64,000 nucleotides of DNA, taken from positions 1,426,001 to 1,490,000 of the forward strand of contig NZ_CP097128.1 of NCBI RefSeq assembly GCF_023330685.1, given 5' to 3'. A program made the translations under genes and the position numbers. This stretch comes from Conexibacter sp. DBS9H8 (GTDB lineage: Bacteria; Actinomycetota; Thermoleophilia; Solirubrobacterales; Solirubrobacteraceae). The stretch's first letter is position 1; every line of letters starts with the position of its first letter. Shown piece after piece: positions 1 to 64,000 of the stretch. Below the pieces are notes generated by a model. That model saw only the letters and a list, made by a program, of their open reading frames with translations. It searched no databases and was not told the origin of the DNA.

Positions 1-2013
1 CGGAACCGCAGGTGGCACCGACCCCGACGCCTGACCCGGCTGGAGAGACCTGACCGTCCCGAACGGCGCCTCCGCGACCGGGGGGACGTTCTCGCGGCCG
101 CGCAGCCGGTGCAGCGGCGCGAGCACGTGGCAGTACTCGAGCAGCCGGCGGTGGGCGGCCGGGTCGGCGTCACGGATCAGCGCGCCGACCGCCCAGCCGT
201 CGCCGGCCGGCCGGCAGCTGACGATCTCCACGCCGAGGGCGATTGGGAGCGGGTCGTCGCCAAGGGTGGGCAGGGAGACGAGGGCGCGAGCGTGGAGGCC
301 GACCGGGAGCGCGCTCCCCGTCCTCAGACCGATCCCGGCGGGAGTGAGGTCGGTGCTGTGGCAGATCAGGATCGCCGGTTCGAGGCCGGCGACGGTGAGG
401 GAGACGGGGGCGTGCAGGCTGACCCGGTATTGGGTGCGCAACTGGGAGCGGCCGCCGAGCCGGACGAGGGTGCGCAGCACGCGGCGGAGCTCGATCAGCG
501 CGAGGGTGGGGACGATCCAGCGCGCGATCCCGTGCACGGGCGGGAGCACCCCGACACCGAGGTCGGTGAGCAGACGGGCGATCACGCCGAGGGTGAGCGC
601 GCCGGCGACGGCGAGCAACAGGCGCAGCTGAGACAGGGCCGTCCAGCCGCCGACGTCGACGCCCTCCTTGGGGGTGACCCGGAAGGTCGTCCGCCCGGGA
701 TGGATCACGCAGCGCAGAGCCCGCCCGTAGATCTCGGCGGTGGAGAGCTCGAAGTGGGTCGTGTCGGCGATCCGCTGGTAGCCGCGGCAGAGGCCGCTGC
801 CGGCGCCGATCGACAGCAGCGTCGCTGGCGCCCACAGGAGGCCGAGCGTGGCGACGGTCGCATGCAGGGCGAGCTGTCCGCTCCACAGCATCGCCGCGAG
901 CGTCGCCAGGGTGAGCAGCCGCACCGGGCCAGCCAGGTAGGAGGTGAGGCTGCCGAAGTAGCTGAGCCGCTGGGCGACGGTCAGCCTCCGGGCCCACAGC
1001 GGCGACTGGCGCGTACCGAAGACGGCGAGGTTCCCGCGCGCCCAGCGGTCGCGCTGGAGCAGATAGCTGGCGAGGTCGTGGGGGGCGAGGCCCTGGATGA
1101 GCACCTCATCGTGGTAGCGGGTGCGCCAGCCGGCCTGGTGGAGCTTGATCGTCGTGTGGAAGTCCTCGGCGATCGTGTCGGTGGCAACCCCCCCGACCTC
1201 CCGGAGGGCGGCGCGGCGGATGACCGCACCCGAGCCGCACCAGAACGCCGCGTTGTGACGGTCCTTACCGGGCATAACAACCGAGAAGAACACCGACTGC
1301 TCGTGTCGGCCCGGCTCGTAGTGCTGCACCGAATCGTGGTTGGAGAAGTCGTGCGGGGTCTGTACGAGGGCGACCCGCGGGTCGTCGAAGTACCCGACGA
1401 GGGCGTCGAGGGTGTCGGGGAGCGGGACGTGGTCGGCGTCGAGGACGAGCACGAGCGTGCCTTCGGTCCGCTCGAGGGCGGAGTTGATATTGCCCGCCTT
1501 GGCGTGGGTCCGCTCGGTCCGGGTCAGGTAGCGGGCTCCGTACTGGGCGGCGAGGGCCGCGGCCTCGGGCCGGTGGCCGTCGTCGAGCAGGTAGGTGGTG
1601 TGGGGGTGACGCAGAGCGGCGCAGCCGATCAGGGTCGCTGAGAGCACCGACTCGGGCTCGTCATAGGTACACACGTACACGTCGACGGTCGGCGGCTCGG
1701 ACGTGCGGAGGGGCGGCCGGACCGCCGCGGGCCGCTCCCACCCGAACCACGTGAGCATCGCCAGGCTGTAGAGGCCGTAGGACTCGCAGACCAGCAGGAC
1801 AGTCGACAGCCACAGGTTGGCGCCCTGCGCGCTCCAGCCGATCCGCCAGACGAGGTAGACCACCCCCCAGCCGAGGGCGATCAGCGCGAGCAGCCGGAGG
1901 GTGCGAGGGTGGCGCTCCCACCAGCGCCCCCAGCGGGTCTGCGCCCGTTCACCGGGCCGTTCCGCCCCGATTTCCGGGCGGATCCCCAGCAGCAGCCATT
2001 TCCACCACGTCAT
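1..2013 (-). CDS. Cellulose-synthase-like GT2 glycosyltransferase with PilZ domain (3' end off window)
   Basis: Processive membrane glycosyltransferase of the BcsA type, which polymerises a beta-glucan from a UDP-sugar at the inner membrane. The frame is open from an ATG at 2013 to the left edge (671 codons), so the C-terminus is missing. Visible are N-terminal membrane segments (about residues 41-90), then the GT-A motifs: LLDDG (144-146), DADH (D192, D194), AEDFHT (E283, D284) and QRDRW (320-324). A PilZ-like stretch follows near residue 520, with RTQYR and DLTPAGIG matching RxxxR and D-x-S-x-x-G (Ser is Thr here), which implies c-di-GMP activation. A GGDEF protein is encoded immediately upstream on the same strand, which fits this control. 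The polymer made cannot be decided from sequence; it may be cellulose or another beta-glucan. Confidence 0.88.
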   Translation of the reverse strand, partial: MTWWKWLLLGIRPEIGAERPGERAQTRWGRWWERHPRTLRLLALIALGWGVVYLVWRIGWSAQGANLWLSTVLLVCESYGLYSLAMLTWFGWERPAAVRPPLRTSEPPTVDVYVCTYDEPESVLSATLIGCAALRHPHTTYLLDDGHRPEAAALAAQYGARYLTRTERTHAKAGNINSALERTEGTLVLVLDADHVPLPDTLDALVGYFDDPRVALVQTPHDFSNHDSVQHYEPGRHEQSVFFSVVMPGKDRHNAAFWCGSGAVIRRAALREVGGVATDTIAEDFHTTIKLHQAGWRTRYHDEVLIQGLAPHDLASYLLQRDRWARGNLAVFGTRQSPLWARRLTVAQRLSYFGSLTSYLAGPVRLLTLATLAAMLWSGQLALHATVATLGLLWAPATLLSIGAGSGLCRGYQRIADTTHFELSTAEIYGRALRCVIHPGRTTFRVTPKEGVDVGGWTALSQLRLLLAVAGALTLGVIARLLTDLGVGVLPPVHGIARWIVPTLALIELRRVLRTLVRLGGRSQLRTQYRVSLHAPVSLTVAGLEPAILICHSTDLTPAGIGLRTGSALPVGLHARALVSLPTLGDDPLPIALGVEIVSCRPAGDGWAVGALIRDADPAAHRRLLEYCHVLAPLHRLRGRENVPPVAEAPFGTVRSLQPGQASGSVPPAVP

Positions 2014-2083
2014 GTCCCCTGAGTCGTCGCCATCGCCCCCGTCCTTGCCTGTCCGGGCGCAGCGTCGTACACACGTCCAGGCT

Positions 2084-2983
2084 TCAGAGCGGGGCGAGCC
2101 GGGCGGCGTCGCCACCGGCGCGCTTGGCCTCATACATCGCCGCGTCGGCCCGGCGCAGAAGCGCCTCGGCACCGTCGCCCGTCCAGCTTGCGGCCCCGAC
2201 GCTGACGGTGACCCTCAACGAGGTCCCGTCGTCGGCGGCAGTGAACGGAGTGTTGGCGACGATGTCCCGGAACGCCTCGGCGACCTTGAGCGCCCCGGCC
2301 GGTCCGATATCGGCGAGCAGGGCGACGAACTCCTCACCGCCCCAGCGGGCGAGCACATCCTCACGCCGGGCGCGCGTGTGCAGGCGGGCGGCAACACCGC
2401 TCAGCACCCGGTCCCCGGCGTCGTGGCCGAAGGTGTCGTTGATGGCCTTGAACGAGTCGATGTCGAGCAGCACGACCGACAGGGCGGCCCCGCGGCGCTG
2501 GCTGCGGCTGATCAGCTCCGCGAGCTTGTCCGCGGCGGCCCGGCGGTTGAACAGCCGCGTGAGCGGGTCGATGAAGGCGAGCTGTTCGAGCTGCTCGTTG
2601 CGTGCGCGCAACTCGTCCTGGACCCGTTTGAGGCGGCGGGCGACTCCGACGCGCGCGAGCAGCTCCCGGCGCTCGAACGGCTTGCGCAGGTAGTCCAAGG
2701 CGCCCGCGGCAAGGCTCGCCGCCATGTGCCCGGCGTCCTCGACCCCGGTGAGGAAGATCACGGGAATCTCCGCCAGCTGAGGATCGGCTTGCAGCTGCGC
2801 GAGCACCTCGTGTCCGTTGAGGATCGGCATCTCATGGTCGAGCAGGATCACGTCCGGCACGTACTCGCGGGCGAGGGTGAGGGCGTCGGCCCCGTCCTCG
2901 GCGGTGAGGACGTCATATCCGGCCGTGCGCAGCGCCGTCTCGGCAGCGTGGCGGGCGACGATCGAATCGTCGGCGAGCAGCAC
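2084..2983 (-). CDS. Response regulator receiver-GGDEF diguanylate cyclase
   Basis: Makes c-di-GMP under phosphorelay control. A receiver domain (about 1-115, phospho-acceptor D49 in VILLDHEMP, K101 in RKPF) is followed by a short coiled linker and a GGDEF domain with an intact GGEEF active site (215-219). An RxxD inhibitory site (R206-D209) sits five residues before it, so product inhibition is expected. The GTG start at 2983 is the first plausible start, but it has no clear ribosome site and lies inside the overlapping CheW frame. The linker around 2985-3010 joins the CheW frame by a one-base shift, so the original gene may be one CheW-receiver-GGDEF protein (CheV-like with a cyclase). The neighbouring PilZ glycosyltransferase is a likely effector. 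Confidence 0.85.
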   Translation of the reverse strand: MLLADDSIVARHAAETALRTAGYDVLTAEDGADALTLAREYVPDVILLDHEMPILNGHEVLAQLQADPQLAEIPVIFLTGVEDAGHMAASLAAGALDYLRKPFERRELLARVGVARRLKRVQDELRARNEQLEQLAFIDPLTRLFNRRAAADKLAELISRSQRRGAALSVVLLDIDSFKAINDTFGHDAGDRVLSGVAARLHTRARREDVLARWGGEEFVALLADIGPAGALKVAEAFRDIVANTPFTAADDGTSLRVTVSVGAASWTGDGAEALLRRADAAMYEAKRAGGDAARLAPL

Positions 2984-3435
2984 CCGGCCGAGGCTCCCGC
3001 GGTCCGCCCCGGGGGCGTCGGCTCGGGTCCGCCGGTGGCCTCCTGTGCGGGGGCGGCGGCTCCCCGCAGGTGACGGGTGAGGACGGCGGGGTCGAGCAGG
3101 AGCGTGTCGGCGACGGTGCTGAGGACGGTCGGCGCAGCCTGGCCGGCCGGGGGCGCCTGGAGGTCGCTCGCACGCATCCTGAGGACTCCGGTCACCTCGT
3201 CGACGAGCAGGCCGAAGTCGAGACCTTCGCTGCGAAGGATGAGCAGGTGCGCGCCTGCGGGGGCGAGCAGCCCGAGCACCGGCAGCGATCGCCCGCTGAG
3301 GCTCACCAGGCCGCTGACGCCCGGGAGAGGGTCCGGCAGCGGGCGGATGCTCTCGCGCTCGAGGACCCGTGAGACGGCGCTGACGTCGATGCCGTAGCGG
3401 GTGTCCGCCGCGCGGAAGGTGACGATCGCCCTCAT
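2848..3435 (-). CDS. CheW-like chemotaxis coupling domain protein
   Basis: About the first 128 residues (MRAIVTF through HLRGAAAP) form a CheW-like domain, the adaptor that couples receptors to a CheA kinase. The ATG at 3435 overlaps the stop of the preceding degraded frame (ATGA). After a proline-rich linker (PEPTPPGRT) the frame turns into meaningless low-complexity sequence. From there the receiver-GGDEF homology continues one base out of phase. The shift falls on a C5/G4 run around 3000. Either two genes overlap by about 135 nt or a single CheV-like fusion is broken by an indel; I favour the latter. No cheA or receptor gene is in the window. Confidence 0.72.
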   Translation of the reverse strand: MRAIVTFRAADTRYGIDVSAVSRVLERESIRPLPDPLPGVSGLVSLSGRSLPVLGLLAPAGAHLLILRSEGLDFGLLVDEVTGVLRMRASDLQAPPAGQAAPTVLSTVADTLLLDPAVLTRHLRGAAAPAQEATGGPEPTPPGRTAGASAGCCSPTIRSSPATLPRRRCARPDMTSSPPRTGPTPSPSPASTCRT

Positions 3436-4008
3436 CGGTGGGGCGCGATCTTGTCGGCGAGGAGATGGACGAGTTCCTCGGGGCGGTAGCCACCCAGGCT
3501 CACGCCGAGGGTGGTCGGGTCGCTGCGGCCGAGGGCGTCCCAGGCCGCCCGGAAGGCGCGACCGGCGCCCGGGTCCCCGGCCGCTTCGAGGGCGAGCCCG
3601 AGGGCGAGCGGGGACGGCGGACCGGGTACGGGCGGGGACGGCGGAAGACAGTCAGCGGGGCTGGCCCGACCCGGGCGATCAGCGCCGGCAGGATGTCCTC
3701 GGCGAGGGTGCTCCACAGGGACACGTCCCGGAACCACGCGCTCTCATGCATCGATACGAGCGGGAGCAGGTCGTCGAGGGCGGGGCTGTCGGGGGCGATC
3801 GCGGCGGCTGCTGGGCGGCCCCGTTCTCACGGTCGGCGCGCGGCATCCCGTCGACGACGGCGCTCTCCCCGTCCTGGGTGAAGCAGATCCCGCCGGCGGC
3901 CCGCAGGCGAGCGAGCCCGTCGGCCCCATTCCGGACCATGCCCGTGAGGATGCAGCCGATCCGGCGGGTGCCCGCGTGCAGGATGTTCTGCCCGCCTGGG
4001 GGCGGCTC
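3432..4008 (-). pseudogene. Degraded cheB/cheR chemotaxis remnants
   Basis: Directly after the stop of the cupin-TPR gene the same frame encodes a CheB methylesterase C-terminus without its N-terminal part: RIGCILTGM, LARLRAAGG, and QDGESAVVDGMPRA (about 3850-3970). A second frame then carries a CheR methyltransferase N-terminal piece (LDDLLPLVSMHESAWFRD, about 3700-3800). A third frame carries a TPR-like tail (LALGLALEAAGDPGAGRAF) that stops at 3432, overlapping the CheW start. The SAM-binding core of CheR is absent. No single frame gives a complete enzyme, so I read this as deletion and frameshift decay of a cheB-cheR pair. Assembly error is an alternative for the frame shifts but not for the missing domains. 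Confidence 0.6.
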
Positions 4009-4532
4009 TCAGCGCGAACTGTCGGTGCTCGGCACGTCGATGAGCTCCCGGAACTCCGGCAGGTCCGCCAGGGCGTTGAGATCCGCATCGTCGCGGGCGA
4101 AGCGGGCGAGTTCGGGCATCAACGCGACGGCGCTGCGCAGGTGCGCGAGCGCGTCGGCGTGGCGGCCGAGCCGGCTTTCGCTGCAGGCGACGTTGTAGAG
4201 CAGCTCCGGGTAGGCGACCTCCCCGGCGAGCAGCGACTCGGCGCGGGCGATCAGCTCCTCGTGGCGGCCGGCCTCCATCAGGGGACGCAGCGGCGACCAC
4301 AGCTCCCACCCGCCGGGCCGGTAGGCCTCACCCTCCGGCCGCCGCCGATCGCGAGGATCGTCGTCGGCGCGGTCTCGGCAAACGCGGTGCGCATGACGCC
4401 GGGGCGGACGTGGACGAAGGTGCCGGCCGGGGCGCGGTGGCTCTCCCCGGCGAGCTCGAAGCGCGCGCTGCCGGTCAGCACGAGGTAGAGCTCGTCGAAC
4501 TCCTCCAGGTGTGCGACGCCGTAGTCGGCCAT
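4009..4532 (-). pseudogene. Cupin-TPR protein, broken by one frameshift
   Basis: An N-terminal cupin barrel (HLEEFDELYLVLTGSARF to TAPTTILAIGG) starts at an ATG (4532) preceded by AGGAGG at good spacing. The frame then fails near 4335-4350, in a GGC-repeat/GC run. The expected continuation, a tetratricopeptide part (AYRPGGWELWSPL then NVACSESRLGRHADALAHL), runs in another frame to the TGA at 4009. The two halves together match a small cupin plus TPR protein that I recall as common in Thermoleophilia; its function is unknown. The gene is either a recent pseudogene or carries a one-base sequence error. Confidence 0.6.
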
Positions 4533-4607
4533 CAGCGGCTCCTCCTCTCATGTGGGGTTCGGCCCGCTCGCAGCCTACCGGCCGACCGGGGCAGGGTGAC
4601 GCCGCTT

Positions 4608-5825
4608 TCAGGATTCGCTGTCCGGCGCGCGGGTCGGGAGGCCGAGCCGTTCGGTGAGGGTGGGGACGAGGCTCCCCTGCACGGTGACGGAGACGAGCAC
4701 GACGACGACGACGATCCCGAACAGCCGTCCGGCCTGGGCCGGATGGGCGGCGAGGATGAAGGTGCCCAGGAGGATCGGCACCGCGCCCTTGAGCCCGGCC
4801 GCGAGGACGAAGATCCGCTCGTTGCGGTCGAGCCGGGCGGGGAGCAGGCAGAGCCCGACGAGGACGGGGCGGATCACCAGGGCCAGGGCGAGGGCGATCA
4901 CGAGCCCGGGCCCCCAGACGTCGGGGTGGGTGAGGCTCGCGAGGTTGACCATCAGCCCGAGCACGATGAACGCGACGATCTCGCCAAGGCTGGCGAGCGC
5001 GGCGTGGAACTGCTCGATCTCCCGCCGGTAGCGGGCCGGACGGTCGCCCAGGACGATCCCGGCGACGAACACGGCGAGAAACCCTGAGCCGTGGGCGAGC
5101 GAGGCGGCCCCGAACAGTACGAGCACACCGGTGAGCGTGCGCAGCGGATAGAGGCCCTCGCTCGGCAGTGACACGTGGCGCATGTGCCAGCCGAGCGCGA
5201 GGCCGCCGATCACGCCGACCGCCGCGCCGATTCCCATCTGCAGGCCGAACGTGCCGGCGACATGCCCGAGCGCGCCGGGGCCGATCGCGCCCGCGCCGAG
5301 CAGGCTCGCCATCAGCGCGATCCCGACAGGGTCGTTGGCGCCTGATTCGCCCTCGAGGATCGTGCTGCTGTGGCCGGCAATCTCACGCCGGCCGAGGACG
5401 GAGAAGACGACGGCCGGGTCGGTCGGGGAGACCGCGGTGGCGACGAGCAACGCCTCATACCACGTCAGGTCGAAGCCGAGGTGGATGAGCAGGCCGGTCG
5501 CCGCGACGGTGAGAAAGGTGCCGAGCACGCCGACGACGGTGATCGGGGCCGCCGCGGCCCGAAACCGCCGCCAGCCGATCTGGCGGCCGCCGTCAAAGAG
5601 GATGAAGACGAGCGCGACGCTGACGATCCGCTCCACGAGCCGGTCCGGGGGTGGCCCCAGGCCGCTGATCAGCTGCCGGGCGAGGGCGGCCGCGACCAGG
5701 AAGACGACCGGGAGGGGGATCCGGATGCGCTCGCCCGCCCGGTTGAGCAGCACCGCCGCGAGGCCAGTGCCGGCGACCACGAGCACGGCCAGCCCAAAGC
5801 TTGCGGACTCGCTCACAGACAGCAC
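4608..5825 (-). CDS. CPA1/NhaP-type cation:proton antiporter
   Basis: A 405-residue polytopic membrane protein with about 11-12 hydrophobic segments. It exchanges Na+ or K+ for protons at the cytoplasmic membrane. The family signature is clear: AVSPTDPAVVFSVLG and EGESGANDPVGIAL, the latter with the ion-binding Asn-Asp. It lacks the C-terminal RCK/TrkA-C regulatory domain found in longer NhaP2 relatives. The start is a GTG at 5825, right after AAGGAG; a second in-frame GTG (5816) has better spacing and is equally possible. It stands alone between a cupin-TPR gene and a divergent PPOX gene. Ion specificity cannot be read from the sequence. Confidence 0.9.
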   Translation of the reverse strand: MLSVSESASFGLAVLVVAGTGLAAVLLNRAGERIRIPLPVVFLVAAALARQLISGLGPPPDRLVERIVSVALVFILFDGGRQIGWRRFRAAAAPITVVGVLGTFLTVAATGLLIHLGFDLTWYEALLVATAVSPTDPAVVFSVLGRREIAGHSSTILEGESGANDPVGIALMASLLGAGAIGPGALGHVAGTFGLQMGIGAAVGVIGGLALGWHMRHVSLPSEGLYPLRTLTGVLVLFGAASLAHGSGFLAVFVAGIVLGDRPARYRREIEQFHAALASLGEIVAFIVLGLMVNLASLTHPDVWGPGLVIALALALVIRPVLVGLCLLPARLDRNERIFVLAAGLKGAVPILLGTFILAAHPAQAGRLFGIVVVVVLVSVTVQGSLVPTLTERLGLPTRAPDSES

Positions 5826-6023
5826 GCTCCTTGTGGTCGGGCAGGGACAGAGAATGCCGACCAGGCTTCCCGGCGCACCGGGGATAACCCTAGCGGTCCG
5901 GTGGTCCGTGCCGCGCGCCCGGCGGGATCGTTACGGACGCTGGTGGGGCCGCGAGGGACGGTCAGCTGCGAGGATCCGCGCCGTGTTCGAAACGCTGAGT
6001 GTCTCTGGCGCGGTCGGCGTGGG

Positions 6024-6446
6024 GTGAGGCTCACCTCCGCCGAGGCCCGGGCCCGGCTGCTCGCCCACGATCACGGTGTCCTCGCCACCGTGCACTCGAC
6101 CCGGGGCGTGGACGCGGTGCCGTGTGTCTACGCCGTCGACGGGGACGGCCACCTCGCCGTGCCCGTCGATCAGATCAAGCCCAAGCGGCCAGGACCGCTC
6201 CAGCGGGAGCGCAACCTCGCCCGCGACCCGCGCGCGACGCTGCTGATCGACCACTGGGACCCGGTCGACTGGACGCGGCTGTGGTGGGTGCGGGCGAACC
6301 TCCTGGCGGTCCCCGCCGATCCGGCGCGGTCCGCCGCGCTCGGGGACCGTCTCCGTCAGCGCTACCCGCCCTACCGGGCCGCCGTCTGGGACCGTCTGCT
6401 CGTGTTTGAGATCGTCGCCGTGAGCGGGTGGGCCGGGTCGGCGTGA
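6024..6446 (+). CDS. PPOX-class (F420-dependent type) oxidoreductase
   Basis: A 140-residue split-barrel flavin/F420-binding protein of the pyridoxamine-5'-phosphate-oxidase superfamily. Motifs include HGVLATVHSTRGVDAVPCVYAVD, the KPKRPGPLQRERNL segment typical of the actinobacterial TIGR03668-like group, and DHWDPVDWTRLWWVRA. Known relatives use deazaflavin F420 or act as F420/FMN-binding reductases; the substrate is unknown. The start chosen is GTG at 6024, since the frame upstream shows no homology. The gene is single and converges with the glyoxalase-family gene. Confidence 0.75.
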   Translation: MRLTSAEARARLLAHDHGVLATVHSTRGVDAVPCVYAVDGDGHLAVPVDQIKPKRPGPLQRERNLARDPRATLLIDHWDPVDWTRLWWVRANLLAVPADPARSAALGDRLRQRYPPYRAAVWDRLLVFEIVAVSGWAGSA

Positions 6447-6459
6447 GGCGGTCCGCTGC

Positions 6460-7193
6460 TCAGCCGTCGTGATTGACCGACTCGATGTTGTGTCCGTCGG
6501 GATCGAGAATGAAGGCGGCGTAGTAACGGGGTGATAGTCCCGCTCACCCGGGCCGCCGTGGTCCGCATACCCCGCGGCGAGGGCGCTGGCGTGGAAGGCG
6601 TCGACGGTCGCGTTGTCGGCGGCGGAGAAGGCGATGTGCGCGGGTGGGGTGAGCGGGCGCCCATCGGAGACGAGCGAGAGGCTGAAGTCGCCGCCGAGCA
6701 GCTGGACGTGGCCGGGCTCCTGCACGCCGGTCCGCAACCCGGTGTGCGGGGCGATCGCGCCGTAGAAGCGCGACGACGCGGCGGGGTCCCGGACCCGGAG
6801 CCAGAGATGGTCGATGTGGCCGTCGGGCACGTGCGGCTCCCGGCCGGTGTGAACCGCCTCGACGTGGTTGCCGTCGGGGTCGAGCAGGAAGGCGCCGTAG
6901 TGGTCGGACCGGTCGGCGGTTCGCGGACCCGGCGGGCCGGCGGCCCGGTGGCCCGCGTCGACTCCGGCCTGCCAGAAGGCGTCCACCGCCGCGCGGGACG
7001 GCGCACGGAAGCCGACGTGCAGACCGCAGATGACCGGGTGTCGCGCGTCGCTCGGGCCGATCCAGAAGTCCTCCCACCCGATCATGTCCGCCCCCGTGTA
7101 GCTCGGTTGGGCCCCGAGGGCCGACAGCAGCGTGCGGTAGAACCGCTCGGATGCGGGGAAGTCGCCGACGGCCACTCCGACGTGATCGAACAC
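6460..7193 (-). pseudogene. VOC (glyoxalase/bleomycin-resistance) family protein, C-terminal frameshift
   Basis: Two tandem vicinal-oxygen-chelate modules. The first is FDHVGVAVGDFPASERFYRTLL to LLDPDGNHVEAVH. The second is IDHLWLRVRDPAASSRFYG to the expected FILDPDGHNIESVNHDG. The second module's last strand is out of frame: around 6527-6531 a run of four C (minus strand) would need five to read YYAAFILDPDG and stop at 6460. As written the frame runs on uselessly to 5931. Start is GTG at 7193. Metal-binding His/Glu positions of the family are present in the first module. One base lost in a homopolymer may be mutation or sequencing error. Confidence 0.62.
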
Positions 7194-7381
7194 CGAGCGA
7201 GCGTACCGGCCGGCTCTCCCGATGCGCGGTGCCCTGCAGCTGGCGCGGTACCGGCGACGGTGCGCGTCGCGCCAATGCGTGATCCTTCGCCGATACATAC
7301 GCAGGGTCGAGCGCATGGTGGTTATCAGCTCACGGCACTGATCGAGAGGTTGGGCAAACGGCGCGCGGTGGGCTGGCGTGG

Positions 7382-8110
7382 TCAGGTCCGGCGCATGGTG
7401 ACCTGCCACAGCCGGCGGGGGAGGTTGCCTTCCTCAAAGGCGGTGATGTCCTCAAGCGCAAAGCCCTCCGCCAGGCGGTCGACGAGGGCCTGGGTGAAGA
7501 AGTGGACGACGAAGCCGCCGTTCTCATAGAGGTTGTCGCCGAGGTCGCGGCCGGTTCCGTAGTCGGCATCGCCGGTATGGCGCGCGGTGTAGATGCACAG
7601 CCCGCCGGGTTCCAGGACGCGGTGGACCTCGCTAGCCAGGGCGGCAAGCTCGTCGCTGGAGAGGGCCATCGTGAAGAGCATGTGCGCGTAGCAGGCGTCA
7701 AAGGATCGGTCGGGAAAGGGCAGCGGCTGGCGGACGTCATGCACGGTGGTCGCCAGCAGCGGTGAGAGTTCGGGTCCGGCCTCTGCGGTGATCTGGGCCA
7801 GTCCGCCGGGGGCGTAGTCGGTGGCGTGCACATGCAGGCCTGCGCGTAGGAATGCGAGCGTGTCGCGGCCCTGGCCGGCGCCGAGTTCGAGCACCCGGGT
7901 GAGCTGCTCGGCGCTGAAGCGCTCGGTTGCGTAGCGTCCGGGTTGGCTGGGCTCTGCTCCGTACATGCCGGGCCGTGCGGTCAGGGTGCTTTGCCAGTGC
8001 TCGCGCTGAGCGGCGATCAGTCCTGCGGCGCCGTCAGCCGGGGTCGGGTTGCCGGCCAGGGTTGCGTGGGTGATCGTCGTGGGTTCGCGGGGCGGGTGAG
8101 TGTCGCTCAT
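7382..8110 (-). CDS. Class I SAM-dependent methyltransferase
   Basis: A 242-residue Rossmann methyltransferase. The SAM-binding loop is VLELGAGQGRDTLAF, followed by the acidic loop HATDYAPGG and later motifs DVRQPLPFPDRSFDACYAHMLF and VLEPGGLCIYTARH. The pattern matches thiopurine/tellurite-resistance-like small methyltransferases, but the acceptor is unknown. Its ATG overlaps the stop of the SHOCT gene (ATGA), so it is the last gene of the arsR-glutaredoxin-SHOCT-methyltransferase operon. That suggests a role in metalloid, mercury or thiol stress (inference from context). Confidence 0.8.
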   Translation of the reverse strand: MSDTHPPREPTTITHATLAGNPTPADGAAGLIAAQREHWQSTLTARPGMYGAEPSQPGRYATERFSAEQLTRVLELGAGQGRDTLAFLRAGLHVHATDYAPGGLAQITAEAGPELSPLLATTVHDVRQPLPFPDRSFDACYAHMLFTMALSSDELAALASEVHRVLEPGGLCIYTARHTGDADYGTGRDLGDNLYENGGFVVHFFTQALVDRLAEGFALEDITAFEEGNLPRRLWQVTMRRT

Positions 8111-8415
8111 GGCCGTCGCCCGTGGGTCTTCTCGGCTGGTTCGGTGCGCAGTAGCCCGTCCAGGCGGCGTTCGAACTCGTCGGCGTCGATCTCACTGTGG
8201 GCGTAGCGATCTCGCAGGGTGACCAGCGGATCGGCGCCCGCGCGGCTGACGGCTGGTCCAATGTCGGCGCGTCTGGGACTGGACGGGCCACAGTGCGGCA
8301 CGCGTCCCGCGCGGTGTAGCCCTACACGGGCGAGGCCGATCATGACCATGGCCATGATCGCCATCACGGCCAGCATCACGAGCGGCCAGGGAAAGCCGTA
8401 TCCCATCTGCATCAT
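8107..8415 (-). CDS. Small SHOCT-domain membrane protein
   Basis: A 102-residue protein with one N-terminal transmembrane helix (about 8-28, PLVMLAVMAIMAMVMIGLA) and a C-terminal SHOCT motif (DPLVTLRDRYAHSEIDADEFERRLDGLL). SHOCT is a short oligomerisation module often at the end of small membrane proteins in stress or export operons. The first of two consecutive ATGs (8415) is preceded by GAGG at about 7 nt and overlaps the stop of the glutaredoxin-like frame. The stop overlaps the methyltransferase start. Function unknown. Confidence 0.75.
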   Translation of the reverse strand: MMQMGYGFPWPLVMLAVMAIMAMVMIGLARVGLHRAGRVPHCGPSSPRRADIGPAVSRAGADPLVTLRDRYAHSEIDADEFERRLDGLLRTEPAEKTHGRRP

Positions 8416-8708
8416 TTCGTTGCCTCTTGATTGGTCATGTGGGTGTGGGTCTCGCCCTCCGGTGAGACCGGGATCTGGCCGAGGGAGATCGCCAGCGTGG
8501 TCACCTGCGCCCCCGCGGCGGCGGGATCCGTTCGCGGCGAGGAGCACCGGCAGTGAGCGGAACCCAAGTCCCGTGATCTCCTCAAAGGCGTCCGGGTCGC
8601 GGGTGATGTCACGAACGTCGACCGGGATGTCGGAGTCGGAGAGTTGAGCGGCGACGCTGCGACGGGCGAGGAAGCAGGTGCGGCAATAGAGGGGACGTGT
8701 GAGCTCAC
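8412..8708 (-). pseudogene. Glutaredoxin-like protein with two compensating frame breaks
   Basis: The frame bounded by the GTG at 8708 (overlapping the arsR stop, GTGA) and the TGA at 8412 (overlapping the next ATG) is where a coupled gene should be. The thioredoxin-fold core, however, lies one base off in the middle: LYCRTCFLARRSV with a CxxC redox pair, then PVDVRDITRDPDAF and GFRSLPVLLAANG. Shifts at a C run (about 8690-8694) and near 8524-8535 would restore one reading: MSSHVP, the core, then AQVTTLAISLGQIPV. A real double frameshift in a gene with intact coupling at both ends seems less likely than base-call errors, but both remain open. Confidence 0.55.
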
Positions 8709-9028
8709 CGCAGGCTCCGGGCGTCAAGCAGTGAGCAGGCCGCATCCAGCGCAGGACGCAGCGCCTCGCTGGACGCGCAGTAGTAGATGTAGGTCCCGCG
8801 ACGCTCGGCGCGCACCAGCCCGCGGTCGCGCAGGATCCGTAGATGGTGTGAGACCGTCGGTTGACGCAGCCCGGTCGCCTCAACGATCGCTCCCACGGGA
8901 ACGCATGCGGTGTCGAGCGCGGAGAGGATCCGCAGCCGCGTGGGGTCAGCGAGCGCCTGCAGCAACTCGGCCAGCGCTTGGGCTTCGATCAGCTCCATCG
9001 GCGCAGAGAGCGTTTCAGCTGCCGCCAT
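8705..9028 (-). CDS. ArsR/SmtB-family transcriptional regulator
   Basis: A 107-residue winged-helix repressor: ALADPTRLRILSALDTACVPVG, then the recognition helix VEATGLRQPTVSHHLRILRDRGLVRAERRG and the wing TYIYYCASSEAL. Metal- or thiol-responsive in the family. Candidate sensor cysteines are those in DTACVP, YYCAS and the C-terminal AACSLL, which does not match a well-defined site I recognise. It leads a tightly coupled operon with glutaredoxin-like, SHOCT and methyltransferase genes. A perfect 12-bp palindrome lies about 40 nt upstream, the likely operator for autorepression. Confidence 0.88.
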   Translation of the reverse strand: MAAAETLSAPMELIEAQALAELLQALADPTRLRILSALDTACVPVGAIVEATGLRQPTVSHHLRILRDRGLVRAERRGTYIYYCASSEALRPALDAACSLLDARSLR

Positions 9029-9065
9029 CTGAAGCCACCCCTATACGACCTATCGTGAGATCCAT

Positions 9066-9077
9066 ATATCTAGATAT
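9066..9077. promoter_or_regulatory. Candidate ArsR operator palindrome
   Basis: ATATCTAGATAT is a perfect 12-bp palindrome in an AT-rich patch of an otherwise very GC-rich region. It lies upstream of the arsR-family gene starting at 9028. A TATAGG-like -10 candidate lies between it and the gene. ArsR/SmtB proteins bind such AT-rich inverted repeats. Beyond this site and the terminator, the 320-nt stretch 9029-9349 shows no gene. Confidence 0.5.
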
Positions 9078-9300
9078 TACCACTGTGTCGGTGTCCCTTC
9101 CGGATAGCCGGCCGGGCACACACGTACGCCGACGACTCGCATCGGCGCTCACGGGTTCAAGCTCGCCGAACTGTCTGACCGCATCGAGGTCTGACCCCCC
9201 GAGCCTGCGACGCGACAGCCCCTCGGAGACGCGCATCGGACCAATCGGTGCCGCTCGCTGCGACTCCCCGCTGGTACTCCTTCACATCGGCGGTCCGCCC

Positions 9301-9332
9301 AAACGAAAATCGGCCTCTGAAAGAGGCCGATT
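9301..9332 (-). terminator. Rho-independent terminator after tRNA-Arg
   Basis: A perfect 11-bp stem (9308-9318 with 9322-9332, loop of 3) is followed on the minus strand by a T-rich tail. It lies about 18 nt beyond the 3' end of the minus-strand tRNA-Arg, so it should end that transcript. Confidence 0.8.
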
Positions 9333-9349
9333 ACCGGAAGATTTTTGAG

Positions 9350-9423
<74 letters not shown>

Positions 9424-9537
9424 GGGTGGCGGCGGACCGCCGGTCGCGCCGGGAGGTTCCGGCGCGGAGGTCGATGGTAGCGCGGTCGTCCCGCGGCGCC
9501 ACGGGCCCTGCCGGGCCGCTTGAGACGCGCGGCGGAT

Positions 9538-10764
9538 TCACAGCTCGCCGGCGGCGGCGAGCACCCCGTCGAGCAGGGCGGTGAGATGCTCGAGCTCGAC
9601 GGCGGGGAGGCTCTCCTGCACCGAGTGCGGATTGCGCCCACCGGAGGCGATTCCCAGCGTCGCCAGGCCCATGCCGGCGAGGAAGTTCGCCTCCAGGGTC
9701 GCCGAGCAGCTCTCACGCACGACGCTCAGCCCGAGGCGGTCGGCCGCCGCCGTCACGAGGGCGAGGTTCACCTCTGCCCCGCCCGGGGGGAACGGCGGCG
9801 CCCCCTCCTCGATCATCTCGATCACCTCGACGCTCACCTCCCGGCGGGCGCCGACCGCCGTGGCGACGGCGCGCACCTGCTCGATCCGCGCCGCCAGCGC
9901 CGAGGCGGTGAACGCCCGCGCCTCCCCGACGAGCTCGGCCCGGTCCGGGACGATGTTGCTCGCCGACCCGCCGTGGACGGCGCTGATGTTGAGCACCGAC
10001 TCGCCGACCCAGCCGAGCTCGAGCCCGGCGACGATCTCACAGGCGGCCTGAACGGCGTGGCGGCCCGCGGCGGGGTCCTTGGCCGCGTGGGCGCGACGGC
10101 CGCCGACGAGCACCCGGAAGGGCACCTGTCCGAGCGCCGATTCGAGCACCGTCCCGACCGGGGAGCTGCCGTCCACCGGGAAGGCGAGGTCGACCTCGGC
10201 CGCGAGCGGGTCCAGCGCGGTCACGCCCATCCGCCCGCGCTCCTCACATGTGCTGAAGACGGCGATCAGGTTCGCGTGCTCGGGCCGGGGCCGGGCCAGC
10301 AGCGACAGCAGCGCAGCGACCGCCGCCTGGTTGTCGGCGCCGAGGATCGTCGGTCCGGCGCTGTGGATCACCCCGTCCCCATCGAGGACCGGGACGATCT
10401 GCTCGCCCGGCTCCTGCACGGTGTCGAGGTGGGCGACGAACAGGACCGTCGGTGAACCCGGTCGCCCGGGCCGGCGGACGATCAGGTTGCCGGTGTCCGA
10501 GCCCGTCAGCGCGGCCGCGCCGTCACGGACACAGGCGAGCCCGCACTCTCCGAGCCACCGTTCGATCGCGCCGGCGAGGGCCCCCTCGGCGCCGCTCGGC
10601 GACGGGATCGCGCTGAGCGCGAGAAACAGCTCCAGCGGGGTGCCCGGCGGTGGCGGCAGCGCCGCGCCCGCCTCCGGCACCGCGCCCAACCCCGCCCCCG
10701 CGTCCGGCACCGCGCCCGCCCGCGCACCCGCGCCGGCCCCACCGCCCTCCCGCGGCCCGCTCAT
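9538..10764 (-). CDS. M20-family metallopeptidase (PepT-like)
   Basis: A 408-residue di-zinc peptidase/deacylase. Metal-binding motifs are FVAHLDTV (His, Asp), LGADNQAAVAAL (bridging Asp), STCEERG (catalytic Glu plus ligand Glu), FPVDGSSPVGT and NPHSVQES (last His). It resembles tripeptidase PepT-like M20 proteins more than ArgE. Its ATG overlaps the argH stop (ATGA), so it is co-translated with argG-argH, and a role in N-acyl or peptide cleavage linked to arginine supply is possible. The first ~45 residues are an Ala/Gly/Pro repeat-like tail with no homology; a later start is possible but no better ribosome site is visible. Confidence 0.85.
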   Translation of the reverse strand: MSGPREGGGAGAGARAGAVPDAGAGLGAVPEAGAALPPPPGTPLELFLALSAIPSPSGAEGALAGAIERWLGECGLACVRDGAAALTGSDTGNLIVRRPGRPGSPTVLFVAHLDTVQEPGEQIVPVLDGDGVIHSAGPTILGADNQAAVAALLSLLARPRPEHANLIAVFSTCEERGRMGVTALDPLAAEVDLAFPVDGSSPVGTVLESALGQVPFRVLVGGRRAHAAKDPAAGRHAVQAACEIVAGLELGWVGESVLNISAVHGGSASNIVPDRAELVGEARAFTASALAARIEQVRAVATAVGARREVSVEVIEMIEEGAPPFPPGGAEVNLALVTAAADRLGLSVVRESCSATLEANFLAGMGLATLGIASGGRNPHSVQESLPAVELEHLTALLDGVLAAAGEL

Positions 10765-12230
10765 CCCTCCGCGAGGGCCCGTATCCGTGCCCGGGCGGCC
10801 TGCACCCGCTCGGTCTCCGCCCGCGCCCAGGCGGCCCGCTCCCCGGCCCGCTCGCGCCGGTCAGCCAGCCACGCCTCCATCCGCTCGGGGGTCGTCCCGC
10901 CGATGTTGCCCCGCCGCGCGAGCGCGGCCCGCGGGTCGGTGCCCGCGGCGATCTCCTCGGCGCTGACGGTCAGCTCGAGGCCGATCACCGCCGCCTGCTC
11001 GGCGATCTCCTCCGGGGTGAGTGACTCGACCCGCCGGTCGGCTTCGATCGCCGCCTTCACCGCCCGCCCGACGATGCCGTGCATCTCCCGGAACGGCACG
11101 CGATGGGTCTGGGCGAGGTACTCGGCGAGATCGGTCGCCATGCAGTGGTTGGCCCGGACGGCCTCGAGCATCGCCTCCGCGTTGAACTGCACCCCGTCGA
11201 TGACGAGCTCCGCCTGGGTCAGGCTCGCGCTGAGGGACGCCAGTCCGCGCAGGATCGGCGCCTTGGTGTCCCGCGAGTCACGGTTGTATCCCGACGGGAG
11301 CGCCTTGAGCACCTCCAGGGCGTGCAGCAGGTAGGAGTAGATCTCACTCGCCTGCCCGCGCAGCAGCTCGAGCACGTCCGGGTTGCGCTTCTGGGGCATG
11401 ATCGAGCTGCCCGTCAGCCGTCCCATCCGGGCGGCCTGCCCGGTCCCGAGCACCGCGTACCCGTACTCCCAGGTGTTGAACAGCAGCAGGTCCTGGGCGA
11501 ACTTCGACAGGTGCAGGGCGAGGAAGGCGAGGCCGGAGAGGAAGTCCGCGTCACTCTCCCCGCGGGAGGAGATCGCGTCGAGGGGGATCTCGACCGTCGT
11601 CGCGAACCCGAGCAGCTCGCGGGTGTAGTCGCGGTCCAGCGGCCAGGTCGTGCCGTGCGATTCGGCGGCCCCGAGCGGGTTGCTGTCATGCCGTGCGTAG
11701 GCGTCGCGGAGCCGGTCGAAATCGCGGGCGAACATGTCCGCGTAGGCCCCACACCACTGCCCGACGGTCGTCGGCCGGGCCGGCTGCATGTGCGTGTAGC
11801 CGGGCATCACGGTGTCCCGGTCCGCCGCCGCCCGCGCGACGAACGCCCCGACGAGCCCGGCGAGGCGCTCCATCACCACGAGCAGCCGCGCCCGCACCGC
11901 GAGCTTCTGGGCGGTCAGCACCTGGTCGTTGCGGGAGCGGCCGGTGTGGACCTGGTAGCCGATGTGGTCCCCGACCCGGTCGACGATCATCTTCTCCAGC
12001 GTCAGCTGGGCTCCGTACCCGGGCTCGTAGCGGAACTCCCCGGCCACACAGATCGCCTCGATCTCCACGAGCGCGGCGAGCGCGGCCCGCGCGTCCGCCT
12101 CGGACATGATCTGCTGGCGGGCGAGCATCAGCACGTGGGCCTGGGTGGCGAGGCAGTCGTACTCGGCGAGGATGCGGTCAAAGCCCTCGGCTTCGGCCGA
12201 GGCGATCCACGCATCGGTGTCGGTGCTCAT
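10761..12230 (-). CDS. argH: Argininosuccinate lyase
   Basis: Splits argininosuccinate into arginine and fumarate, the last step of arginine synthesis (cytoplasm, homotetramer). 489 residues, of normal length for the family. The fumarase/aspartase-superfamily signature GSSIMPQKRNPD carries the catalytic Ser. HTGRSRNDQV and the TVMPGYTHMQPAR stretch with the catalytic His are intact. The ATG overlaps the argG stop (ATGA), and its own stop overlaps the M20 peptidase start. The operon order is thus unknown gene-argG-argH-M20. Confidence 0.97.
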   Translation of the reverse strand: MSTDTDAWIASAEAEGFDRILAEYDCLATQAHVLMLARQQIMSEADARAALAALVEIEAICVAGEFRYEPGYGAQLTLEKMIVDRVGDHIGYQVHTGRSRNDQVLTAQKLAVRARLLVVMERLAGLVGAFVARAAADRDTVMPGYTHMQPARPTTVGQWCGAYADMFARDFDRLRDAYARHDSNPLGAAESHGTTWPLDRDYTRELLGFATTVEIPLDAISSRGESDADFLSGLAFLALHLSKFAQDLLLFNTWEYGYAVLGTGQAARMGRLTGSSIMPQKRNPDVLELLRGQASEIYSYLLHALEVLKALPSGYNRDSRDTKAPILRGLASLSASLTQAELVIDGVQFNAEAMLEAVRANHCMATDLAEYLAQTHRVPFREMHGIVGRAVKAAIEADRRVESLTPEEIAEQAAVIGLELTVSAEEIAAGTDPRAALARRGNIGGTTPERMEAWLADRRERAGERAAWARAETERVQAARARIRALAEG

Positions 12231-13471
12231 GCGCCGGACTCCCGGGAGCCCCCGGCGGCGTCGCTGGCTACCTGGCCAGCGACGCCGTAGACGCGCGCGA
12301 AGCTGCGCGCCTCCGTCCCGCTCCAGGCCGCCGACCCGTGCCCGTAGGTCGATCCGAGCCGGGAGCTGCTCGCGAGCAGGCTGTGGGGGCTGTCGGCCCC
12401 GAGGCAGATCACGTTCGCCCGGTGCAGGCGGACACGGACGGTCCCGTTCACCCGCCGCTGGGATGCGTCGAGGAAGGCGCGGATGTCCTCGAGCAGGGGC
12501 TCGTAGTAGTGGCCCTCATGGAGCAGGTCGCCGAAGGTGGTGGCGAGGGCGGCCTTCTCGTTCTGCTGGCGGGTGCTGAGCACGAGCCGTTCCAGTTCGC
12601 GGTGGGCGGCCATCAGGATCGTGATGCCGGGCGCCTCGAACCCGAGCCGCGCCCCCGTCCCCATGATGGACGTCCCGGTGTGGATCCCCCGTCCGATCCC
12701 GTGCTCGGCCCCGAGGCGGTTGAGCGCCGCCAGCAGTTCGAAGCCCGGCTCGTGCACCGGGTCGGCGGCCCCGGCGATCACCCGCACCTCCGTCGGCAGC
12801 CCGGCGCTGAAGGCGATCTCGAGCTCGACCGGGTCCGCGGGCGTGTCGGCGATCGCCCGGGTCGCGGGCCACGCCTCCTCGGGCAGGTACTCCCAGGAGC
12901 CGTACGTCTCCGCGCCGCCGATCGAGGTGCCCATCAGCCCCTGGTTGTAGGAGTAGGTGGAGGTTTTCGCGGGGACACTGATCCCGCGGGCGGTCAGCCA
13001 CTCGGTCGCGACCTCCCGGGTGATCTCCTGGTCGCGGATCGGGCTGAGGATCGCCAGGCCGGGCGCGAGGGTGGCGATCACCGTGTCAAAGCGGACGTGG
13101 TCGTTGCCCGCGCCGGTGGAGCCGTGGGCGACCGCGGTCGCCGACCGCGCGACCGCGAGCCGGGCGACCGCCTCGGCCTGGACCATCCGCTCGACGCCGA
13201 CACAGGACGGGTAGGCCCCGTTGCGCAGGTAGTTGCCTTTGAGCAGGTAGGTGATGAAGTCGTCGTAGAGCCGGGCGCGGGCGTCGAGGACGACGTGCTC
13301 GGCGGCCCCGAGCTCGCTCGCGCGGGCGGCGACGGCGGCGAGTTCGGCCTCGTCCATCCCGCCCGTGTCGACGAGCGCGGTGATCACCTCGGCGCCCTCC
13401 TCGGTGAGCCGGGCGAGGCAGTAGGAGGTGTCCAGCCCGCCGGAGAAGGCGAGCACGATCGGTTCAGCCAT
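12227..13471 (-). CDS. argG: Argininosuccinate synthase
   Basis: Joins citrulline and aspartate using ATP. The start at 13471 (MAEPIVLAFSGGLDTS) is preferred over an ATG four codons earlier because GGAG sits six bases before it and it overlaps the upstream gene by 8 nt. The N-type P-loop AFSGGLDTS, the citrulline/aspartate-site stretch STGAGNDHVRFD, and SIGGAETYGSWEY are present. About 414 residues, normal length. It is translationally coupled on both sides. No arginine repressor or other arg genes are in the window. Confidence 0.96.
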   Translation of the reverse strand: MAEPIVLAFSGGLDTSYCLARLTEEGAEVITALVDTGGMDEAELAAVAARASELGAAEHVVLDARARLYDDFITYLLKGNYLRNGAYPSCVGVERMVQAEAVARLAVARSATAVAHGSTGAGNDHVRFDTVIATLAPGLAILSPIRDQEITREVATEWLTARGISVPAKTSTYSYNQGLMGTSIGGAETYGSWEYLPEEAWPATRAIADTPADPVELEIAFSAGLPTEVRVIAGAADPVHEPGFELLAALNRLGAEHGIGRGIHTGTSIMGTGARLGFEAPGITILMAAHRELERLVLSTRQQNEKAALATTFGDLLHEGHYYEPLLEDIRAFLDASQRRVNGTVRVRLHRANVICLGADSPHSLLASSSRLGSTYGHGSAAWSGTEARSFARVYGVAGQVASDAAGGSRESGA

Positions 13472-14399
13472 GGTCGACTCCATCCTCGATGGGGGTGATG
13501 CGCACGGGCACGAGCGACTGGCCGTCGGCGATGATCAGCCCCGGCTCGATGATCTCGACCCGGTGACGGCCGGCATCGATGGTCGCCTGCAGCTCGAGGT
13601 GGCGGGCGCGGTCACCGGCGGCCACGAGCAGCGTCGGTTCGCCGGGGCTCGCGCCCGCGTCGACCGCGGGGGTGCCGTCGCTCGACAGCGGGCGCGCCGG
13701 GGTGGCGGCACCGGCGCGCCAGGCGGTGACGTCGGTCGCGTAGACGAAGGATCCGGCGGCGGTGTGCAGGTCGACGGTCGCCGCCTCAATCCGGGCGGGT
13801 CCGAACTTGACGTGCGCGCGGAGGGACAGGTTGTCGTACTGGGTGACGCCGGTGACGACCTCGGCCCGGTAGGTCTCCAGTCCGATCGCCTTGACGGCGA
13901 AGCCGAGGCCGGCGTGGGGGATCGCCGAGCACATCGACCAGCCCATCCAGCGGCCGCGCTGCGCGGTCGGGGCCGCGCAGTAGCCGGCGATCGGGACCGG
14001 CCCGGTGTACCCCTGCGCGTGGACGTCGGCGAGGACGAGCTCGAGGATGTGGCGTTCGTTGGGGCCGACCCGGAAGCGGGTGAGGATCGGTTCGAGGTTC
14101 GCCTGGTCACAGGCGGCGATGATCAGCCCGGAGGCCATCAGCGCGTGATCGACGAGCACCCAGTTGGGCATCGGCATCTCCCGCGGCCCGAACGCGTAGG
14201 CGTCCATCTGGTTCCACAGGCGCAGGAGGTCGTCGTGACGCCAGCCGCGCGCGAGGAAGGGCAGCGGGGTGAGGTCGACCCCGAGCGGGGTGAGGTTGAA
14301 GTTCGCGAGGTTCGCGGGGGCGGCGGCGACGAAGAACTGCACGCCGAGGTCGGCGAGTTCCGCGCACCTCGACCTCACGCCTGCGGGGCTCGTATCCAC
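13464..14399 (-). CDS. Unknown protein, first gene of the arg operon
   Basis: A 311-residue protein that I do not recognise. It is soluble, with no signal peptide or membrane segment and no obvious Rossmann, P-loop or metal motif. Segments that look constrained are NFNLTPLGVDLTPLPFLARGWRHDDLLRLWNQMD, AYAFGPREMPMPNWVLVD and RGRWMGWSMCSAIPHAGLGF. It overlaps argG by 8 nt, so co-translation with arginine synthesis is likely and a role there is an inference from position. The GTG at 14399 is the annotated start; a somewhat later start cannot be excluded. Two strong hairpins lie just upstream. Confidence 0.7.
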   Translation of the reverse strand: MDTSPAGVRSRCAELADLGVQFFVAAAPANLANFNLTPLGVDLTPLPFLARGWRHDDLLRLWNQMDAYAFGPREMPMPNWVLVDHALMASGLIIAACDQANLEPILTRFRVGPNERHILELVLADVHAQGYTGPVPIAGYCAAPTAQRGRWMGWSMCSAIPHAGLGFAVKAIGLETYRAEVVTGVTQYDNLSLRAHVKFGPARIEAATVDLHTAAGSFVYATDVTAWRAGAATPARPLSSDGTPAVDAGASPGEPTLLVAAGDRARHLELQATIDAGRHRVEIIEPGLIIADGQSLVPVRITPIEDGVDHG

Positions 14400-14425
14400 A
14401 GGCGCGAGGGTAGCTTCCGGACGCA

Positions 14426-14509
14426 GTCGAGCGCCGCCACGCGGGGGACACGCGGCGGCGCTCGACTGTGACCGGCCGGTCAGCGGGGTCGGTCAAGCCC
14501 TGACCGGCC
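14426..14509 (-). terminator. Tandem hairpins between csbD and the arg operon
   Basis: Two perfect stems: 14426-14438 with 14454-14466 (13 bp), and 14474-14483 with 14500-14509 (10 bp). They lie between the csbD stop (14546) and the next minus-strand start. There is no T-run, so they may act as GC-rich terminators for csbD or as leader structure for the arg operon. Confidence 0.45.
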
Positions 14510-14545
14510 CGGCCGGGGCCGTGTCGGTCAGGACGAACGGACGGG

Positions 14546-14740
14546 TCAGTGGCTGACGGCGTCCTTGACCTTCTGGGCGGCGTCCTTGAGGTCGTTGCCG
14601 ATGCCCTTGATCTCGCTCACGACCTGGTCCTTGCGGCCCTCGTTGGCGAGGTCCGGGTCGTTGGTCTTCTCACCGACCGTCTCCTTGGCCTGGCCCTTGA
14701 GGTTCTCGGCCTTGTTCTTCGCGTCGTCGGTCAAGCTCAT
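14546..14740 (-). CDS. CsbD-family stress protein
   Basis: A 64-residue, highly charged, helical protein: AKNKAENLKGQAKETVGEKTNDPDL and GRKDQVVSEIKGIGNDLKDAAQKVK, the repeat-like CsbD pattern. Induced by general stress in other bacteria, with no known biochemical role. The ATG at 14740 has AAGGAG about 4-5 nt upstream. An in-frame ATG 12 codons earlier (14776) has no such site and would overlap the candidate -10, so the shorter form is chosen. Confidence 0.88.
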   Translation of the reverse strand: MSLTDDAKNKAENLKGQAKETVGEKTNDPDLANEGRKDQVVSEIKGIGNDLKDAAQKVKDAVSH

Positions 14741-14776
14741 GTCGCGCTCCTTGTGTCGGGGACAACGTTGGTACTC

Positions 14777-14805
14777 ATGAGATGCCCCGGGGCGGTGCCG
14801 GTCAA
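14777..14805 (-). promoter_or_regulatory. Candidate csbD promoter
   Basis: On the minus strand TTGACC (14800-14805) and TCTCAT (14777-14782) are 17 nt apart, 37 nt before the csbD ATG. The -35 is good, the -10 is moderate. On the opposite strand TATAAG (14832-14837) sits just before the hydrolase ATG (14847) and could give a nearly leaderless transcript. Confidence 0.35.
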
Positions 14806-14846
14806 TCCCCGGACGACTGTGCGCTTGCTCATATAAGGTCCGGCTC

Positions 14847-15701
14847 ATGCTGAGCCACGCCGACTGGGTGCGGGCCGGGGAGCTCCAGACGCTGCTGGGT
14901 GCCTCGATCTTCTGCCGGGCCGACGGTCCGCCTGGGGCGCCGGCGGTCACCGTCCTGCACGGGTTTCCGACCTCTTCCTATGACTTTCACCTCCAGGTGG
15001 CGGCGCTCGCCGGCGCGGGTCGGCGGGTGATCTCTCTCGACCTGCTCGGCTTCGGAGCGAGTGACAAGCCGCGCCGGCACCGCTACTCGATCCTCGAGCA
15101 GGCCGATCTCGTGATGGCGCTGTGGCGGGCCTGGGGGATCACCGAAACGGCGATCGTCGCCCACGACTACGGGGTCAGCGTCGCCCAGGAGCTGCTCGCC
15201 CGCGACCCCGGCCGCGTCTCGGCGATGGTGTGGCTCAACGGCGGCCTCTACCCGGACCTGCACCGCCCGATCCCCGTCCAGCGGCTGCTGCACAGCCCGG
15301 CGGGGGTGCTGCTGGGCCCGCTCGCCTCCGAGCGGACCTTCGCCGCCGCGCTCGCCCAGATCCTCGGGCGCCCCTGGCCGGCGCCGCTCACCCACGAGCT
15401 GTGGCTCGCCACCCGCGCCGGGGGTGGCCGCTGGGTCCAGCACCGCCTCCTCAGCTACATCGACGACCGTCGCCGTCACGCCGAGCGCTGGCGGGCCGCC
15501 CTCGAGGGTTACCCCGGCCCGACCCTGTGCCTGTGGGGGCCGGCCGACCCGATCAGCGGCGCCCACGTCCTCACCCGGCTGCGCGAGCGGCTGCCCGCCG
15601 CCCGCTGCGTCGCCCTCGACGATCCCCCAGCGGTCGGCCACTACCCCCAGCTCGAGGCGCCCGAGGCGGTCAGCGCCGCGCTCGTCGACTTCCTCGGCTG
15701 A
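14847..15701 (+). CDS. Alpha/beta hydrolase (epoxide hydrolase/haloalkane dehalogenase-like)
   Basis: A 284-residue alpha/beta-hydrolase fold enzyme. The oxyanion region is VLHGFPTSSYDFH. The nucleophile elbow is AHDYGVS, with Asp instead of Ser as in epoxide hydrolases and haloalkane dehalogenases. The acid loop is LCLWGPADPISG and the catalytic His is in AVGHYPQLEAP. An Asp nucleophile points to C-O or C-halogen hydrolysis; vertebrate MEST-like proteins share this form. The substrate is unknown. The gene is divergent from csbD, with a short leader. Confidence 0.82.
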   Translation: MLSHADWVRAGELQTLLGASIFCRADGPPGAPAVTVLHGFPTSSYDFHLQVAALAGAGRRVISLDLLGFGASDKPRRHRYSILEQADLVMALWRAWGITETAIVAHDYGVSVAQELLARDPGRVSAMVWLNGGLYPDLHRPIPVQRLLHSPAGVLLGPLASERTFAAALAQILGRPWPAPLTHELWLATRAGGGRWVQHRLLSYIDDRRRHAERWRAALEGYPGPTLCLWGPADPISGAHVLTRLRERLPAARCVALDDPPAVGHYPQLEAPEAVSAALVDFLG

Positions 15702-15839
15702 CCGGAGTCGCGAGCGGTCCGCGACGGTCCCGCGGTCCGCGACGGTCCCGAGTTGAACGGCAAGTTCCCTGCGCATAGACTCGGAGCGAGTCGTCCCGGC
15801 GGCTGTGCCGGACCACCGAGCGGAAATGAGGGTGTGGGC

Positions 15840-18200
15840 ATGAGGTCATCGGCGCTGTGTCGCAGGACGGGCGTGTTCGGGGTGAGCCTGCTGCTCACCG
15901 TCCTGGTGGCGGCGGTGATGGCGTCATCGGCGTTGGCGGCCGAATGTGGCACGGGAACGCTCTCCGGCAAGACCTGCACCTACACCACGGCGGGTCAGAA
16001 CCAGTTCACGGTCCCCGCCGGGGTGACCGAGATCACGGTCACCGCCGTCGGAGGAGCGGGCGACGGCGGCGGCCCCGGCGCCGCCGGCGGGAGGGGGGCG
16101 ACAGTTACCGCCGACCTTCCGGTGTCCGCGGGGACCACCTACTACACGGAGGTTGGCGCGGCGGGCGCGACGGCGGGGGCAGGGGGCACCGCCTCGGACG
16201 TCCAGACCTGCTCAGACATCGCCTCCGGGTGCACCGACACAGGCATCGTCGGGTCCGACCCGCGCCTGCTCGTCGCCGCCGGCGGTGGCGGTGGTGGCGG
16301 GGGCACGTCCACGGTGGCCGGTGGGCCCGGCGGCAACGCCGGGACGGGCACGACCGGATCGACCTCGGGCATCGGCGGGGTCGGCTCGAGCACCACAACG
16401 GCCGGGGCGGAGGGCGGCAGCGCCGACTACACGTCGAGCACCGGCAGTGCGCCGACCGACTGCACCGGTGGCACCCCGGGCAGCGCCACAACCGGCGGGG
16501 CTGGGGAGACGGGTACGGAGGCGGGGGGCGGCGGCGGCGGCGGCTGGTTCGGCGGGGACGGCGGCTGTTCGGGCACCGACGCGGGCGGCGGTGGTGGTGC
16601 CGGGCTCAGCTACGTCGAGTCCTCGGCGACCGGCATCAATGTCAGTGCCCCGGCGGCGACGCCGGAGGTGGTCGTCACGTTCCTCGACCCGACCTCCACC
16701 CAGATCTCCTGCGCGCCCGCGGTCGTCCCGGTCGGCTCCTCAGCCTCCTGCAGCGTCTACGTCGTCGACAACGCATCAAGCCCGACGAGCCCGACGGGCA
16801 CCGTCAGCTTCAGCTCCACCGGCCTGGGCTCCTTCAGCTCCTCCAGTTGCACGCTCACCGCAAGCCAGAACGTCGCCGGCTACTGCACGGTCACCTACAC
16901 GCCGTCCAGCTTCAACCCCGGCTCCGTGCAGACCCTGTATGCGAGCTACGGCGGGGACACCGCCCACAGCACGTCTGAGGGCAGCACGACGGTGAGCACG
17001 AGCCTGCATCCGACGGCGACGGCGGTCAGTTGCTCTCCCACGTCGGTCACCGTCTCAGGCGGCTCGACCTGCACGGCCACCGTCCGCGACACCTCGAGCA
17101 GCGGGGTGAGCACGCCGACGGGGAACGTCAGCTTCAGCTCCAACAGTCCCGGTGCGTTCTCACCCACCAGCGCCTGCACGCTGACGAGCACGAGCACGTT
17201 CGGGACGGCCAGCTGCAGCGTCACCTACACCCCCTCAGCGATCGGCAGCGGCACCCACACGATCACCGCCGCCTACGTCGGCGACAGCTCCCACGCGGCG
17301 AGCTCGAGCACGACGACCGTCACGGTGTCGGGGCATCCGAGCACGGCGGCGCTCAGTTGCGCGAACCCGTCGGGCCAGCTCGGGGTGCCGATCACCTGCA
17401 CGGTCACCGTCTCTGACAGCGCCGGCGTGACCCCGGCCGGGACGGTGACGTTCGCCTCGACGCTCGCGGGCAGCTTCGCTCCGGCGGGCGGCTGTGGCCT
17501 TACGGGCACCGCGACCGCGGGCCAGGCGGCCTGCTCGGTCACCTTCACCCCGACCGCGCTGGGCAACGGCACGATCAGCGCCGCCTACCCCGGCGAGAGC
17601 GTGCTCGCGCCGAGCAGGGCGGCCACGACGATCAGCGTCGCCGCGGTGGCGACGAACGTCGCGGTGCCGGCGGCGTCCAAGCGGTTCCTCGCCGCCGGCC
17701 AGCGCGTCACCTTCACCACGACGGTGAGCGCGGCGGCCGGCAGCGCCCAGGTGAGCGGCGGAACGGTCACCTTCCACCTCCTCGACGGCGAGCGGTTGTG
17801 TGTCGCCACCGTCGGCGCCGGCGGGAGCGCGTCCTGCGCCACGAGCGCCCTTCGGGTCGGGATCTCGCGAGTGGTGGCGACCTACAGCGGCGCGACCGGG
17901 TTCGTCGCAGCGACCTCAGGCCCGCGGGTCGAGAAGGCGTTCCCCGGCATCACGATCATCATCCGCTCCCCCCGGCGCAACGGCACCTACCGCCGCGGCC
18001 AGTTCGTCCGTGTCGTCTACATCTGCCGGGCGACGGTCGGCCTGGCCCGCCGGCGCGGCTGCGTCGCCACCCAGCGTGACCACCAGCGGCTCAACACCCG
18101 GACCCTCGGCCGCCACGTCTTCCGGGTCACGGTGACGACACGGGCCGGGGTGCGCCGCACCGTCACCGTCGTCTACCGGGTGACCGCGCCGCGCGGGTGA
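15840..18200 (+). CDS. Secreted glycine-rich protein with Ig-like repeats
   Basis: A 786-residue exported protein. A signal peptide covers about residues 1-32 (VSLLLTVLVAAVMASSALAA). This supports the ATG at 15840 over one 29 codons earlier. A glycine-rich domain (about 60-270, many GGGGGG stretches) follows. Then come three to four Ser/Thr-rich bacterial Ig-like repeats of about 90 residues, each with a Cys pair and the pattern PTGTVSFSS...CxxTxTPS...Y.GDxxH. The basic C-terminal domain has spaced Cys (RSPRRNGTYRRGQFVRVVYICR). No LPXTG or membrane anchor is seen. Likely cell-surface or adhesive; function unproven. Its stop overlaps the GH3 gene (GTGA). Confidence 0.82.
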   Translation: MRSSALCRRTGVFGVSLLLTVLVAAVMASSALAAECGTGTLSGKTCTYTTAGQNQFTVPAGVTEITVTAVGGAGDGGGPGAAGGRGATVTADLPVSAGTTYYTEVGAAGATAGAGGTASDVQTCSDIASGCTDTGIVGSDPRLLVAAGGGGGGGGTSTVAGGPGGNAGTGTTGSTSGIGGVGSSTTTAGAEGGSADYTSSTGSAPTDCTGGTPGSATTGGAGETGTEAGGGGGGGWFGGDGGCSGTDAGGGGGAGLSYVESSATGINVSAPAATPEVVVTFLDPTSTQISCAPAVVPVGSSASCSVYVVDNASSPTSPTGTVSFSSTGLGSFSSSSCTLTASQNVAGYCTVTYTPSSFNPGSVQTLYASYGGDTAHSTSEGSTTVSTSLHPTATAVSCSPTSVTVSGGSTCTATVRDTSSSGVSTPTGNVSFSSNSPGAFSPTSACTLTSTSTFGTASCSVTYTPSAIGSGTHTITAAYVGDSSHAASSSTTTVTVSGHPSTAALSCANPSGQLGVPITCTVTVSDSAGVTPAGTVTFASTLAGSFAPAGGCGLTGTATAGQAACSVTFTPTALGNGTISAAYPGESVLAPSRAATTISVAAVATNVAVPAASKRFLAAGQRVTFTTTVSAAAGSAQVSGGTVTFHLLDGERLCVATVGAGGSASCATSALRVGISRVVATYSGATGFVAATSGPRVEKAFPGITIIIRSPRRNGTYRRGQFVRVVYICRATVGLARRRGCVATQRDHQRLNTRTLGRHVFRVTVTTRAGVRRTVTVVYRVTAPRG

Positions 18201-19387
18201 GGGGCTGCCGACAGCGGGCGAGGGCCGCCACGGTGGCGGCCCTCGTCGGCGGGCTGCTGCTCGCGCTCGCCGCGGCCGTCGCCAGCGGCGGCGAGACCCG
18301 CCCGGCCCCCGTCCGCAATCGCGCGTCGATGGGGGAAGCGCCGCGGGTCGGCTCGCTCACCCCCGCGGCGGCCCTCGCGATCGCCGGCCAGCACGTCATC
18401 GACGCCTACGCCGGCCCGAACCCGCCGCCGTCCCTGATCGCCGCGATCCGGGCGGGCCAGACCGCCGGGGTGATCCTCTTCTCCCCGAACGTCGCTGACC
18501 CGGCCGCCCTGCACCGGGCGGTCGCTGCGATGCAGGCCGCGGCCTCCGCGAGCCCCGAGCACCGGCCGCTGCTCATCCTCACCGACCAGGAGGGCGGGCT
18601 CGTCCGCCGTCTCCCCGGCGCCCCCGCCCTCTCCGAGCAGGCGATCGGGGCCCGACCGGACCGGCTGGCGCTGGCCGCCCAGGCCGGGGCGGGGGCGGCC
18701 GCCACCCTCCGCCGCGCCGGGGTCAACGTCAACCTCGCCCCCGTGCTCGACGTCTATCGCAGCCCCGGGAACTTCATCGATCAGTACGGACGCTCCTACT
18801 CACAGAACCCGGCGGTCGTCTCCCGGCTCGGGGCGCAGTTCATCCACGCCCAGCAGGCCGACCGGATCGCCGCGACCGCCAAGCACTTCCCCGGCCTCGG
18901 CAGCGCGACGCGGGCGCAGGACACGGACACCGTCCCGGTTCGCCTCGACGTCCCGCTCAGCGAGCTGCGCACCGTCGATGAGGCCCCCTACGTCGCGGCG
19001 ATCCGGGCCGGGGTCCGTCTCGTCATGGTCTCCTGGGCGGTCTACCCCGCCCTCGACCCGGCCCGCCCGGCCGGCCTGTCCTCGCGGGTGATCGGCGGTG
19101 AGCTGCGCGGTCGCCTCCACTTCCGCGGGGTGACGATCACCGACGCGATCGAGGCGGGTGCCCTCCGCGGCTACGGCGGCGTCGGCGCCCGCAGCGTGCT
19201 CGCCACCGCCGCCGGGGCTGACCTCATCCTCGCCTGCGCCCCCACCCCGCCGGCGAACACGCCGGCGATCGGACACGCGGCGGTGAGCGCGATCGCCGCC
19301 GCGCTGCTGGAGCACCACCTCAACCTCACCGCCCTCGAGGATTCCGGCGCCCGCGTCAGCGCTCTCCGCGCCTGGATTCGCCCCTGA
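18197..19387 (+). CDS. nagZ: Exported GH3 beta-N-acetylhexosaminidase-like protein
   Basis: A 396-residue glycoside hydrolase family 3 protein with an N-terminal hydrophobic export signal (about 10-33). Family motifs are GVILFSPNV, LILTDQEGGLVRRL, GVNVNLAPVLDVYRSPGNFIDQYGRSYSQNP, AKHFPGLGSATRAQDTD (the flexible His/Asp acid-base loop of NagZ enzymes) and GVTITDAIEAGAL (nucleophile Asp). It probably trims N-acetylglucosamine from cell-wall fragments outside the membrane. The GTG start overlaps the stop of the Ig-like protein gene, implying coupled expression. A small GC hairpin follows at about 19392-19409. Confidence 0.87.
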   Translation: MRGCRQRARAATVAALVGGLLLALAAAVASGGETRPAPVRNRASMGEAPRVGSLTPAAALAIAGQHVIDAYAGPNPPPSLIAAIRAGQTAGVILFSPNVADPAALHRAVAAMQAAASASPEHRPLLILTDQEGGLVRRLPGAPALSEQAIGARPDRLALAAQAGAGAAATLRRAGVNVNLAPVLDVYRSPGNFIDQYGRSYSQNPAVVSRLGAQFIHAQQADRIAATAKHFPGLGSATRAQDTDTVPVRLDVPLSELRTVDEAPYVAAIRAGVRLVMVSWAVYPALDPARPAGLSSRVIGGELRGRLHFRGVTITDAIEAGALRGYGGVGARSVLATAAGADLILACAPTPPANTPAIGHAAVSAIAAALLEHHLNLTALEDSGARVSALRAWIRP

Positions 19388-19444
19388 CCCCGCCGGACGC
19401 GCATCCGGCACGGGTGACGCCCGTTTCCTATAGGGTGGCTCGGC

Positions 19445-22339
19445 ATGAGGAGGAAAGGGGTCATCGCGGCGCTCGCCGCCGCGATCGTCATGTCGGTGCC
19501 CGCCGTCGCGTCAGCCCAGCCGACGCCGTACGGGACCGACAACTACGGCTATTTCAACGACGTGCTGCCGCCCGGGGCCAACGGGCTCGACACGCTGCCC
19601 CAGGCGCTCAGCTTCGAGACGATGAAGACCTACCCGCCGCACTCGATGGATCAGCTGCAGATGTACAGCTCGCTGACCACGGCGGCCCCGAACATCCAGC
19701 CCAGCCAGCTCGGGCTCTATTACAAGAGCTCGATCTTCGGTGTGCCGGCCGGGGATGTGACCAAGACCGAGTCGCCGGAGCCGGGCGTCACGATCGAGTG
19801 GGACAACTACGGCGTCCCGCACATCTACGGAGACACCCGCGCCGAGCTGATGTTCGGGATCGGCTGGGCGACCGCGGAGGACCGGCTGTTCCTGATCGAC
19901 GTGCTTCGCCACTACGGCGCCGGTGATCTCGCCTCCTTCGCCGGCGGCGCCAACGTGGCGACGGACGAGCAGGTCTGGCAGAGCGAGCCCTACACGGAGG
20001 CCGACCGTGTCGCGCAGGTCAACTACATCCGCTATGACCTCCCCGGCGGAGCCCAGGTCTACGCCGACGCGGCCAACTACGTCGCGGGGATCAACGCCTA
20101 CATCGCGGACATGCAGAACCCGCTCAATTCGCCGTCGATGGAGCCGGCCGAGTACACGCTGTTGCACATCACGCCGCAGCCGTTCACGGTGGAGGACCTC
20201 GTCTCGATCGCCACGCTCGTCGGGGGCATCTTCGGCAACGGCGGCGGCGGACAGCTCAACAACGCGATCCTGTACGAGCAGATGCTCGCCAAGTTCGGCC
20301 GTGAGCACGCGAACGTGCCCGGCTCCCCCGAGCTCGTGAAGGTCCCCGCACGCCGCCGGGGCGGCCGGGCGATCACGGCCCTGACCCGCCGCCCCGGCCG
20401 CCACCGCGCCCGTCATCACGGGCGCCACCGGCACACGGTGCGCGTCGACCACTCCGGCTTTGCGACGTTCATGAGCTTCGACGACCCGAAGGATCCGACC
20501 GCCCCGACCACCGTGCACGGTCACCGCTTCCCCTACCAGCAGCTGCCGATGCCCTCGCGCCGGGTCCTGTCGACGATCGCGCTGCCCGACCCCGGCTCGG
20601 TCCAGTACCCGAGTGAGGTGACCGGCGGTGCCCTGCCCCACCGCGTCTCCCCGTCCCTGTTGACGGCGGGGATCGCCAGCGCCGCCTCCCACGGGCTGTT
20701 CGCCTTCCCCCGGGCGATGTCCAACGCGCTGCTGGTCAGCGCCCGGCATTCGACCAACGGTCACCCGATCGAGGTGATGGGACCCCAGGTCGGCTACTTC
20801 GCCCCGCAGATCCTCATGGAGGAGGACATCCACGGACCGGGGATCGACGCGGCCGGGGCCGCGTTCCCGGGGGTCAACCTGTACGTCGAGCTCGGCCACG
20901 GGCCTGACTACGCGTGGTCGGCGACCTCGGCCGGGCAGAACATCATCGACACCTTCGCGGTGCGGCTGTGCAACCCGTCCGGCGGTCCGGTCTCGACGAG
21001 TTCGGACTACTACCTCTACCACGGCAGCTGCGTGGCGATGCAGGCGCTGACCGACAGCGAGTCCTGGAAGCCGAACCTCGCCGACTCGACGCCGGCGGGC
21101 TCGGTCACCTTCACGACCTACCGCACCGCCTACGGCCTCGTCACCGCCCGCGCCACCGTTCACGGGCGGCCGGTTGCCTACACGAACCTGCGCTCGACCT
21201 ACTTCCACGAGCTCGACTCGGCGCTCGGGTTCGAGGCGTTCAACACCCCGGCGGAGATCCGCAGCCCGCAGGACTTCTTCGACGCCGCCGACCAGATCGG
21301 CTACACGTTCAACTGGTTCTACGCCGACAGCAAGCACATCGGCTACTTCAACTCGGGGTTGAACCCGGTGCGGGCGCCCCACACCGACCCGCTGTTCCCG
21401 TCCTGGGCGTCCTCGGCCTGGGCGGGGTACAAGGGCACCCCGCAGCTCAGCCCGCAGACACTCGTCGAACGGGACACGCCGCAGTCGGCCCACCCCCACG
21501 TGATCGACCAGGCGTACCTGACGAGCTGGAACAACAAGCAGGCACCGGGTTACAACGACGCCGCCACCGGACAGCAGTACAGCTCGGTGTGGCGCTCCCA
21601 ACTGCTCGACGCCCAGATTCAGCATTACCTGAAGCTCGGGCACGGCAAGATGTCGCTGACGGACCTGGTCAACGCGATGGGCAGCGCCGGCACCCAGGAT
21701 CTCCGCGGTGTCGCGGTCCTCCCCTACGCGCTCAAGATCATCGGTCGGCTGCCGCGCTCGAGCCCGATCGCGACGGCGGTCGCGGAGCTGAGGACCTGGG
21801 TGGCCACCGGAGCGCACCGGATCAACACCGCCAACCCCGGTCCCCACGGGACCTACCAGCAGGGCGCCGCGGTGCAGCTGATGGACGCGTGGTATCCGCT
21901 GCTCGTCAACGCCGAGTTCGGCCGTGTGCTCGGCCCGAAGTTGCTCGCCACGGTCGAGTCGGACTACTCGATCGACAACCCGCCATACGGGCCGGGGCAC
22001 CTCGGCTCGTCCTTCGACGTCGGGTTCTACGGCATCGTTCAGGAGGACCTGCGCTCGATCCTCGCCGGCCATGTCGTCAAGGGCGGCCTCAACCGGATCT
22101 TCTGCGGCGCCGGGTCGCGCGCGGCCTGCCGCGCGGCGCTGATCCGGACGCTCACGCAGGCCGCCTCAGAGAGCGCCGACCAGGTCTACCCGGCGAGCGG
22201 TCCGTGCGCGGCGGGCGATCAGATGTGCGCTGACGCGATCAACTTCCGGGCGATCGGCACGATCTCGATGCCGATGATCGAGTGGGTCAACCGGCCCACC
22301 TTCCAGCAGGCCGACACCATCTACGGCCACATGAATTAG
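19445..22339 (+). CDS. Penicillin acylase-family (S45, Ntn-hydrolase) secreted enzyme
   Basis: A 964-residue exported Ntn-hydrolase with signal peptide (AALAAAIVMSVPAVASAQ). The alpha-chain part includes VTIEWDNYGVPHIYGDT and GWATAEDRLFLIDVLRHYGAG. A basic linker (about 302-335, RRRGGRAITALTRRPGRHRAR) is followed by FPRAMSNALLVSARHSTNGHPIEVMGPQVGY. The Ser in AMSNAL should become the N-terminal nucleophile after autocatalytic cleavage. Relatives cleave acyl groups from beta-lactams, acyl-homoserine lactones or other amides; the substrate here is unknown. A TATAGG -10 candidate lies just before the ATG. Confidence 0.85.
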   Translation: MRRKGVIAALAAAIVMSVPAVASAQPTPYGTDNYGYFNDVLPPGANGLDTLPQALSFETMKTYPPHSMDQLQMYSSLTTAAPNIQPSQLGLYYKSSIFGVPAGDVTKTESPEPGVTIEWDNYGVPHIYGDTRAELMFGIGWATAEDRLFLIDVLRHYGAGDLASFAGGANVATDEQVWQSEPYTEADRVAQVNYIRYDLPGGAQVYADAANYVAGINAYIADMQNPLNSPSMEPAEYTLLHITPQPFTVEDLVSIATLVGGIFGNGGGGQLNNAILYEQMLAKFGREHANVPGSPELVKVPARRRGGRAITALTRRPGRHRARHHGRHRHTVRVDHSGFATFMSFDDPKDPTAPTTVHGHRFPYQQLPMPSRRVLSTIALPDPGSVQYPSEVTGGALPHRVSPSLLTAGIASAASHGLFAFPRAMSNALLVSARHSTNGHPIEVMGPQVGYFAPQILMEEDIHGPGIDAAGAAFPGVNLYVELGHGPDYAWSATSAGQNIIDTFAVRLCNPSGGPVSTSSDYYLYHGSCVAMQALTDSESWKPNLADSTPAGSVTFTTYRTAYGLVTARATVHGRPVAYTNLRSTYFHELDSALGFEAFNTPAEIRSPQDFFDAADQIGYTFNWFYADSKHIGYFNSGLNPVRAPHTDPLFPSWASSAWAGYKGTPQLSPQTLVERDTPQSAHPHVIDQAYLTSWNNKQAPGYNDAATGQQYSSVWRSQLLDAQIQHYLKLGHGKMSLTDLVNAMGSAGTQDLRGVAVLPYALKIIGRLPRSSPIATAVAELRTWVATGAHRINTANPGPHGTYQQGAAVQLMDAWYPLLVNAEFGRVLGPKLLATVESDYSIDNPPYGPGHLGSSFDVGFYGIVQEDLRSILAGHVVKGGLNRIFCGAGSRAACRAALIRTLTQAASESADQVYPASGPCAAGDQMCADAINFRAIGTISMPMIEWVNRPTFQQADTIYGHMN

Positions 22340-22446
22340 GGCTCGGGCTCGCGAGGAGCCAGAACTCGCCGCCATGCGGCTCGGCGCGTGTGAGGAGGAA
22401 CGTTGCAGGTGCCCGTCGCGAGTGCGGCACGTCCGGCCCGGGACAG

Positions 22447-22533
22447 CGGAGGGGGCGGGATTCGAACCCGCGATGGGCTCACACCCATGCCGGTTTTCAA
22501 GACCGGTGCATTCAACCGCTCTGCCACCCCTCC
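22447..22533 (-). tRNA. tRNA-Ser (anticodon TGA)
   Basis: Class II tRNA on the minus strand: acceptor GGAGGGG/CCCCTCC with discriminator G, anticodon stem CCGGT/ACCGG and loop CTTGAAA (anticodon TGA), a long variable arm and T arm CGGG-TTCGAAT-CCCG. CCA is not encoded. It reads UCN serine codons. Confidence 0.96.
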
Positions 22534-22576
22534 GGGGACGCGACGGATGACGCATGGTAGTGGCACCATGGGGGCC

Positions 22577-23110
22577 ATGAGCATCCTGTCCACAGCCAAG
22601 ATGTACTTCAAGCGTCCGGCCAAGCGGGGGAGCGCGAGCGATCTCTACGACCACTCGGTCACGCTGCTGGACGGAAGCACCCTCGATCTCAACACGCTCC
22701 GGGGGCGGCCGACGCTGATCGTCAACACGGCGTCCAAGTGCGGTTTCACCCCCCAGTACGCCGGGCTCCAGCACCTGTATGAGACCTACGGTGAGCGCGG
22801 GCTGCAGATCCTCGGATCGCCGTCGGGCGATTTTGCCGACCAGGAGTTCGACAGCGCCGATGAGGTCGGCGCGTTCTGTCGGAAGAACTACGGCGTCAGC
22901 TTCCCGTTGACGGCGCCCACGAGCGTCCGGGCCGACCCCGACCCGCTCTGGTCAGACCTGATCACCCAGCCCAACAGCGCGCCGCCGAACTGGAACTTCA
23001 CCAAGTATCTGATCGACGCGGACGGCCACCTCATCCGCCGGTTCGGGACGAAGGTCAAGCCGGAGGCGCCGGAGGTGATCTCCGCGATCGAGGCCGCCCT
23101 TCCGGGCTGA
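22577..23110 (+). CDS. Glutathione peroxidase-family thiol peroxidase
   Basis: A 177-residue peroxidase that reduces hydroperoxides using thioredoxin or a low-molecular-weight thiol. The active-site stretch NTASKCGFTPQYAGL has Cys (C55) in place of selenocysteine. The second family box GSPSGDFADQEF and WNFTKYLIDADG, with the catalytic Trp/Asn, are present. The ATG at 22577 is chosen; an ATG three codons earlier (22568) is also possible. The gene lies between two opposite-strand tRNA-Ser genes. Confidence 0.9.
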   Translation: MSILSTAKMYFKRPAKRGSASDLYDHSVTLLDGSTLDLNTLRGRPTLIVNTASKCGFTPQYAGLQHLYETYGERGLQILGSPSGDFADQEFDSADEVGAFCRKNYGVSFPLTAPTSVRADPDPLWSDLITQPNSAPPNWNFTKYLIDADGHLIRRFGTKVKPEAPEVISAIEAALPG

Positions 23111-23140
23111 GCGCTCGCACGCGCCCACACCGCCCGCTGA

Positions 23141-23182
23141 CGGTCGCCGTCCGCCCCCCTTGGCGGGGACAGACGGCGACCG
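23141..23182. terminator. Bidirectional hairpin between glutathione peroxidase and tRNA-Ser
   Basis: A perfect 11-bp outer stem (23141-23151 with 23172-23182) is continued inward by a partial C/G-run stem. It sits between converging transcripts. There is no T-run, so its role as terminator is likely but unproven. Confidence 0.5.
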
Positions 23183-23191
23183 GTCAGTCAG

Positions 23192-23281
23192 CGGAGAGGA
23201 GGAGATTCGAACTCCCGATGGGGCTTTAAACCCCATACTCGCTTAGCAGGCGAGCGCCTTCAGCCACTCGGCCACCTCTCC
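23192..23281 (-). tRNA. tRNA-Ser (anticodon GCT)
   Basis: Class II tRNA on the minus strand: acceptor GGAGAGG/CCTCTCC with discriminator G, anticodon stem CTCGC/GCGAG, loop CTGCTAA (anticodon GCT), long variable arm, and T arm GGAG-TTCGAAT-CTCC. It reads AGC/AGU serine codons. Confidence 0.96.
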
Positions 23282-23331
23282 AGTTGGCTCCCCGACCCGC
23301 GGGGAGACGGCCAGTTTAGTGGCGTCCGGAC

Positions 23332-23988
23332 TCAGGCACGGGGCCGGGGTTCGGGCGCGGTCCCGAAGACGTGATCCCAGAACGGGGCCGACACCCCGTA
23401 GCCCCGGTCATGGTCCTGGAAGTGGTGGCGCATGTGCAGCTCCCGCAGGCGCTTGCCCAGCCACGTCGTCGGCCGGTGGTGGTGGACGTGGTAGTGGAGC
23501 ATGTCGTAGCTGAGGTAGCCGGCGAGGAAGGCGGCGCCGAACACCCAGAAGGCGGGCGCGCCGAGCACGAGGTAGAAGACGAAGTCGAACAGGACGGCCA
23601 GGGGCACCGACAGCGACGGGGGCATCACCAGCCGCATCGGGTCGTTGGGGTGGTCGTGGTGGACGCCGTGGATGATCCAGTGCAGCTCCCGGCCGAAGCC
23701 GCCCTCGGGCTCGAAATGGAAGACGATCCGGTGCAGCCAGTACTCGGTGAGTGTCCAGAACAGGTAGCCCGCAAGCACCCAGACGACGGTCATCACACCC
23801 GACCCGTCGGCGAGACCGATCACGAACATCGCGACGATGGCCGGGCCGAACAGCAGCGGCGGGACGGCGGGGTGGACGCGGGAGAGGCGGTCAAGCCACG
23901 CCCAGCGGAACATCGGCGGGGAGGCCCGAAGCACCTCCGAGCGGCTCATCCCCGCAAGTTCCTCGGACCGGTCAGCGAGCAGAGGCAT
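23332..23988 (-). CDS. Sterol desaturase/fatty-acid 2-hydroxylase-like membrane di-iron enzyme
   Basis: A 218-residue integral membrane protein with about four hydrophobic segments and the histidine clusters of the fatty-acid hydroxylase superfamily: YWLHRIVFH, IHGVHHDHPNDPMRLVMPP, HYHVHHH and HMRHHF. The HGVHHDHPxDxxRLVMPP box matches FA2H-type 2-hydroxylases, which hydroxylate fatty acyl chains. Because it adjoins carotenoid genes, a carotenoid hydroxylase role is an alternative, but its motifs are not the CrtZ pattern. It ends 4 nt from crtY on the same strand. Confidence 0.82.
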   Translation of the reverse strand: MPLLADRSEELAGMSRSEVLRASPPMFRWAWLDRLSRVHPAVPPLLFGPAIVAMFVIGLADGSGVMTVVWVLAGYLFWTLTEYWLHRIVFHFEPEGGFGRELHWIIHGVHHDHPNDPMRLVMPPSLSVPLAVLFDFVFYLVLGAPAFWVFGAAFLAGYLSYDMLHYHVHHHRPTTWLGKRLRELHMRHHFQDHDRGYGVSAPFWDHVFGTAPEPRPRA

Positions 23989-23991
23989 CCC

Positions 23992-25323
23992 CTAAGGATA
24001 TCGGGGCACCCGGCCCGACGCCGTCGCCGGGTCCGCCGCCCGCGGGCGCTCAGCTCCGCCGGGTCCGTCGCCCGCGGGCGCCCATCCCCGCCGGCCGGCC
24101 CGCCCCCACCCGCCGGCCAGGCTCGCCAGCGCCGCCGCGCCCATCTCGCGCACCGGCAGGGCCCGCACGGCGGCAAGCACGTCACGAGGGCCGCCGGCGT
24201 CGGTCATGAACCGGGCGAAGGCGTCCGGTTCCATCGCGGCAGCCGCCTGAAACAACCGCGCGGGGTCGGGGCTGCTCGCGAGCGCCTGCAGGAAGGCGCG
24301 GTCGAGGAGAAGGGTCCGGGGGTCGGCGACGTCGCCCGGGAGCGGACGCCCGGTGGCGACCGCTCCCGCCACCGCGCTCACCTGGCGCTGGATCCGGCTG
24401 TAGGCGTACCCGCTCGAGGGGCGGATCGCTCCCGCAGCCGCGCCGATCGTATAGAGGCCCGGGCCGCGCTCGGTCGGGAACCGGCGCGGGGTCATCGGGA
24501 TCAGCCCCCGTTCGCGGTGGCGGCACTCGTACCGGATCTCCGGCCAGCGCCGGGCGATCTCCTCGGCCAGGGCGGCGTCGCGGTCGACGGCAGGGGCGGC
24601 GAGCGGTTCGATCGCCGTGTGTTCGATCAGCGCCCGGGTCGGGGAGAACGGGAGCAGGTAGAGAAACGTGACCCCGACCCCGGCGTGGGGGAGGAAGTCC
24701 ATCAGGGTCGCCACGGCAGGGTTGAAGACCGGTCGGTCGGACTCGATCTCCCAGCCGACGAACCGCTGGGCGAAGTCGAGGCGGTCCGGTGGCGCCCCGG
24801 CAGCGAGGGGGCTGTGGGGGCCGAGCGCGTCGAAGACGAGCGGGGCCTCGAGGGTCCGTGCGGAGGTCGTGACCCTCACCGGCGCTCCGGGGCCGGGGCC
24901 GGGGCCGGGGCCGCAGACGGCGTCACGGACGCTCTCCCCGAGACAGAGGGTGACCGTCGGCGCCGCGTCGATCCGCTCCAGCGCGGCGACGTAGACCCGC
25001 TCGGCGGCCAGGTGGACGTAGGGGTGCCGGTGGCTGGTGGCGATCTGGACCCCGTCGGGTCCACCGACAGACCAGCTCGCCCAGCGGTGGGTGACCGCGC
25101 TGGGAAAGCGCAGGTCGGCGGTCTCCCACGTGCACCACGTGCGGTCGCGGGTGTAGCCGCGGCGGCGGTCGATCAGGGTGATCGACGAGCGGACTCCCGC
25201 GTCAAGCAGCGCGCAGGTCAGGGAGAGGCCGGACAGGCCGGCACCGAGGACGATGATCGGCGGATGGGTGGCGGGTCTCACGGCGGGCGGCGACGGGCAG
25301 GCGGTACCGTCTGGTCCCATCAT
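23992..25323 (-). CDS. crtY: Lycopene beta-cyclase (CrtY type)
   Basis: Closes the ends of lycopene to beta-ionone rings, using FAD as a non-redox cofactor. The N-terminal dinucleotide motif is VLGAGLSGLSL (about 25-35). The family region FPTERGPGLYTIGAAAGAIRPSSGYAYSRI is intact. The double ATG at 25323/25320 gives 443 residues; the last ~40 are an unconserved Gly/Ala/Arg-rich tail. It is divergent from crtI with a 63-nt shared intergenic region, so both promoters sit there. A monomeric CrtY, not the split CrtYc/Yd form of many actinobacteria. Confidence 0.85.
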   Translation of the reverse strand: MMGPDGTACPSPPAVRPATHPPIIVLGAGLSGLSLTCALLDAGVRSSITLIDRRRGYTRDRTWCTWETADLRFPSAVTHRWASWSVGGPDGVQIATSHRHPYVHLAAERVYVAALERIDAAPTVTLCLGESVRDAVCGPGPGPGPGAPVRVTTSARTLEAPLVFDALGPHSPLAAGAPPDRLDFAQRFVGWEIESDRPVFNPAVATLMDFLPHAGVGVTFLYLLPFSPTRALIEHTAIEPLAAPAVDRDAALAEEIARRWPEIRYECRHRERGLIPMTPRRFPTERGPGLYTIGAAAGAIRPSSGYAYSRIQRQVSAVAGAVATGRPLPGDVADPRTLLLDRAFLQALASSPDPARLFQAAAAMEPDAFARFMTDAGGPRDVLAAVRALPVREMGAAALASLAGGWGRAGRRGWAPAGDGPGGAERPRAADPATASGRVPRYP

Positions 25324-25386
25324 GCTGCACGGGCACGTCGGGCCGGGCCGCTCTCGCGCCCGCCCCCCAGCGACCGAGGTGGGCCG

Positions 25387-26847
25387 GTGAAGGTCGTCGT
25401 CATCGGGGCCGGGCTCGGCGGGCTGGCGGCCGCCCTTCGCCTCCAGGCCCTCGGCGCGGAGGTGACCGTCCTCGAGCGGCGGCCCAGTCCGGGCGGACGC
25501 GCCGGGCAGATCCGCGCGGACGGGTTCACCTGGGACACCGGGCCGTCGCTGATCACGATGCCGTGGGTGCTCGAGGAGACCTTCGCCGCCGGCGGGCTGG
25601 ACCTGCACTCCGAGGTCACCCTCCACCGCATCGACCCGCTCTACCGGATCCGTTGGGCCGGGGAGGAGCGGGCCTTTGACTTCCACCAGTCCGCGGAGGC
25701 GCTGAAGGCGGAGATCGCCCGCTTCTCCGCCGCCGACGCCGGCCGCCTCGACGCGTTCCTCGCGGCCCTGAAACCGATCTATGAGCAGGGGATCCTCGGG
25801 GCGGGCCGGCGGGCGATCCAGGACGTCGGCTCGTTTCTCGGCCTGTTGCCGATGATGGCCCGGACCCGGGCGATCGGCCCGCTGCACGGGTTCGTTGCCC
25901 GCTACTTCAACCACCCGCGCGTGCAGGAGGCGTTCTCCTTCCACTCGCTGTTCATCGGCGGTGACCCCTACCGGGTCCCGTCGATCTACGGCGCGCTCGT
26001 CTACCTGCAGGTCCTCGACGGCGGCTGGTACACCGACGGTGGGGTCTACAGCCTCGTGCAGGCGATGGCCCGTCCGCTCAACGTCCGCTACCGCGAGCGC
26101 GTCGAGGCGATCGAGACCCGTGGCGGTCAGGTGCGCGGGGTGCGGCTGATCAGCGGCGAGCGGGTGGACGCCGACGTCGTCATCTCCAACGCCGACGTGC
26201 TCAGCACCGACGCCCTCCTCGGCCGTCCGACGCTGCGGCCGATGACCCCGTCGATGTCCTGCTTCCTGCTCTACCTCGGCCTCGACCGGGTCCAGCGCAG
26301 CCTGCTCCACCACACCCTGCTCGTCGGCGAGTACCGCAGCTTCATTCACACGGTCACCCGGGCGCGGGGCCTGCCGAACTCCTTCTCCACCTACCTGCAC
26401 GCCCCCGCCCGGACTGAGGCGGCGATGGCCACCCCGGGCGGTGACTCGCTCGCGATCCTGCTGCCGGTACCGAACCTGCGGGCCCCCGTCGACTGGTCCG
26501 AGGCGGCCGACGGGCTCCGGGACCGGCTGCTCGCCGACATGGAGCAGGCCTACGGGATGGACGGTCTGGCCGGCTCGATCGTCTCCGAGCACCGGTTCTC
26601 CCCGCTTGACTTCAGGGATCGGTTCGGGGCAGTCGACGGCAACGCCTTCTCGCTCGAGCCGACGCTCGCCCAGTCGGCGCTGTTCCGTCCCCCCAACCGG
26701 GTGCGCGGGGTCCGGGGCGTCTACCACGTCGGCGCGGGCACCCACCCGGGTGCCGGAATCCCCGGTGTGCTGCTCGGCGCGGAGGTGACCGCGGGGCTCG
26801 TCGCCGCCGACCACCGGCTGACCGCCGCCGCCTGGAGTCACCGGTGA
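25387..26847 (+). CDS. crtI: Phytoene desaturase (CrtI)
   Basis: A 486-residue FAD amine-oxidase-type desaturase that converts phytoene to lycopene in four steps. The Rossmann motif VVVIGAGLGGLAAALRL is at the N-terminus, followed by GGRAGQIRADGFTWDTGPSLITMP. The C-terminal signature YHVGAGTHPGAGIPGVLLGAEV is complete. The GTG at 25387 begins exactly at the Rossmann fold; the frame upstream has no homology. Its TGA overlaps the crtB GTG start. Confidence 0.94.
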   Translation: MKVVVIGAGLGGLAAALRLQALGAEVTVLERRPSPGGRAGQIRADGFTWDTGPSLITMPWVLEETFAAGGLDLHSEVTLHRIDPLYRIRWAGEERAFDFHQSAEALKAEIARFSAADAGRLDAFLAALKPIYEQGILGAGRRAIQDVGSFLGLLPMMARTRAIGPLHGFVARYFNHPRVQEAFSFHSLFIGGDPYRVPSIYGALVYLQVLDGGWYTDGGVYSLVQAMARPLNVRYRERVEAIETRGGQVRGVRLISGERVDADVVISNADVLSTDALLGRPTLRPMTPSMSCFLLYLGLDRVQRSLLHHTLLVGEYRSFIHTVTRARGLPNSFSTYLHAPARTEAAMATPGGDSLAILLPVPNLRAPVDWSEAADGLRDRLLADMEQAYGMDGLAGSIVSEHRFSPLDFRDRFGAVDGNAFSLEPTLAQSALFRPPNRVRGVRGVYHVGAGTHPGAGIPGVLLGAEVTAGLVAADHRLTAAAWSHR

Positions 26848-27680
26848 GCCGGGCGGCGCCGGCCGCCTCCCGTCCGGTCACCGCCGGCCTCGACGCCGCC
26901 CGTGCCGTGATGTCGTCCCGGGCGACGACGTTCTCGCTCGCCTCAGGTTTGCTGCCACCCGCCCTGCGCGATGACGTCGCTCGCCTCTACCTCGTCTTTC
27001 GCACCCTTGACGACCTCGTCGACGACCGCCACCCGGAGGCGGCCGACCGGGTCGCCGCCGTCGGCGCCTGGGCCCGCTCTCAGCCCGGTGCCGACAGTCC
27101 GGAGGTGCGGGCCCTCGACGACCTCGCCCGCCGGCACCCGCTCTCCCGGGAGGCGGTCAGCGACTTCTGCCTCGGCATGGAGCAGGACCTCGCGCCCGCG
27201 CCGTTTCTCAGCGAACGTGACGTCGACCGCTACTGCTACCGGGTGGCGGGCACGGTCGGGCTGGCGATGGTCGGCCTGCTCGGCGCCGCGGGTCCGGACG
27301 CGGACGCCTGCGCGGTCGCGCTCGGGATCGCGATGCAGCGCACGAACATCCTCCGCGACCTCGATGAGGATCTCGCCGCCGGGCGGCTGTACGTGAGCGA
27401 GGAGGTACGCGACCGCCATCCCGGAGGACTCGAGCCGGGCCGGCGCGGCCGGCTGCTCGGCGCTCTCATCCGGGAGGCCGACGACCTCTACCGGGAGGGG
27501 GAGGCTGGAATCGCCAGCCTCCGTCACGGCCGCTTCGCCGTCGGGCTCGCCGCCGCCCTCTACCGGGAGATCCTGCGGGAGATCGAACGGCGCGACCGCC
27601 GCGGGCTCGCCGCACGCGCGGTCGTCTCCGACGCCCGCAAGCTCGCCATCGCCGGCCGGGTCATCCTCGGCGCTGCCTGA
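26844..27680 (+). CDS. crtB: Phytoene synthase
   Basis: Condenses two geranylgeranyl diphosphates to phytoene. 278 residues with both aspartate-rich motifs: TLDDLVDD (first) and QRTNILRDLDEDLAAGRLY (second), with Mg-diphosphate binding. The start overlaps the crtI stop by GTGA, so crtI-crtB are co-translated. With crtY this gives a beta-carotene route; no GGPP synthase is in the window. Confidence 0.94.
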   Translation: MSRAAPAASRPVTAGLDAARAVMSSRATTFSLASGLLPPALRDDVARLYLVFRTLDDLVDDRHPEAADRVAAVGAWARSQPGADSPEVRALDDLARRHPLSREAVSDFCLGMEQDLAPAPFLSERDVDRYCYRVAGTVGLAMVGLLGAAGPDADACAVALGIAMQRTNILRDLDEDLAAGRLYVSEEVRDRHPGGLEPGRRGRLLGALIREADDLYREGEAGIASLRHGRFAVGLAAALYREILREIERRDRRGLAARAVVSDARKLAIAGRVILGAA

Positions 27681-27697
27681 ACCGCGGCGGCGCGCGC

Positions 27698-28852
27698 TCA
27701 GGCGCCCGGTCCGGCGGCGGGCCACCGGGCCCGCCGCCGGCGGTCGGCGGCGAGGATCCGGTCGGCCTTGAGCCCGAGCGAGAGTCGCTCCCGGCCCTCG
27801 GAGTCATAGGGGGAGAGGCCCGCCACCTCCTGGATCCGGCTGAGCCGGTACCCGACGGTGTGGCGGTGCAGGCCGAGCGCCTCGGCGGTGTCGGTCGTCG
27901 ACCCGTCGTGGGCGAGGAACGCCGCGAGGGTGACGGCCAGTTCGGTGTCGTGCAGGGCGTCGTAGCGCTCGAGCTCCTCGACAGTCCCTGCCCGCAGGGC
28001 GACGACCGCCTCGGGCGTGTGGAGGAACAGCCCGACGAGCAGACGGTAGGTGTCACCCTGGGCATCGGAGAGCGGGGTGAGCCCGGGTCCGGCGGCCAGT
28101 TCGGCCAGCAGCGCCGCCTCCCACAGGGCGCCCTGGACCTCTCCGGGGCCGGTCCGTGCCGCCGAGCGCGCCCCGTCGGCTCCGCAGGCACGCCAGTCAG
28201 CGAGCCAGCGGTCGATCAGCACGTCTGCCCCCGCCAGCCCGGCGGGGAGCAGGCCGAGGACCCGACCGGGCTCGACGGCGTCGACGAGCGTTCCGGCGGG
28301 CGCGGTCGGCACCTCGAGGCAGTCGGCGGGACCGAGCGCGCAGACACCGATCGCGCCGGCGCGGAGTTCGACCCCGGAGGCGGCGGCTCGCTCGAGGAGG
28401 CGGCCCAGCTCGGCCGGATCGGCGCTCTCGAGCGCGTGCAGCAAGCGCCGGCGACCGTTCTGTCCGCCGTCACGTCCCGGTTCCTCTCCGCTGCCGAGGC
28501 GGGCGATCACGGCGGCGGCGGCCGCGGCCGCCTCGAGCCACGGCTCGAGAGCCGCGCCGGCCGGTCCGGCGCCGAAGGCGGCGATGACCCCGACGGTCGA
28601 CCCGCCGATCCTGACCGGCGCGACCCCGGCAACCCCGTCCGGGAGGGTCGCCGGGGCACCGCCACGCAGGGCGGCGGCGTAGTCGAGCAGCCGCCCATCC
28701 CGGCCTGGGGCGCCCTCCGGCGCGTGGCGGGGCGGGCCGAGGTCGGGGAGGACGGCGCTGACGGCCCGGCCACAGCCCGCGGCGGTCGCCGCCACGAGCC
28801 CGGTCAGGTCGAGGCCGTCGAGGGCGGCTTCGACGAGCCGGATCGGGCTCAT
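27698..28852 (-). CDS. PucR-type helix-turn-helix regulator
   Basis: A 384-residue regulator. An N-terminal GAF-like sensor (IGGSTVGVIAAFGAGPAG) is followed by a middle region and the PucR/CdaR C-terminal HTH: ELAVTLAAFLAHDGSTTDTAEALGLHRHTVGYRLSRIQEVAG. The ATG at 28852 is preferred; an upstream ATG (28942) would span a very strong hairpin. PucR-like proteins often control nitrogen or purine catabolism, and the ammonium transporter gene directly upstream on the same strand is a natural target (inference). Confidence 0.75.
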   Translation of the reverse strand: MSPIRLVEAALDGLDLTGLVAATAAGCGRAVSAVLPDLGPPRHAPEGAPGRDGRLLDYAAALRGGAPATLPDGVAGVAPVRIGGSTVGVIAAFGAGPAGAALEPWLEAAAAAAAVIARLGSGEEPGRDGGQNGRRRLLHALESADPAELGRLLERAAASGVELRAGAIGVCALGPADCLEVPTAPAGTLVDAVEPGRVLGLLPAGLAGADVLIDRWLADWRACGADGARSAARTGPGEVQGALWEAALLAELAAGPGLTPLSDAQGDTYRLLVGLFLHTPEAVVALRAGTVEELERYDALHDTELAVTLAAFLAHDGSTTDTAEALGLHRHTVGYRLSRIQEVAGLSPYDSEGRERLSLGLKADRILAADRRRRARWPAAGPGA

Positions 28853-28872
28853 CCGACGGTGGGCCCCAGGGA

Positions 28873-28902
28873 CCGGGGGGGCGGCAAATGCCGCCCCCCC
28901 GG
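28873..28902 (-). terminator. Very strong hairpin after amt
   Basis: A perfect 13-bp G7/C7-rich stem (28873-28885 with 28890-28902, AAAT loop) lies between the amt stop and the PucR start on the minus strand. There is no T-run. It probably limits read-through from amt into the regulator. Confidence 0.55.
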
Positions 28903-28988
28903 AATCCTCAGGGCCGGTGCCCGGTGCGTGGGCGTGTCCCACCGCAGGGCTTCCGTCGCTTGCCTGGCCCGGTCGGCCCGCACCGGCC

Positions 28989-30389
28989 TCAGGCGCGGGC
29001 CGGTGCGGCGGTCACCGTGCCCGGGTACCCGAGTGACGGAACGTCAGAGGGGTAGACCTCGTGGCCGTGCTCGGCGACGTCGCCGATCTCCATGTTCTCC
29101 TCCGACATCCGCAGGGGGATGACGAGGTTGACGAGTTTGGCGATCACGAAGGTCGCCACGCCGGACCAGAGGATCACCCACACGCCGGCGATCAACTGCC
29201 ACAGCAACAGGTGTCCGCTGCCGTAGATCAGCCCGGCCGAAGAGCCGTGGGCGAGGTAGACGAGCTTGTGCCCGACCTTGTGGACCGAATAGTTCACCGC
29301 CATGTTCGGGTCGGCGAAGATGCCGACGAGCAACCCGCCGGCGAAGCCGGCGATCCCATGGGTGTAGATCACCCCGAGGGTGTCGTCGACGTTGCGGAAC
29401 GGTCGCACCCGGCTGAGATAGTTGAGCGCGAAGTAGACGATCGTCGACGCGATCACCCCGAGCGCGATCGCCCCCCAGCCGTCGACGTAACCGGCGGCGG
29501 GTGTGATCGCCACCAATCCGGTGATCATCCCGTTGATCGCTCCGAGCAGGCTCGGCTTGCGACCGGTGAGGTAGTCCCAGGCGACCCAGATCATCAGCGC
29601 GACGGCGGTCGTCAGGTTCGTGTTGAGCACAGCCGCGGCCGCCGAGGCGTTCGCCGTGTACGGGTCCCCGCCGTTGAAGCCGTTCCAGCCCATCCACAGC
29701 AGTCCGGCGCCGACGGCGACCATCGCGACGTTGTTCGGCGCGTCGATCTCCCGGTCGCGTTCCAGTCGTGGACCGATCACCGCCGCGAGGACGAACCCCG
29801 AGACACCGGCGGAGAGGTGGATCACGTACCCACCGGAGAAGTCGAGGGCGCCCTTCTGGGCGAAGAAGCCGCCGCCCCAGATCAGGAACGCGTCGACGGT
29901 GTAGACGATCGAGCACCACAGGGCGGTGAAGGGAATCCACGCCTTGAAGCTGATCCGACCGAGCACCGATCCGAGCATCAGCAGCGGCGTGATCGCGGCG
30001 AAGACGAGCTGGAAGTAGACGAGGGCCGACATCGGGAAGCCCGTCGCCGTGGCCGACGTCGGGATGATCCCCTGGCTCTGCTCCCCGCTTGGGCTCAGCA
30101 CCGGGCCGGGCCGCCCGATGAAGTTATGGAAGAACCCGGTGCCCGCACCCGTCCACGAGTGGCCGAAGCCCATCTTGTACGCGTACAGGACCCAGACGAT
30201 CACCACCGTCGAGAACCCGGCAAAGGTCAGCATCATCGAGTTGATCGACCAGCGCTTCTGCATGACGCCGCCATACAGGACCGCCAGTCCGGGGATGCTC
30301 ATCAGTCCGACGAGCGTCGCGGCGGTGATCTGCCAGGCGGTGTCGCCCCCGACAAGCCACGTCCCCGCGTAGTTACTAAAGGTGGTCAT
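28989..30389 (-). CDS. amt: Ammonium transporter
   Basis: A 466-residue Amt/MEP channel with 11-12 membrane helices, taking up ammonium. Family signatures are GLAVLYGGVMQKR, the conserved DFSGGYVIHLSAGVSG, LLWMGWNGFNGGDPY and YTHGIAGFAGGLL, which carries the twin-His region. The ATG at 30389 is preceded by AAGGAG at 4 nt; the open frame upstream is not coding. No glnK (PII) gene adjoins, which is unusual since amt and glnK are usually paired. Its C-terminus ends in a short Pro/Ala tail. Confidence 0.95.
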   Translation of the reverse strand: MTTFSNYAGTWLVGGDTAWQITAATLVGLMSIPGLAVLYGGVMQKRWSINSMMLTFAGFSTVVIVWVLYAYKMGFGHSWTGAGTGFFHNFIGRPGPVLSPSGEQSQGIIPTSATATGFPMSALVYFQLVFAAITPLLMLGSVLGRISFKAWIPFTALWCSIVYTVDAFLIWGGGFFAQKGALDFSGGYVIHLSAGVSGFVLAAVIGPRLERDREIDAPNNVAMVAVGAGLLWMGWNGFNGGDPYTANASAAAAVLNTNLTTAVALMIWVAWDYLTGRKPSLLGAINGMITGLVAITPAAGYVDGWGAIALGVIASTIVYFALNYLSRVRPFRNVDDTLGVIYTHGIAGFAGGLLVGIFADPNMAVNYSVHKVGHKLVYLAHGSSAGLIYGSGHLLLWQLIAGVWVILWSGVATFVIAKLVNLVIPLRMSEENMEIGDVAEHGHEVYPSDVPSLGYPGTVTAAPARA

Positions 30390-30595
30390 GGATCTCCTTG
30401 CCCTCGCCTCAGAGGGACTCGGTTGACATCGCCGCGTCACCGCGGCCGTACGACCCGACGGGTCGGTACACCGGAAAGGGTCCCCGAGCGGCTCGGGCGC
30501 GGCCATGTCCGCTCGTCTAAGCCTGATCAGGACCGATTCGACATACGGCCACGGCCCTGTGGCCAAGCGGTTCTGTCCAGATGGCCAGCCAGCGG

Positions 30596-30934
30596 TCAGC
30601 CGACAGGCAGTCGGCCGGTCCGGCAGGCCCGTTCCATGATCAGCTCGCCGACCTGGCCGTACTGACGGAAGGAGTCGTGCAGGGTCGCGCAGGTCTGCCG
30701 CGCCTCGCTCCCGCACTCGTGCAACGCCTCCGCGCCCATCGCGCCCGGCAGATAGGTGTTGATGCAGCCGAGCTGAGGCGGGCCCCCGGTGGTGAGGAGG
30801 ATGACGACCGTGGTGAGCGCGATGACGGCCGTCGTGGCGATCAGCGCGAGCCGTCGCTGGGCGCGGCTGAGGGGTCGGTGCTCACGGACGGCACGGGCGT
30901 GGTCAGGGGGCATCGCTCCGGGCATCGCGCCCAC
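30596..30934 (-). CDS. Small membrane-anchored hypothetical protein
   Basis: 112 residues: a basic N-terminus, one hydrophobic segment (about 29-47, LIATTAVIALTTVVILLTT), then a short outside domain with four Cys (GCINTYL, HECG, QTCATL, RACR). The even Cys number suggests disulfides outside the membrane. GTG 30934 or ATG 30925/30913 are possible starts. Not recognised. Confidence 0.5.
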   Translation of the reverse strand: MGAMPGAMPPDHARAVREHRPLSRAQRRLALIATTAVIALTTVVILLTTGGPPQLGCINTYLPGAMGAEALHECGSEARQTCATLHDSFRQYGQVGELIMERACRTGRLPVG

Positions 30935-30970
30935 AGCGTACGGGGTGGGGCAAGGGGCCTTCGAGCGCGC

Positions 30971-31690
30971 TCAGGGGCCGGCGGGGCCGGCCGTGGCGGG
31001 GCCGGACCCGGCGTTCCCAAGCGCCAGCGGCCGTTCGCGTGCGAGCACGAGCACCGATCCGCGGGCGCCGTTGAGCGTGGCGCGAGTGCGGCCCGACAGC
31101 GCGACGCGGCCGGTGCGCGCTCCCGGCCGCGAGCCGACGACGAGCAGGTCGACACCGTCGGTCTCCGCCCCCACCCGCCGGGCGCCGAGCCGTTGGTTCA
31201 GCGCGACGACGGTCGCCTCGACGGCCGGGTCGTCCTGTGGGTTGACGGCGGCGACGGTGGCCAACGGCCGGCTGCGGGTGAGACGCAGGCCCGCCCGGGC
31301 GACGGCAATCGCCGTCGGGGCCCCGTCAAGCAGGCGTTGGGCGCTCGCGCCCGGCTCGGCCCGCCCGGGTGCGGTGCGGTAGTCGGAGCCGAACACGATC
31401 ACCGCGGCTGCGGTCGCTGCCGCCAGCTCAGTGAGGCCGTCGGCGGTTGAGGCGCTGAACAGGACATGCACGTCTGCGTCGGGAACGTCGAGCAGGGCGA
31501 GGCCGCTGCGCAGACGCCGCTCGGCGTCGAACTGGGCGAGCGCCTCCCGGCGCGGATCGATCTCGCGGGAGTGTCGGACATAGGCGAGGGCGAGGGTCCC
31601 GCCGCCCCGACGGACGAGTCCGGCTCCGAGGACGAGCGCGTCATCATCGTTGGCGGTCCCGTCATAGGAGACGATCACCGCCCCGCTCAC
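30971..31690 (-). CDS. Universal stress protein (UspA-like)
   Basis: A 239-residue protein with one or two degenerate Usp folds. The N-terminus AVIVSYDGTANDDDALVLGAGL is typical, and VIVFGSDYRTAPGR and VGSRPGARTG resemble the G-2x-G-9x-G ATP loop. The GTG start overlaps the stop of the lipoprotein gene (GTGA). It has a low-complexity Ala/Pro/Gly tail. A stress role is inferred from family. Confidence 0.75.
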   Translation of the reverse strand: MSGAVIVSYDGTANDDDALVLGAGLVRRGGGTLALAYVRHSREIDPRREALAQFDAERRLRSGLALLDVPDADVHVLFSASTADGLTELAAATAAAVIVFGSDYRTAPGRAEPGASAQRLLDGAPTAIAVARAGLRLTRSRPLATVAAVNPQDDPAVEATVVALNQRLGARRVGAETDGVDLLVVGSRPGARTGRVALSGRTRATLNGARGSVLVLARERPLALGNAGSGPATAGPAGP

Positions 31691-32439
31691 AGCTGTGTCG
31701 CCGCCCAGTCGACGGCATGGAAGCGCGGGATCGGACGCCCGACCGCCAGCTCGATCGACTCGTGCTCGCGCAGCGGGATCGCCCGTGGGCTGCCGTGCCA
31801 GCGGCGACCATTGACGATTGCGGTGACCCGGCCGCGGTCCCCGGCGACCCGCCGGACGCCGAGCGGCTGGCCCCAGATGTCGAACAGGTCCCCGAGCGTG
31901 AAGGTCTCCGGGGCGGGGGAGTCGACCTCAATCAGGCCGTTGGCGGCGCGGGTGTGGATCCAGTAGGAGCACAGGTCCGCGCTGTAGGTGGTCACCGTGC
32001 CGGTGGCTGACGGCACCGGCGTGACGAGCCCGATCCCGCCCGGCAGGGCCTGGGGCCGGCCGCGACGGTCGATCTGCAGGTGCGCGTAGGCCTGGTAGGC
32101 GAGCTGGGTCAGCCGGCTGCAGCCGATCCCGTCGATCGTCTGACCGGTGAGGCTGGGGCTCGCGGCCGGCAGCAGTGGCCCCGGCTCGAGCGCGACCCCG
32201 TTCGGGCCGGCTGGCGTCGTGCTCACGTACGCGTCGGTCTCGGTCTCGGTCTGACCGCTGGGGGTCGTGCCGACGACCGTGTAGGTGTACGTCGTCGTCG
32301 TGCTCGTCAGGCCGGCGGTCGCGGCCGACGGCGGGCCTGTCGCGACCGACGAGGGGCCGGACTGGGCTCCGCACGCGCTGAGCACCAGTCCGGCCGCGAG
32401 GGCGGCGGCCGCGAGGGCCGCCCGAACCGTGGGACGGAT
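31687..32439 (-). CDS. Putative lipoprotein with possible non-standard start
   Basis: The mature part follows a clear lipobox (LVLSAC-GA), but the only ordinary start, GTG at 32385, leaves just four residues before the Cys. In frame upstream is a full signal peptide (TIRPTVRAALAAAALAAG) without ATG, GTG or TTG. An ATC at 32439 with GAGG about 7 nt upstream is the best candidate start, immediately after the stop of the Bax-inhibitor gene. The mature domain, about 210 residues, has a Thr-rich linker then PETFTLGDLFDIWGQPLG. Not recognised. Confidence 0.6.
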   Translation of the reverse strand: MRPTVRAALAAAALAAGLVLSACGAQSGPSSVATGPPSAATAGLTSTTTTYTYTVVGTTPSGQTETETDAYVSTTPAGPNGVALEPGPLLPAASPSLTGQTIDGIGCSRLTQLAYQAYAHLQIDRRGRPQALPGGIGLVTPVPSATGTVTTYSADLCSYWIHTRAANGLIEVDSPAPETFTLGDLFDIWGQPLGVRRVAGDRGRVTAIVNGRRWHGSPRAIPLREHESIELAVGRPIPRFHAVDWAATQL

Positions 32440-32457
32440 CGTTGCGCCTCGGCGGGT

Positions 32458-33132
32458 CTAGCGACGGCTCGAGCCGCCGCCGAACAGGCTCAGCAGCAGC
32501 AGGAAGACGTTGAAGATGTCGAGGAAGATCGCCGCGGCGATCGGCGCGGCCGTCTGATAACTCGGGTTGCGGGCGAGCCGCTGAAAATCAAAGGCGGTGA
32601 ATCCGCCGAAGATCACGAGCATCGCGACGCAGTAGATGATGTTCGACCCGGGGATCGCCACGAACAGGGCGACGAGGCCGAAGACGAACACCGCGAGGAA
32701 CGCCCACAGGAGCCCGCGCATATAGACCGACAGGTCACGCCGGGTGCTGTAGCCGTAGGTACCGAGGGCCGCGACGAACAGTCCCGTCGAGCCGGCCGCC
32801 TCATAGACCGCGCCGGGGTTGGCGTGGGCGTAGTAGTTGAGGATCGGTCCGACCGCGAGGCCGAGCAGCAGGCCGACGCCGAACAGCATCGCCGTGGCGA
32901 GGGACTCGCGGCCGCGGGCGGCGGCGTGGTTGAGTCCGAACAGGCCGCCGAAGGCGAGCAGGAAGAAGATGATTCCACCGCCGCCGTTGAGATCGCGGGC
33001 GATATAGGCGCCGAGCGCCGCAAATCCGAGCGTGCAGGCGACGAGGCCCATCACGTGGCCGAAGACGGAGCGTGCACGATCGCCGGTGAGGCTGGCGCCC
33101 TGCCCGAATCCAAGTTGTTCGTAGGTAGGCAT
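32458..33132 (-). CDS. Bax inhibitor-1/YccA-family membrane protein
   Basis: A 224-residue protein with seven hydrophobic helices, of the BI-1 (TMBIM) family of Ca2+/H+-leak or protease-modulating membrane proteins. Typical features are GYSTRRDLS after helix 4-5, FGLVALFVAIPGSNIIYC and the C-terminal IFLDIFNVFLLLLSLFGG. It heads a likely operon with the lipoprotein and Usp genes. Confidence 0.88.
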   Translation of the reverse strand: MPTYEQLGFGQGASLTGDRARSVFGHVMGLVACTLGFAALGAYIARDLNGGGGIIFFLLAFGGLFGLNHAAARGRESLATAMLFGVGLLLGLAVGPILNYYAHANPGAVYEAAGSTGLFVAALGTYGYSTRRDLSVYMRGLLWAFLAVFVFGLVALFVAIPGSNIIYCVAMLVIFGGFTAFDFQRLARNPSYQTAAPIAAAIFLDIFNVFLLLLSLFGGGSSRR

Positions 33133-33211
33133 CTCTCTGACAGCTCCTGAGATGGTTGGTGATTAGCGCAAACGGTAGACGATCGGGGAAAATCTCACTC
33201 GAAGAAGATCA

Positions 33212-33631
33212 TCAGACGGCGCGGCCGTCCGACCTGAGCGCGTCGGCGAGCCCACCCCCCAGTGCGGCGGGCGGAACGCCAAGGAAGGCAGCGAGCTCCC
33301 GCACCCGCTGGCGGCTGGCGATCGCCGCGGCGATCGTCGCCCGGGCATCGGCGAGCCGGACGGGATCGGCCGACTCGGCGAGGGCGGCCGCGATCCGGGG
33401 TTCGGCGTAGGCGCCGAACCGTCCGGTCGCGCCCGCGGCGCCGAAGCTCGCGGCCGCGTCCACGAGTCCGACGAGCGCTCGCCCGAACCGGGTCGGGTCC
33501 TCGGCGTGGTCGTCGGCGCCGTCCCGGGCGAGACGGGCGGCGAGGGGCAGGTTGTTGAGCAGGAGCTCGCGCTCGGCGCCGACACGGCGGCGGTCGGGCT
33601 GCTGGGCACGCCCGTCAGGGCAGGTGAGCAT
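33212..33631 (-). CDS. Small sigma-70 region-2-like protein
   Basis: 139 residues. RELLLNNLPLAARLARDGADD, then GRALVGLVDAAASFGA and GRFGAYAEPRIAAAL, echo sigma-70 regions 1.2-2.1 (compare the general LVxxxLPLAxRLAR, GxxGLxxAxxxFDP and RFxxYAxxxIR patterns). The -10-binding part of region 2 and all of regions 3 and 4 are absent. It may be a decayed or repurposed sigma factor. Start at ATG 33631; the ribosome site is weak. The stretch 33632-33938 upstream holds no gene, only a perfect 14-bp palindrome at 33699-33712 and a small C/G inverted repeat at about 33724-33736. Confidence 0.5.
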   Translation of the reverse strand: MLTCPDGRAQQPDRRRVGAERELLLNNLPLAARLARDGADDHAEDPTRFGRALVGLVDAAASFGAAGATGRFGAYAEPRIAAALAESADPVRLADARATIAAAIASRQRVRELAAFLGVPPAALGGGLADALRSDGRAV

Positions 33632-33938
33632 GGTGGTGACAGTGCTTTCTTTCGGGGTCCCGTGCCGCTTCAGAGGTCGGTCCGTATGCGTCCTAACGTG
33701 GCCCGCGGGCCAAGGTTGGTCACTACCCCAAACGGGGGTCAGAGAACCATCGGGAACCGCGGGCTCGCGTTCGGCGTGCCCCGGGGAGGCGGGCAGGCGG
33801 AGCGGGCGCAGAAGGAAGCGACCTCCCGCCGGGCGGGCCATCAGCCAGGTGACGAGCGCGGTCCGCGGCGCCCCGAGGTGCAGATCACCGGTGGGGGAGG
33901 GGCGAAGCGCCCCCAGGCCGCCGCGGACGGGCTCGCGC

Positions 33939-34721
33939 TCAGACCTTCTTGCGTCCGTCCCGCCGGTTCCGCCCGGTCCGGCGCAGGATCTTCAGCAGCG
34001 GGTCATACCGTTCGTCGGCGACACGTTCCTTCAACGGGATGATCGCGTTGTCGGTGATGTGGATGTTCTCCGGGCAGACCTCGGTGCAGCACTTGGTGAT
34101 GTTGCACAGGCCGACCCCGGCCTGATCGGCGATCAGGTCGATCCGGTCGACCCCGTCGAGGGGGTGCATCTCCAGGGAGGCGAGCCGGACCATGAACCGC
34201 GGCCCGTAGTACTTCTCCTGCAGCCGGTGGTCGCGGAGGATGTGGCAGACGTCCTGGCACATGAAGCACTCGATGCACTTGCGGAACTCGCTCATCCGGT
34301 CCGTGTCGGCCTGGCCGATCTCGAAGATCTCCCCGGCGGTCTCCCGCGGGCTGAACGGCGGGATCTTCTTGTTCACCTCATAGTTCCAGGACACGTCGGT
34401 GACGAGGTCGCGGATCGGCGGGAAGGCCCGCATCGGCTCGACCTGGATCGGCTCGTCCGCGGGCAGGTGGTCCAGCCGGGTCTTGCACATCAGCCGCGGC
34501 TTGCCGTTGATCTCGGCCGAGCACGAGCCGCACTTGGCCGCCTTGCAGTTCCAGCGCACGGCGAGGTCGGGCTCCTGCTCGCGCTGGATCTCGAGCACCG
34601 CGTCCAGGACGACCATCCCCGGCTCGGTCTCGAGGTGGTACTCCACGAGCTCGCCGCCCGCCTCGTCTCCGCGCCAGATCTGGAACGTGCGCGGGCCACC
34701 CTTCATCTCATGCTCGCTCAT
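33939..34721 (-). CDS. sdhB: Succinate dehydrogenase iron-sulfur subunit
   Basis: 260 residues. An N-terminal plant-ferredoxin domain binds [2Fe-2S] via CKAAKCGSC and a later Cys (LMCKT). The C-terminal domain has CIECFMCQDVC and CCTEVCPENIH for [4Fe-4S] and [3Fe-4S]. It carries electrons from SdhA to quinone. The ATG overlaps the sdhA stop (ATGA). The gene order sdhC-sdhA-sdhB on the minus strand is compact. Confidence 0.94.
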   Translation of the reverse strand: MSEHEMKGGPRTFQIWRGDEAGGELVEYHLETEPGMVVLDAVLEIQREQEPDLAVRWNCKAAKCGSCSAEINGKPRLMCKTRLDHLPADEPIQVEPMRAFPPIRDLVTDVSWNYEVNKKIPPFSPRETAGEIFEIGQADTDRMSEFRKCIECFMCQDVCHILRDHRLQEKYYGPRFMVRLASLEMHPLDGVDRIDLIADQAGVGLCNITKCCTEVCPENIHITDNAIIPLKERVADERYDPLLKILRRTGRNRRDGRKKV

Positions 34722-36460
34722 GCGGCGGCCTCCTGTAGCTTGCGGGCCTCGACCAGTTCGGTCAGATCGTCCTTCTTCAGGACCGGTGTCGGAATCAGCT
34801 CGAGATCGGGTCCGGTCCCGCGCTGGACGATGTTGTGCTCGGCCCAGTAGTCGTCGTAGGCGGTGAAGTCGAGGCGGCTGTGACCGCCGCGGCTCTCCTC
34901 TCGCAGCAGCGCGGCCTTGGCGATCATCAAAGAGACGGTCGTCATGTTGCGCAGCTCCTGACAGAGCTGCCAGCCGGGGTTGTAGTCAGGGCGCGGGGAC
35001 GGGGCACGGGCGGCCTGGGCGCGCCCGTAGAGGACCTCGACCTTGGCGATCGCCTCCTCGAGTCCCTCCCGGTCCCGGAAGATCCCGACGCCGTCCCCCA
35101 TCGCCTTCTGCAGCTCCTTGTGCAGCTTGAACGGGTTCTCGGCACCGTCGAGGTGGCCGCCGGTGAGGTCCTCCTCGGCCTGGCGGTGCGCCTCGGCGAC
35201 CGCGTCCTCGGACAGGCGCACCGGCTCGAGCCCGTTGGCGACCTCCGCCGCACCGATCCCGGCCCGGCGGCCGAACACGAGTAGGTCGCCAAGGGAGTTG
35301 CCGCCGAGACGGTTGGCGCCGTTCATCCCGCCGGACGCCTCCCCGGTGGCGAACAGGCCCGGGACACACGTCTGGCCGGTGTCGGCGTCGACCTTGATCC
35401 CGCCCATGAAGTAGTGGCAGGTCGGGCCGACCTGCATCGGCTCCTTGGTGATGTCGACGCCGGCGAGTTCCTTGAACTGCTCATACATCGACGGGAGCCG
35501 CATCTTGACGTACTCGGGGTCGAGGTGAGTGACATCGAGGAAGGCGCCGCCGTGCGGGGAGCCACGCCCCTCCTTGACCTCGGTGTAGATCGACCGGGCG
35601 ACGACGTCACGGGTGGACAGCTCCATCCGCTTGGGGTCGTAATGCTCCATGAACCGCTCGCCCTTGGCGTTGAACAGCCGTCCGCCCTCACCGCGGACCG
35701 CCTCGGTGACGAGCAGTCCGGCGACGCCGGGCGGGTACACCATCCCGGTCGGGTGGAACTGGATGAACTCCATGTCGACCATCTCCGCGCCCGCCGCGTA
35801 GGCGAGGTGGTACCCGTCCCCGGTGCAGTCCTGGGAGTTCGAGGTGATCTTGTAGATCCGCCCGGAGCCGCCCGTGGCGAGCACGAGCGCCTTGGTGGCG
35901 AAGCTGATGAACTCCCCGGTCGGGCGACGGAAGCCGAAGCAGCCGACGACCCGGTCGCCCTCCTTGATCAGGGTCGTGACCGTCGTCTCCATGAACACGT
36001 CGATGCCGGAGTGGACGGTCTTGTCCTGCAGCGTTCGGATCAACTCGAGGCCGGTACGGTCGCCGATGTGCACGAGCCGGTTGTAGGTGTGCCCGCCGAA
36101 GGCACGCTGGGACATCTTGCGCTCGGGAGTGCGGTCGAACACGGCGCCCCAGTGCTCGAGTTCGATCGCCCGGTCGGGCACCTCGCGGGCGTGCAGCTCG
36201 GCCATCCGCCAGTTGCTCAGGTACTTGCCGCCGAACATCGTGTCCTGGAAGTGGGTGCCCCAGTTGTCCTCCGGGGCGACGTTGCCGAGCGAGGCGGCCA
36301 TCCCACCCTCGGCCATCACCGTGTGGGCCTTGCCCAGCAGGGACTTGCAGACGACCGCGGTCCGCGCCCCGGCCTCGGCGGCGGCGATCGCCGCCCGCAG
36401 GCCCGAGCCGCCCGAGCCGATCACGATCACGTCATAGCTGTGGGTATCGATCTTGGCCAT
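34718..36460 (-). CDS. sdhA: Succinate dehydrogenase/fumarate reductase flavoprotein subunit
   Basis: 580 residues. FAD-binding motif VIVIGSGGSGLRAAI at the N-terminus, the substrate/FAD region FHPTGM and TEAVRGEGGRLFN with the active-site Arg, and TCHYFMGGIKVDADT and GLFATGEASGGMNGANRLGGNSLGDLLVFGRRAG. The His that bonds FAD covalently lies in LLGKAHTVMAEGG. Membrane-bound with SdhB and the SdhC-like anchor. Confidence 0.96.
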   Translation of the reverse strand: MAKIDTHSYDVIVIGSGGSGLRAAIAAAEAGARTAVVCKSLLGKAHTVMAEGGMAASLGNVAPEDNWGTHFQDTMFGGKYLSNWRMAELHAREVPDRAIELEHWGAVFDRTPERKMSQRAFGGHTYNRLVHIGDRTGLELIRTLQDKTVHSGIDVFMETTVTTLIKEGDRVVGCFGFRRPTGEFISFATKALVLATGGSGRIYKITSNSQDCTGDGYHLAYAAGAEMVDMEFIQFHPTGMVYPPGVAGLLVTEAVRGEGGRLFNAKGERFMEHYDPKRMELSTRDVVARSIYTEVKEGRGSPHGGAFLDVTHLDPEYVKMRLPSMYEQFKELAGVDITKEPMQVGPTCHYFMGGIKVDADTGQTCVPGLFATGEASGGMNGANRLGGNSLGDLLVFGRRAGIGAAEVANGLEPVRLSEDAVAEAHRQAEEDLTGGHLDGAENPFKLHKELQKAMGDGVGIFRDREGLEEAIAKVEVLYGRAQAARAPSPRPDYNPGWQLCQELRNMTTVSLMIAKAALLREESRGGHSRLDFTAYDDYWAEHNIVQRGTGPDLELIPTPVLKKDDLTELVEARKLQEAAA

Positions 36461-36470
36461 GGCTTCGCCT

Positions 36471-37316
36471 CTAGAAGATGTGATGGGGGTCGGTGAACAC
36501 GCCGCTGCCGGCGAGCCAGATGTAGAGGTCGGTTCCCCAGACGGTGAACATCGAGATCCACGCCCACTGCCGGTGGTTGACGTTGAGGATGTTGACGCGC
36601 TGCCAGAGCCCGTGCCGGGTCTTGGCCGAGCTCGAGCAGTCGAAGCAGTTGAGTCCGCCGCCGATCAGGTGACGGAAACTGTTGCAGCCGAAGGTGAAGC
36701 CCGACAGGGCGATCACGTCGACGAACATGATCAACGAGCCGAGACTCACCCCGAAGTGGGTGGTGCCGTGGACGGTGTAGAAAAGACCACGGATCGCGTC
36801 GAACCAGAGGAACCCGACGACGATCGCCGCCGCGTACCAGAAGAACCGATGGAAGTTCATGAACACGAACGGGAACTTCGTCTCGCCGTCGTACTTGCGC
36901 CGGGCCGCGCCGGCGACCGCGCAGGACGGCGGGGCGAGGAAGTAGGAGCGGTAGATGCTCTTGCGGTAGTAGTAACAGGTGCTCCGCATCCCGAGCGGAG
37001 CCCACAGCACGAGGAACGACCACGGCAGGGTTGTCTTGAATCCGAAGATGCCCGCCAGGTCGGGCGAGAACATCGGGGACTGCAGGTGCGCACCGTCGGT
37101 GTAGATGCCCGAGTACCTGGTCGAGACGATCACCCGAACGATCGTGTAGATGCCGAAGAGCGTCAGCGAGGTGACGACCCAGGCGGGGCCGATCCACCAG
37201 CGGTCCCGGCGGGCGGTGTCACCGAGCTTGCGTGGGCTGCCGTAGGTCGGACTCGGTTTGGCGCTCAGAGCGCCGCCGGCCGGTCCCGGCTTCACGGTTT
37301 CTGTCGTAGTGCTCAT
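36471..37316 (-). CDS. sdhC: Succinate dehydrogenase membrane anchor (SdhC-like)
   Basis: A 281-residue membrane protein upstream of sdhA with about five hydrophobic segments (near 45-62, 95-110, 152-170, 188-205 and 245-262). Histidines in or near helices (NFHRFFWY, HGTTHFG, NHRQWAW) could bind heme b. It matches the long actinobacterial-type Sdh anchor, found alone with no separate SdhD. It is 10 nt from sdhA. Assigned mainly from context plus topology. Confidence 0.78.
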   Translation of the reverse strand: MSTTTETVKPGPAGGALSAKPSPTYGSPRKLGDTARRDRWWIGPAWVVTSLTLFGIYTIVRVIVSTRYSGIYTDGAHLQSPMFSPDLAGIFGFKTTLPWSFLVLWAPLGMRSTCYYYRKSIYRSYFLAPPSCAVAGAARRKYDGETKFPFVFMNFHRFFWYAAAIVVGFLWFDAIRGLFYTVHGTTHFGVSLGSLIMFVDVIALSGFTFGCNSFRHLIGGGLNCFDCSSSAKTRHGLWQRVNILNVNHRQWAWISMFTVWGTDLYIWLAGSGVFTDPHHIF

Positions 37317-37528
37317 TGGGGCCTTTTCCTACTGGTCTTTTGAAAACGGTGGGGCTGCTCCGTCCCCTGCACCTTATCTCTAAGGGCGCCTAAAGGACCG
37401 GCCGGTCCGAGGCCGGCCCGCGCGGCGGGTTCGGACGGGTTTCGAGACGGCCCGGTTTCGGCCGGTCTGCCGGACCGGCCCCCCGGCCGCGTGAGCGCTC
37501 ACAATCGGGCGCGGGGCGGGCCATCACT

Positions 37529-37702
37529 TCATGCGCTGTGACGTGAGCGCAGGCGGCGCCGGAGCAGCTCGGACTCGACGCGGCCGGGCGCGGTGGGCGC
37601 CGGCGGGTGGCGCGGGGTCTCTCGCCCGCTGATGATGCGTCCGGCAGCGAGGGTCAGGACGACGGCGAGGCAGAGCAGGATCAGGGTGACGGAGAGGGTC
37701 AA
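37529..37702 (-). CDS. 57-residue single-helix membrane protein upstream of sdh
   Basis: TTG start at 37702 with AAAGGAG at about 6 nt, one of the best ribosome sites in the region. It encodes an N-terminal hydrophobic helix (LSVTLILLCLAVVLTLAAG) and an Arg-rich tail ending RRRLRSRHSA. It lies 212 nt before sdhC on the same strand. It could be a small Sdh accessory or an unrelated small membrane protein. Confidence 0.5.
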   Translation of the reverse strand: MTLSVTLILLCLAVVLTLAAGRIISGRETPRHPPAPTAPGRVESELLRRRLRSRHSA

Positions 37703-37810
37703 CCGTGCTCCTTTCAGACGGGGGTGGAGGGGACCGACACCGATGACTGTCGCAGCGGACCGGTCGGCTCAATGTGAGCTTGCCCGCAGAACGGACCGGG
37801 TGCGATGGCG

Positions 37811-37856
37811 GCCGGACCGGGGGAGGCCCTCAGGGTGAGGGCACTCCCGGTCCGGC
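37811..37856. terminator. Long inverted repeat downstream of the sigma-factor gene
   Basis: Arms of 11 perfect pairs (37811-37821 with 37846-37856) continue through a short imperfect part into a second 7-bp stem with a GGG loop. The whole forms a near-continuous ~20-bp hairpin. No T-run follows. The 519-nt stretch 37703-38221 holds this hairpin and no gene that I can support. Confidence 0.45.
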
Positions 37857-38221
37857 CTGGCGGGGCCGTATGGTCCCGAACCTCAGTGCCGCACCGGGGG
37901 ACAGGCGCGGACCTCAGGTCCCAGGGCGGAGGTGCTCTCCGTCCGTTGCCTGTTCCAACGCCGGCGGACCGGCGAAGTCGGCCGGATGCGGAAAAAAGTG
38001 CGCAGGGGCCGCCCTTGCCGCGGGCGAGAGCCGACCCTGGCGGCTGGCTCGCTTGCCGGTGGACGCGGCGTCGGATCGTCGGCGGGTTGACTGATGCAAC
38101 GGGAAAACGGCACTCTCTCTCCTTGGGCTGGACACGCCGGGCCTCCGCTTCCCGTCGAAAGAGAGACGCGCGGGTCCAGCCGACGTCAGGACCGACTGCC
38201 GCTAGTCCCGGACGCGGCGCG

Positions 38222-40126
38222 TCAGCCCGCGGTGGTGCTGCCCGAGGGGAGTCCCCCAGCCGGAGACGCCGTGCCCAGGTTCGCGGTCGGTGGCGTCGCG
38301 GTCGACGGAGTCGTTCGGCCGGCGACGGTGCCGCGGCTGGCCGTTCCGGCGCCGCTCGTGTCGCCCCCGCCCGCTGCGGTGCCGGTCGTGGCGGTGCCGG
38401 TCGTGGTGGTTCCCGCCGTCCCCGCGGTCGCGTTGGCGCTGCCCGACCCGCTGGAACCGGTGGAGGCGCTCGCGCCTCCACGTCCGCCGCCGTGTCTCGC
38501 CGTGGTCGGTGCGCCGGTGGGAGTTGAGCTGGTCTGGCGGCCGGTGCCGGCGGGACGGCCGGACGTGGTGCTCGACGTTCCGCCGCGACGGCTGGAGCCG
38601 CCGGGCCCGTGGGTGCCTGCGCCGCCGTGGCGGCCGCTCGCGCTGGCGCCTCCCGATCGGCCATGGGTCCCGAGGGTGCCGTGCGTGCCTGACCGGCCGT
38701 CGCTCCCGGAGTTGCTGTGGTGGCCCGCGCCGCCGTGCGTCGCCGAACTGCCGGCTGTCCCGGCGCGGCCGTGGGTCGTCGAACCGGCGTGCCGGGGTGG
38801 GCCGGCGCCGAGGCGAGCGGATCTGCCACTCGCGTGGGTCGCGCCGGCGCCATGGGCGTGGCCGTCGGAGGTGCCCTGAGCGTGCGCCGGTGGGTGACCG
38901 GCACCGACCGGCGTGTCGCGTCCGGGGCTGTGACCGGCGTACGTTCGGCTGAACGCCCCTGCGGGCGTCCGCTGTGCGCCGGCTCCTCCGCCGGGCTGGC
39001 CGGAGGTCGGTCGATCGCCGCTGCGGACGTCGCTGTGGACCATCGGCGCGCCCCCCGCACGATGCGGACGGCCGGCGTGGCCGAGCACGGCGAGGGAACC
39101 GCCGGCGGCTGCGACGAGGGCCGCTCCGCCGGCGGCGACTTTGACGGCGCTGATCGCTCCGAGGCCCGCCTTGGTGGTGAGGGCCGCACTGCCCGATGCG
39201 GACCCGCCCGCGGTTCCCGTGGCGGCTCCCGAGGCGCCTGATCCGCCTGTCGTCGCGGTGCCGCCCGTTCCTCCGGTGTGGCCGAGCGCCCCCAGCAGCG
39301 GGAGGGCGGCGGCGGCGATCGGCAGCGGGGGAGCGAGCACCGACAGGGCACGGCTTCGCGCGTCGATCGCGCCCGAGAAGGCGGTACAGGCCTGGCAGTC
39401 GCGAAGGTGGCCGCGCACGCGGCGGGCCTTCAGCGTGCGCCGGTCCCCCGCGGACACGAGCGTCTGGATCTCCTCGCAGCTCATCTCACGCCCCTGACCG
39501 AACTCCATCAGCGACCGGCGTGCCTCCAGCACGGTCTGGCGGGCGACGCCGACGCTGATCCCGAGCGCGGCGGCGATCTCCTCGTGCGTGAGCCCGCTCA
39601 GCTCCCGCAGCACGAGCGCGGCGCGCTGGCGCTCGCCCAGCTCGTTGAGGTCCGCGACGAGGGTGGCCAGCGCGGCCCGCTCCTCGGCGACCACGTCTGC
39701 GGCCCGGCTCTCGCCGAGCGCCAGCTCGACGATCGACTCCGGGTCGCGATCGGTCCCCGGCGGCCGGCGGCGCAGCAGGGAGATCGCCTCGTTGTGCACG
39801 ATCCGGAACAACCACGCCTTCATCGGGGCGTCGCGACGGTTGGCGCGCAGCGCGAGCAGGGCCTTGGTCATCGCCGTCTGCATGACGTCCTGCGCATCGG
39901 CCTCGGATCCGACGATCGAGCGCGCATACCGCGACAGCGGCACCTGGTAGCGCCAGTAGAGCGCCTCGAAGGCACGATCGTCGCCTGTTCGCACGCGGCG
40001 CGCCAAGCGGTCGTCGCGGGCCCGTTCGGCAACGGCCGGGTCGTCGACCTCCACCGGGTCGGTCGGCGCCGCGCCGGCGCGGTCGCCGGGCGGGCGCGCA
40101 TCTCGGGTCAATGCCGTCCCCATCAC
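38222..40126 (-). CDS. ECF sigma factor fused to zinc finger, membrane helix and long low-complexity tail
   Basis: 634 residues. Residues ~40-115 are sigma region 2 (RTGDDRAFEALYWRYQVPLSRYA, DAQDVMQTAMTKAL, KAWLFRIVHNEAISLLRRR). About 155-205 are region 4 (LNELGERQRAALVLRELSGLTHEEIAAALGISVGVARQTVLEARRSL). Then comes a zinc-finger-like anti-sigma motif (HLRDCQACTAF, about 240), a hydrophobic helix (about 320-340, VKVAAGGAALVAAAGGSLAVLG) and ~290 residues rich in Gly, Ser, Thr, His and Pro. This is one polypeptide holding sigma factor and its own membrane restraint; release probably needs proteolysis. Stand-alone gene. Confidence 0.85.
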   Translation of the reverse strand: MMGTALTRDARPPGDRAGAAPTDPVEVDDPAVAERARDDRLARRVRTGDDRAFEALYWRYQVPLSRYARSIVGSEADAQDVMQTAMTKALLALRANRRDAPMKAWLFRIVHNEAISLLRRRPPGTDRDPESIVELALGESRAADVVAEERAALATLVADLNELGERQRAALVLRELSGLTHEEIAAALGISVGVARQTVLEARRSLMEFGQGREMSCEEIQTLVSAGDRRTLKARRVRGHLRDCQACTAFSGAIDARSRALSVLAPPLPIAAAALPLLGALGHTGGTGGTATTGGSGASGAATGTAGGSASGSAALTTKAGLGAISAVKVAAGGAALVAAAGGSLAVLGHAGRPHRAGGAPMVHSDVRSGDRPTSGQPGGGAGAQRTPAGAFSRTYAGHSPGRDTPVGAGHPPAHAQGTSDGHAHGAGATHASGRSARLGAGPPRHAGSTTHGRAGTAGSSATHGGAGHHSNSGSDGRSGTHGTLGTHGRSGGASASGRHGGAGTHGPGGSSRRGGTSSTTSGRPAGTGRQTSSTPTGAPTTARHGGGRGGASASTGSSGSGSANATAGTAGTTTTGTATTGTAAGGGDTSGAGTASRGTVAGRTTPSTATPPTANLGTASPAGGLPSGSTTAG

Positions 40127-40240
40127 TCACATTGTCGTCACGCGGAGGCGAGAGCGAAAGTCAGGACCGTCATCGCCAAACTTTATCGCCGCCGGACGCG
40201 GATGGTTCGGTGCGAGTGGTCGCCGCTGTCGACGCCGGGG

Positions 40241-41080
40241 TCAGTCCCGCCGAGGCTTGCGCTGCTCGGCGACCATGCTGCCGTCGGCGCCGGCCATCTC
40301 TCGTGGGGGGAACGGGCCGAGCCAGTCATCGCGGGCACCGTCGACGGTGAGAACGGTCCCGGAGACGAAGTCGCCGACCGGTGAGGCGAGGTAGAGGATC
40401 GCCCCGGCGATCTCCTCCGGGGTCCCGACCCGGCCGAGGGGGACGGACGCGGCCATCGTGTCAACGACCTCGCGCGGGTACTTCGTGTAGAAGACGTCGG
40501 TCCCGATCTGTCCGGCGGCGACCGCGTTGAGCTTGATGTTGAAGCGCGCCCATTCGATCGACAGCACGCGCATCAGGTTCTCCACCGCAGCCCGGGCGGC
40601 GGAGGAGTGGGCCATCCCCGGCTGTCCGTTGTGGGGCGACAGGGTGACCGAGACGACCTTGCCGCCGCCGGATGGGATCATCGACCGGGTTGCGACCGCA
40701 TGGGTCATCAGCCACGTCCCCTCGACGTTGAGTCGGATGACGGTGCGAAAGCCCTTTGGGCTGATCGTCTCCGCCGGTGCGAGGAACTGTCCGCCTGCGT
40801 TGTTGACGAGGAGGTCGATCCTCGGGTGGGCGCCGAGTACGGCGTCGAGGAATCGTTCGACGTCCGCCTCCTCGCGGATGTCGGCGACGACCGGGTGGAT
40901 GCGTCCGTGCGGGTCGAGCCCGGCGGTCTCCTCGATCGGCTCCGGGCGCCGGCCACAGACCCACACCTCGGCGCCGAGCGCGGCGAGCTCGAGGGCGGTG
41001 ACACGGCCGATTCCCGAGCCGGCGCCGGAGACGATGGCAACTTGGCCGTCGAACAGATTGGGACGGAAGCTTGAATTCAC
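40241..41080 (-). CDS. SDR-family reductase (trans-2-enoyl-CoA/2,4-dienoyl-CoA reductase-like)
   Basis: A 279-residue Rossmann short-chain dehydrogenase. NADP-binding VSGAGSGIGRVTALELA and NNAGGQF are standard. The usual YxxxK is replaced: the aligned stretch reads PGMAHSSAARAAVENLMRVLSIEWA, like the peroxisomal trans-2-enoyl-CoA and 2,4-dienoyl-CoA reductases that also lack the Tyr. A role in reducing unsaturated acyl-CoAs is the best guess. It stands alone between the sigma factor and the glycoside hydrolase. Confidence 0.8.
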   Translation of the reverse strand: MNSSFRPNLFDGQVAIVSGAGSGIGRVTALELAALGAEVWVCGRRPEPIEETAGLDPHGRIHPVVADIREEADVERFLDAVLGAHPRIDLLVNNAGGQFLAPAETISPKGFRTVIRLNVEGTWLMTHAVATRSMIPSGGGKVVSVTLSPHNGQPGMAHSSAARAAVENLMRVLSIEWARFNIKLNAVAAGQIGTDVFYTKYPREVVDTMAASVPLGRVGTPEEIAGAILYLASPVGDFVSGTVLTVDGARDDWLGPFPPREMAGADGSMVAEQRKPRRD

Positions 41081-41144
41081 GGCGCGATTCTGACAGGCCG
41101 ACGGCGCGCCCGGTCCGCCGGGTCTGTGGGCGCCCGGGCCGCGC

Positions 41145-43862
41145 TCATTTCGTCTCGGTCCCCTGGAGGCCGCCGATGATCAGGTCGGCGACCAGCCCCG
41201 TCCACCCCGTCTGGTGCGAGGCGCCGAGACCGGCTCCCGTGTCACCGTGAAAGTACTCGTGAAAGAGGAGGTTCTCCTGCCATTCGGCCGGCATTCCGGC
41301 CGCGGCGCCGAACACCGGGCGCTGCCCGTCGGCGTCGGCGCAGAAGATCGAGACGAGCCGTTCGGACAGGTCGCTGACCACCTCGGCGAGTGTGAGCTGG
41401 CCGCCGGCCTGGCCCGGGGCTGGGCAGCGGACCGCCCCGGCCGGGTCGGCGGCGGCAAACCGCGCCAGTGCGCCGAGCACGAGGTAGTTGACCGGAAACC
41501 ACACGGGGCCCCGCCAGTTGGAGTTCCCGCCGAACAGCGGCGTCGTCGACTCGGCCGGCTCATAGTCGACGGAGGCGGTCAGCTCACCGTCGATGAAGAA
41601 CGCGTAGGGGCGGTCGCGGTAACGGGCGGACAGGGCACGCAGGCCGTGGGGGGAGAGAAACTCGTCCGGGTCCAGCGCTCGGGAGAGGATCGCCGTCAGC
41701 TTCTCCGGGCCGACGAGGGCCATCAGCATCGGCCGCCCGTCCACGGCCGGGCGCACGTAATCGCGGGCCTCGGGGTGGAGGCGCAGGTAGTCGCCGACGC
41801 GCCGGTTGAACTCGTTGAGGCCGTCGGTGTGCTCGGCCGTGGCGACGGCGCAGAGCGGGATGAGGCCGGTCATGCTCGCCACTCGCACCGGCCACACCGT
41901 GCCGTCGGCGGGGCGGCGCACCCGGTCGTAGTAGAAGCCGTCGGTTTCATCCCACAGGCCGTGGGCGTTGATCGCCTCGGCGATCAGGGTGAAGTGCTCG
42001 AAGAACGTGATCGCGACGTCCTCATAGGCGCGATCGTGGTGGGCGAGGACAAGGGCGATCTCCAGCATCGACAGGCAGTAGATCGCCATCCAGCCCGTGC
42101 CGTCGGCCTGTTCGAGGACAAGACCGTCCGGGAGTGGCGTCGAGCGGTCAAAGGGGCCGACGTTGTCCATGCCGAGGAACCCGCCGCCGAACAGGTTGCG
42201 CTCCTCAGGATCCTTCGCGTTGGCCCACCAGCTGAAGTTGAGCAACAGCTTGTGGAAGATCCGCGCGAGCCAGGTCGGGTCGCGGGAACCGTCGCGGCGG
42301 TAGACCGCCAGCGCCGCGATCGCGTGGACGGGCGGGTTGACGTCGTCGAAGTTCCACTCATACGCGGGAAGCTTGCCGGCGGGGTGGGCGTACCACTCGC
42401 GGGTCAGCAGCCGCAGCTGCTCCTTGGCGAAGCCGGGGTCGAGGTGGGCGAGCACGATCGTGTGGAAGGCGAGGTCCCAGGCGGCGTACCACGGGTACTC
42501 CCACTTGTCGGGCATCGAGATCACGTCATGGTTGGACAGGTGGCGCCAGTGGGCGTTGCGGCCCTGGTGCCGCTCGGGCGGCGGGGGCGGCTGACCGGGA
42601 TCGCCGTCCAGCCAGCGGCCCACGTCGTAGTGGTAGAACTGCTTGGACCAGAGCATGCCCGCGCAGGCTTGACGCAGCACGCGTGCGCGGTCAGCGTCGG
42701 CGGTCGGCGCGAGCTGGCGGTAGAAGTCGTCGGCCTCACGGCGGCGCTCCTCCCATACGGCTGAGCTGTCGGTCGCCACCTCCGCCCCCTCCGCGCACAG
42801 CACCAACGCAAGTTCGGCGGTCTCGCCGGCCGGGATGGTGAGCGTCACCCATAGCGCCGCCTTGCTGCCCCGTTCGGCGGGGTTGACCGTCCCGGCGGCG
42901 CCGCCTGAGACGACGTGGTCGGCGATGCCGTCCTTGGGGTAGGCGGGGCTCTCGGGGTTTCCCCACAGCGCCGTGGCATTCGTCTCGTTGTCGCAGAAGA
43001 GCGGCGTGACCACGCCGGGTCGGGTGACGGCGCCCGCGCCCGGGTCAGCGCGGTCTCCGGTCGGTGTCGCCGACCCCACCGGCGGCAGCGACGCCGACAG
43101 CCGGTAGGCGTCGAGGCCATCCTCGGCACCGGTCACCAGCGCGTCACCGTCACGCCGGATCGCCGGCGCCACCGCGCCCGGCTGCCAGCTCCAGCGGTTA
43201 CGGAACCACAGGGTCGGCAGGACGTGCAGGCTCGCCGGCTCGGGACCGCGATTGACGATCGACAGCCGAATCCGCAGGTCGTCAGGTCCCGCCTTGGCGT
43301 AGTCGGCGGTGATCTCCCAGTAGCGGTCCTCGGCAAACACCCCGGTGTCGAGCAGCTCGTACTCGGGTTGCTCGCGTCCCCGGCGCGCGTTCGCGTCGAT
43401 CAGATCCTGATAGGGAAAGGCTCGCTGGGGATAGACATAGCGCCAGCGCATCCAACTGTGGCTCGGCGTCGAGTCGAGGTACCACCAATACTCCTTGGCG
43501 TCCTCACCGTGATTGCCCTGTTCCCCGTTGAGGCCGAAGATCCGTTCCTTGAGAAACGGGTCGGCGCCGTTCCAGAAGCTGAAGGCGAAACAGAGGCGCT
43601 GGCGCTCATCACAGATCCCCCCGAGGCCATCCTCGGACCATCGGTAGGCGCGCGAGCGGGCGTGGTCGTGGGGGAAGGATCGCCACGCCTCCCCGTCGGG
43701 GGAGTAGTCCTCGCGGACGGTCCCCCACGCGCGCTCGGACAGAAAGGGGCCCCACCGACGCCAGGCGGGATCGGCCAGGCGCGCCGCCTCCGGCGCGGGC
43801 GCAGCCTCGGCGGACGCCTCCGCCGTCGACCCGGCGGGCGCAGGCTCGGGTACGGGGCACAT
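41145..43862 (-). CDS. GH63-like (alpha/alpha)6 glycoside hydrolase
   Basis: About 905 residues. The N-terminal beta-rich region (RAWGTVREDYSPDGEAW) and the catalytic barrel match the MGH1/GH63-like glucosidase family: YHYDVGRWLDGD, AWDLAFHTIVLAHLDPGFAKEQL, LFGGGFLGMDNVGPFDRS, SMTGLIPL, and GPVWFPVNYLVL with the C-terminal Glu region EYFHGDTGAGLGASHQTGWTGLV. The family processes glucosyl- or mannosyl-glycerate or alpha-glucosides. The ATG at 43862 is preferred to one 21 codons earlier, because the extension is not family-like. The 336-nt upstream gap to 44198 shows no gene. Confidence 0.82.
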   Translation of the reverse strand: MCPVPEPAPAGSTAEASAEAAPAPEAARLADPAWRRWGPFLSERAWGTVREDYSPDGEAWRSFPHDHARSRAYRWSEDGLGGICDERQRLCFAFSFWNGADPFLKERIFGLNGEQGNHGEDAKEYWWYLDSTPSHSWMRWRYVYPQRAFPYQDLIDANARRGREQPEYELLDTGVFAEDRYWEITADYAKAGPDDLRIRLSIVNRGPEPASLHVLPTLWFRNRWSWQPGAVAPAIRRDGDALVTGAEDGLDAYRLSASLPPVGSATPTGDRADPGAGAVTRPGVVTPLFCDNETNATALWGNPESPAYPKDGIADHVVSGGAAGTVNPAERGSKAALWVTLTIPAGETAELALVLCAEGAEVATDSSAVWEERRREADDFYRQLAPTADADRARVLRQACAGMLWSKQFYHYDVGRWLDGDPGQPPPPPERHQGRNAHWRHLSNHDVISMPDKWEYPWYAAWDLAFHTIVLAHLDPGFAKEQLRLLTREWYAHPAGKLPAYEWNFDDVNPPVHAIAALAVYRRDGSRDPTWLARIFHKLLLNFSWWANAKDPEERNLFGGGFLGMDNVGPFDRSTPLPDGLVLEQADGTGWMAIYCLSMLEIALVLAHHDRAYEDVAITFFEHFTLIAEAINAHGLWDETDGFYYDRVRRPADGTVWPVRVASMTGLIPLCAVATAEHTDGLNEFNRRVGDYLRLHPEARDYVRPAVDGRPMLMALVGPEKLTAILSRALDPDEFLSPHGLRALSARYRDRPYAFFIDGELTASVDYEPAESTTPLFGGNSNWRGPVWFPVNYLVLGALARFAAADPAGAVRCPAPGQAGGQLTLAEVVSDLSERLVSIFCADADGQRPVFGAAAGMPAEWQENLLFHEYFHGDTGAGLGASHQTGWTGLVADLIIGGLQGTETK

Positions 43863-44198
43863 GGCGCCACCATATTCGCTCCCGCGCCCGGTGAGGACCG
43901 CATCACCGTCGAGCACCCTCGACAAACCCGAAAACCTGAAATTTGGAGCGTAAATGTACTCGACCTCACAGGAGTCATCCGGTAGCCTTCACGGCATCAA
44001 ACGGATGAGGCATGGGGCCGAAGTCGGGCCACGTGCCGCCGACGAACACAACGCGCTGTGGACAGGGGTCATGACCAGGCGGCACGTTCCGGGGCGGTGC
44101 ACGCGAAGGCGAGCCGCCGGGGCGGGTCTTCGCGGTGATCGATCCCGTCCCCGCACCCGCACGCCCGCTCTTCAGCTGAACACACGAGGTCTCCGCCA

Positions 44199-45311
44199 AT
44201 GCTCTTCGCCGTCCTCACGATCATCGGTCTCGCTGCCCTCCTCGCGACGGCGATCCTCCGGGCGCTGCCCGGGCCTTCCGCAGCCGCACGACGCCCCGCG
44301 CCCGGGCCCTCCGCCGAGCGGCGGGGCACGACCGTCACAGCGGCGGCGGATGCCGTCCGTCCGTCGGTGAGTGTGGTGGTGCCGGCGTTGAATGAGGAGG
44401 AGTCGGTGGGGTGGGTGATGGAGAATTTGCCTGGGTGGGTGGATGAGGTGGTGTTGGTGGATGGGTTGTCGGTGGATGGGACGGAGTTGGTGGTGGCGGA
44501 TGTGCGTCCGGATGTGGTGGTGGTGCATCAGCGGGCGCGGGGGAAGGGGGCGGCGTTGCGGGCGGGGTTTGCGGCGGCCTCAGGTGATGTGGTGGTGATG
44601 TTGGATGCGGATGGGTCGACGGATCCGCGTGAGGTGGGGGTGTTTGTCGATGCATTGGTGGGGGGGGCTCAGTTTGTGAAGGGGTCGCGGTATTTGCCGG
44701 GGGGTGGGTCGTCTGATTTCACGTGGTTGCGGGATGTCGGGAATCGGGGGTTTGTGTGGTTGGCGAATCGGCTGTTCGGGGTGGCGTTCACGGATTTGTG
44801 TTATGGGTTTTGTGCGTTTTGGCGGCGGGATGTGGGGCGGTTGGGGTTGGTTGCGGATGGGTTTGAGATTGAGATGGAGTTGGTGTGTTCGGCGTTGCGG
44901 GCGGGGTTGTCGGTGGTGGAGGTGCCGTCCTGGGAGTTGTGTCGTCGTTCGGGGGTGTCGAATCTGCATGCGTGGCGGGATGGGTGGCGTGTGCTGGGCA
45001 CCCTGCTGCACCAGCGCCTTCACGCCACCCGTCGGACGCCGGCTGATGCAGAACCGGTGCGCCTCGTGCCGATCAAGGTGCCCGCGCCGGGAACGCCCCA
45101 GTGGGTGCCGGCCGGCTCCGAGCGCCGCGATGTTCTTGCCGCCCGCACCGGACACGGTCGCACTCGCTTGGCCGGGCGCCCCGGACGTGACCGCCGGGAG
45201 GCTCCGGCGGGGCTCTGGAACGTGTTCGTCGTCGACCATGCCCCGGCCACCACGGCGACCCACGCCGGCGCGCACCTGCCCGAATCCTCACTGAGCGTCA
45301 TCGGCCGCTGA
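44199..45311 (+). CDS. GT2 glycosyltransferase (polyprenyl-phosphate mannosyltransferase-like)
   Basis: 370 residues: one N-terminal membrane helix (about 3-22), then a GT-A domain (VSVVVPALNEEESVGWVMENLP, VVLVDGLSVDGT, HQRARGKGAALRAGFAAASGD, VVMLDADGSTDP with the metal-binding DAD, KGSRYLPGGG) and an unconserved tail. It likely transfers a sugar from a nucleotide donor to a lipid carrier or surface polymer. The core from ~44371 to ~44996 has base and codon use quite unlike its own ends and neighbours (about 13% C on the coding strand by hand count), so the gene is mosaic. Confidence 0.85.
   Translation: MLFAVLTIIGLAALLATAILRALPGPSAAARRPAPGPSAERRGTTVTAAADAVRPSVSVVVPALNEEESVGWVMENLPGWVDEVVLVDGLSVDGTELVVADVRPDVVVVHQRARGKGAALRAGFAAASGDVVVMLDADGSTDPREVGVFVDALVGGAQFVKGSRYLPGGGSSDFTWLRDVGNRGFVWLANRLFGVAFTDLCYGFCAFWRRDVGRLGLVADGFEIEMELVCSALRAGLSVVEVPSWELCRRSGVSNLHAWRDGWRVLGTLLHQRLHATRRTPADAEPVRLVPIKVPAPGTPQWVPAGSERRDVLAARTGHGRTRLAGRPGRDRREAPAGLWNVFVVDHAPATTATHAGAHLPESSLSVIGR
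44371..44996 (+). other. Compositionally foreign tract inside the GT2 gene
   Basis: Codons here end mostly in G or T (GTG, GGT, TTG, GAT, TTT), while the flanks and the rest of the window strongly prefer C. Hand count over 44401-45000 gives about 76 C in 600. The next 60 bases have about 26. The edges are sharp on both sides and stay in frame. This looks like in-frame replacement by recombination or gene conversion. Confidence 0.7.
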
Positions 45312-45451
45312 GGGGCCGCCTCAGCGGCCCGCGCCGCGCGCGGATGTGAGAGCCTCTACGCCTCGAACGCCCGCCGACCGCGTTGCCCGGGCTCCTCGGG
45401 GCGGTGTCCGGTCCGGGCGTGTCCGCAGGCAACCGACGAGAGGGAGCTGAG

Positions 45452-46855
45452 ATGGAACGCGACTGTGATGTGGTCGTGATCGGAGCCGGTCCCGCCGGGG
45501 AGATCGCCGCCGGGCGGCTGGCCGAGAACGGCCGGAACGTGGTGATCGTCGAGCAGGAACTCGTCGGCGGGGAATGCTCCTTCTACTCCTGCATGCCCTC
45601 CAAGGCGCTGCTGCGCCCCGGTGAGCTGCTCGCCGAGGTCGGCCGGGTGCCGGGCGTGCTCGCCGACGGCGGACGTCTAGATGCGGCCGCCGTGCTCGCG
45701 CGCCGGGACGAGGTGATCGCCCACCTCGACGACAGCAGCCAGGTTCCGTGGCTCCAGCAGCGCCGGATCACGCTCGTGCGTGGGCGTGGCCGCCTTGAGG
45801 GCGCCACCCGTGTCCGGGTCGGTGACGATCTCCTCTTCGCCCGTGAAGCGGTGATCCTCGCCACCGGCAGCGGCCCGGTGATCCCCCCGATCCCCGGCCT
45901 TGCCGAGGCGGCCGCCTGGTCGAACCGAGAGATCACCACCGCGACGACGGTCCCGGCGTCGCTCACCGTGCTCGGCGGCGGGGTCGTCGGGGTCGAGATG
46001 GCCCAGGCGTGGGCAAGCCTCGGCAGTGACGTGACGATCGTCGAGGCCCTTGACCGCCTGCTCGCCCGTGAGGAGCCCTACGTCGGTGAGGAGATCGCCG
46101 CGGCGCTGCGCGATCTCGGGGTGACCGTGCACATCGGCCGCAAGGCAACCGCCGTCACCCGACAGGGGCAGACGACGACCGTCACGCTCGAGGACGGCAC
46201 CGAGGTGACCGGTTCTGAGTTGCTCGTGGCGATCGGACGGCGGCCCCACTCCGAGGATCTCGGGTTGGAGAGCGTCGGGCTGAGCGGTCGCGGACCGGTC
46301 CCGGTCGACGATCAGCTGCGCGTTGACGGTGTGCCCGGGCTTTACGCGGTCGGGGACATCAACGGACGTTCGCTTCTCACCCACTCGGGCAAGTACCAGG
46401 CCCGCATCGCCGCCGATCACATCCTCGGACGGCCTGCCCGGGCCTGGGCCGACCTCGCCGGCGCGCCGCGGGTGATCTTCTGTGACCCCCAGGTCGCTGC
46501 GGTCGGCGTCACCTTCGCCGACGCCCGGGAGCAGGGAGTCGACGCGATCGCGATCGACCTGCCGACCTCCGGTACGGCGGGTGCGAGCTTCTATGGCCGC
46601 GGGGCGGCGGGGACGAGTCGGTTCGTCGTCGACCGCGACCGTGAGCGGCTGATCGGGGTCACCTTCGTCGGAGCGGAGGTGGCGGACTTCCTCCAGGCCG
46701 CCACCGTCGCGGTCATCGGCGAGGTGAGCCTGGGCCGCCTCGCCCACGCGATCGCGCCGTTCCCGACCCGCAGCGAGCTGTGGTTGAAGTTCATCGAGGC
46801 CTACGAGGCCGAGACCGGCCACAGTCTCCACGCCGACCCCGACCCCGACTGCTGA
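45452..46855 (+). CDS. Dihydrolipoyl dehydrogenase/mercuric-reductase-like flavoprotein
   Basis: A 467-residue pyridine-nucleotide-disulfide oxidoreductase. FAD motif VVVIGAGPAGEIAAGRL, redox disulfide GGECSFYSCMPSK (C-x4-C), NAD-binding LTVLGGGVVGVEMA, and GLYAVGDINGRSLLTHSGKYQARIAADHI. The C-terminal active-site region reads AHAIAPFPTRSELW instead of the HxHPTLSE of true lipoamide dehydrogenases, so the proton-transfer His is displaced or absent. It may reduce another disulfide. The start at 45452 has AGGGAG upstream; the longer frame (45383) is not conserved-looking. It lies 2 kb from the sulfur-oxidation island, which uses a lipoate protein; a link is speculative. Confidence 0.82.
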   Translation: MERDCDVVVIGAGPAGEIAAGRLAENGRNVVIVEQELVGGECSFYSCMPSKALLRPGELLAEVGRVPGVLADGGRLDAAAVLARRDEVIAHLDDSSQVPWLQQRRITLVRGRGRLEGATRVRVGDDLLFAREAVILATGSGPVIPPIPGLAEAAAWSNREITTATTVPASLTVLGGGVVGVEMAQAWASLGSDVTIVEALDRLLAREEPYVGEEIAAALRDLGVTVHIGRKATAVTRQGQTTTVTLEDGTEVTGSELLVAIGRRPHSEDLGLESVGLSGRGPVPVDDQLRVDGVPGLYAVGDINGRSLLTHSGKYQARIAADHILGRPARAWADLAGAPRVIFCDPQVAAVGVTFADAREQGVDAIAIDLPTSGTAGASFYGRGAAGTSRFVVDRDRERLIGVTFVGAEVADFLQAATVAVIGEVSLGRLAHAIAPFPTRSELWLKFIEAYEAETGHSLHADPDPDC

Positions 46856-46905
46856 GGCGCAACGCGGGCCGTCCCCCCGCTGGTCGCCCGCCGGTCGCCC
46901 GCAGG

Positions 46906-47685
46906 TCAGTCGGGGCTCAGCAGCCAGGCGCCCTCGATCCGGATCAGGCCGTCCCGGGCGAGGCTCGCAGCCGCCTCGGGGTCCGTACCCGCACGGGGGA
47001 GGCGCCCGGCGGCGAGCACGCCGGCGAGGACGGTGCCCCGCCGCTCCCGGAAGCTGCCCGGATACGGCGCCTGCCGGCGGCGGGGTGGGTGGTGGACATC
47101 CGCGGCCGGCCCGCCGCACCCTGTGGGCGCCGGACAGTCGCCGCAGGCCGGCCGGGCCCGGCACACCCGCTGACCGAACTCCATCAGCGCCTGCCCGGAC
47201 CGCCATGGGTCTGCGGCGATGTCGACGCCGTCCGGGAAGCGCCGGGCGAGAACCCGGTTGACGTTGACGTCCCGGGGAAGCACCGGCTCCTCGCGGGCGA
47301 AGCAGGCGACCGCCGCCGCGACGTAGGGTCCGACGCCGGGCAGACGGGTGAGCGGCTCGGGCCATCCGGTCTCGGAGACGATCCGGGCGCCGTGGTGGAG
47401 GTCCCGGGCCCGCCGCGGGTAGCCCAGGCCCTGCCACTGGGCGAGCACCTCTGAGAGGCTCGCGGCCGCAAGCGCCTCGACAGTCGGCCAGCGCGCCATC
47501 CACGTCTCCCAGGCGGTGACCGCCCGGGACAGGGTCGTCTGGACGGACATCACCTCGGCGACCCAGATCGCGTACACGTCCCGGGTCGCCCGCCAGGGCA
47601 CCTCGCGGCGGTGGGTGTCCCACCAGGAGACGATCGCGGCGAGCTGGCCGTCGCTCGCCGCCGTCACAGCAGCCTGATCGCGCAC
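46906..47685 (-). CDS. mutY: A/G-specific adenine glycosylase (short MutY form)
   Basis: A 259-residue helix-hairpin-helix DNA glycosylase that removes adenine paired with 8-oxoguanine. PWRATRDVYAIWVAEVMSVQTT carries the catalytic Glu. LPGVGPYVAAAVACFA is the HhH, VLPRDVNVNRVLAR contains the catalytic Asp, and CRARPACGDCPAPTGC binds [4Fe-4S]. The C-terminal MutT-like 8-oxoG-recognition domain is missing; only about 60 short residues follow. This is as in some actinobacterial forms. Confidence 0.88.
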   Translation of the reverse strand: MRDQAAVTAASDGQLAAIVSWWDTHRREVPWRATRDVYAIWVAEVMSVQTTLSRAVTAWETWMARWPTVEALAAASLSEVLAQWQGLGYPRRARDLHHGARIVSETGWPEPLTRLPGVGPYVAAAVACFAREEPVLPRDVNVNRVLARRFPDGVDIAADPWRSGQALMEFGQRVCRARPACGDCPAPTGCGGPAADVHHPPRRRQAPYPGSFRERRGTVLAGVLAAGRLPRAGTDPEAAASLARDGLIRIEGAWLLSPD

Positions 47686-47766
47686 ATCCGCCGATGATGC
47701 CCGATCCGGCTTTGGCCGGGCGCTCAGGCGCCGAGCCCGCGCAGCCTCAGCCTCCCCGGAGCCGGG

Positions 47767-48345
47767 TCAGATGAACAGGCTGATCGCCGAGCGTTGCATC
47801 CGCTCGAGCGCGGTCGCTGCCCCGGCGGCCTCATCGAGCCCGTCGATCATGTCCTCGTCCTTGAGCCCCATCAGGTCCATCGTCATCCGGCAGGGCCACA
47901 GTTTCACGTCGAGGTCCTTGGCCATCTCGAGCAGCTCCTCGGGCGGCGCGACGCCGTTCTGGGTGGCGAGCTTGCGCATCATCGCCGGGCCCGCTCCGGC
48001 CATGTTCAGCTTCGACAGGGCGGCGTGGTTGGCGCTGCCGCGGTTCATCAGCGACAGGCCCTTGGTCATCAGGTTCGTGCCGGTGAGTCGCCGCTCGGGC
48101 TTGACGAGGCCGAACAGGCCCCAGAAGGTGAAGAAGACGGCGACGTCCATTCCGCCCGCCGCCGCGGTGGTGGCGAGGATCGTCGTCGGCCAGATTCGGT
48201 CGAGGTCGCCACCCCAAGCGATCAGGGTGACCATGTTCGGGTCACGGACCTCCGATTCCCGGCGCAGGATCAGTTCGTTGACGAACGCCTCCAGCTCACT
48301 CGTGTCCATCTCCCCGACCTTGCCGGGTGCCGCTGTTGTCTCCAC
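47767..48345 (-). CDS. DsrE2-type sulfurtransferase-like protein
   Basis: A 192-residue DsrE/DsrF-fold protein. N-terminal charged helix, TLIAWGGDLDRIWPTTILATTAAAGGMDVAVFFTFWGLFGL (hydrophobic, possibly membrane-touching as in DsrE2 proteins), and LWPCRMTMDLMGLKDEDM, whose Cys (C152) fits the persulfide-carrying position of the family. The start is the GTG at 48345, behind AGGAGGAGGG. It lies 29 nt downstream of the arsR gene on the same strand and is divergent from tusA-dsrE3-shdr, which places it in sulfane-sulfur transfer. Confidence 0.85.
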   Translation of the reverse strand: METTAAPGKVGEMDTSELEAFVNELILRRESEVRDPNMVTLIAWGGDLDRIWPTTILATTAAAGGMDVAVFFTFWGLFGLVKPERRLTGTNLMTKGLSLMNRGSANHAALSKLNMAGAGPAMMRKLATQNGVAPPEELLEMAKDLDVKLWPCRMTMDLMGLKDEDMIDGLDEAAGAATALERMQRSAISLFI

Positions 48346-48374
48346 GGACCCTCCTCCTCTGATACGCGTTTGAC

Positions 48375-48737
48375 CTATTGGATGGGCAGTGTCGCCTCGA
48401 GCTGTTTGCCCCACTGGGCCCAGTGCTCGCGGACGGACTGACAGACGACGGTGCAGACCTCCTCCAGGGAGGGGTCGGAGATCCGGTAGAAGACTCGGTT
48501 GCCCTCGCGCCGGCGCGCGACGACCCGGTGGGCGCGCAGCAGCGCGAGTTGCTTGGACGCGGTCGCGTAGGAGAGCCCGAGGCTGCTGACGAGTTCACCG
48601 ACGGCGCGCTCACCGTGGGCGTGCAGGTCGTTGAGGATCTGCAGGCGCGTCGGGTCACTGAGCAGGCGGAAGCGCTCAGCGACGGTCTCGATCACCGGCA
48701 GCGGCAGGGTGTCATTGAGATCGTCCCCGAACATCAT
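48375..48737 (-). CDS. ArsR-family regulator of the sulfur island
   Basis: A 120-residue winged-helix repressor: FRLLSDPTRLQILNDL, VGELVSSLGLSYATASKQLALLRAHRVVARRREGNRVFYRI. Two Cys near the C-terminus (C95 and C99, CTVVC) could form a di- or trisulfide switch. The known sulfane-sulfur sensors (SqrR/BigR/SoxR/sHdrR group) use a differently spaced Cys pair, so the mechanism may differ. It forms an operon with dsrE2 and faces tusA across a region with an inverted repeat. ATG 48737 is chosen; GTG 48746 is possible. Confidence 0.85.
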   Translation of the reverse strand: MMFGDDLNDTLPLPVIETVAERFRLLSDPTRLQILNDLHAHGERAVGELVSSLGLSYATASKQLALLRAHRVVARRREGNRVFYRISDPSLEEVCTVVCQSVREHWAQWGKQLEATLPIQ

Positions 48738-48773
48738 CGCGCTCACACTAAACGATCGCTTGGGCATTCGGGC

Positions 48774-48798
48774 AATTTTCCTCTTTGAGAAAATTTTC
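48774..48798. promoter_or_regulatory. Inverted repeat in the divergent arsR/tusA control region
   Basis: AATTTTC (48774-48780) and GAAAATT (48789-48795) form an inverted repeat with an 8-nt spacer. The right arm is part of a perfect GAAAATTTTC palindrome (48789-48798). AT-rich in a GC-rich genome and centred between the two start codons (48737 and 48864), it is a likely operator for the adjacent ArsR protein, controlling both transcripts. Confidence 0.55.
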
Positions 48799-48820
48799 CC
48801 CACAGGTAAGGCCGTCGCGT

Positions 48821-48826
48821 TATAAC
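48821..48826 (+). promoter_or_regulatory. Candidate -10 element for the tusA-shdr operon
   Basis: TATAAC lies 38 nt before the tusA ATG and about 23 nt past the inverted repeat. No -35 hexamer is visible at standard spacing, so the promoter may need an activator or rely on the -10 alone. Confidence 0.4.
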
Positions 48827-48863
48827 TCCAAGCACCCCAGCCGTTGCAGTGAAGGAGAGAGAG

Positions 48864-49100
48864 ATGTCGGAGATTGCTCCGGGCCAGACGCTCGACGTCA
48901 CCGGTAAGGCCTGCCCGATTCCGGTCGTCAAGACCGCCAAGGCGATGAAGGAGATGTCGAGCGGAGACGTGCTCGAGGTGCTCGCAACCGACCCGGGGGT
49001 CGACCCGGACATGCACGCCTGGTCCAAGCAGACGGGCAACGAGCTGATCTCCATCGAGCAGAACGCCGGCGTCTTCCGCGTCCTGCTGCGCAAGTCATGA
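48864..49100 (+). CDS. tusA: TusA sulfur carrier protein
   Basis: A 78-residue TusA/SirA-fold carrier that holds sulfur as a persulfide on Cys17 in the signature GKACPIPVVKTAKAM (CPxP). Cytoplasmic. The ATG at 48864 is preceded by GAAGGAG at about 8 nt; a GTG five codons earlier sits before this site and is rejected. First gene of the plus-strand island. It should hand sulfur to or from the DsrE proteins and the sHdr complex. Confidence 0.95.
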   Translation: MSEIAPGQTLDVTGKACPIPVVKTAKAMKEMSSGDVLEVLATDPGVDPDMHAWSKQTGNELISIEQNAGVFRVLLRKS

Positions 49101-49158
49101 GCGCCGGGAACGCCGTCGCGGTCGCCCGCAGTGTGCGGGGCGGGCAGGGGATGGGCCG

Positions 49159-49539
49159 ATGAGTGATGACGGGGAGGCCTCGGTCCTGTACGTGATGACA
49201 CACGGGCTGGAGTCGCCGCGCCGGTGTGCCACCCCTTTCTTCCTCGCCGCCTCCGCGGCGGCGATGGACGCGGACACCTCGATCTACTTCACGATGAACG
49301 GGCCCCAGCTGCTCAAGAAGGGGGTTCCCGAGAGCATCGGCCCCAAGGGGGAGGAGGGTGAGCGCCTCAGCTTCTTCATCGAGCAGGCGCTCGACTGCGG
49401 GGTGCACCTGCTCGTCTGCCAGCCCTCTCTCGACCTCAATGACATGGTGTTCGAGGACCTCATCGACGGGGTGCGGATGATCGGCGGGGCGGCCTTCAAC
49501 GATATGGCGATGGAAGCGGACGCGGTGATCAGCTTCTGA
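49159..49539 (+). CDS. dsrE3: DsrE3-type sulfurtransferase
   Basis: 126 residues, DsrE fold: VLYVMTHGLESPRRCATPFFLAASAAAM, IYFTMNGPQLL, and CGVHLLVCQPSLDLNDM with two Cys six residues apart, the likely persulfide site. FEDLIDGVRMIGGAAF follows. It is between tusA and shdrC1 and its stop overlaps the shdrC1 start. TusA-DsrE3 pairs are known partners in sulfur-oxidising clusters. Confidence 0.9.
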   Translation: MSDDGEASVLYVMTHGLESPRRCATPFFLAASAAAMDADTSIYFTMNGPQLLKKGVPESIGPKGEEGERLSFFIEQALDCGVHLLVCQPSLDLNDMVFEDLIDGVRMIGGAAFNDMAMEADAVISF

Positions 49540-50276
49540 TGTCCGCCACCGCCCACCCCACCCCCGTCCACTCGGACTCGGCCGCGTACAAGCTCGGGAC
49601 GACATATCCGGACGTCCCCTATGCGGAGAAGGAGCGACTCTTCGGCGAGATGAAAGCCGACGAGCGGTTCGCCGACTACCTCTACGGCTGTTATGAGTGC
49701 GGGATCTGCGTCGCCGCCTGCCCGTCCGCGCGCTACTACGACTTCTCACCACGGCGGATCGCCCAGGCGGCCGCCCGGGAGGACGTCGAACTGATCTACC
49801 AGCAGATGCAGGAGGACATCTGGGACTGCTCCCAGTGCTTCTCCTGTCTGCGCTGTCCGCGCGGGAACAACCCCGGCGGAATCATCACGGTGATGCGTGA
49901 GGTCGCCGTCAACAACGGCCTCGACAGCGCCCGCCAGGCGCTGCGTGGCTACACGCGGATCATCTACAAGATCATGTCGACGGGGACCCAGGTGTCCCCC
50001 GACATGCTCCAGGCCGACGCGTTCCCCGACTGGGGGCCGAGCGTCGCCAAGGTGTCGGAGAAACTCGACCTGTGGCGGCGGGCGCTGCCCCCCGACACCC
50101 ACCACACGACGACGACCGGCTGGGAGATCTCGACCAAGACGCTCGTCGAGCTCTACCTGATCTGGCACAAGACGGGGGCGTTGGCGATGATCGAGGAGCT
50201 CGACCCGAGCCTGCACAGCCTGCTGGAGGAGGTCATGGAAGACCTGCTGGATGAAGAGGGATACGAGCTCGACTGA
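49539..50276 (+). CDS. shdrC1: sHdr complex subunit C1 (two [4Fe-4S] clusters)
   Basis: A 245-residue HdrC-like electron-transfer subunit. The first cluster motif is CYECGICVAAC (C-x2-C-x2-C-x3-C). The second is CSQCFSCLRC (C-x2-C-x2-C-x2-C, one residue shorter than usual), followed by PRGNNPGGI. The ATG overlaps the dsrE3 stop (TGATG). It is followed by shdrB1 and shdrA, the fixed sHdr order. Cytoplasmic complex, proposed to oxidise protein-bound sulfane sulfur to sulfite. Confidence 0.92.
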   Translation: MSATAHPTPVHSDSAAYKLGTTYPDVPYAEKERLFGEMKADERFADYLYGCYECGICVAACPSARYYDFSPRRIAQAAAREDVELIYQQMQEDIWDCSQCFSCLRCPRGNNPGGIITVMREVAVNNGLDSARQALRGYTRIIYKIMSTGTQVSPDMLQADAFPDWGPSVAKVSEKLDLWRRALPPDTHHTTTTGWEISTKTLVELYLIWHKTGALAMIEELDPSLHSLLEEVMEDLLDEEGYELD

Positions 50277-50293
50277 TGAGAGGGATGTGAACC

Positions 50294-51496
50294 ATGGCGA
50301 TTCCCGTGGAGAAGGTGGCGGGCCCCCGCCGCCAGAACAAGGCAGAGTTTCAGTGGAGTGCCGACCAGGCGCCCGCAGACTTCCATGAGCGGCTGTTCGA
50401 GCTCGAGGAGCGCGGCGAGCTTGTCGTCCAGCGGGTCGACACCGAGTACATGGAGGTGCCGGTCAAGTACGGTCGCACCAAGAAGGTGCCGATCGGCCAC
50501 ACCTGGCACCACAAGAGCTGTGGCCAGTGCGGCCACATCCCCGGTTACTCGACGTCGATCTTCTGGGTCAACCGCAAGCTCGGGATCGAGTACGAGGATC
50601 CGCGGGACCAGACCTCGTGCACGGCGTGGAACTACTACGCCTCGGCGACCTCCAACGCGGCCGCCCAGGCGGCCGTGGCGATGCGCAACTTCGCTGCCGC
50701 CTATGAGACCGGGCGCTTCCCGATCATCCACTGCGGGACCTCCTTCGGACACTACAAGGAGGTGCGCCATGAGATCCTCGCCCACGACCACCTGCGTGAG
50801 GAGGTCCGCCGGGTGATGGACGCTCTCGGCAAGCCGCTCGTGCTGCCGGAGGAGATGGTCCACTACTCCGAGTGGTTCTACGCGATGCGCCACGAGATCG
50901 CCCGTCACCAGGTCCGTGACTTCTCCAAGATCGCCGTCACCGTCCACCCCGCCTGCCACTACTACAAGCTGGTGGAGGGCGACGCCATCTACGACCCGGA
51001 GGTCTACGGCGGACAGCGGACGGCGATCGTCTCCGGCGTTGCCGAGGCCCTCGGCGCGGAGGTCCGCGACTACTCGACCTGGTTTGACTGCTGTGGCTTC
51101 GGCTTCCGCCACATCCTCGTCCAGCGCGACTTCACCCGCTCCTTCGCCACGCAGCGCAAGATCAAGCGGATGAAGGAGGAGGCCGACCCCGACGTCACCC
51201 TCACCCACGACACCGGCTGTGTGACGACCCTCGACAAGAGCCAGTTCGCCGCGCGCGCCCAGGATCCGAGCTTTGCGACGATCCCGGTGCTGTCCGAGGC
51301 CCAGTTCGCCGCCCTGGCGATGGGCGCCCATCCCTATCTCGTCTGCCAGTTGCACTGGCACGCCGCCGACTACAAGCCGCTGTTGGAGAAGATGGGAATC
51401 GACCACGAGAAGTGCTGGGCCGAGTTTGAGGAGGCAACCGCCCGCCTCGAACGCGGTGAGCAGCAGTACCTGACCTGGGAGGACACCGATGTCTGA
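50294..51496 (+). CDS. shdrB1: sHdr complex catalytic subunit B1 (CCG domains)
   Basis: A 400-residue HdrB-like subunit. A first Cys-rich region (HKSCGQCGHIPGYSTSIFW, then TSCTAWN) and a second with VHPACHYYK, WFDCCGFGF and HDTGCVTTLDK are the CCG-type sites for non-cubane clusters. It is larger than methanogen HdrB (about 300 residues). The gene overlaps shdrA by 8 nt, showing tight coupling. ATG at 50294. Confidence 0.92.
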   Translation: MAIPVEKVAGPRRQNKAEFQWSADQAPADFHERLFELEERGELVVQRVDTEYMEVPVKYGRTKKVPIGHTWHHKSCGQCGHIPGYSTSIFWVNRKLGIEYEDPRDQTSCTAWNYYASATSNAAAQAAVAMRNFAAAYETGRFPIIHCGTSFGHYKEVRHEILAHDHLREEVRRVMDALGKPLVLPEEMVHYSEWFYAMRHEIARHQVRDFSKIAVTVHPACHYYKLVEGDAIYDPEVYGGQRTAIVSGVAEALGAEVRDYSTWFDCCGFGFRHILVQRDFTRSFATQRKIKRMKEEADPDVTLTHDTGCVTTLDKSQFAARAQDPSFATIPVLSEAQFAALAMGAHPYLVCQLHWHAADYKPLLEKMGIDHEKCWAEFEEATARLERGEQQYLTWEDTDV

Positions 51497-52538
51497 GTCC
51501 GTCGTCGTCATCGGAGGCGGCCCCGCCGGGATCGAGGCCGCCCGCGGGGTTGCCGACCTCGGCTTGCCCTCGATCCTCATCGAGCAGCGTGAGCGCCTGG
51601 GCGGCACACCGATCTTCGCCAACTACGCGGCGTTGACACCCTACTTCGAAGATGCCGAGCAGGCGATGGATGCGATGATCGCCGAGCTCAACGCTCGCCC
51701 GCTCGCCGAGGTGCGGACCAACACGACGGTGACCGGGCTCTCGGGGGAGGCCGGCGCCTTCACCGTCGAACTCTCCACCGGTGAGAGCCTCGAGGCGGGC
51801 GCGGTGATCGTCGCGACCGGCTTCGATCACTTCGACCCGGGCCGCGAGCGCCAGATCTACAACTACTACCAGTATCCCGACGTCCTCACCCTGCAGGACC
51901 TCGAGGCCCAGCTCAAGGCCCACGAGGTCCTCGTCCCCTCGACGGGCAAGCCGCCAGAGCGAATCTGCTGGGTCCAGTGCGTCGGTTCGCGGGACCGCAA
52001 CATCGGCAACGAGTGGTGCTCGAAGGTGTGCTGTGGCATCGCCTCCAAGCAGGCGATCGAGGTACGGGAGATGGTTCCCGGCTGCCGGGCCTACATCTTC
52101 TACATCGACATGCGCATGTACGGCTACTGGGAGACCCAGCTCTACTGGCCCGCCCAGGAGAAGCACCACGTCCAGTACATCAAGGGGATCATCACCGAGG
52201 TGCTCGAGCGGGGCGACCGGCTCGTCGTCCGCGGTGAGGACACGACGATGGGCCGTCCGCTCGAGGTGCCGATGGACATGGTGATCCTGTCGGTCGGGAT
52301 GGAGCCGTCGGCGGGCACCAAGTCGATGGCCGGGGTCCTTGGGATCGAGCCGAACCGGTACGGGTTCATCGAGGCGGCCAAGCCGCCGCTCGACACGGTC
52401 AGCACCTCCCGCACGGGGGTGTTCGCCTGCGGGGCGGCGCTTGGCCCGGCCGACCTCGAGGACACGATCTCCTCGGCGGGAGCTGCGGCGGGCAAGGCCG
52501 TCGCACTCGTTCGGCGCGGCACCCTCCAGACCGTCTGA
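51489..52538 (+). CDS. shdrA: sHdr complex flavoprotein subunit A
   Basis: A 349-residue single FAD domain, much shorter than methanogen HdrA. SVVVIGGGPAGIEAARGVADLG and VIVATGFDHFDP bind FAD. CWVQCVGSRDRNIGNEWC at 160-177, then C181 and C182, resembles the HdrA Fe-S motif. GVFACGAALGPADLEDTISSAGAAAGKA closes the flavin fold. It lacks the extra ferredoxin domains and the MvhD site used for electron bifurcation. Partner of C1 and B1. Confidence 0.93.
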   Translation: MSESVVVIGGGPAGIEAARGVADLGLPSILIEQRERLGGTPIFANYAALTPYFEDAEQAMDAMIAELNARPLAEVRTNTTVTGLSGEAGAFTVELSTGESLEAGAVIVATGFDHFDPGRERQIYNYYQYPDVLTLQDLEAQLKAHEVLVPSTGKPPERICWVQCVGSRDRNIGNEWCSKVCCGIASKQAIEVREMVPGCRAYIFYIDMRMYGYWETQLYWPAQEKHHVQYIKGIITEVLERGDRLVVRGEDTTMGRPLEVPMDMVILSVGMEPSAGTKSMAGVLGIEPNRYGFIEAAKPPLDTVSTSRTGVFACGAALGPADLEDTISSAGAAAGKAVALVRRGTLQTV

Positions 52539-52545
52539 GCCGATC

Positions 52546-53313
52546 ATGGCCGGCGGCGCAGGACCCACCGTGCCCGGCAGCCCCCCCGAGGTCGACATCC
52601 CGACCGCGAAGGAGCTGATCGAGCAGATCCACGAACACATCAGTCCCGAGGTGATCGGCGAGCTCACCGGGGAGCTTGCCGGCAAGGCCGAACGGATGCA
52701 CGCCCTCCTCGGCGGCCCCGACCTCGGCGCCGGCCGGGTGCGGGCCGCGGTCGAGCTCACCTTCGTCGGCCGCCGCCGCGCGAGCGCGATCCTCGGCACC
52801 CGTGATGACGATGTGCTTGCCCGCTGGGTCTCTGACCTCCTCACCGGCCCCGATCCGATCGACGTCCGCGTGGAGCGATTCTGTGCCCAGGCCGGCGAGC
52901 TGTCCCCGGCCGCGGCCGTCGAGCTCGCCGGTGAGCTCCTCCACTTCACTGCCCCCCGGGATCACTGGCTGTTCTCCCGCTGGATGTGGAGCCAGGAGAG
53001 CCGGACCGGTGCGCTTGCGCTGCTGATCGGGGAGGAGTACGAACTCGACGCCGACGGTCTCGGGGAGGGGTACCTGCGCGTCGGCGCGGCGGTCGCCGCG
53101 CTGCACGACTCCCCGGAGGCGGGTGCCTTTCGGCTCCACGGCGGCGGGCGATTCGGCACGGACGTGCTGCTCGCCTGCACGTACGGGATCTACATGCGGA
53201 CCGTGCTCGGTCTGAAGATGACGCAGGAGTTCAACGCACTCGTGCCGGCTCTGCCCCAGCTCGTGCGCCGCCTGCTCGGTACCCACGTCAAGCCCGCACA
53301 GGAGGCTCGCTGA
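52546..53313 (+). CDS. sHdr-linked conserved hypothetical protein (H)
   Basis: A 255-residue soluble protein that holds the fixed place between shdrA and the next Hdr gene; such a gene is present in known sHdr clusters but has no assigned function. Visible are an amphipathic N-terminus (TAKELIEQIHEHISPEVIGELTGELAGKAERMHALLGG), FTAPRDHWLFSRWMWSQESRTGALALLIGEE and LACTYGIYMRTVLGLKMTQEFN, with only two Cys and no cluster motif. ATG 52546, 8 nt after shdrA. Confidence 0.85.
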   Translation: MAGGAGPTVPGSPPEVDIPTAKELIEQIHEHISPEVIGELTGELAGKAERMHALLGGPDLGAGRVRAAVELTFVGRRRASAILGTRDDDVLARWVSDLLTGPDPIDVRVERFCAQAGELSPAAAVELAGELLHFTAPRDHWLFSRWMWSQESRTGALALLIGEEYELDADGLGEGYLRVGAAVAALHDSPEAGAFRLHGGGRFGTDVLLACTYGIYMRTVLGLKMTQEFNALVPALPQLVRRLLGTHVKPAQEAR

Positions 53314-53315
53314 AC

Positions 53316-54617
53316 ATGCCGGTTGGAGGATACAAACTGCTGCCGATCGTCCATGAGGTCGCCTCGGCGACCGTCGATGGGGTCGAGCTCACCGCGGACT
53401 GGAACCGCCAGTTCGAGACACGGGTGATCGAGGACTACGACAGCAGCCCGCTGTTTGACCTCGCCGCCCTGTCGGAGGCCGAGTCGATCGAGTGGTGTTA
53501 TGGCTGTGGCCGCTGCGTGCCGGTCTGCCCCGTCGACCTCGTCGGCGAGTACGGCCCACGCAAGGTCCACCGTAAGCTGCAGATGGGCATCGACCTGCTC
53601 GAGGACCCGGACCTGTGGCTGTGTACGACCTGTGGCAACTGTCTGCGCGTGTGCCCCAAACAGGTTGACATGATCAAGATCATGCCGGCCGCCCGGGAGG
53701 CGGCGATGACCGCGGGCAAGGAGGTGCCCGCGGAGCTGCAGGGGGTGCTCGAGGCGACCTTCAAATACGGCAACGCGCTCGGCCAATCCCCGCGGCGCCG
53801 GTCGGCCTGGACCAAGGGGGCCGGTGTCCCGGTGCGCGACCTGACCAAGGAGCCCGGCCCCGTCGACTACCTGTTCTACGTGGAGGACTACTGGTCCTAC
53901 CACCCGCGCGGGCATCAGGCCGCCCAGGCGTTCGCCCGGATCCTCCACCAACTCGGGATCGATTACGGGATCCTCGGGCATGAGGAGCGCACCCTCGGGG
54001 ACTCCCAGCGCCTCGCCGGGGAGAAGGGGCTGTTCGAGATGCTGATGGAGCAGGTCGTCGAGACCCTTGACCGTCATGAGTTCGGGGCGATCGTCACCCC
54101 CGACCCGCACGGCTTCAACGCGCTCGCGACCGTCTACCCGAAGTACGGCCACACCTTCGAGGTCCTCCACTACACCCAGCTGCTCGCCCCCCGGGTCTCC
54201 GAGCTGACCTTCACCACCCCGCTCGACGTCAAGGTCACCTTCCATGACCCCTGCTACCTCGGCCGCCATAACGGCGAGTACGACGCGCCCCGCCGGCTGC
54301 TCGAGGCGATCCCCGGGCTCGAGCTCATCGAGATGATGCGCTGTAGGGAGAACGGGTACTGCTGTGGCGGTGGTGGCGGCGGGATGTGGCTCGACGGCCA
54401 CACCCAGAGCCACACGTCCGAGCGGCTGTCGGTGCGCCGGGTCAAGGAGGCCGCCGAGACCGGCGCGGACGTCCTCGCGGTCTGCTGCCCCTATGAGGTT
54501 TCCCGGTTCGAGGACGGGGCCAAGGCCGCCGGGGTCGATGACCGGCTCCGGGTCCTCGACATCGCCGAGCTGCTCGACATGGCCCTCGGGGGCCCGGACA
54601 GGGTCGCGGGAGCCTAG
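53316..54617 (+). CDS. shdrB3: Fused HdrC-HdrB subunit (sHdrB3 type)
   Basis: A 433-residue protein with an N-terminal HdrC-like part: CYGCGRCVPVC from residue 61 and CTTCGNCLRVC from residue 103, both C-x2-C-x2-C-x3-C. A C-terminal CCG part follows: HDPCYLGRHN (C313), CRENGYCCGGGGGG (C343, CC349-350) and VCCPYEVSRF (about 390). It replaces the separate C2 and B2 subunits of other sHdr clusters. As I recall, this C1-B1-A-H-B3 order with etf genes defines a second sHdr layout. ATG at 53316, 2 nt after gene H. The fusion also resembles the membrane protein at 61255 without its membrane part. Confidence 0.88.
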   Translation: MPVGGYKLLPIVHEVASATVDGVELTADWNRQFETRVIEDYDSSPLFDLAALSEAESIEWCYGCGRCVPVCPVDLVGEYGPRKVHRKLQMGIDLLEDPDLWLCTTCGNCLRVCPKQVDMIKIMPAAREAAMTAGKEVPAELQGVLEATFKYGNALGQSPRRRSAWTKGAGVPVRDLTKEPGPVDYLFYVEDYWSYHPRGHQAAQAFARILHQLGIDYGILGHEERTLGDSQRLAGEKGLFEMLMEQVVETLDRHEFGAIVTPDPHGFNALATVYPKYGHTFEVLHYTQLLAPRVSELTFTTPLDVKVTFHDPCYLGRHNGEYDAPRRLLEAIPGLELIEMMRCRENGYCCGGGGGGMWLDGHTQSHTSERLSVRRVKEAAETGADVLAVCCPYEVSRFEDGAKAAGVDDRLRVLDIAELLDMALGGPDRVAGA

Positions 54618-55664
54618 GTGCCACCCCGGCCCAGTCAGGAGACGGCAACGGTGCCCGTGCTGCGGCGGATTGACGCCGGGAGCGTCAGCGCGCTGCGCTC
54701 CCAGGCGCTCTGGCACGGGATCGCCGCCGCGATGGGTCCCGAGGATCCTCCCGTGCTCTCCTTCTGCCGGCCCGAGGAGCCCTACGTGTGTCTCGGCTAT
54801 CACCGGCGACTGGCCGAGCTCGACCTCGACGCGTGTGCGGCCCGCGGGCTGCCGGTCCTGCGCCGCCAGATCGGTGGCGGGCCCGTGTACCTGGACGCCG
54901 ACCAGCTGTTCTTTCAGTTGACGCTGCCCGCCCGTCGCGCCCCCGCCCACATCGGCCGGCTGTATGAGCGGATGCTCGGACCGGCCGCGGCCGCCCTGTG
55001 CCGCCTCGGGGTGCCCGCCCGTCTCGCCCACACCAACGACATCGTCGCCGGCGGGCGCAAGATCTCGGGGACCGGGGCGGGCCAGATCGGTGACGGGGTC
55101 GTCGTCGTCGCCAACGTCATGTTCGCCTTCGCCCACGAGGAGATGGCCGCGATCCTGTCCGTCCCCGATCAGGCGATGCGCGACGAGTGCCTGCGTCTGA
55201 TGCGCGCCCACCTCGGGACGCTCCCGCGCCTGGACCCGGACACGGTCACCGCCGCCCTCACCGACGCCTACGCCGACGCGCTCGGCGCGACGGTCTCTGA
55301 CAGCGCCCTCAGTGACGCGGAGCTGGCTGCGGTTCGTGACTGGGAACGGCGGCTTGATGACCCCGCCTGGACGGCCGGGCCGCCGCTGCCGGCTTCCGCG
55401 GGCCGGCAGGTGAAGATCCGGGCCGGTGTGTGGGTCTATGACCGCCGCGGTGACGGCCTCGCGGTGCAGATCACGGTGGAGGACGGCCGTGTCGTGCGGG
55501 CGGCGATCACCCTCGCGGACGCGGGCGTCGATTCCGCCGTGCTCGAGCGGGCGCTGATCGGGGTGGCCGCGGAGGCGGGTGCGCTCGCGGCCCGGTTGGA
55601 GGAGTTCGGAGACGACGGGGTGCGGGTGCGTGACGCGCTCGCACCCGGAATGGTGGTGCGCTGA
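54618..55664 (+). CDS. Lipoate-protein ligase (sLpl-type, with C-terminal domain)
   Basis: A 348-residue BPL/LPL-fold ligase. LSFCRPEEPYVCLGYHRRLAELDLDA, LPVLRRQIGGGPVYLDADQLFFQL and NDIVAGGRKISGTGAGQ with the adenylate-binding Lys are diagnostic. The C-terminal ~100 residues (KIRAGVWVYDRRGDGLAVQITVEDGRVVRAAI) look like the accessory LplB-type domain. It sits directly before lbpA (overlap), so it should lipoylate LbpA. GTG start, 0 nt from shdrB3. Confidence 0.9.
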   Translation: MPPRPSQETATVPVLRRIDAGSVSALRSQALWHGIAAAMGPEDPPVLSFCRPEEPYVCLGYHRRLAELDLDACAARGLPVLRRQIGGGPVYLDADQLFFQLTLPARRAPAHIGRLYERMLGPAAAALCRLGVPARLAHTNDIVAGGRKISGTGAGQIGDGVVVVANVMFAFAHEEMAAILSVPDQAMRDECLRLMRAHLGTLPRLDPDTVTAALTDAYADALGATVSDSALSDAELAAVRDWERRLDDPAWTAGPPLPASAGRQVKIRAGVWVYDRRGDGLAVQITVEDGRVVRAAITLADAGVDSAVLERALIGVAAEAGALAARLEEFGDDGVRVRDALAPGMVVR

Positions 55665-56107
55665 TGCTGACAGTTGCCGGATACACCCTCGACCCCGCCC
55701 TGCGGTACGAGCCCGCGACCAACGTCTGGGTCGCCGACCTCGGCGACGGTCGGGTGCGGGTCGGGCTGGACCCGCTCGGCGCCGAGACGAGCGGGGACAT
55801 CGTCGCGGTGTCCTTCGCCGCGTCCGGTGCCGCGCTCGCCGCCGGGGAGGCGATGGCGATCATCGAGGCGGCCAAGTTCGTCGGACCTCTCGCCGCCCCC
55901 GTCCCCGGCCGTCTCGCCGCCGTCAACCCGGCGGTGATCGACGCCCCCGGCCAGATCAACGCCGATCCCTACGGCGCCTGGCTGGCCGAGCTGGACGGGG
56001 TGCCGGCCGACCGCCTCGCCGCCCTGGTCGGCGGCGAGGCGGCCATCACCGCCTGGTTCGCCGATGCCGTCGCCCGGTTCCGCGCCGAGGGGGCGATCGC
56101 CCAATGA
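55664..56107 (+). CDS. lbpA: Lipoate-binding protein LbpA (GcvH-like)
   Basis: A 147-residue lipoyl-domain protein resembling glycine-cleavage H protein. Lysine K71 in AIIEAAKFVGPLAAPVPG is the lipoylation site, and the C-terminal AINADPYGAWLAEL-like region (GQINADPYGAWLAEL) matches the H-protein end. No glycine-cleavage P or T gene is nearby; the sHdr context instead marks it as the dedicated sulfur-oxidation carrier LbpA. ATG overlaps the ligase stop; the next gene overlaps its stop. Confidence 0.93.
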   Translation: MLTVAGYTLDPALRYEPATNVWVADLGDGRVRVGLDPLGAETSGDIVAVSFAASGAALAAGEAMAIIEAAKFVGPLAAPVPGRLAAVNPAVIDAPGQINADPYGAWLAELDGVPADRLAALVGGEAAITAWFADAVARFRAEGAIAQ

Positions 56108-57057
56108 GCACGCTCACCCCCCTCACGGACGGGATGAGCCTTCGGCTCGAGCGCTTCGGCAGCCAGATCGAGTTCTACGCGCCCGGGCTCAAGCGCTGGC
56201 AGTCGAGTGAGTGGACCCCGGAGAACCCCAACCGGTTCCGTCCCGTGTCGGTCACCGGCACCGCCTGCGGTCTCCAGTGCGAGCACTGCAAGACCAAGGT
56301 GCTGGAGGGGATGATCACCCTCGGGAGTGAACGGGACCTGTTCGCCCGCGCGGTCCAGCTCCAGGCCGGCGGCACCGACGGCATCCTCGTCTCCGGAGGC
56401 TCCCAGAAGCACGGTGGCGTGCCGCTCGGCCCCCACCTCGAGGCGATGGCGCGCATCCGCGAGGAGCTCGGAATGCGGGTCGTCGTCCACTCCGGGGTGA
56501 TCTCCCCCGAGCTCGCCGACGGGCTCGCCGACGCCGGGGTGGACGGGGTGATGCTCGACATCATCGGCGCCGAGGAGACGATCCGGGAGGTCTACCATCT
56601 CGACCTCACCCCCGAGGACTTCGACACCGCCCTCGGGGTCCTCGCCGCGCGTGGGCTGCGGATCATCCCCCACATCGTCCTCGGGCTTCACTACGGCCGC
56701 TTCCTCGGGGAGTGGCGGGCCCTGGAGATGATCGCCGGCCACCCCGTCTCCACGCTGATCCTCGTCGTTCTCACCCCGCTGGTGGGGACCCCGATGGGCC
56801 ACCTGCCGCCGCCGCCGGTCGGCGACGTCACCGACTTCTTCGCGCTCGCCCGGACACGGATGCCCGATACGCGCATCAACCTCGGCTGCGGGCGGCCGAT
56901 GGGCGCGACCAAGGTCGCCCTCGACCGGGCGGCGATCGACCACGGACTCAACGGGATCGCCTATCCGGCGGACGGGATGATCGCCTACGCCCGCGAGCGC
57001 GGGCTCGAGCCGGCCTTCCACGAGTACTGCTGCTCGCTCACCTGGGCGGACCTGTGA
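56104..57057 (+). CDS. LipS-type radical SAM lipoyl synthase subunit (first)
   Basis: A 317-residue radical SAM enzyme: TACGLQCEHCKTK holds the C-x3-C-x2-C [4Fe-4S]/SAM site (about residue 54). GILVSGGSQKHGGVPLG, MRVVVHSGVISPELADGLADAG and INLGCGRPMGATK follow, as in biotin-synthase-like folds. Not LipA, which has two distinct Cys motifs. By position beside lbpA it is one of the two LipS proteins proposed to insert sulfur into octanoyl-LbpA. ATG overlaps the lbpA stop (ATGA). Confidence 0.87.
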   Translation: MSTLTPLTDGMSLRLERFGSQIEFYAPGLKRWQSSEWTPENPNRFRPVSVTGTACGLQCEHCKTKVLEGMITLGSERDLFARAVQLQAGGTDGILVSGGSQKHGGVPLGPHLEAMARIREELGMRVVVHSGVISPELADGLADAGVDGVMLDIIGAEETIREVYHLDLTPEDFDTALGVLAARGLRIIPHIVLGLHYGRFLGEWRALEMIAGHPVSTLILVVLTPLVGTPMGHLPPPPVGDVTDFFALARTRMPDTRINLGCGRPMGATKVALDRAAIDHGLNGIAYPADGMIAYARERGLEPAFHEYCCSLTWADL

Positions 57058-58337
57058 GCCCGATGACGCCCAGCGGCCCCGACACCGGACGTGAGGACAC
57101 GGGCATCGGCCCACGCTGGCGGGTGCTCTGTGACGACGGCGCCGGGGCGGTGGACGGGCTCGCCCTCGATGAGGCGCTGCTGGCCCCCTACGGCCGGGAG
57201 GCCAACGGGGTCGACGGGGTCGACGCGGCCCACCCGACCGACGGCTCCCATCAGCCCGTCACGGCGACGGTGCGTCTCTACACCTACGCCCCCCACTGCG
57301 CGCTGGTCGGCCACTACCAGTCCCTGGAGAGTGAGCTCGACCTCGCCGCGTGTGCGGCCGCCGGCGTCGGGGTCGGACGCCGGCCGACGGGCGGCGGGGC
57401 GATCATCATGGGCCCCGACCAGCTCGGGGTGGCGATCGCCACCCGCGCCCCCGCCGGAGCCAGCCCCCGGACGCTGCTGGCCCGCTACGGCGGCGGCCTC
57501 GCCGACGGCCTCGCCGGCCTCGGGATCGACGCCCGCTTCGCCGGCAAGAACGACCTTGTCGTCGGCGGGCGCAAGATCGCCGGTCTCGGTCTCTACCTCG
57601 ACCCCCACGGGGCGCTCCTCTTTCACGCGAGCCTGCTCTGTGACCTCGACGTCGCCCTGATGCTGTCGGTCCTGTCGATCCCCGGCGCCAAGCTCGCCGG
57701 CCACGGCGTCTCCCGCGTGCAGGAGCGGATCACCACCGTCAGTGAGCAGCTCGGCCGCCACGTCAGCGCCGCCGACGTGCGCGGACGGGTCGCGGACGCC
57801 CTGCTCGCCGCCGCGGGCGCCGAGGGGCTCGCTTCGGTCCCGACCGCCGCCGAGCAGCACCGAGCCGCGACGCTCACCGAGCAGCGTTACGGGGCGCCCG
57901 CCTGGCTGTCGGGCCGGCCCCAACCGCCCGGGGCCCGGGCGAGCGCGATGCTCGCCACCCCCGGCGGCCTGCTCCGCGTCTACGTCGGCGTCCAGCGCGA
58001 CGCCCTCTCCGCGGTCCTGTTCGCCGGGGACCTGTCCGTGATGGCACCCGCGCTGCTCGGGCTCGAGACCCGCCTGCGCTGGTGCCGGGCCGACCCGGAC
58101 CGGATCGCCGAGATCGTCAACGCCGACGGTGCCGCCGCTGAGCTCGGCGTCGCCCCACAGGCACTGGCGGAGACGATCTCGGCGGCGGCGGCCCGGGCGC
58201 TCGCGCGGGCCGGCGGGGCGAGCCCGATGCGTCCGGCAGGGTCCTGTTACTTCCCCGAGCCCGCGGCCACGTCGGGCTCCCCAGCCGAGAGAGACCGGCG
58301 CGTACGTGCGCCGCTGTCAGAGAGGAGTGCGGCGTGA
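57054..58337 (+). CDS. Second lipoate ligase/octanoyltransferase-like protein
   Basis: A 427-residue BPL/LPL-fold protein distinct from that at 54618: LYTYAPHCALVGHYQSLESELDLAACAAAGVGVGRRPTGGGAIIMGPDQLGVAI and FAGKNDLVVGGRKIAGLGLY, with the conserved Lys. A longer C-terminal region (LSVLSIPGAKLAGHGVSRVQERITTV, then a VGVQRDALSAVLFAGDL part) is attached. It could be an octanoyltransferase (LipM-like) that primes LbpA for LipS, or a second ligase. GTG start overlaps the upstream stop (GTGA). Confidence 0.82.
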   Translation: MSPMTPSGPDTGREDTGIGPRWRVLCDDGAGAVDGLALDEALLAPYGREANGVDGVDAAHPTDGSHQPVTATVRLYTYAPHCALVGHYQSLESELDLAACAAAGVGVGRRPTGGGAIIMGPDQLGVAIATRAPAGASPRTLLARYGGGLADGLAGLGIDARFAGKNDLVVGGRKIAGLGLYLDPHGALLFHASLLCDLDVALMLSVLSIPGAKLAGHGVSRVQERITTVSEQLGRHVSAADVRGRVADALLAAAGAEGLASVPTAAEQHRAATLTEQRYGAPAWLSGRPQPPGARASAMLATPGGLLRVYVGVQRDALSAVLFAGDLSVMAPALLGLETRLRWCRADPDRIAEIVNADGAAAELGVAPQALAETISAAAARALARAGGASPMRPAGSCYFPEPAATSGSPAERDRRVRAPLSERSAA

Positions 58338-59515
58338 GCGCGACCGCCACCACCGTTGAGCTGCCGGTCACCGGCGACCGCCAGGAAAGCCCGGAGTGGG
58401 TACGAATCTCCTACGCGAGCGCGCTCGCGCTCGGGTTCAAATCCGGCCGGTTCAGTCGTCCGTTCCCGTTCGGCGGGATCAACCTGCTGCTCTCCTATGA
58501 CCGCGGTTGCTCCTCGGACTGCGGCTACTGCGGCCTCGCCCGCAACCGGCCCGGCGAGTATGAGGAGAAGTCCTTCATCCGGGTGGAGTGGCCGCTGGTG
58601 GCCACCGACGAGCTGATCGCGCGGCTCGTCCGCCACCAGGCGTCGCTGACCCGGCTGTGCATCTCCATGGTCACTCACGGACGCGCGTTCGCCGACACGC
58701 TGGAGATCACCCGTCGGATCACCGCGCAGGTCGACGCTCCGCTGTCCCTGCTCGTCGCGCCCCCGACCCTCAATCGTGACCGGCTCGCCGCCTTCCGCGC
58801 CGCGGGCGCGGACATGATCGGGATCGGGATGGACGCCGTCACCGAGGACCTGTTCGCGTCGCTGCGGACCAACGTTCCCCAGGGCGGCCTGCGCTGGGAT
58901 CAGTACTGGTCGATCGTCGGTCACGCCCGCGAGATCTTCGGGGCCTGGAAGGTCAACTGCCACACCCTTGTCGGGCTCGGCGAGTGCGACGCGGACCTGC
59001 TGGGGATCTTCGACCGCCTGCTCGACCAGGAGATCTTCTCCTACCTGTTCTGCTTCAACCCCGAGCCGGACTCGCGGATGGGGCATCTGCCCAAGACACC
59101 GCTGCAGCGCTGGCGCCGGATCCAGCTCGCGAAGTTCCTGTTGGAGGAGCGTGGCCTCGAGCTGTCGGCCTTCGGCTTCGACGACGACGGGACGCTCAGT
59201 GCGATCGCCGCCCCCCGTGCGCTCGTGGAGGAGGTGATCGCCGACGGGCATGCGTTCATGACCAACGGCTGCCCCTCCAGCGGCGGTGAGCCCGGCTGCA
59301 CCCGGCCGATGGGCAGCTGGCGCCCGACCGAGGCGCCGCGTGACTTCCCCTGGAAACCGACGGCGGCGGAAACCGACGGGATCCGCGCGGACCTCGCTCT
59401 CGACGAGCTGATCCGGCCCGCCCCCGCGCGGACCCGTCCGCGTGAGCGGTGGGCCCCGCCGGCGGCCGGACGGGTGAGGGCCCATGTTGATTCCGATCAA
59501 GGAGAGAGAGCATGA
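58334..59515 (+). CDS. LipS-type radical SAM lipoyl synthase subunit (second)
   Basis: A 393-residue radical SAM protein with GCSSDCGYCGLARN (C-x3-C-x2-C) near residue 57. SLTRLCISMVTHGRAFADTLEIT, LLVAPPTLNRDRLAAFRAAGADMIGIGMDAVTEDLF and HTLVGLGECDADL are biotin-synthase-like features. A C-terminal MTNGCPSS...CTRPMGSW region adds two Cys that could hold an auxiliary cluster serving as sulfur donor. GTG overlaps the previous stop. It completes a LipS1/LipS2-like pair; which is which I cannot tell. Confidence 0.87.
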   Translation: MSATATTVELPVTGDRQESPEWVRISYASALALGFKSGRFSRPFPFGGINLLLSYDRGCSSDCGYCGLARNRPGEYEEKSFIRVEWPLVATDELIARLVRHQASLTRLCISMVTHGRAFADTLEITRRITAQVDAPLSLLVAPPTLNRDRLAAFRAAGADMIGIGMDAVTEDLFASLRTNVPQGGLRWDQYWSIVGHAREIFGAWKVNCHTLVGLGECDADLLGIFDRLLDQEIFSYLFCFNPEPDSRMGHLPKTPLQRWRRIQLAKFLLEERGLELSAFGFDDDGTLSAIAAPRALVEEVIADGHAFMTNGCPSSGGEPGCTRPMGSWRPTEAPRDFPWKPTAAETDGIRADLALDELIRPAPARTRPRERWAPPAAGRVRAHVDSDQGERA

Positions 59516-60279
59516 AGATCGTCGTGCCGCTCAAGCAGACGGTCGACCTTGTCGAGGAGCTCGAGCTCAACGACGAGGCGACCGACGTCGAACGGGAGTA
59601 CCTCACGTTCAAGCTCAACGAATGGGACGAGCAGGCGCTTGAGGAGGCGCTGCTGCTCAAGGACGCCGGCGTCGCGAGCGTCACCGTCGTCGGGCTCGAG
59701 GAGGAGGACATCGACCAGAGCCTGTACTCGGCGCTCGCCAAGGGGGCCGACGAGGCGGTCAAGCTGACCGGCGACTTCTCCGCCGGCGTCTCCAGTCACC
59801 GGCGCGCGGCGATCCTCGCCGATTATCTCCAGGGGGCCGGCTATGACGCGGTGCTGATCGGCGTCCAGACCCCCGAGGACCTCGACGGCCAGGCCGGCGG
59901 GATCCTCGCCGGCCTGCTCAACGTCCCCCACGTCTCGGTCGCCGTCGGGGTCGAACCCCTCGACGCGGGCCTGAAGGTCACCCAGGAGTTCGGAGCCGGG
60001 GTCGCCCACGAGCTCGCCGTCACCGGGCCGGCGGTGATCGGCGTCCAGGCGGCCCGCCAGGCTCCGCGCTATGTCCCGATCTCCCGCATCCGTGCGGCGA
60101 TGGGGGAGGGCGGGCTGTCGGAGGTCCCCGCCCCCGAGGTGGACGTTCCCGCCGGGCTCACCGTCCGGCGGATGTATGCCCCCGAGTCGAGCTCGCACGC
60201 GGAGATGCTCTCCGGCGGCGTCGACGCGGTCGCCGCCCGGATCGTCGAAATCATCCGTGAGAGAGGAGTTCTGAAATGA
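59512..60279 (+). CDS. etfB: Electron transfer flavoprotein beta subunit
   Basis: A 255-residue EtfB: MKIVVPLKQTVDLVEELELN, the recognition loop region LNEWDEQALEEALLL, VLIGVQTPEDLDGQAGGILAGLL and the ISRIRAAM segment. With EtfA it forms a heterodimeric FAD carrier. Whether it is a bifurcating type cannot be decided by eye. ATG 59512 with AAGGAG upstream, overlapping the LipS-type stop by 4 nt. Its place inside the sHdr operon suggests it accepts sHdr or lipoate electrons. Confidence 0.93.
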   Translation: MKIVVPLKQTVDLVEELELNDEATDVEREYLTFKLNEWDEQALEEALLLKDAGVASVTVVGLEEEDIDQSLYSALAKGADEAVKLTGDFSAGVSSHRRAAILADYLQGAGYDAVLIGVQTPEDLDGQAGGILAGLLNVPHVSVAVGVEPLDAGLKVTQEFGAGVAHELAVTGPAVIGVQAARQAPRYVPISRIRAAMGEGGLSEVPAPEVDVPAGLTVRRMYAPESSSHAEMLSGGVDAVAARIVEIIRERGVLK

Positions 60280-61223
60280 GCCAGGAGATCTTCGTCCTCG
60301 TCGAGCACCACAACGGTGAGGTGACCGATGCGACCCATGAGTGCCTCGGACAGGCCGAGGCGCTCGGCGGTCCGACCGTCGCCGTGCTGCTGCACAGCGG
60401 CGAGCGTGCGCTCGCCGACGGGCTCTACGCCGACCGGGTGCTCAGCGTTGACGACGCCGCCTTCTCCCACTTCCTGCCCGAGGCCTACGCCGCCGCGCTC
60501 GCCGCGCTCGTTCGCGACCGCGACCCGCGGCTCGTGCTGATCGCCAACTCGACGGTCGGGATCGACGTCGGCGGGCCGCTGTCGGCCCGCACCGGACGAC
60601 CGCTGGTGGCCTACTGCAAGGGCCTGGCCGTCGAGGGTGACACGATCCTCGCGACCAGCCAGGTCTACGGCGGCAAGCTCAACGCCGAGGTCGAGATCGC
60701 CGGGCCGGCGATCGTGACGATGGTCGCCGGCGCGACGGCGCCCGCGGAGGGCAGCCCCGGCAGCGTCGAGGACGTCGCCGCCCCCGAACTCGGCGGGCTC
60801 CAGACCCGGTTCCTGACCCGGATCGAGCCGGACGGCAGTGACGTCGACATCACCGGCGAGGAGATCCTCGTCTCCGTCGGTCGGGGTATCGGCGGGGAGG
60901 ACAACATCGGACTCGCCCAGGAGCTCGCCGACGCGATCGGCGGGACCGTCTCCGGGTCACGGCCGGTGACTGACGCCGGCTGGCTGGCCAAGACCCGGCA
61001 GGTCGGCAAGTCCGGACGCAAGGTCAAGCCGAAGCTGTATCTCGCCTGCGGGATCTCCGGCGCCCCCGAGCATCTCGAGGGGATGTCCGACGCGGAGCTG
61101 ATCATCGCGATCAACACGGATGAGAAGGCGCCGATCTTCGACGTCGCCCACTACGGCAGCACCGAGGACCTCTTCGACCTGCTGCCGGCGCTGACCGAGG
61201 CCCTTGAGGGCGTCACCGCGTAA
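60276..61223 (+). CDS. etfA: Electron transfer flavoprotein alpha subunit
   Basis: A 315-residue EtfA. The C-terminal FAD-binding region is complete: VGRGIGGEDNIGLAQELADAIGGTVSGSRPVTDAGWL, RQVGKSGRKVKPKLYLACGISGAPEHLEGM and INTDEKAPIFDVAHYG. ATG overlaps the etfB stop. Next gene 31 nt downstream is the presumed membrane partner. Confidence 0.95.
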   Translation: MSQEIFVLVEHHNGEVTDATHECLGQAEALGGPTVAVLLHSGERALADGLYADRVLSVDDAAFSHFLPEAYAAALAALVRDRDPRLVLIANSTVGIDVGGPLSARTGRPLVAYCKGLAVEGDTILATSQVYGGKLNAEVEIAGPAIVTMVAGATAPAEGSPGSVEDVAAPELGGLQTRFLTRIEPDGSDVDITGEEILVSVGRGIGGEDNIGLAQELADAIGGTVSGSRPVTDAGWLAKTRQVGKSGRKVKPKLYLACGISGAPEHLEGMSDAELIIAINTDEKAPIFDVAHYGSTEDLFDLLPALTEALEGVTA

Positions 61224-61254
61224 GCGGCGGATCTGAGGAGAGGGAGGAGAGAGG

Positions 61255-63384
61255 ATGGCCGAGCCGATATTCCCGATCGTCTTCGGGATCGCGATGCTCA
61301 CCTTCGCGGTGACCCTGTTCCGTCGCGCGCGGCTGCTGCTGGCAGCCGCGCCCGCGGCGCGCTTTGACCACATCCCCCAGCGGCTGCGGCGGATGACGAT
61401 CGACGCGCTCGCCCAGCGCAAGTTCCTGCGCGGCGAGCAGCCCGCCGGGATCATGCACGCGATCATCTTCTGGGCGTTCATGGTGTTGTTGTTGCAGGTG
61501 ATCACCCTGTTCGGCGGGGCGTTCAACTACAACTTCCACATCCCCGGGTTCGGGGCCAACCAGATCCTCGGGCCGCCGTTTTTCCTCGCCCGCGACATCC
61601 TCGAGTTCGGGGTCATCGTCGCGGTCTCCTACATGCTCTACCGGCGCCTCATCGCCCACACCCCGCGCCTGTTCGGCCTCGGCCGGGCCGAGGACCGCTA
61701 CCGCCAGGCCCCGCACTGGGAGGGGATCCTCATCCTCCTGTTCATCTTGATGATCATGGTCGGCGGGCTGCTCCACGACGCCGGCCTGCTTGTCGCCAAC
61801 CACACACACGGCAACGCGCGCACGTTCGCGCCGCTGACCGCCCTCGTCGCCGACCTGCTCTCGGGGCTGTCGGCCCACAGCGCCCTGATCGTCTCCAAGG
61901 TCGGCTGGTGGATGCACAACGTCACCGTGGTGACGTTCCTCAACCTGCTGCCGCTCTCCAAGCACTTCCACATCATCACCGCGGTCCCGAACGTGTTCTT
62001 CTCCAAGCTCACGCCCGAGACCGCCCCGCGGACCTTCGCGGTCACCCACGTCCCCGCCTCCGTCGCCCGGCTCGACCCTCCGCCGAAGGAGCGTCCGGGT
62101 GTGGCGACCCTCGCCGACGTCACCTGGAAGCAGGTGCTCGACTCGTTCTCCTGCACCGAATGTGGACGCTGCAGCTCGGTCTGTCCGGCGACCGCGAGCG
62201 GCGCACCGCTCGCACCCCGCCAGGTGATCCTCGACATCCGCGACCGCCTCTACCGCCACCCCGACGAGCAGCACGGGGCCGTCGCGGGCGCCGAGCCGCT
62301 GATCGGCGCCGACGTCCTATGGTCCTGCACGACCTGCATGGCCTGCGTTGAGGCCTGCCCGGTCGGGATCGAGCACGTGCCGACGATCGTCGACATGCGC
62401 CGCACCCTGGTGGACCGCGGCGAGATGGAACCGCTGTTGCAGAAGACGCTGGAGAACTTCTCCAAGCAGGGCAACTCCTACGGCAAGTCGGCGAAGATGC
62501 GCGCCCGCTGGACCAAGGAGCTCGACTTCAGCATCCCGGACGCGCGCAAGGAACCCGTCCAGTACCTGTGGTTCGTCGGGGACTTCGCCTCCTTTGACGA
62601 GCGCGTCCAGGCGGCCTCGCGCCGGGTCGCGCGGATCCTCCACGGCGCCGGCGTCTCCTTCGGGATGCTCTATGACGGGGAGCGCAACGCCGGCAACGAC
62701 GTCCGCCGGGTCGGGGAGGAGGGCCTGTTCGAGCTGCTGGTCGAGCACAACCTCGGCGCCCTCGCCGACGCCGAGTATGAGGCGATCTTCACCACCGACC
62801 CGCACTCGCTGAACACGCTGCGCAACGAGTACCCCGCCTACGGACTCGACAAGCCCGTCTACCACTACACCGAACTGCTCGCCGAGCTCGTCCAGGCCGG
62901 ACAGATCCGGCTCACCACCCCGCTGACGGGGACGCGGGTCACCTACCACGACCCCTGCTATCTCGCCCGCTACAACCGGATCACCGACGCCCCGCGGGCG
63001 CTGATCGCCGCCAGCGGCGCGCAGCTGATCGAGATGCCCCGGCACGGCACGAACACATTCTGCTGCGGGGCCGGCGGCGGCCGGGTGTGGATGGACGACT
63101 CAGGTCTCACCGAACGGCCGAGTGAGCAGCGGATCAGGGAGGCCCAGGCGCTCGGGGAACTCGACTACTTCATCGTCAGCTGCCCCAAGGACCTCGCGAT
63201 GTACTCGGATGCGGCCAAGACGGTCGGGGCGAGCTTTGCGGTGGCCGAGCTGACCGCCCTGATCGAACCGGCCCTCGCCGCCGCCGAGCCGCTGCTCGCC
63301 GGGGTCGGGGCGGGCGCGAGCGCGATGGCCGACGGGGCCGAGCCGGCCGGAGCCGGGTCGCCGGCCGGTGAGGACGGGGAGTGA
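61255..63384 (+). CDS. Membrane Fe-S/CCG oxidoreductase (EtfD/HdrF-like, ETF:menaquinone oxidoreductase candidate)
   Basis: 709 residues. The N-terminal ~235 form a NarI-like heme-b membrane domain of five to six helices with candidate ligands MHAIIFW and HNVTVVTFLNLLPLSKHFHI. Then come two [4Fe-4S] motifs: CTECGRCSSVC from 300 and CTTCMACVEAC from 358. A CCG domain follows: HDPCYLARYN (C568), FCCGAGGGRVW (C603-604) and SCPKD (C643). The layout matches EtfD/EMO proteins that pass ETF electrons to menaquinone. The soluble half parallels sHdrB3 in this operon. ATG 61255 follows a purine-rich GAGAGGGAGGAGAGAGG leader. Confidence 0.9.
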   Translation: MAEPIFPIVFGIAMLTFAVTLFRRARLLLAAAPAARFDHIPQRLRRMTIDALAQRKFLRGEQPAGIMHAIIFWAFMVLLLQVITLFGGAFNYNFHIPGFGANQILGPPFFLARDILEFGVIVAVSYMLYRRLIAHTPRLFGLGRAEDRYRQAPHWEGILILLFILMIMVGGLLHDAGLLVANHTHGNARTFAPLTALVADLLSGLSAHSALIVSKVGWWMHNVTVVTFLNLLPLSKHFHIITAVPNVFFSKLTPETAPRTFAVTHVPASVARLDPPPKERPGVATLADVTWKQVLDSFSCTECGRCSSVCPATASGAPLAPRQVILDIRDRLYRHPDEQHGAVAGAEPLIGADVLWSCTTCMACVEACPVGIEHVPTIVDMRRTLVDRGEMEPLLQKTLENFSKQGNSYGKSAKMRARWTKELDFSIPDARKEPVQYLWFVGDFASFDERVQAASRRVARILHGAGVSFGMLYDGERNAGNDVRRVGEEGLFELLVEHNLGALADAEYEAIFTTDPHSLNTLRNEYPAYGLDKPVYHYTELLAELVQAGQIRLTTPLTGTRVTYHDPCYLARYNRITDAPRALIAASGAQLIEMPRHGTNTFCCGAGGGRVWMDDSGLTERPSEQRIREAQALGELDYFIVSCPKDLAMYSDAAKTVGASFAVAELTALIEPALAAAEPLLAGVGAGASAMADGAEPAGAGSPAGEDGE

Positions 63385-63842
63385 GGATGGTGACCCCGTG
63401 TGTCTCACCCGCCCTCGCCCGTGCTCTCGCCGCCCGGCTGCGCGACGCCACCGCCGCCGGGGAACAGCTGGCCTCCTTCGCATTCTCCGAGGGCGCCCCC
63501 GCACCCGGGCCCGAACTGATCGCCGGGGAGGAGCGCGCCGTCGCCCATGACTTCCTCCTGCGCGTCCTCCACGGCGTGTCGGAGCCGCTCGCCTGGGAGC
63601 TGCTCGCCCAGGCGGTCGCCGGCGCGGAGCGAACCGGTCTCGACGCCCTCACCGCGGCGGTCGGGCTGCCGCGCCTGGCCGTCACCGAGCGGGTCAACGC
63701 GCTCATCCAGCTCGGTCTGCTCACCCGCGATCTCGAGCATGACGCGGTCGCGGTCACCCCGGCCGGGGAGGCGATCTTCGAGCTCGTCTGCGAGCTCGAC
63801 GCCGAGATCGCCGGCTGGCTGGAGAAACGCCGGAAGGGCTGA
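63381..63842 (+). CDS. Winged-helix-like hypothetical protein in the sHdr operon
   Basis: About 153 residues. The second half looks like a winged helix (LDALTAAVGLPRLAVTERVNALIQLGLLTRDLEHDAVAVTPAGEAIFELV). The first half is helical with no recognised domain. The GTG at 63381 overlaps the stop of the membrane oxidoreductase gene (GTGA); ATG 63387 is the alternative. It could be an operon-encoded regulator or a structural partner. I do not recognise the family. Confidence 0.65.
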   Translation: MRMVTPCVSPALARALAARLRDATAAGEQLASFAFSEGAPAPGPELIAGEERAVAHDFLLRVLHGVSEPLAWELLAQAVAGAERTGLDALTAAVGLPRLAVTERVNALIQLGLLTRDLEHDAVAVTPAGEAIFELVCELDAEIAGWLEKRRKG

Positions 63843-63846
63843 GCGT

Positions 63847-64000
63847 GTGCGCTGTCCGTTCTGTCCATTCACCGGCGCGCGCGGTGACGTCCACGCCCAC
63901 CTCGTCAGCGAACACGCCGACGGGGTCGAGATCTGGGCGATCAGTGACTCGCGGCGGCGTTACCTCGTCACCTGTCCGGTGTGCGGCGCCGCCCATGAGG
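63847..64000 (+). CDS. Zinc-finger-like protein, partial (runs off window)
   Basis: From the GTG at 63847 the frame is open to the right edge (51 codons). It begins RCPFCPFTG, then DVHAHLVSEHAD, a C2H2-like arrangement, then a second CPVCGAAH pair. Five nt after the previous stop, so probably the same operon. A small zinc-binding protein; function unknown and the C-terminus is not seen. Confidence 0.55.
   Translation, partial: MRCPFCPFTGARGDVHAHLVSEHADGVEIWAISDSRRRYLVTCPVCGAAHE

Follow-up and report, generated by a model that had tools for sequence, protein, structure and literature searches.

A type II sHdr-LbpA operon in Conexibacter sp. DBS9H8, predicted to oxidise sulfane sulfur, with a lipoate-assembly cassette of variable position

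Type II sHdr systems have been defined by the genes shdrC1B1AHB3 together with etfAB in one syntenic cluster, and the same account reports that type II genomes lack SoxT (PMC11582611). A Group III hdr-lbpA layout with two or three lbpA genes was described in eLife in 2018 from Actinobacteria and Firmicutes, in a paper whose main text contains neither of the words Thermoleophil- and Rubrobacter (PMC6067878). The 64,000-nt stretch of Conexibacter sp. DBS9H8 DNA analysed here (the window) carries shdrC1, B1, A, H and a fused B3 within one cluster, with etfAB inside it, and its HdrA is separate from methanogen HdrA both in a tree and by score; etfBA is linked with three lbpA genes, two of them beyond the window end. 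By its sequence the island is a type II sHdr cluster under the published definition, as the preliminary description had recognised from the fused B3 and the etf genes. Because the layout is in print in both sources (PMC6067878, PMC11582611), the Conexibacter operon belongs to a kind already described. Its core does not differ from that of type II as set out in PMC11582611; what the Conexibacter member adds is a lipoate cassette of five genes, inserted between B3 and etfB. The type I system of Hyphomicrobium denitrificans, in its published outline, is matched over the full length of sHdrA (6tjr; PMC12423496), whereas its C2 and B2 are separate genes and the Conexibacter B3 is fused (PMC12423496), and etfAB is part of the type II definition only, not of type I (PMC11582611).

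The operon starts at 48864 on the forward strand, runs from tusA through emo and on past the window end. Within the window (48864-63842, forward strand) it comprises tusA-dsrE3-shdrC1-B1-A-H-B3, a lipoate block with two lipoate-ligase genes, lbpA, lipS1 and lipS2, then etfBA and a membrane Fe-S protein gene, and the reading frames of all window genes are open. The unit had been proposed to begin at 47767 with a dsrE2 gene; however, dsrE2 (47767..48309, or to 48414 with a possible GTG start; Pfam DrsE_2 1e-41) and an ArsR-family regulator gene (48375..48737; HTH_5 3.6e-07) are minus-strand genes that diverge from tusA; the start therefore falls at 48864, and dsrE2 lies outside the unit. The remaining proposed gene set, comprising tusA, dsrE3, the sHdr core, lbpA, lip genes and etfBA, was confirmed, mostly through strong Pfam matches. 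The tight junctions that had been noted also held from tusA onward: with start codons chosen by us, and the stop of the zinc-finger gene located separately, the 20 junctions between tusA and the final gene, counting those beyond the window, include 11 with overlaps of 1-8 nt, and gaps reach 58 nt at most. The island had been called complete with a single lbpA, but it extends about 2.9 kb beyond the window, with genes for a zinc-finger protein, two further LbpA proteins, a Rieske protein and a sulfide-dehydrogenase-like (FCSD-like) flavoprotein, and it therefore contains three lbpA genes, not one. Gene order is identical through this last flavoprotein gene in the four Solirubrobacterales genomes with readable islands (window+L036, L037+L138, L039+L139 and L040+L140); the full-order comparison covers these four, the two remaining Solirubrobacterales loci (G129, G130) being interrupted by contig ends.

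All genes of the operon are on the forward strand. The sulfur carriers are TusA (48864..49100; Pfam TusA 8.9e-24) and a DsrE-family sulfurtransferase (49159..49539; DrsE_2 3e-14, DsrE 8.1e-13), presumably of subtype E3, as in the preliminary description. They precede shdrC1, encoding a two-cluster ferredoxin subunit (49539..50276; Fer4_8 4.3e-09; matched in 85/86 loci), and shdrB1, encoding a CCG-domain subunit (50294..51496; CCG 3.4e-12) for which orthologues were found. The FAD/Fe-S subunit gene shdrA (51489..52538) has as its best PDB match the Hyphomicrobium sHdrA-type chain 6tjr, an end-to-end match of 317.9 bits; methanogen-type HdrA scores at most 193.3 bits. In the sHdrA tree, 23 type II rows fall on one side of a branch (support 99/98) and three methanogen HdrA rows on another (98/98). 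Tree and 6tjr score together indicate that the HdrA here is not methanogen-type; by score it is nearest to 6tjr, although its placement relative to type I is not fixed in the tree, where type I is represented by a single row on a long branch. The B1 and B3 comparisons contain no type I rows. The conserved core protein ShdrH (52546..53313) matched no family in the Pfam search, was matched in 80/86 loci (71-row alignment) and gave a predicted structure model with a pLDDT of 91.8. The shdrB3 product (53316..54617) is, as proposed earlier, a fusion, joining a C2-like ferredoxin part (Fer4_8 9.1e-11) to a B2-like CCG part (3.8e-19).

The electron-transfer genes are etfB (59512..60279; Pfam ETF 6.9e-22), etfA (60276..61223; ETF 1.3e-32, ETF_alpha 3.3e-31) and emo (61255..63384). 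The last corresponds to the membrane quinone-side protein of the preliminary description and encodes 709 aa, with a hydrophobic N-terminal part, its membrane nature judged by eye from the sequence, followed by Fer4 and CCG parts (CCG 7.5e-17). Its PDB match is 9ojn, an 'Iron-sulfur-binding reductase' (3.6e-90) that we take to be an EtfD, and emo is probably an ETF:menaquinone oxidoreductase. It is followed by a gene for a 153-aa protein, possibly with a winged helix (63381..63842; sole match HTH_IclR at 0.038, below cut-off), with relatives in 10/86 loci, and by one for a zinc-finger-like protein of 98 aa (63847..64143 in extended numbering, forward strand, ending 143 nt past the window). Directly beyond lie the two extra GcvH/LbpA genes (G000:C1:1490179-1490959), lbpA_b (L036:140-580) and lbpA_c (L036:582-1037), then the Rieske protein gene (L036:1034-1738) and, last of the operon, the FCSD-like flavoprotein gene (L036:1735-2919), in whose product both redox cysteines are aligned.

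The host is congeneric with Conexibacter sp. S30A1 (Thermoleophilia), whose genome has the same operon, in agreement with the Thermoleophilia-like origin suggested previously. Orthologues occur in 6/232 genomes of the order Solirubrobacterales and 5/28 of the genus, and this kind of operon is rare in Thermoleophilia. The search for sHdrB1 relatives found 187, of which 80, from several phyla, were kept; B1 is accompanied by an sHdrA in all 80 fetched loci, mostly with more cluster genes as far as the contigs reach.

Taking the sulfur transfer, the sulfite product and the electron route from other bacteria, and gene content, order, conservation and family placement from the observations made here, we consider it highly probable that this type II sHdr-LbpA operon oxidises LbpA-bound sulfane sulfur to sulfite in the cytoplasm and delivers the electrons to menaquinone. 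DsrE/TusA-type carriers would pass sulfane sulfur to LbpA, the sHdr complex (C1, B1, A, H and B3) would oxidise the bound sulfur to sulfite, and EtfBA would route the electrons through Emo, the membrane Fe-S protein, to menaquinone, while LplX, LplY, LipS1 and LipS2 would make and attach the lipoate. Thiosulfate oxidation in Hyphomicrobium requires LbpA (PMC10332631). Weighing against the reading are the negative search for SoxZ in four Solirubrobacterales genomes and the LipS1 and LipS2 scores under the NCBIfam cut-offs. On this reading, Solirubrobacterales are predicted to include dissimilatory sulfur oxidisers, which could be tested in Conexibacter sp. S30A1, which has a complete chromosome record and hence is probably an isolate.

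The same chemistry could serve another purpose, namely that a heterotroph rids itself, with little or no energy gain, of sulfane sulfur that stems from sulfide, thiols or organosulfur compounds, which is compatible with the main reading and to which we give somewhat less than an even chance. SoxZ was not found in any of the four Solirubrobacterales genomes searched (the same search was positive in 1/24, G237, and in 0/14 control genomes), the terminal FCSD-like flavoprotein with its aligned redox cysteines could make sulfane sulfur from sulfide, and the operon is patchily distributed in the genus; however, the presence of EtfBA and the membrane Fe-S protein within the operon speaks for a transfer of electrons into the quinone pool. 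It is very improbable that the Hdr genes are of another kind, methanogen-type or Flx-Hdr, and take no part in sulfur oxidation. The five PDB matches of B1 are all methanogen-type HdrB, with no sHdrB1 structure among those five, but lbpA, lip and tusA genes share the operon with the Hdr genes, B1 keeps company with sHdrA in all 80 fetched loci, and for HdrA, which did not group with the methanogen proteins in the tree or by score, this reading is largely refuted. Slimmer still is the chance that the cluster is a relic or decaying, which its rarity in the order might suggest and which the open genes, tight junctions, invariant lipoyl lysines and order kept in four genomes oppose.

The lipoate cassette consists of lplX, of the lipoate-ligase family (54618..55664; Pfam LplA-B_cat 4.3e-27; Lys148 invariant in 30 aligned rows, among which one genome is represented more than once); lbpA_a, for a lipoate-binding protein (55664..56107; GCV_H 1.3e-21); lipS1 (56104..57057; Radical_SAM); lplY, of the lipoate-protein-ligase family (57063..58337; LplA-B_cat 6.3e-32; TIGR00545 2.3e-29, below its cut-off); and lipS2 (58334..59515; Radical_SAM). 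The assembly enzymes proposed to accompany lbpA are present as two ligase-family genes and two radical SAM lipoyl synthase genes. LipS1 (3.8e-63) and LipS2 (1.3e-50) are the top-scoring NCBIfam models for the synthases, with scores under the equivalog cut-offs (213.6 against 230 bits and 172.5 against 270 bits), and the names therefore mean LipS1-like and LipS2-like. The sLpl(AB)-LipS1/S2 assembly, as far as PMC10332631 sets it out, likewise has a ligase and two radical SAM synthases near lbpA, whereas the Conexibacter block has two ligase-family genes and lbpA in one block, and lipT, often linked there, is missing from its five genes. Across LbpA proteins of at least 100 aa, with duplicate loci left out, the lipoyl lysine is conserved in 88/88 rows (31/31 for LbpA_a, with 33/33 and 24/24 for the others).

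What is new here is the variable position of this five-gene block, lplX-lbpA_a-lipS1-lplY-lipS2, among genomes, together with its distribution: LipS1 was not found in 26/37 genomes whose cluster has no block after B3. The cassette, present in some genomes, including that of Amycolatopsis acididurans (L091), while LipS1 was not found in others with the same sHdr genes, is a natural experiment on LbpA roles. One of the three lbpA genes, lbpA_a, mostly travels with the lipoate-making genes. A tentative reading, which we regard as rather unlikely, is that LbpA_a serves as the scaffold for building lipoate and does not itself carry sulfur, a role that would truly belong to LbpA_b and LbpA_c. LplY would load octanoate onto LbpA_a, LipS2 and LipS1 would insert the sulfurs there, and LplX would hand the lipoyl moiety on to its final acceptors, LbpA_b and LbpA_c, in a relay resembling LipM-LipA-LipL with GcvH that would have evolved separately within a sulfur-oxidation operon. 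In support, an a-type LbpA accompanies lipS1 in seven of the ten relocated blocks read and in all cassettes after B3, genomes without LipS1 retain lbpA_b and mostly lbpA_c too, and the LbpA_a lysine motif is EAxKFVG as against ESxKWVGP. Contrary to the relay, the LbpA neighbour scores best as b-type in the other three relocated blocks, and in the LipS1-negative genome L065 a third LbpA, truncated by the contig end, scores best as a-type. LbpA_a may instead simply be a third sulfur carrier that receives its modification from this cassette alone.

The regulator also differs from that of Hyphomicrobium denitrificans, where the sHdrR repressor has two cysteines, Cys50 and Cys116 (PMC12423496). The island's ArsR, checked for cysteines in its sequence, has Cys95 and Cys99 only and lacks equivalents of that pair. 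Between arsR and tusA lies a candidate operator, the inverted repeat AATTTTC-N8-GAAAATT (48774..48795); among four relatives aligned, a script search located a similar inverted repeat in L038 only.

Family matches and coordinates place 16 plus-strand genes at 48864-63842 of the window, in the order tusA, dsrE3, shdrC1, B1, A, H, B3, lplX, lbpA_a, lipS1, lplY, lipS2, etfB, etfA, emo (encoding a membrane Fe-S protein, probably an ETF:menaquinone oxidoreductase) and a gene for a 153-aa protein, in a genome that is a single 3.64-Mb contig, 93.6% complete, of which the window spans 1,426,001-1,490,000. The minus-strand genes arsR and dsrE2 lie upstream of tusA, and past the window end come a zinc-finger gene, lbpA_b, lbpA_c, a Rieske gene and a gene for an FCSD-like flavoprotein, then a glycosyltransferase gene. 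The operon from tusA to the flavoprotein totals 21 genes, with 11 of its 20 junctions overlapping by 1-8 nt and a largest gap of 58 nt. This layout is already known, as Group III in eLife 2018 and as type II sHdr, in the published passages available to us; what appears new relative to those passages, where we found no statement of it, is a five-gene block (lplX-lbpA_a-lipS1-lplY-lipS2) that has its own LbpA and behaves as a unit. The phrase 'lipoyl relay' was likewise absent from the titles and records found in a literature listing for LbpA with LipS1 and LipS2. The zinc-finger-like protein (98 aa; 63847-64143 in extended window numbering), immediately 5' of lbpA_b, has relatives at E 0.01 in 23 of the 86 annotated loci, and these relatives are spread over several phyla. 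Between the divergent arsR and tusA, at 48774-48795, lies the inverted repeat AATTTTC-N8-GAAAATT, which may be an operator; an 11-nt perfect repeat occupies the equivalent place in one of four relatives (L038).

By extension from work on Hyphomicrobium (PMC10332631, PMC11582611, PMC12423496), DsrE/TusA carriers would bring sulfur that is bound on LbpA and oxidised by sHdr, with sulfite as the released product. In the type II arrangement, electrons would pass through etfBA and emo to menaquinone. The closest PDB match of emo is 9ojn, 'Iron-sulfur-binding reductase' (3.6e-90), probably a member of the EtfD family. SoxZ was not found in any of four Solirubrobacterales genomes, though the same search was positive in one of 24 (G237, Rokubacteria), which makes periplasmic thiosulfate handling by Sox unlikely. 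The protein of the last operon gene is similar to a flavocytochrome c sulfide dehydrogenase (PDB 1fcd, 4.8e-9; Pfam FCSD_central at 0.023 only), and both cysteine motifs align with 1fcd, the aligned cysteines presumably forming the redox pair. It is kept, at 46-63% identity to the protein of the window's genome, in the four Solirubrobacterales genomes read through, as is the Rieske protein, with which it closes the operon (1034-2919 of L036, the stretch just past the window end). The FCSD resemblance, the aligned cysteines and this conservation suggest that sulfide is a possible sulfur source. The sulfite-oxidase superfamily (PF00174) has two matches in the genome, one with an in-frame TGA.

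The window sHdrA matched Hyphomicrobium sHdrA (6tjr) over its full length at 317.9 bits, compared with 193.3 bits or less for methanogen-type HdrA. In a 30-row HdrA tree, one branch (99/98) set apart 23 type II rows and another (98/98) three methanogen rows, with type I represented by one row only, on a long branch. The preliminary description had named a grouping with methanogen-type Hdr as contrary to its sHdr-LbpA reading, and neither the tree nor the bit scores revealed such a grouping for sHdrA. In two of the annotated loci (L052:3521-5742 and L098:5611-7805) the type II cluster is preceded by another Hdr set unlike it, in which two matches are HdrA-like, at 28-34% identity, and one is B3-like, at 54-56%. 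On the Acidithiobacillus ferrooxidans plasmid pACF1 (L123:787-4490), a CCG gene resembling sHdrB1 (52.7% identity over 88%) has a GcvH-like gene and two hemerythrin genes nearby, and no other sHdr subunits are annotated in the 14 kb around it; two further A. ferrooxidans plasmids have the same match. By annotation, a Picosynechococcus plasmid (L124:3092-8832) bears an Hdr-like cluster with ferredoxin, CCG-type and FAD genes, two of each.

The host had been guessed to be a Thermoleophilia-like actinobacterium, and this holds: the window sHdrB1 shares 93% identity with its counterpart in a genome of the same genus (G134), which NCBI taxonomy places in Thermoleophilia, Solirubrobacterales. Matches to sHdrB1 occurred in 116 of 232 genomes of the order at E 0.001, all but six being distant CCG proteins of at most 34% identity. 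True orthologues (84-100% identity) were found in 6/232 genomes, many of the genomes behind these counts being incomplete; five were among the 28 of the genus (the window's own genome G000, G129, G130 in two pieces, G134 and G136), and the sixth, G169, was from a different genus of the same family. In the class sample, sHdrB1 was found in 5 of 399 genomes at E 1e-60.

Beyond this lineage, a scan of genome contigs found 187 sHdrB1 relatives, and the 80 retained came from Actinomycetota (Acidimicrobiia, Ferrithrix, Amycolatopsis, Gordonia and others), Chloroflexota, Rokubacteria, Marinimicrobia, KSB1, Bacillota and Acidobacteriota. Using the island proteins in tblastn, we annotated 86 loci (L037-L122, including duplicates of one genome) and found, as far as the contigs extend, C1 in 85, A in 85, H in 80, B3 in 79, etfB in 63 and emo in 40. 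A C1+B1+A+B3 tree (quick LG+G4, midpoint root, some long branches) comprised the window and 75 loci having all four genes, with L038 and L041-L044 excluded because they were duplicates or fragments. All five Solirubrobacterales rows grouped into a single clade (support 100), adjoining 39 other rows with actinobacterial names only (96) inside a 44-row clade (100), and other Actinomycetota rows, e.g. L079, L092 and L108, were placed elsewhere. This placement favours an actinobacterial lineage of long standing for the operon over recent acquisition from any group sampled.

Directly after B3 the next island gene was lplX in 32 of the 76 rows of this tree, etfB, or tusA then etfB, in 36, and an lbpA in three, with the contig ending there in five; the tree requires at least six switches between the two main states. 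All five block genes were visible in 26/86 loci, other contigs being cut. In an LbpA tree the rows separated into three groups of 31 (a), 33 (b) and 24 (c), each split off by a single branch, with support that was not strong (89, 89 and 78, respectively). The lipoyl lysine was present in every row, and the motif EAxKFVG marked 28/31 a rows and none of the 57 b and c rows, whereas ESxKWVGP occurred in 30/33 b rows, 22/24 c rows and no a row.

LipS1 was found in all 11 genomes searched from the 32 rows with the block after B3. It was also found in 11 of 37 genomes without a visible block there (33 of the 36 in the 'direct' state, all three in the 'lbp' state, and L114, whose contig ends at that point), comprising 3/20 in a first set and 8/17 in a second, where five of the eight matches read through one stop codon. 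Among ten of these 11 whose surroundings were examined, G246 and G486 carried the five-gene block with its order unchanged after lbpA_c, and G241 and G488 carried it, likewise in that order, apart from sHdr genes within the fetched stretch. The order was lbpA_a-lplY-lipS1-lipS2-lplX in KSB1 G489 and Marinimicrobia G493, and lplX-lbpA_a-lipS1, then contig end, in Acidobacteriota G495. An a-type LbpA thus lay at most one gene from lipS1 in seven of ten surroundings; in Rokubacteria G237 and G490 and Marinimicrobia G491 the block-adjacent LbpA best matched b, at 27-37% identity, and these genomes tell against a strict link to the a-type.

A DNA pattern for EAxKFVG matched 14 of 15 LipS1-positive genomes, compared with 3 of 26 LipS1-negative genomes, in a scan that omitted seven further positives (Fisher's test 2.6e-7, descriptive only, as the genomes are related); a reversed control pattern matched 0/41. 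Island proteins had no match around the three hits in LipS1-negative genomes, which we therefore took as chance, and the only positive genome without the pattern, G486, has lbpA_a by tblastn. Most LipS1-negative genomes are fragmentary MAGs, in which absent genes may reflect absent sequence; the LipS1-negative genomes also include Ferrithrix thermotolerans DSM 19514 (G235), whose genome is not metagenome-assembled. In a LipS1-negative genome (L065 of G482) lbpA_c is followed by a third LbpA that scores highest with the a-type (40% over 65 aa). Its contig stops short of the lysine, which makes it a candidate a-type protein; it too would weigh against a strict link between LbpA_a and LipS1. LipA was above the cut-off in 23 of 24 genomes searched, with a weak partial match only in G247, which gives nearly all of these hosts another way to make lipoate.
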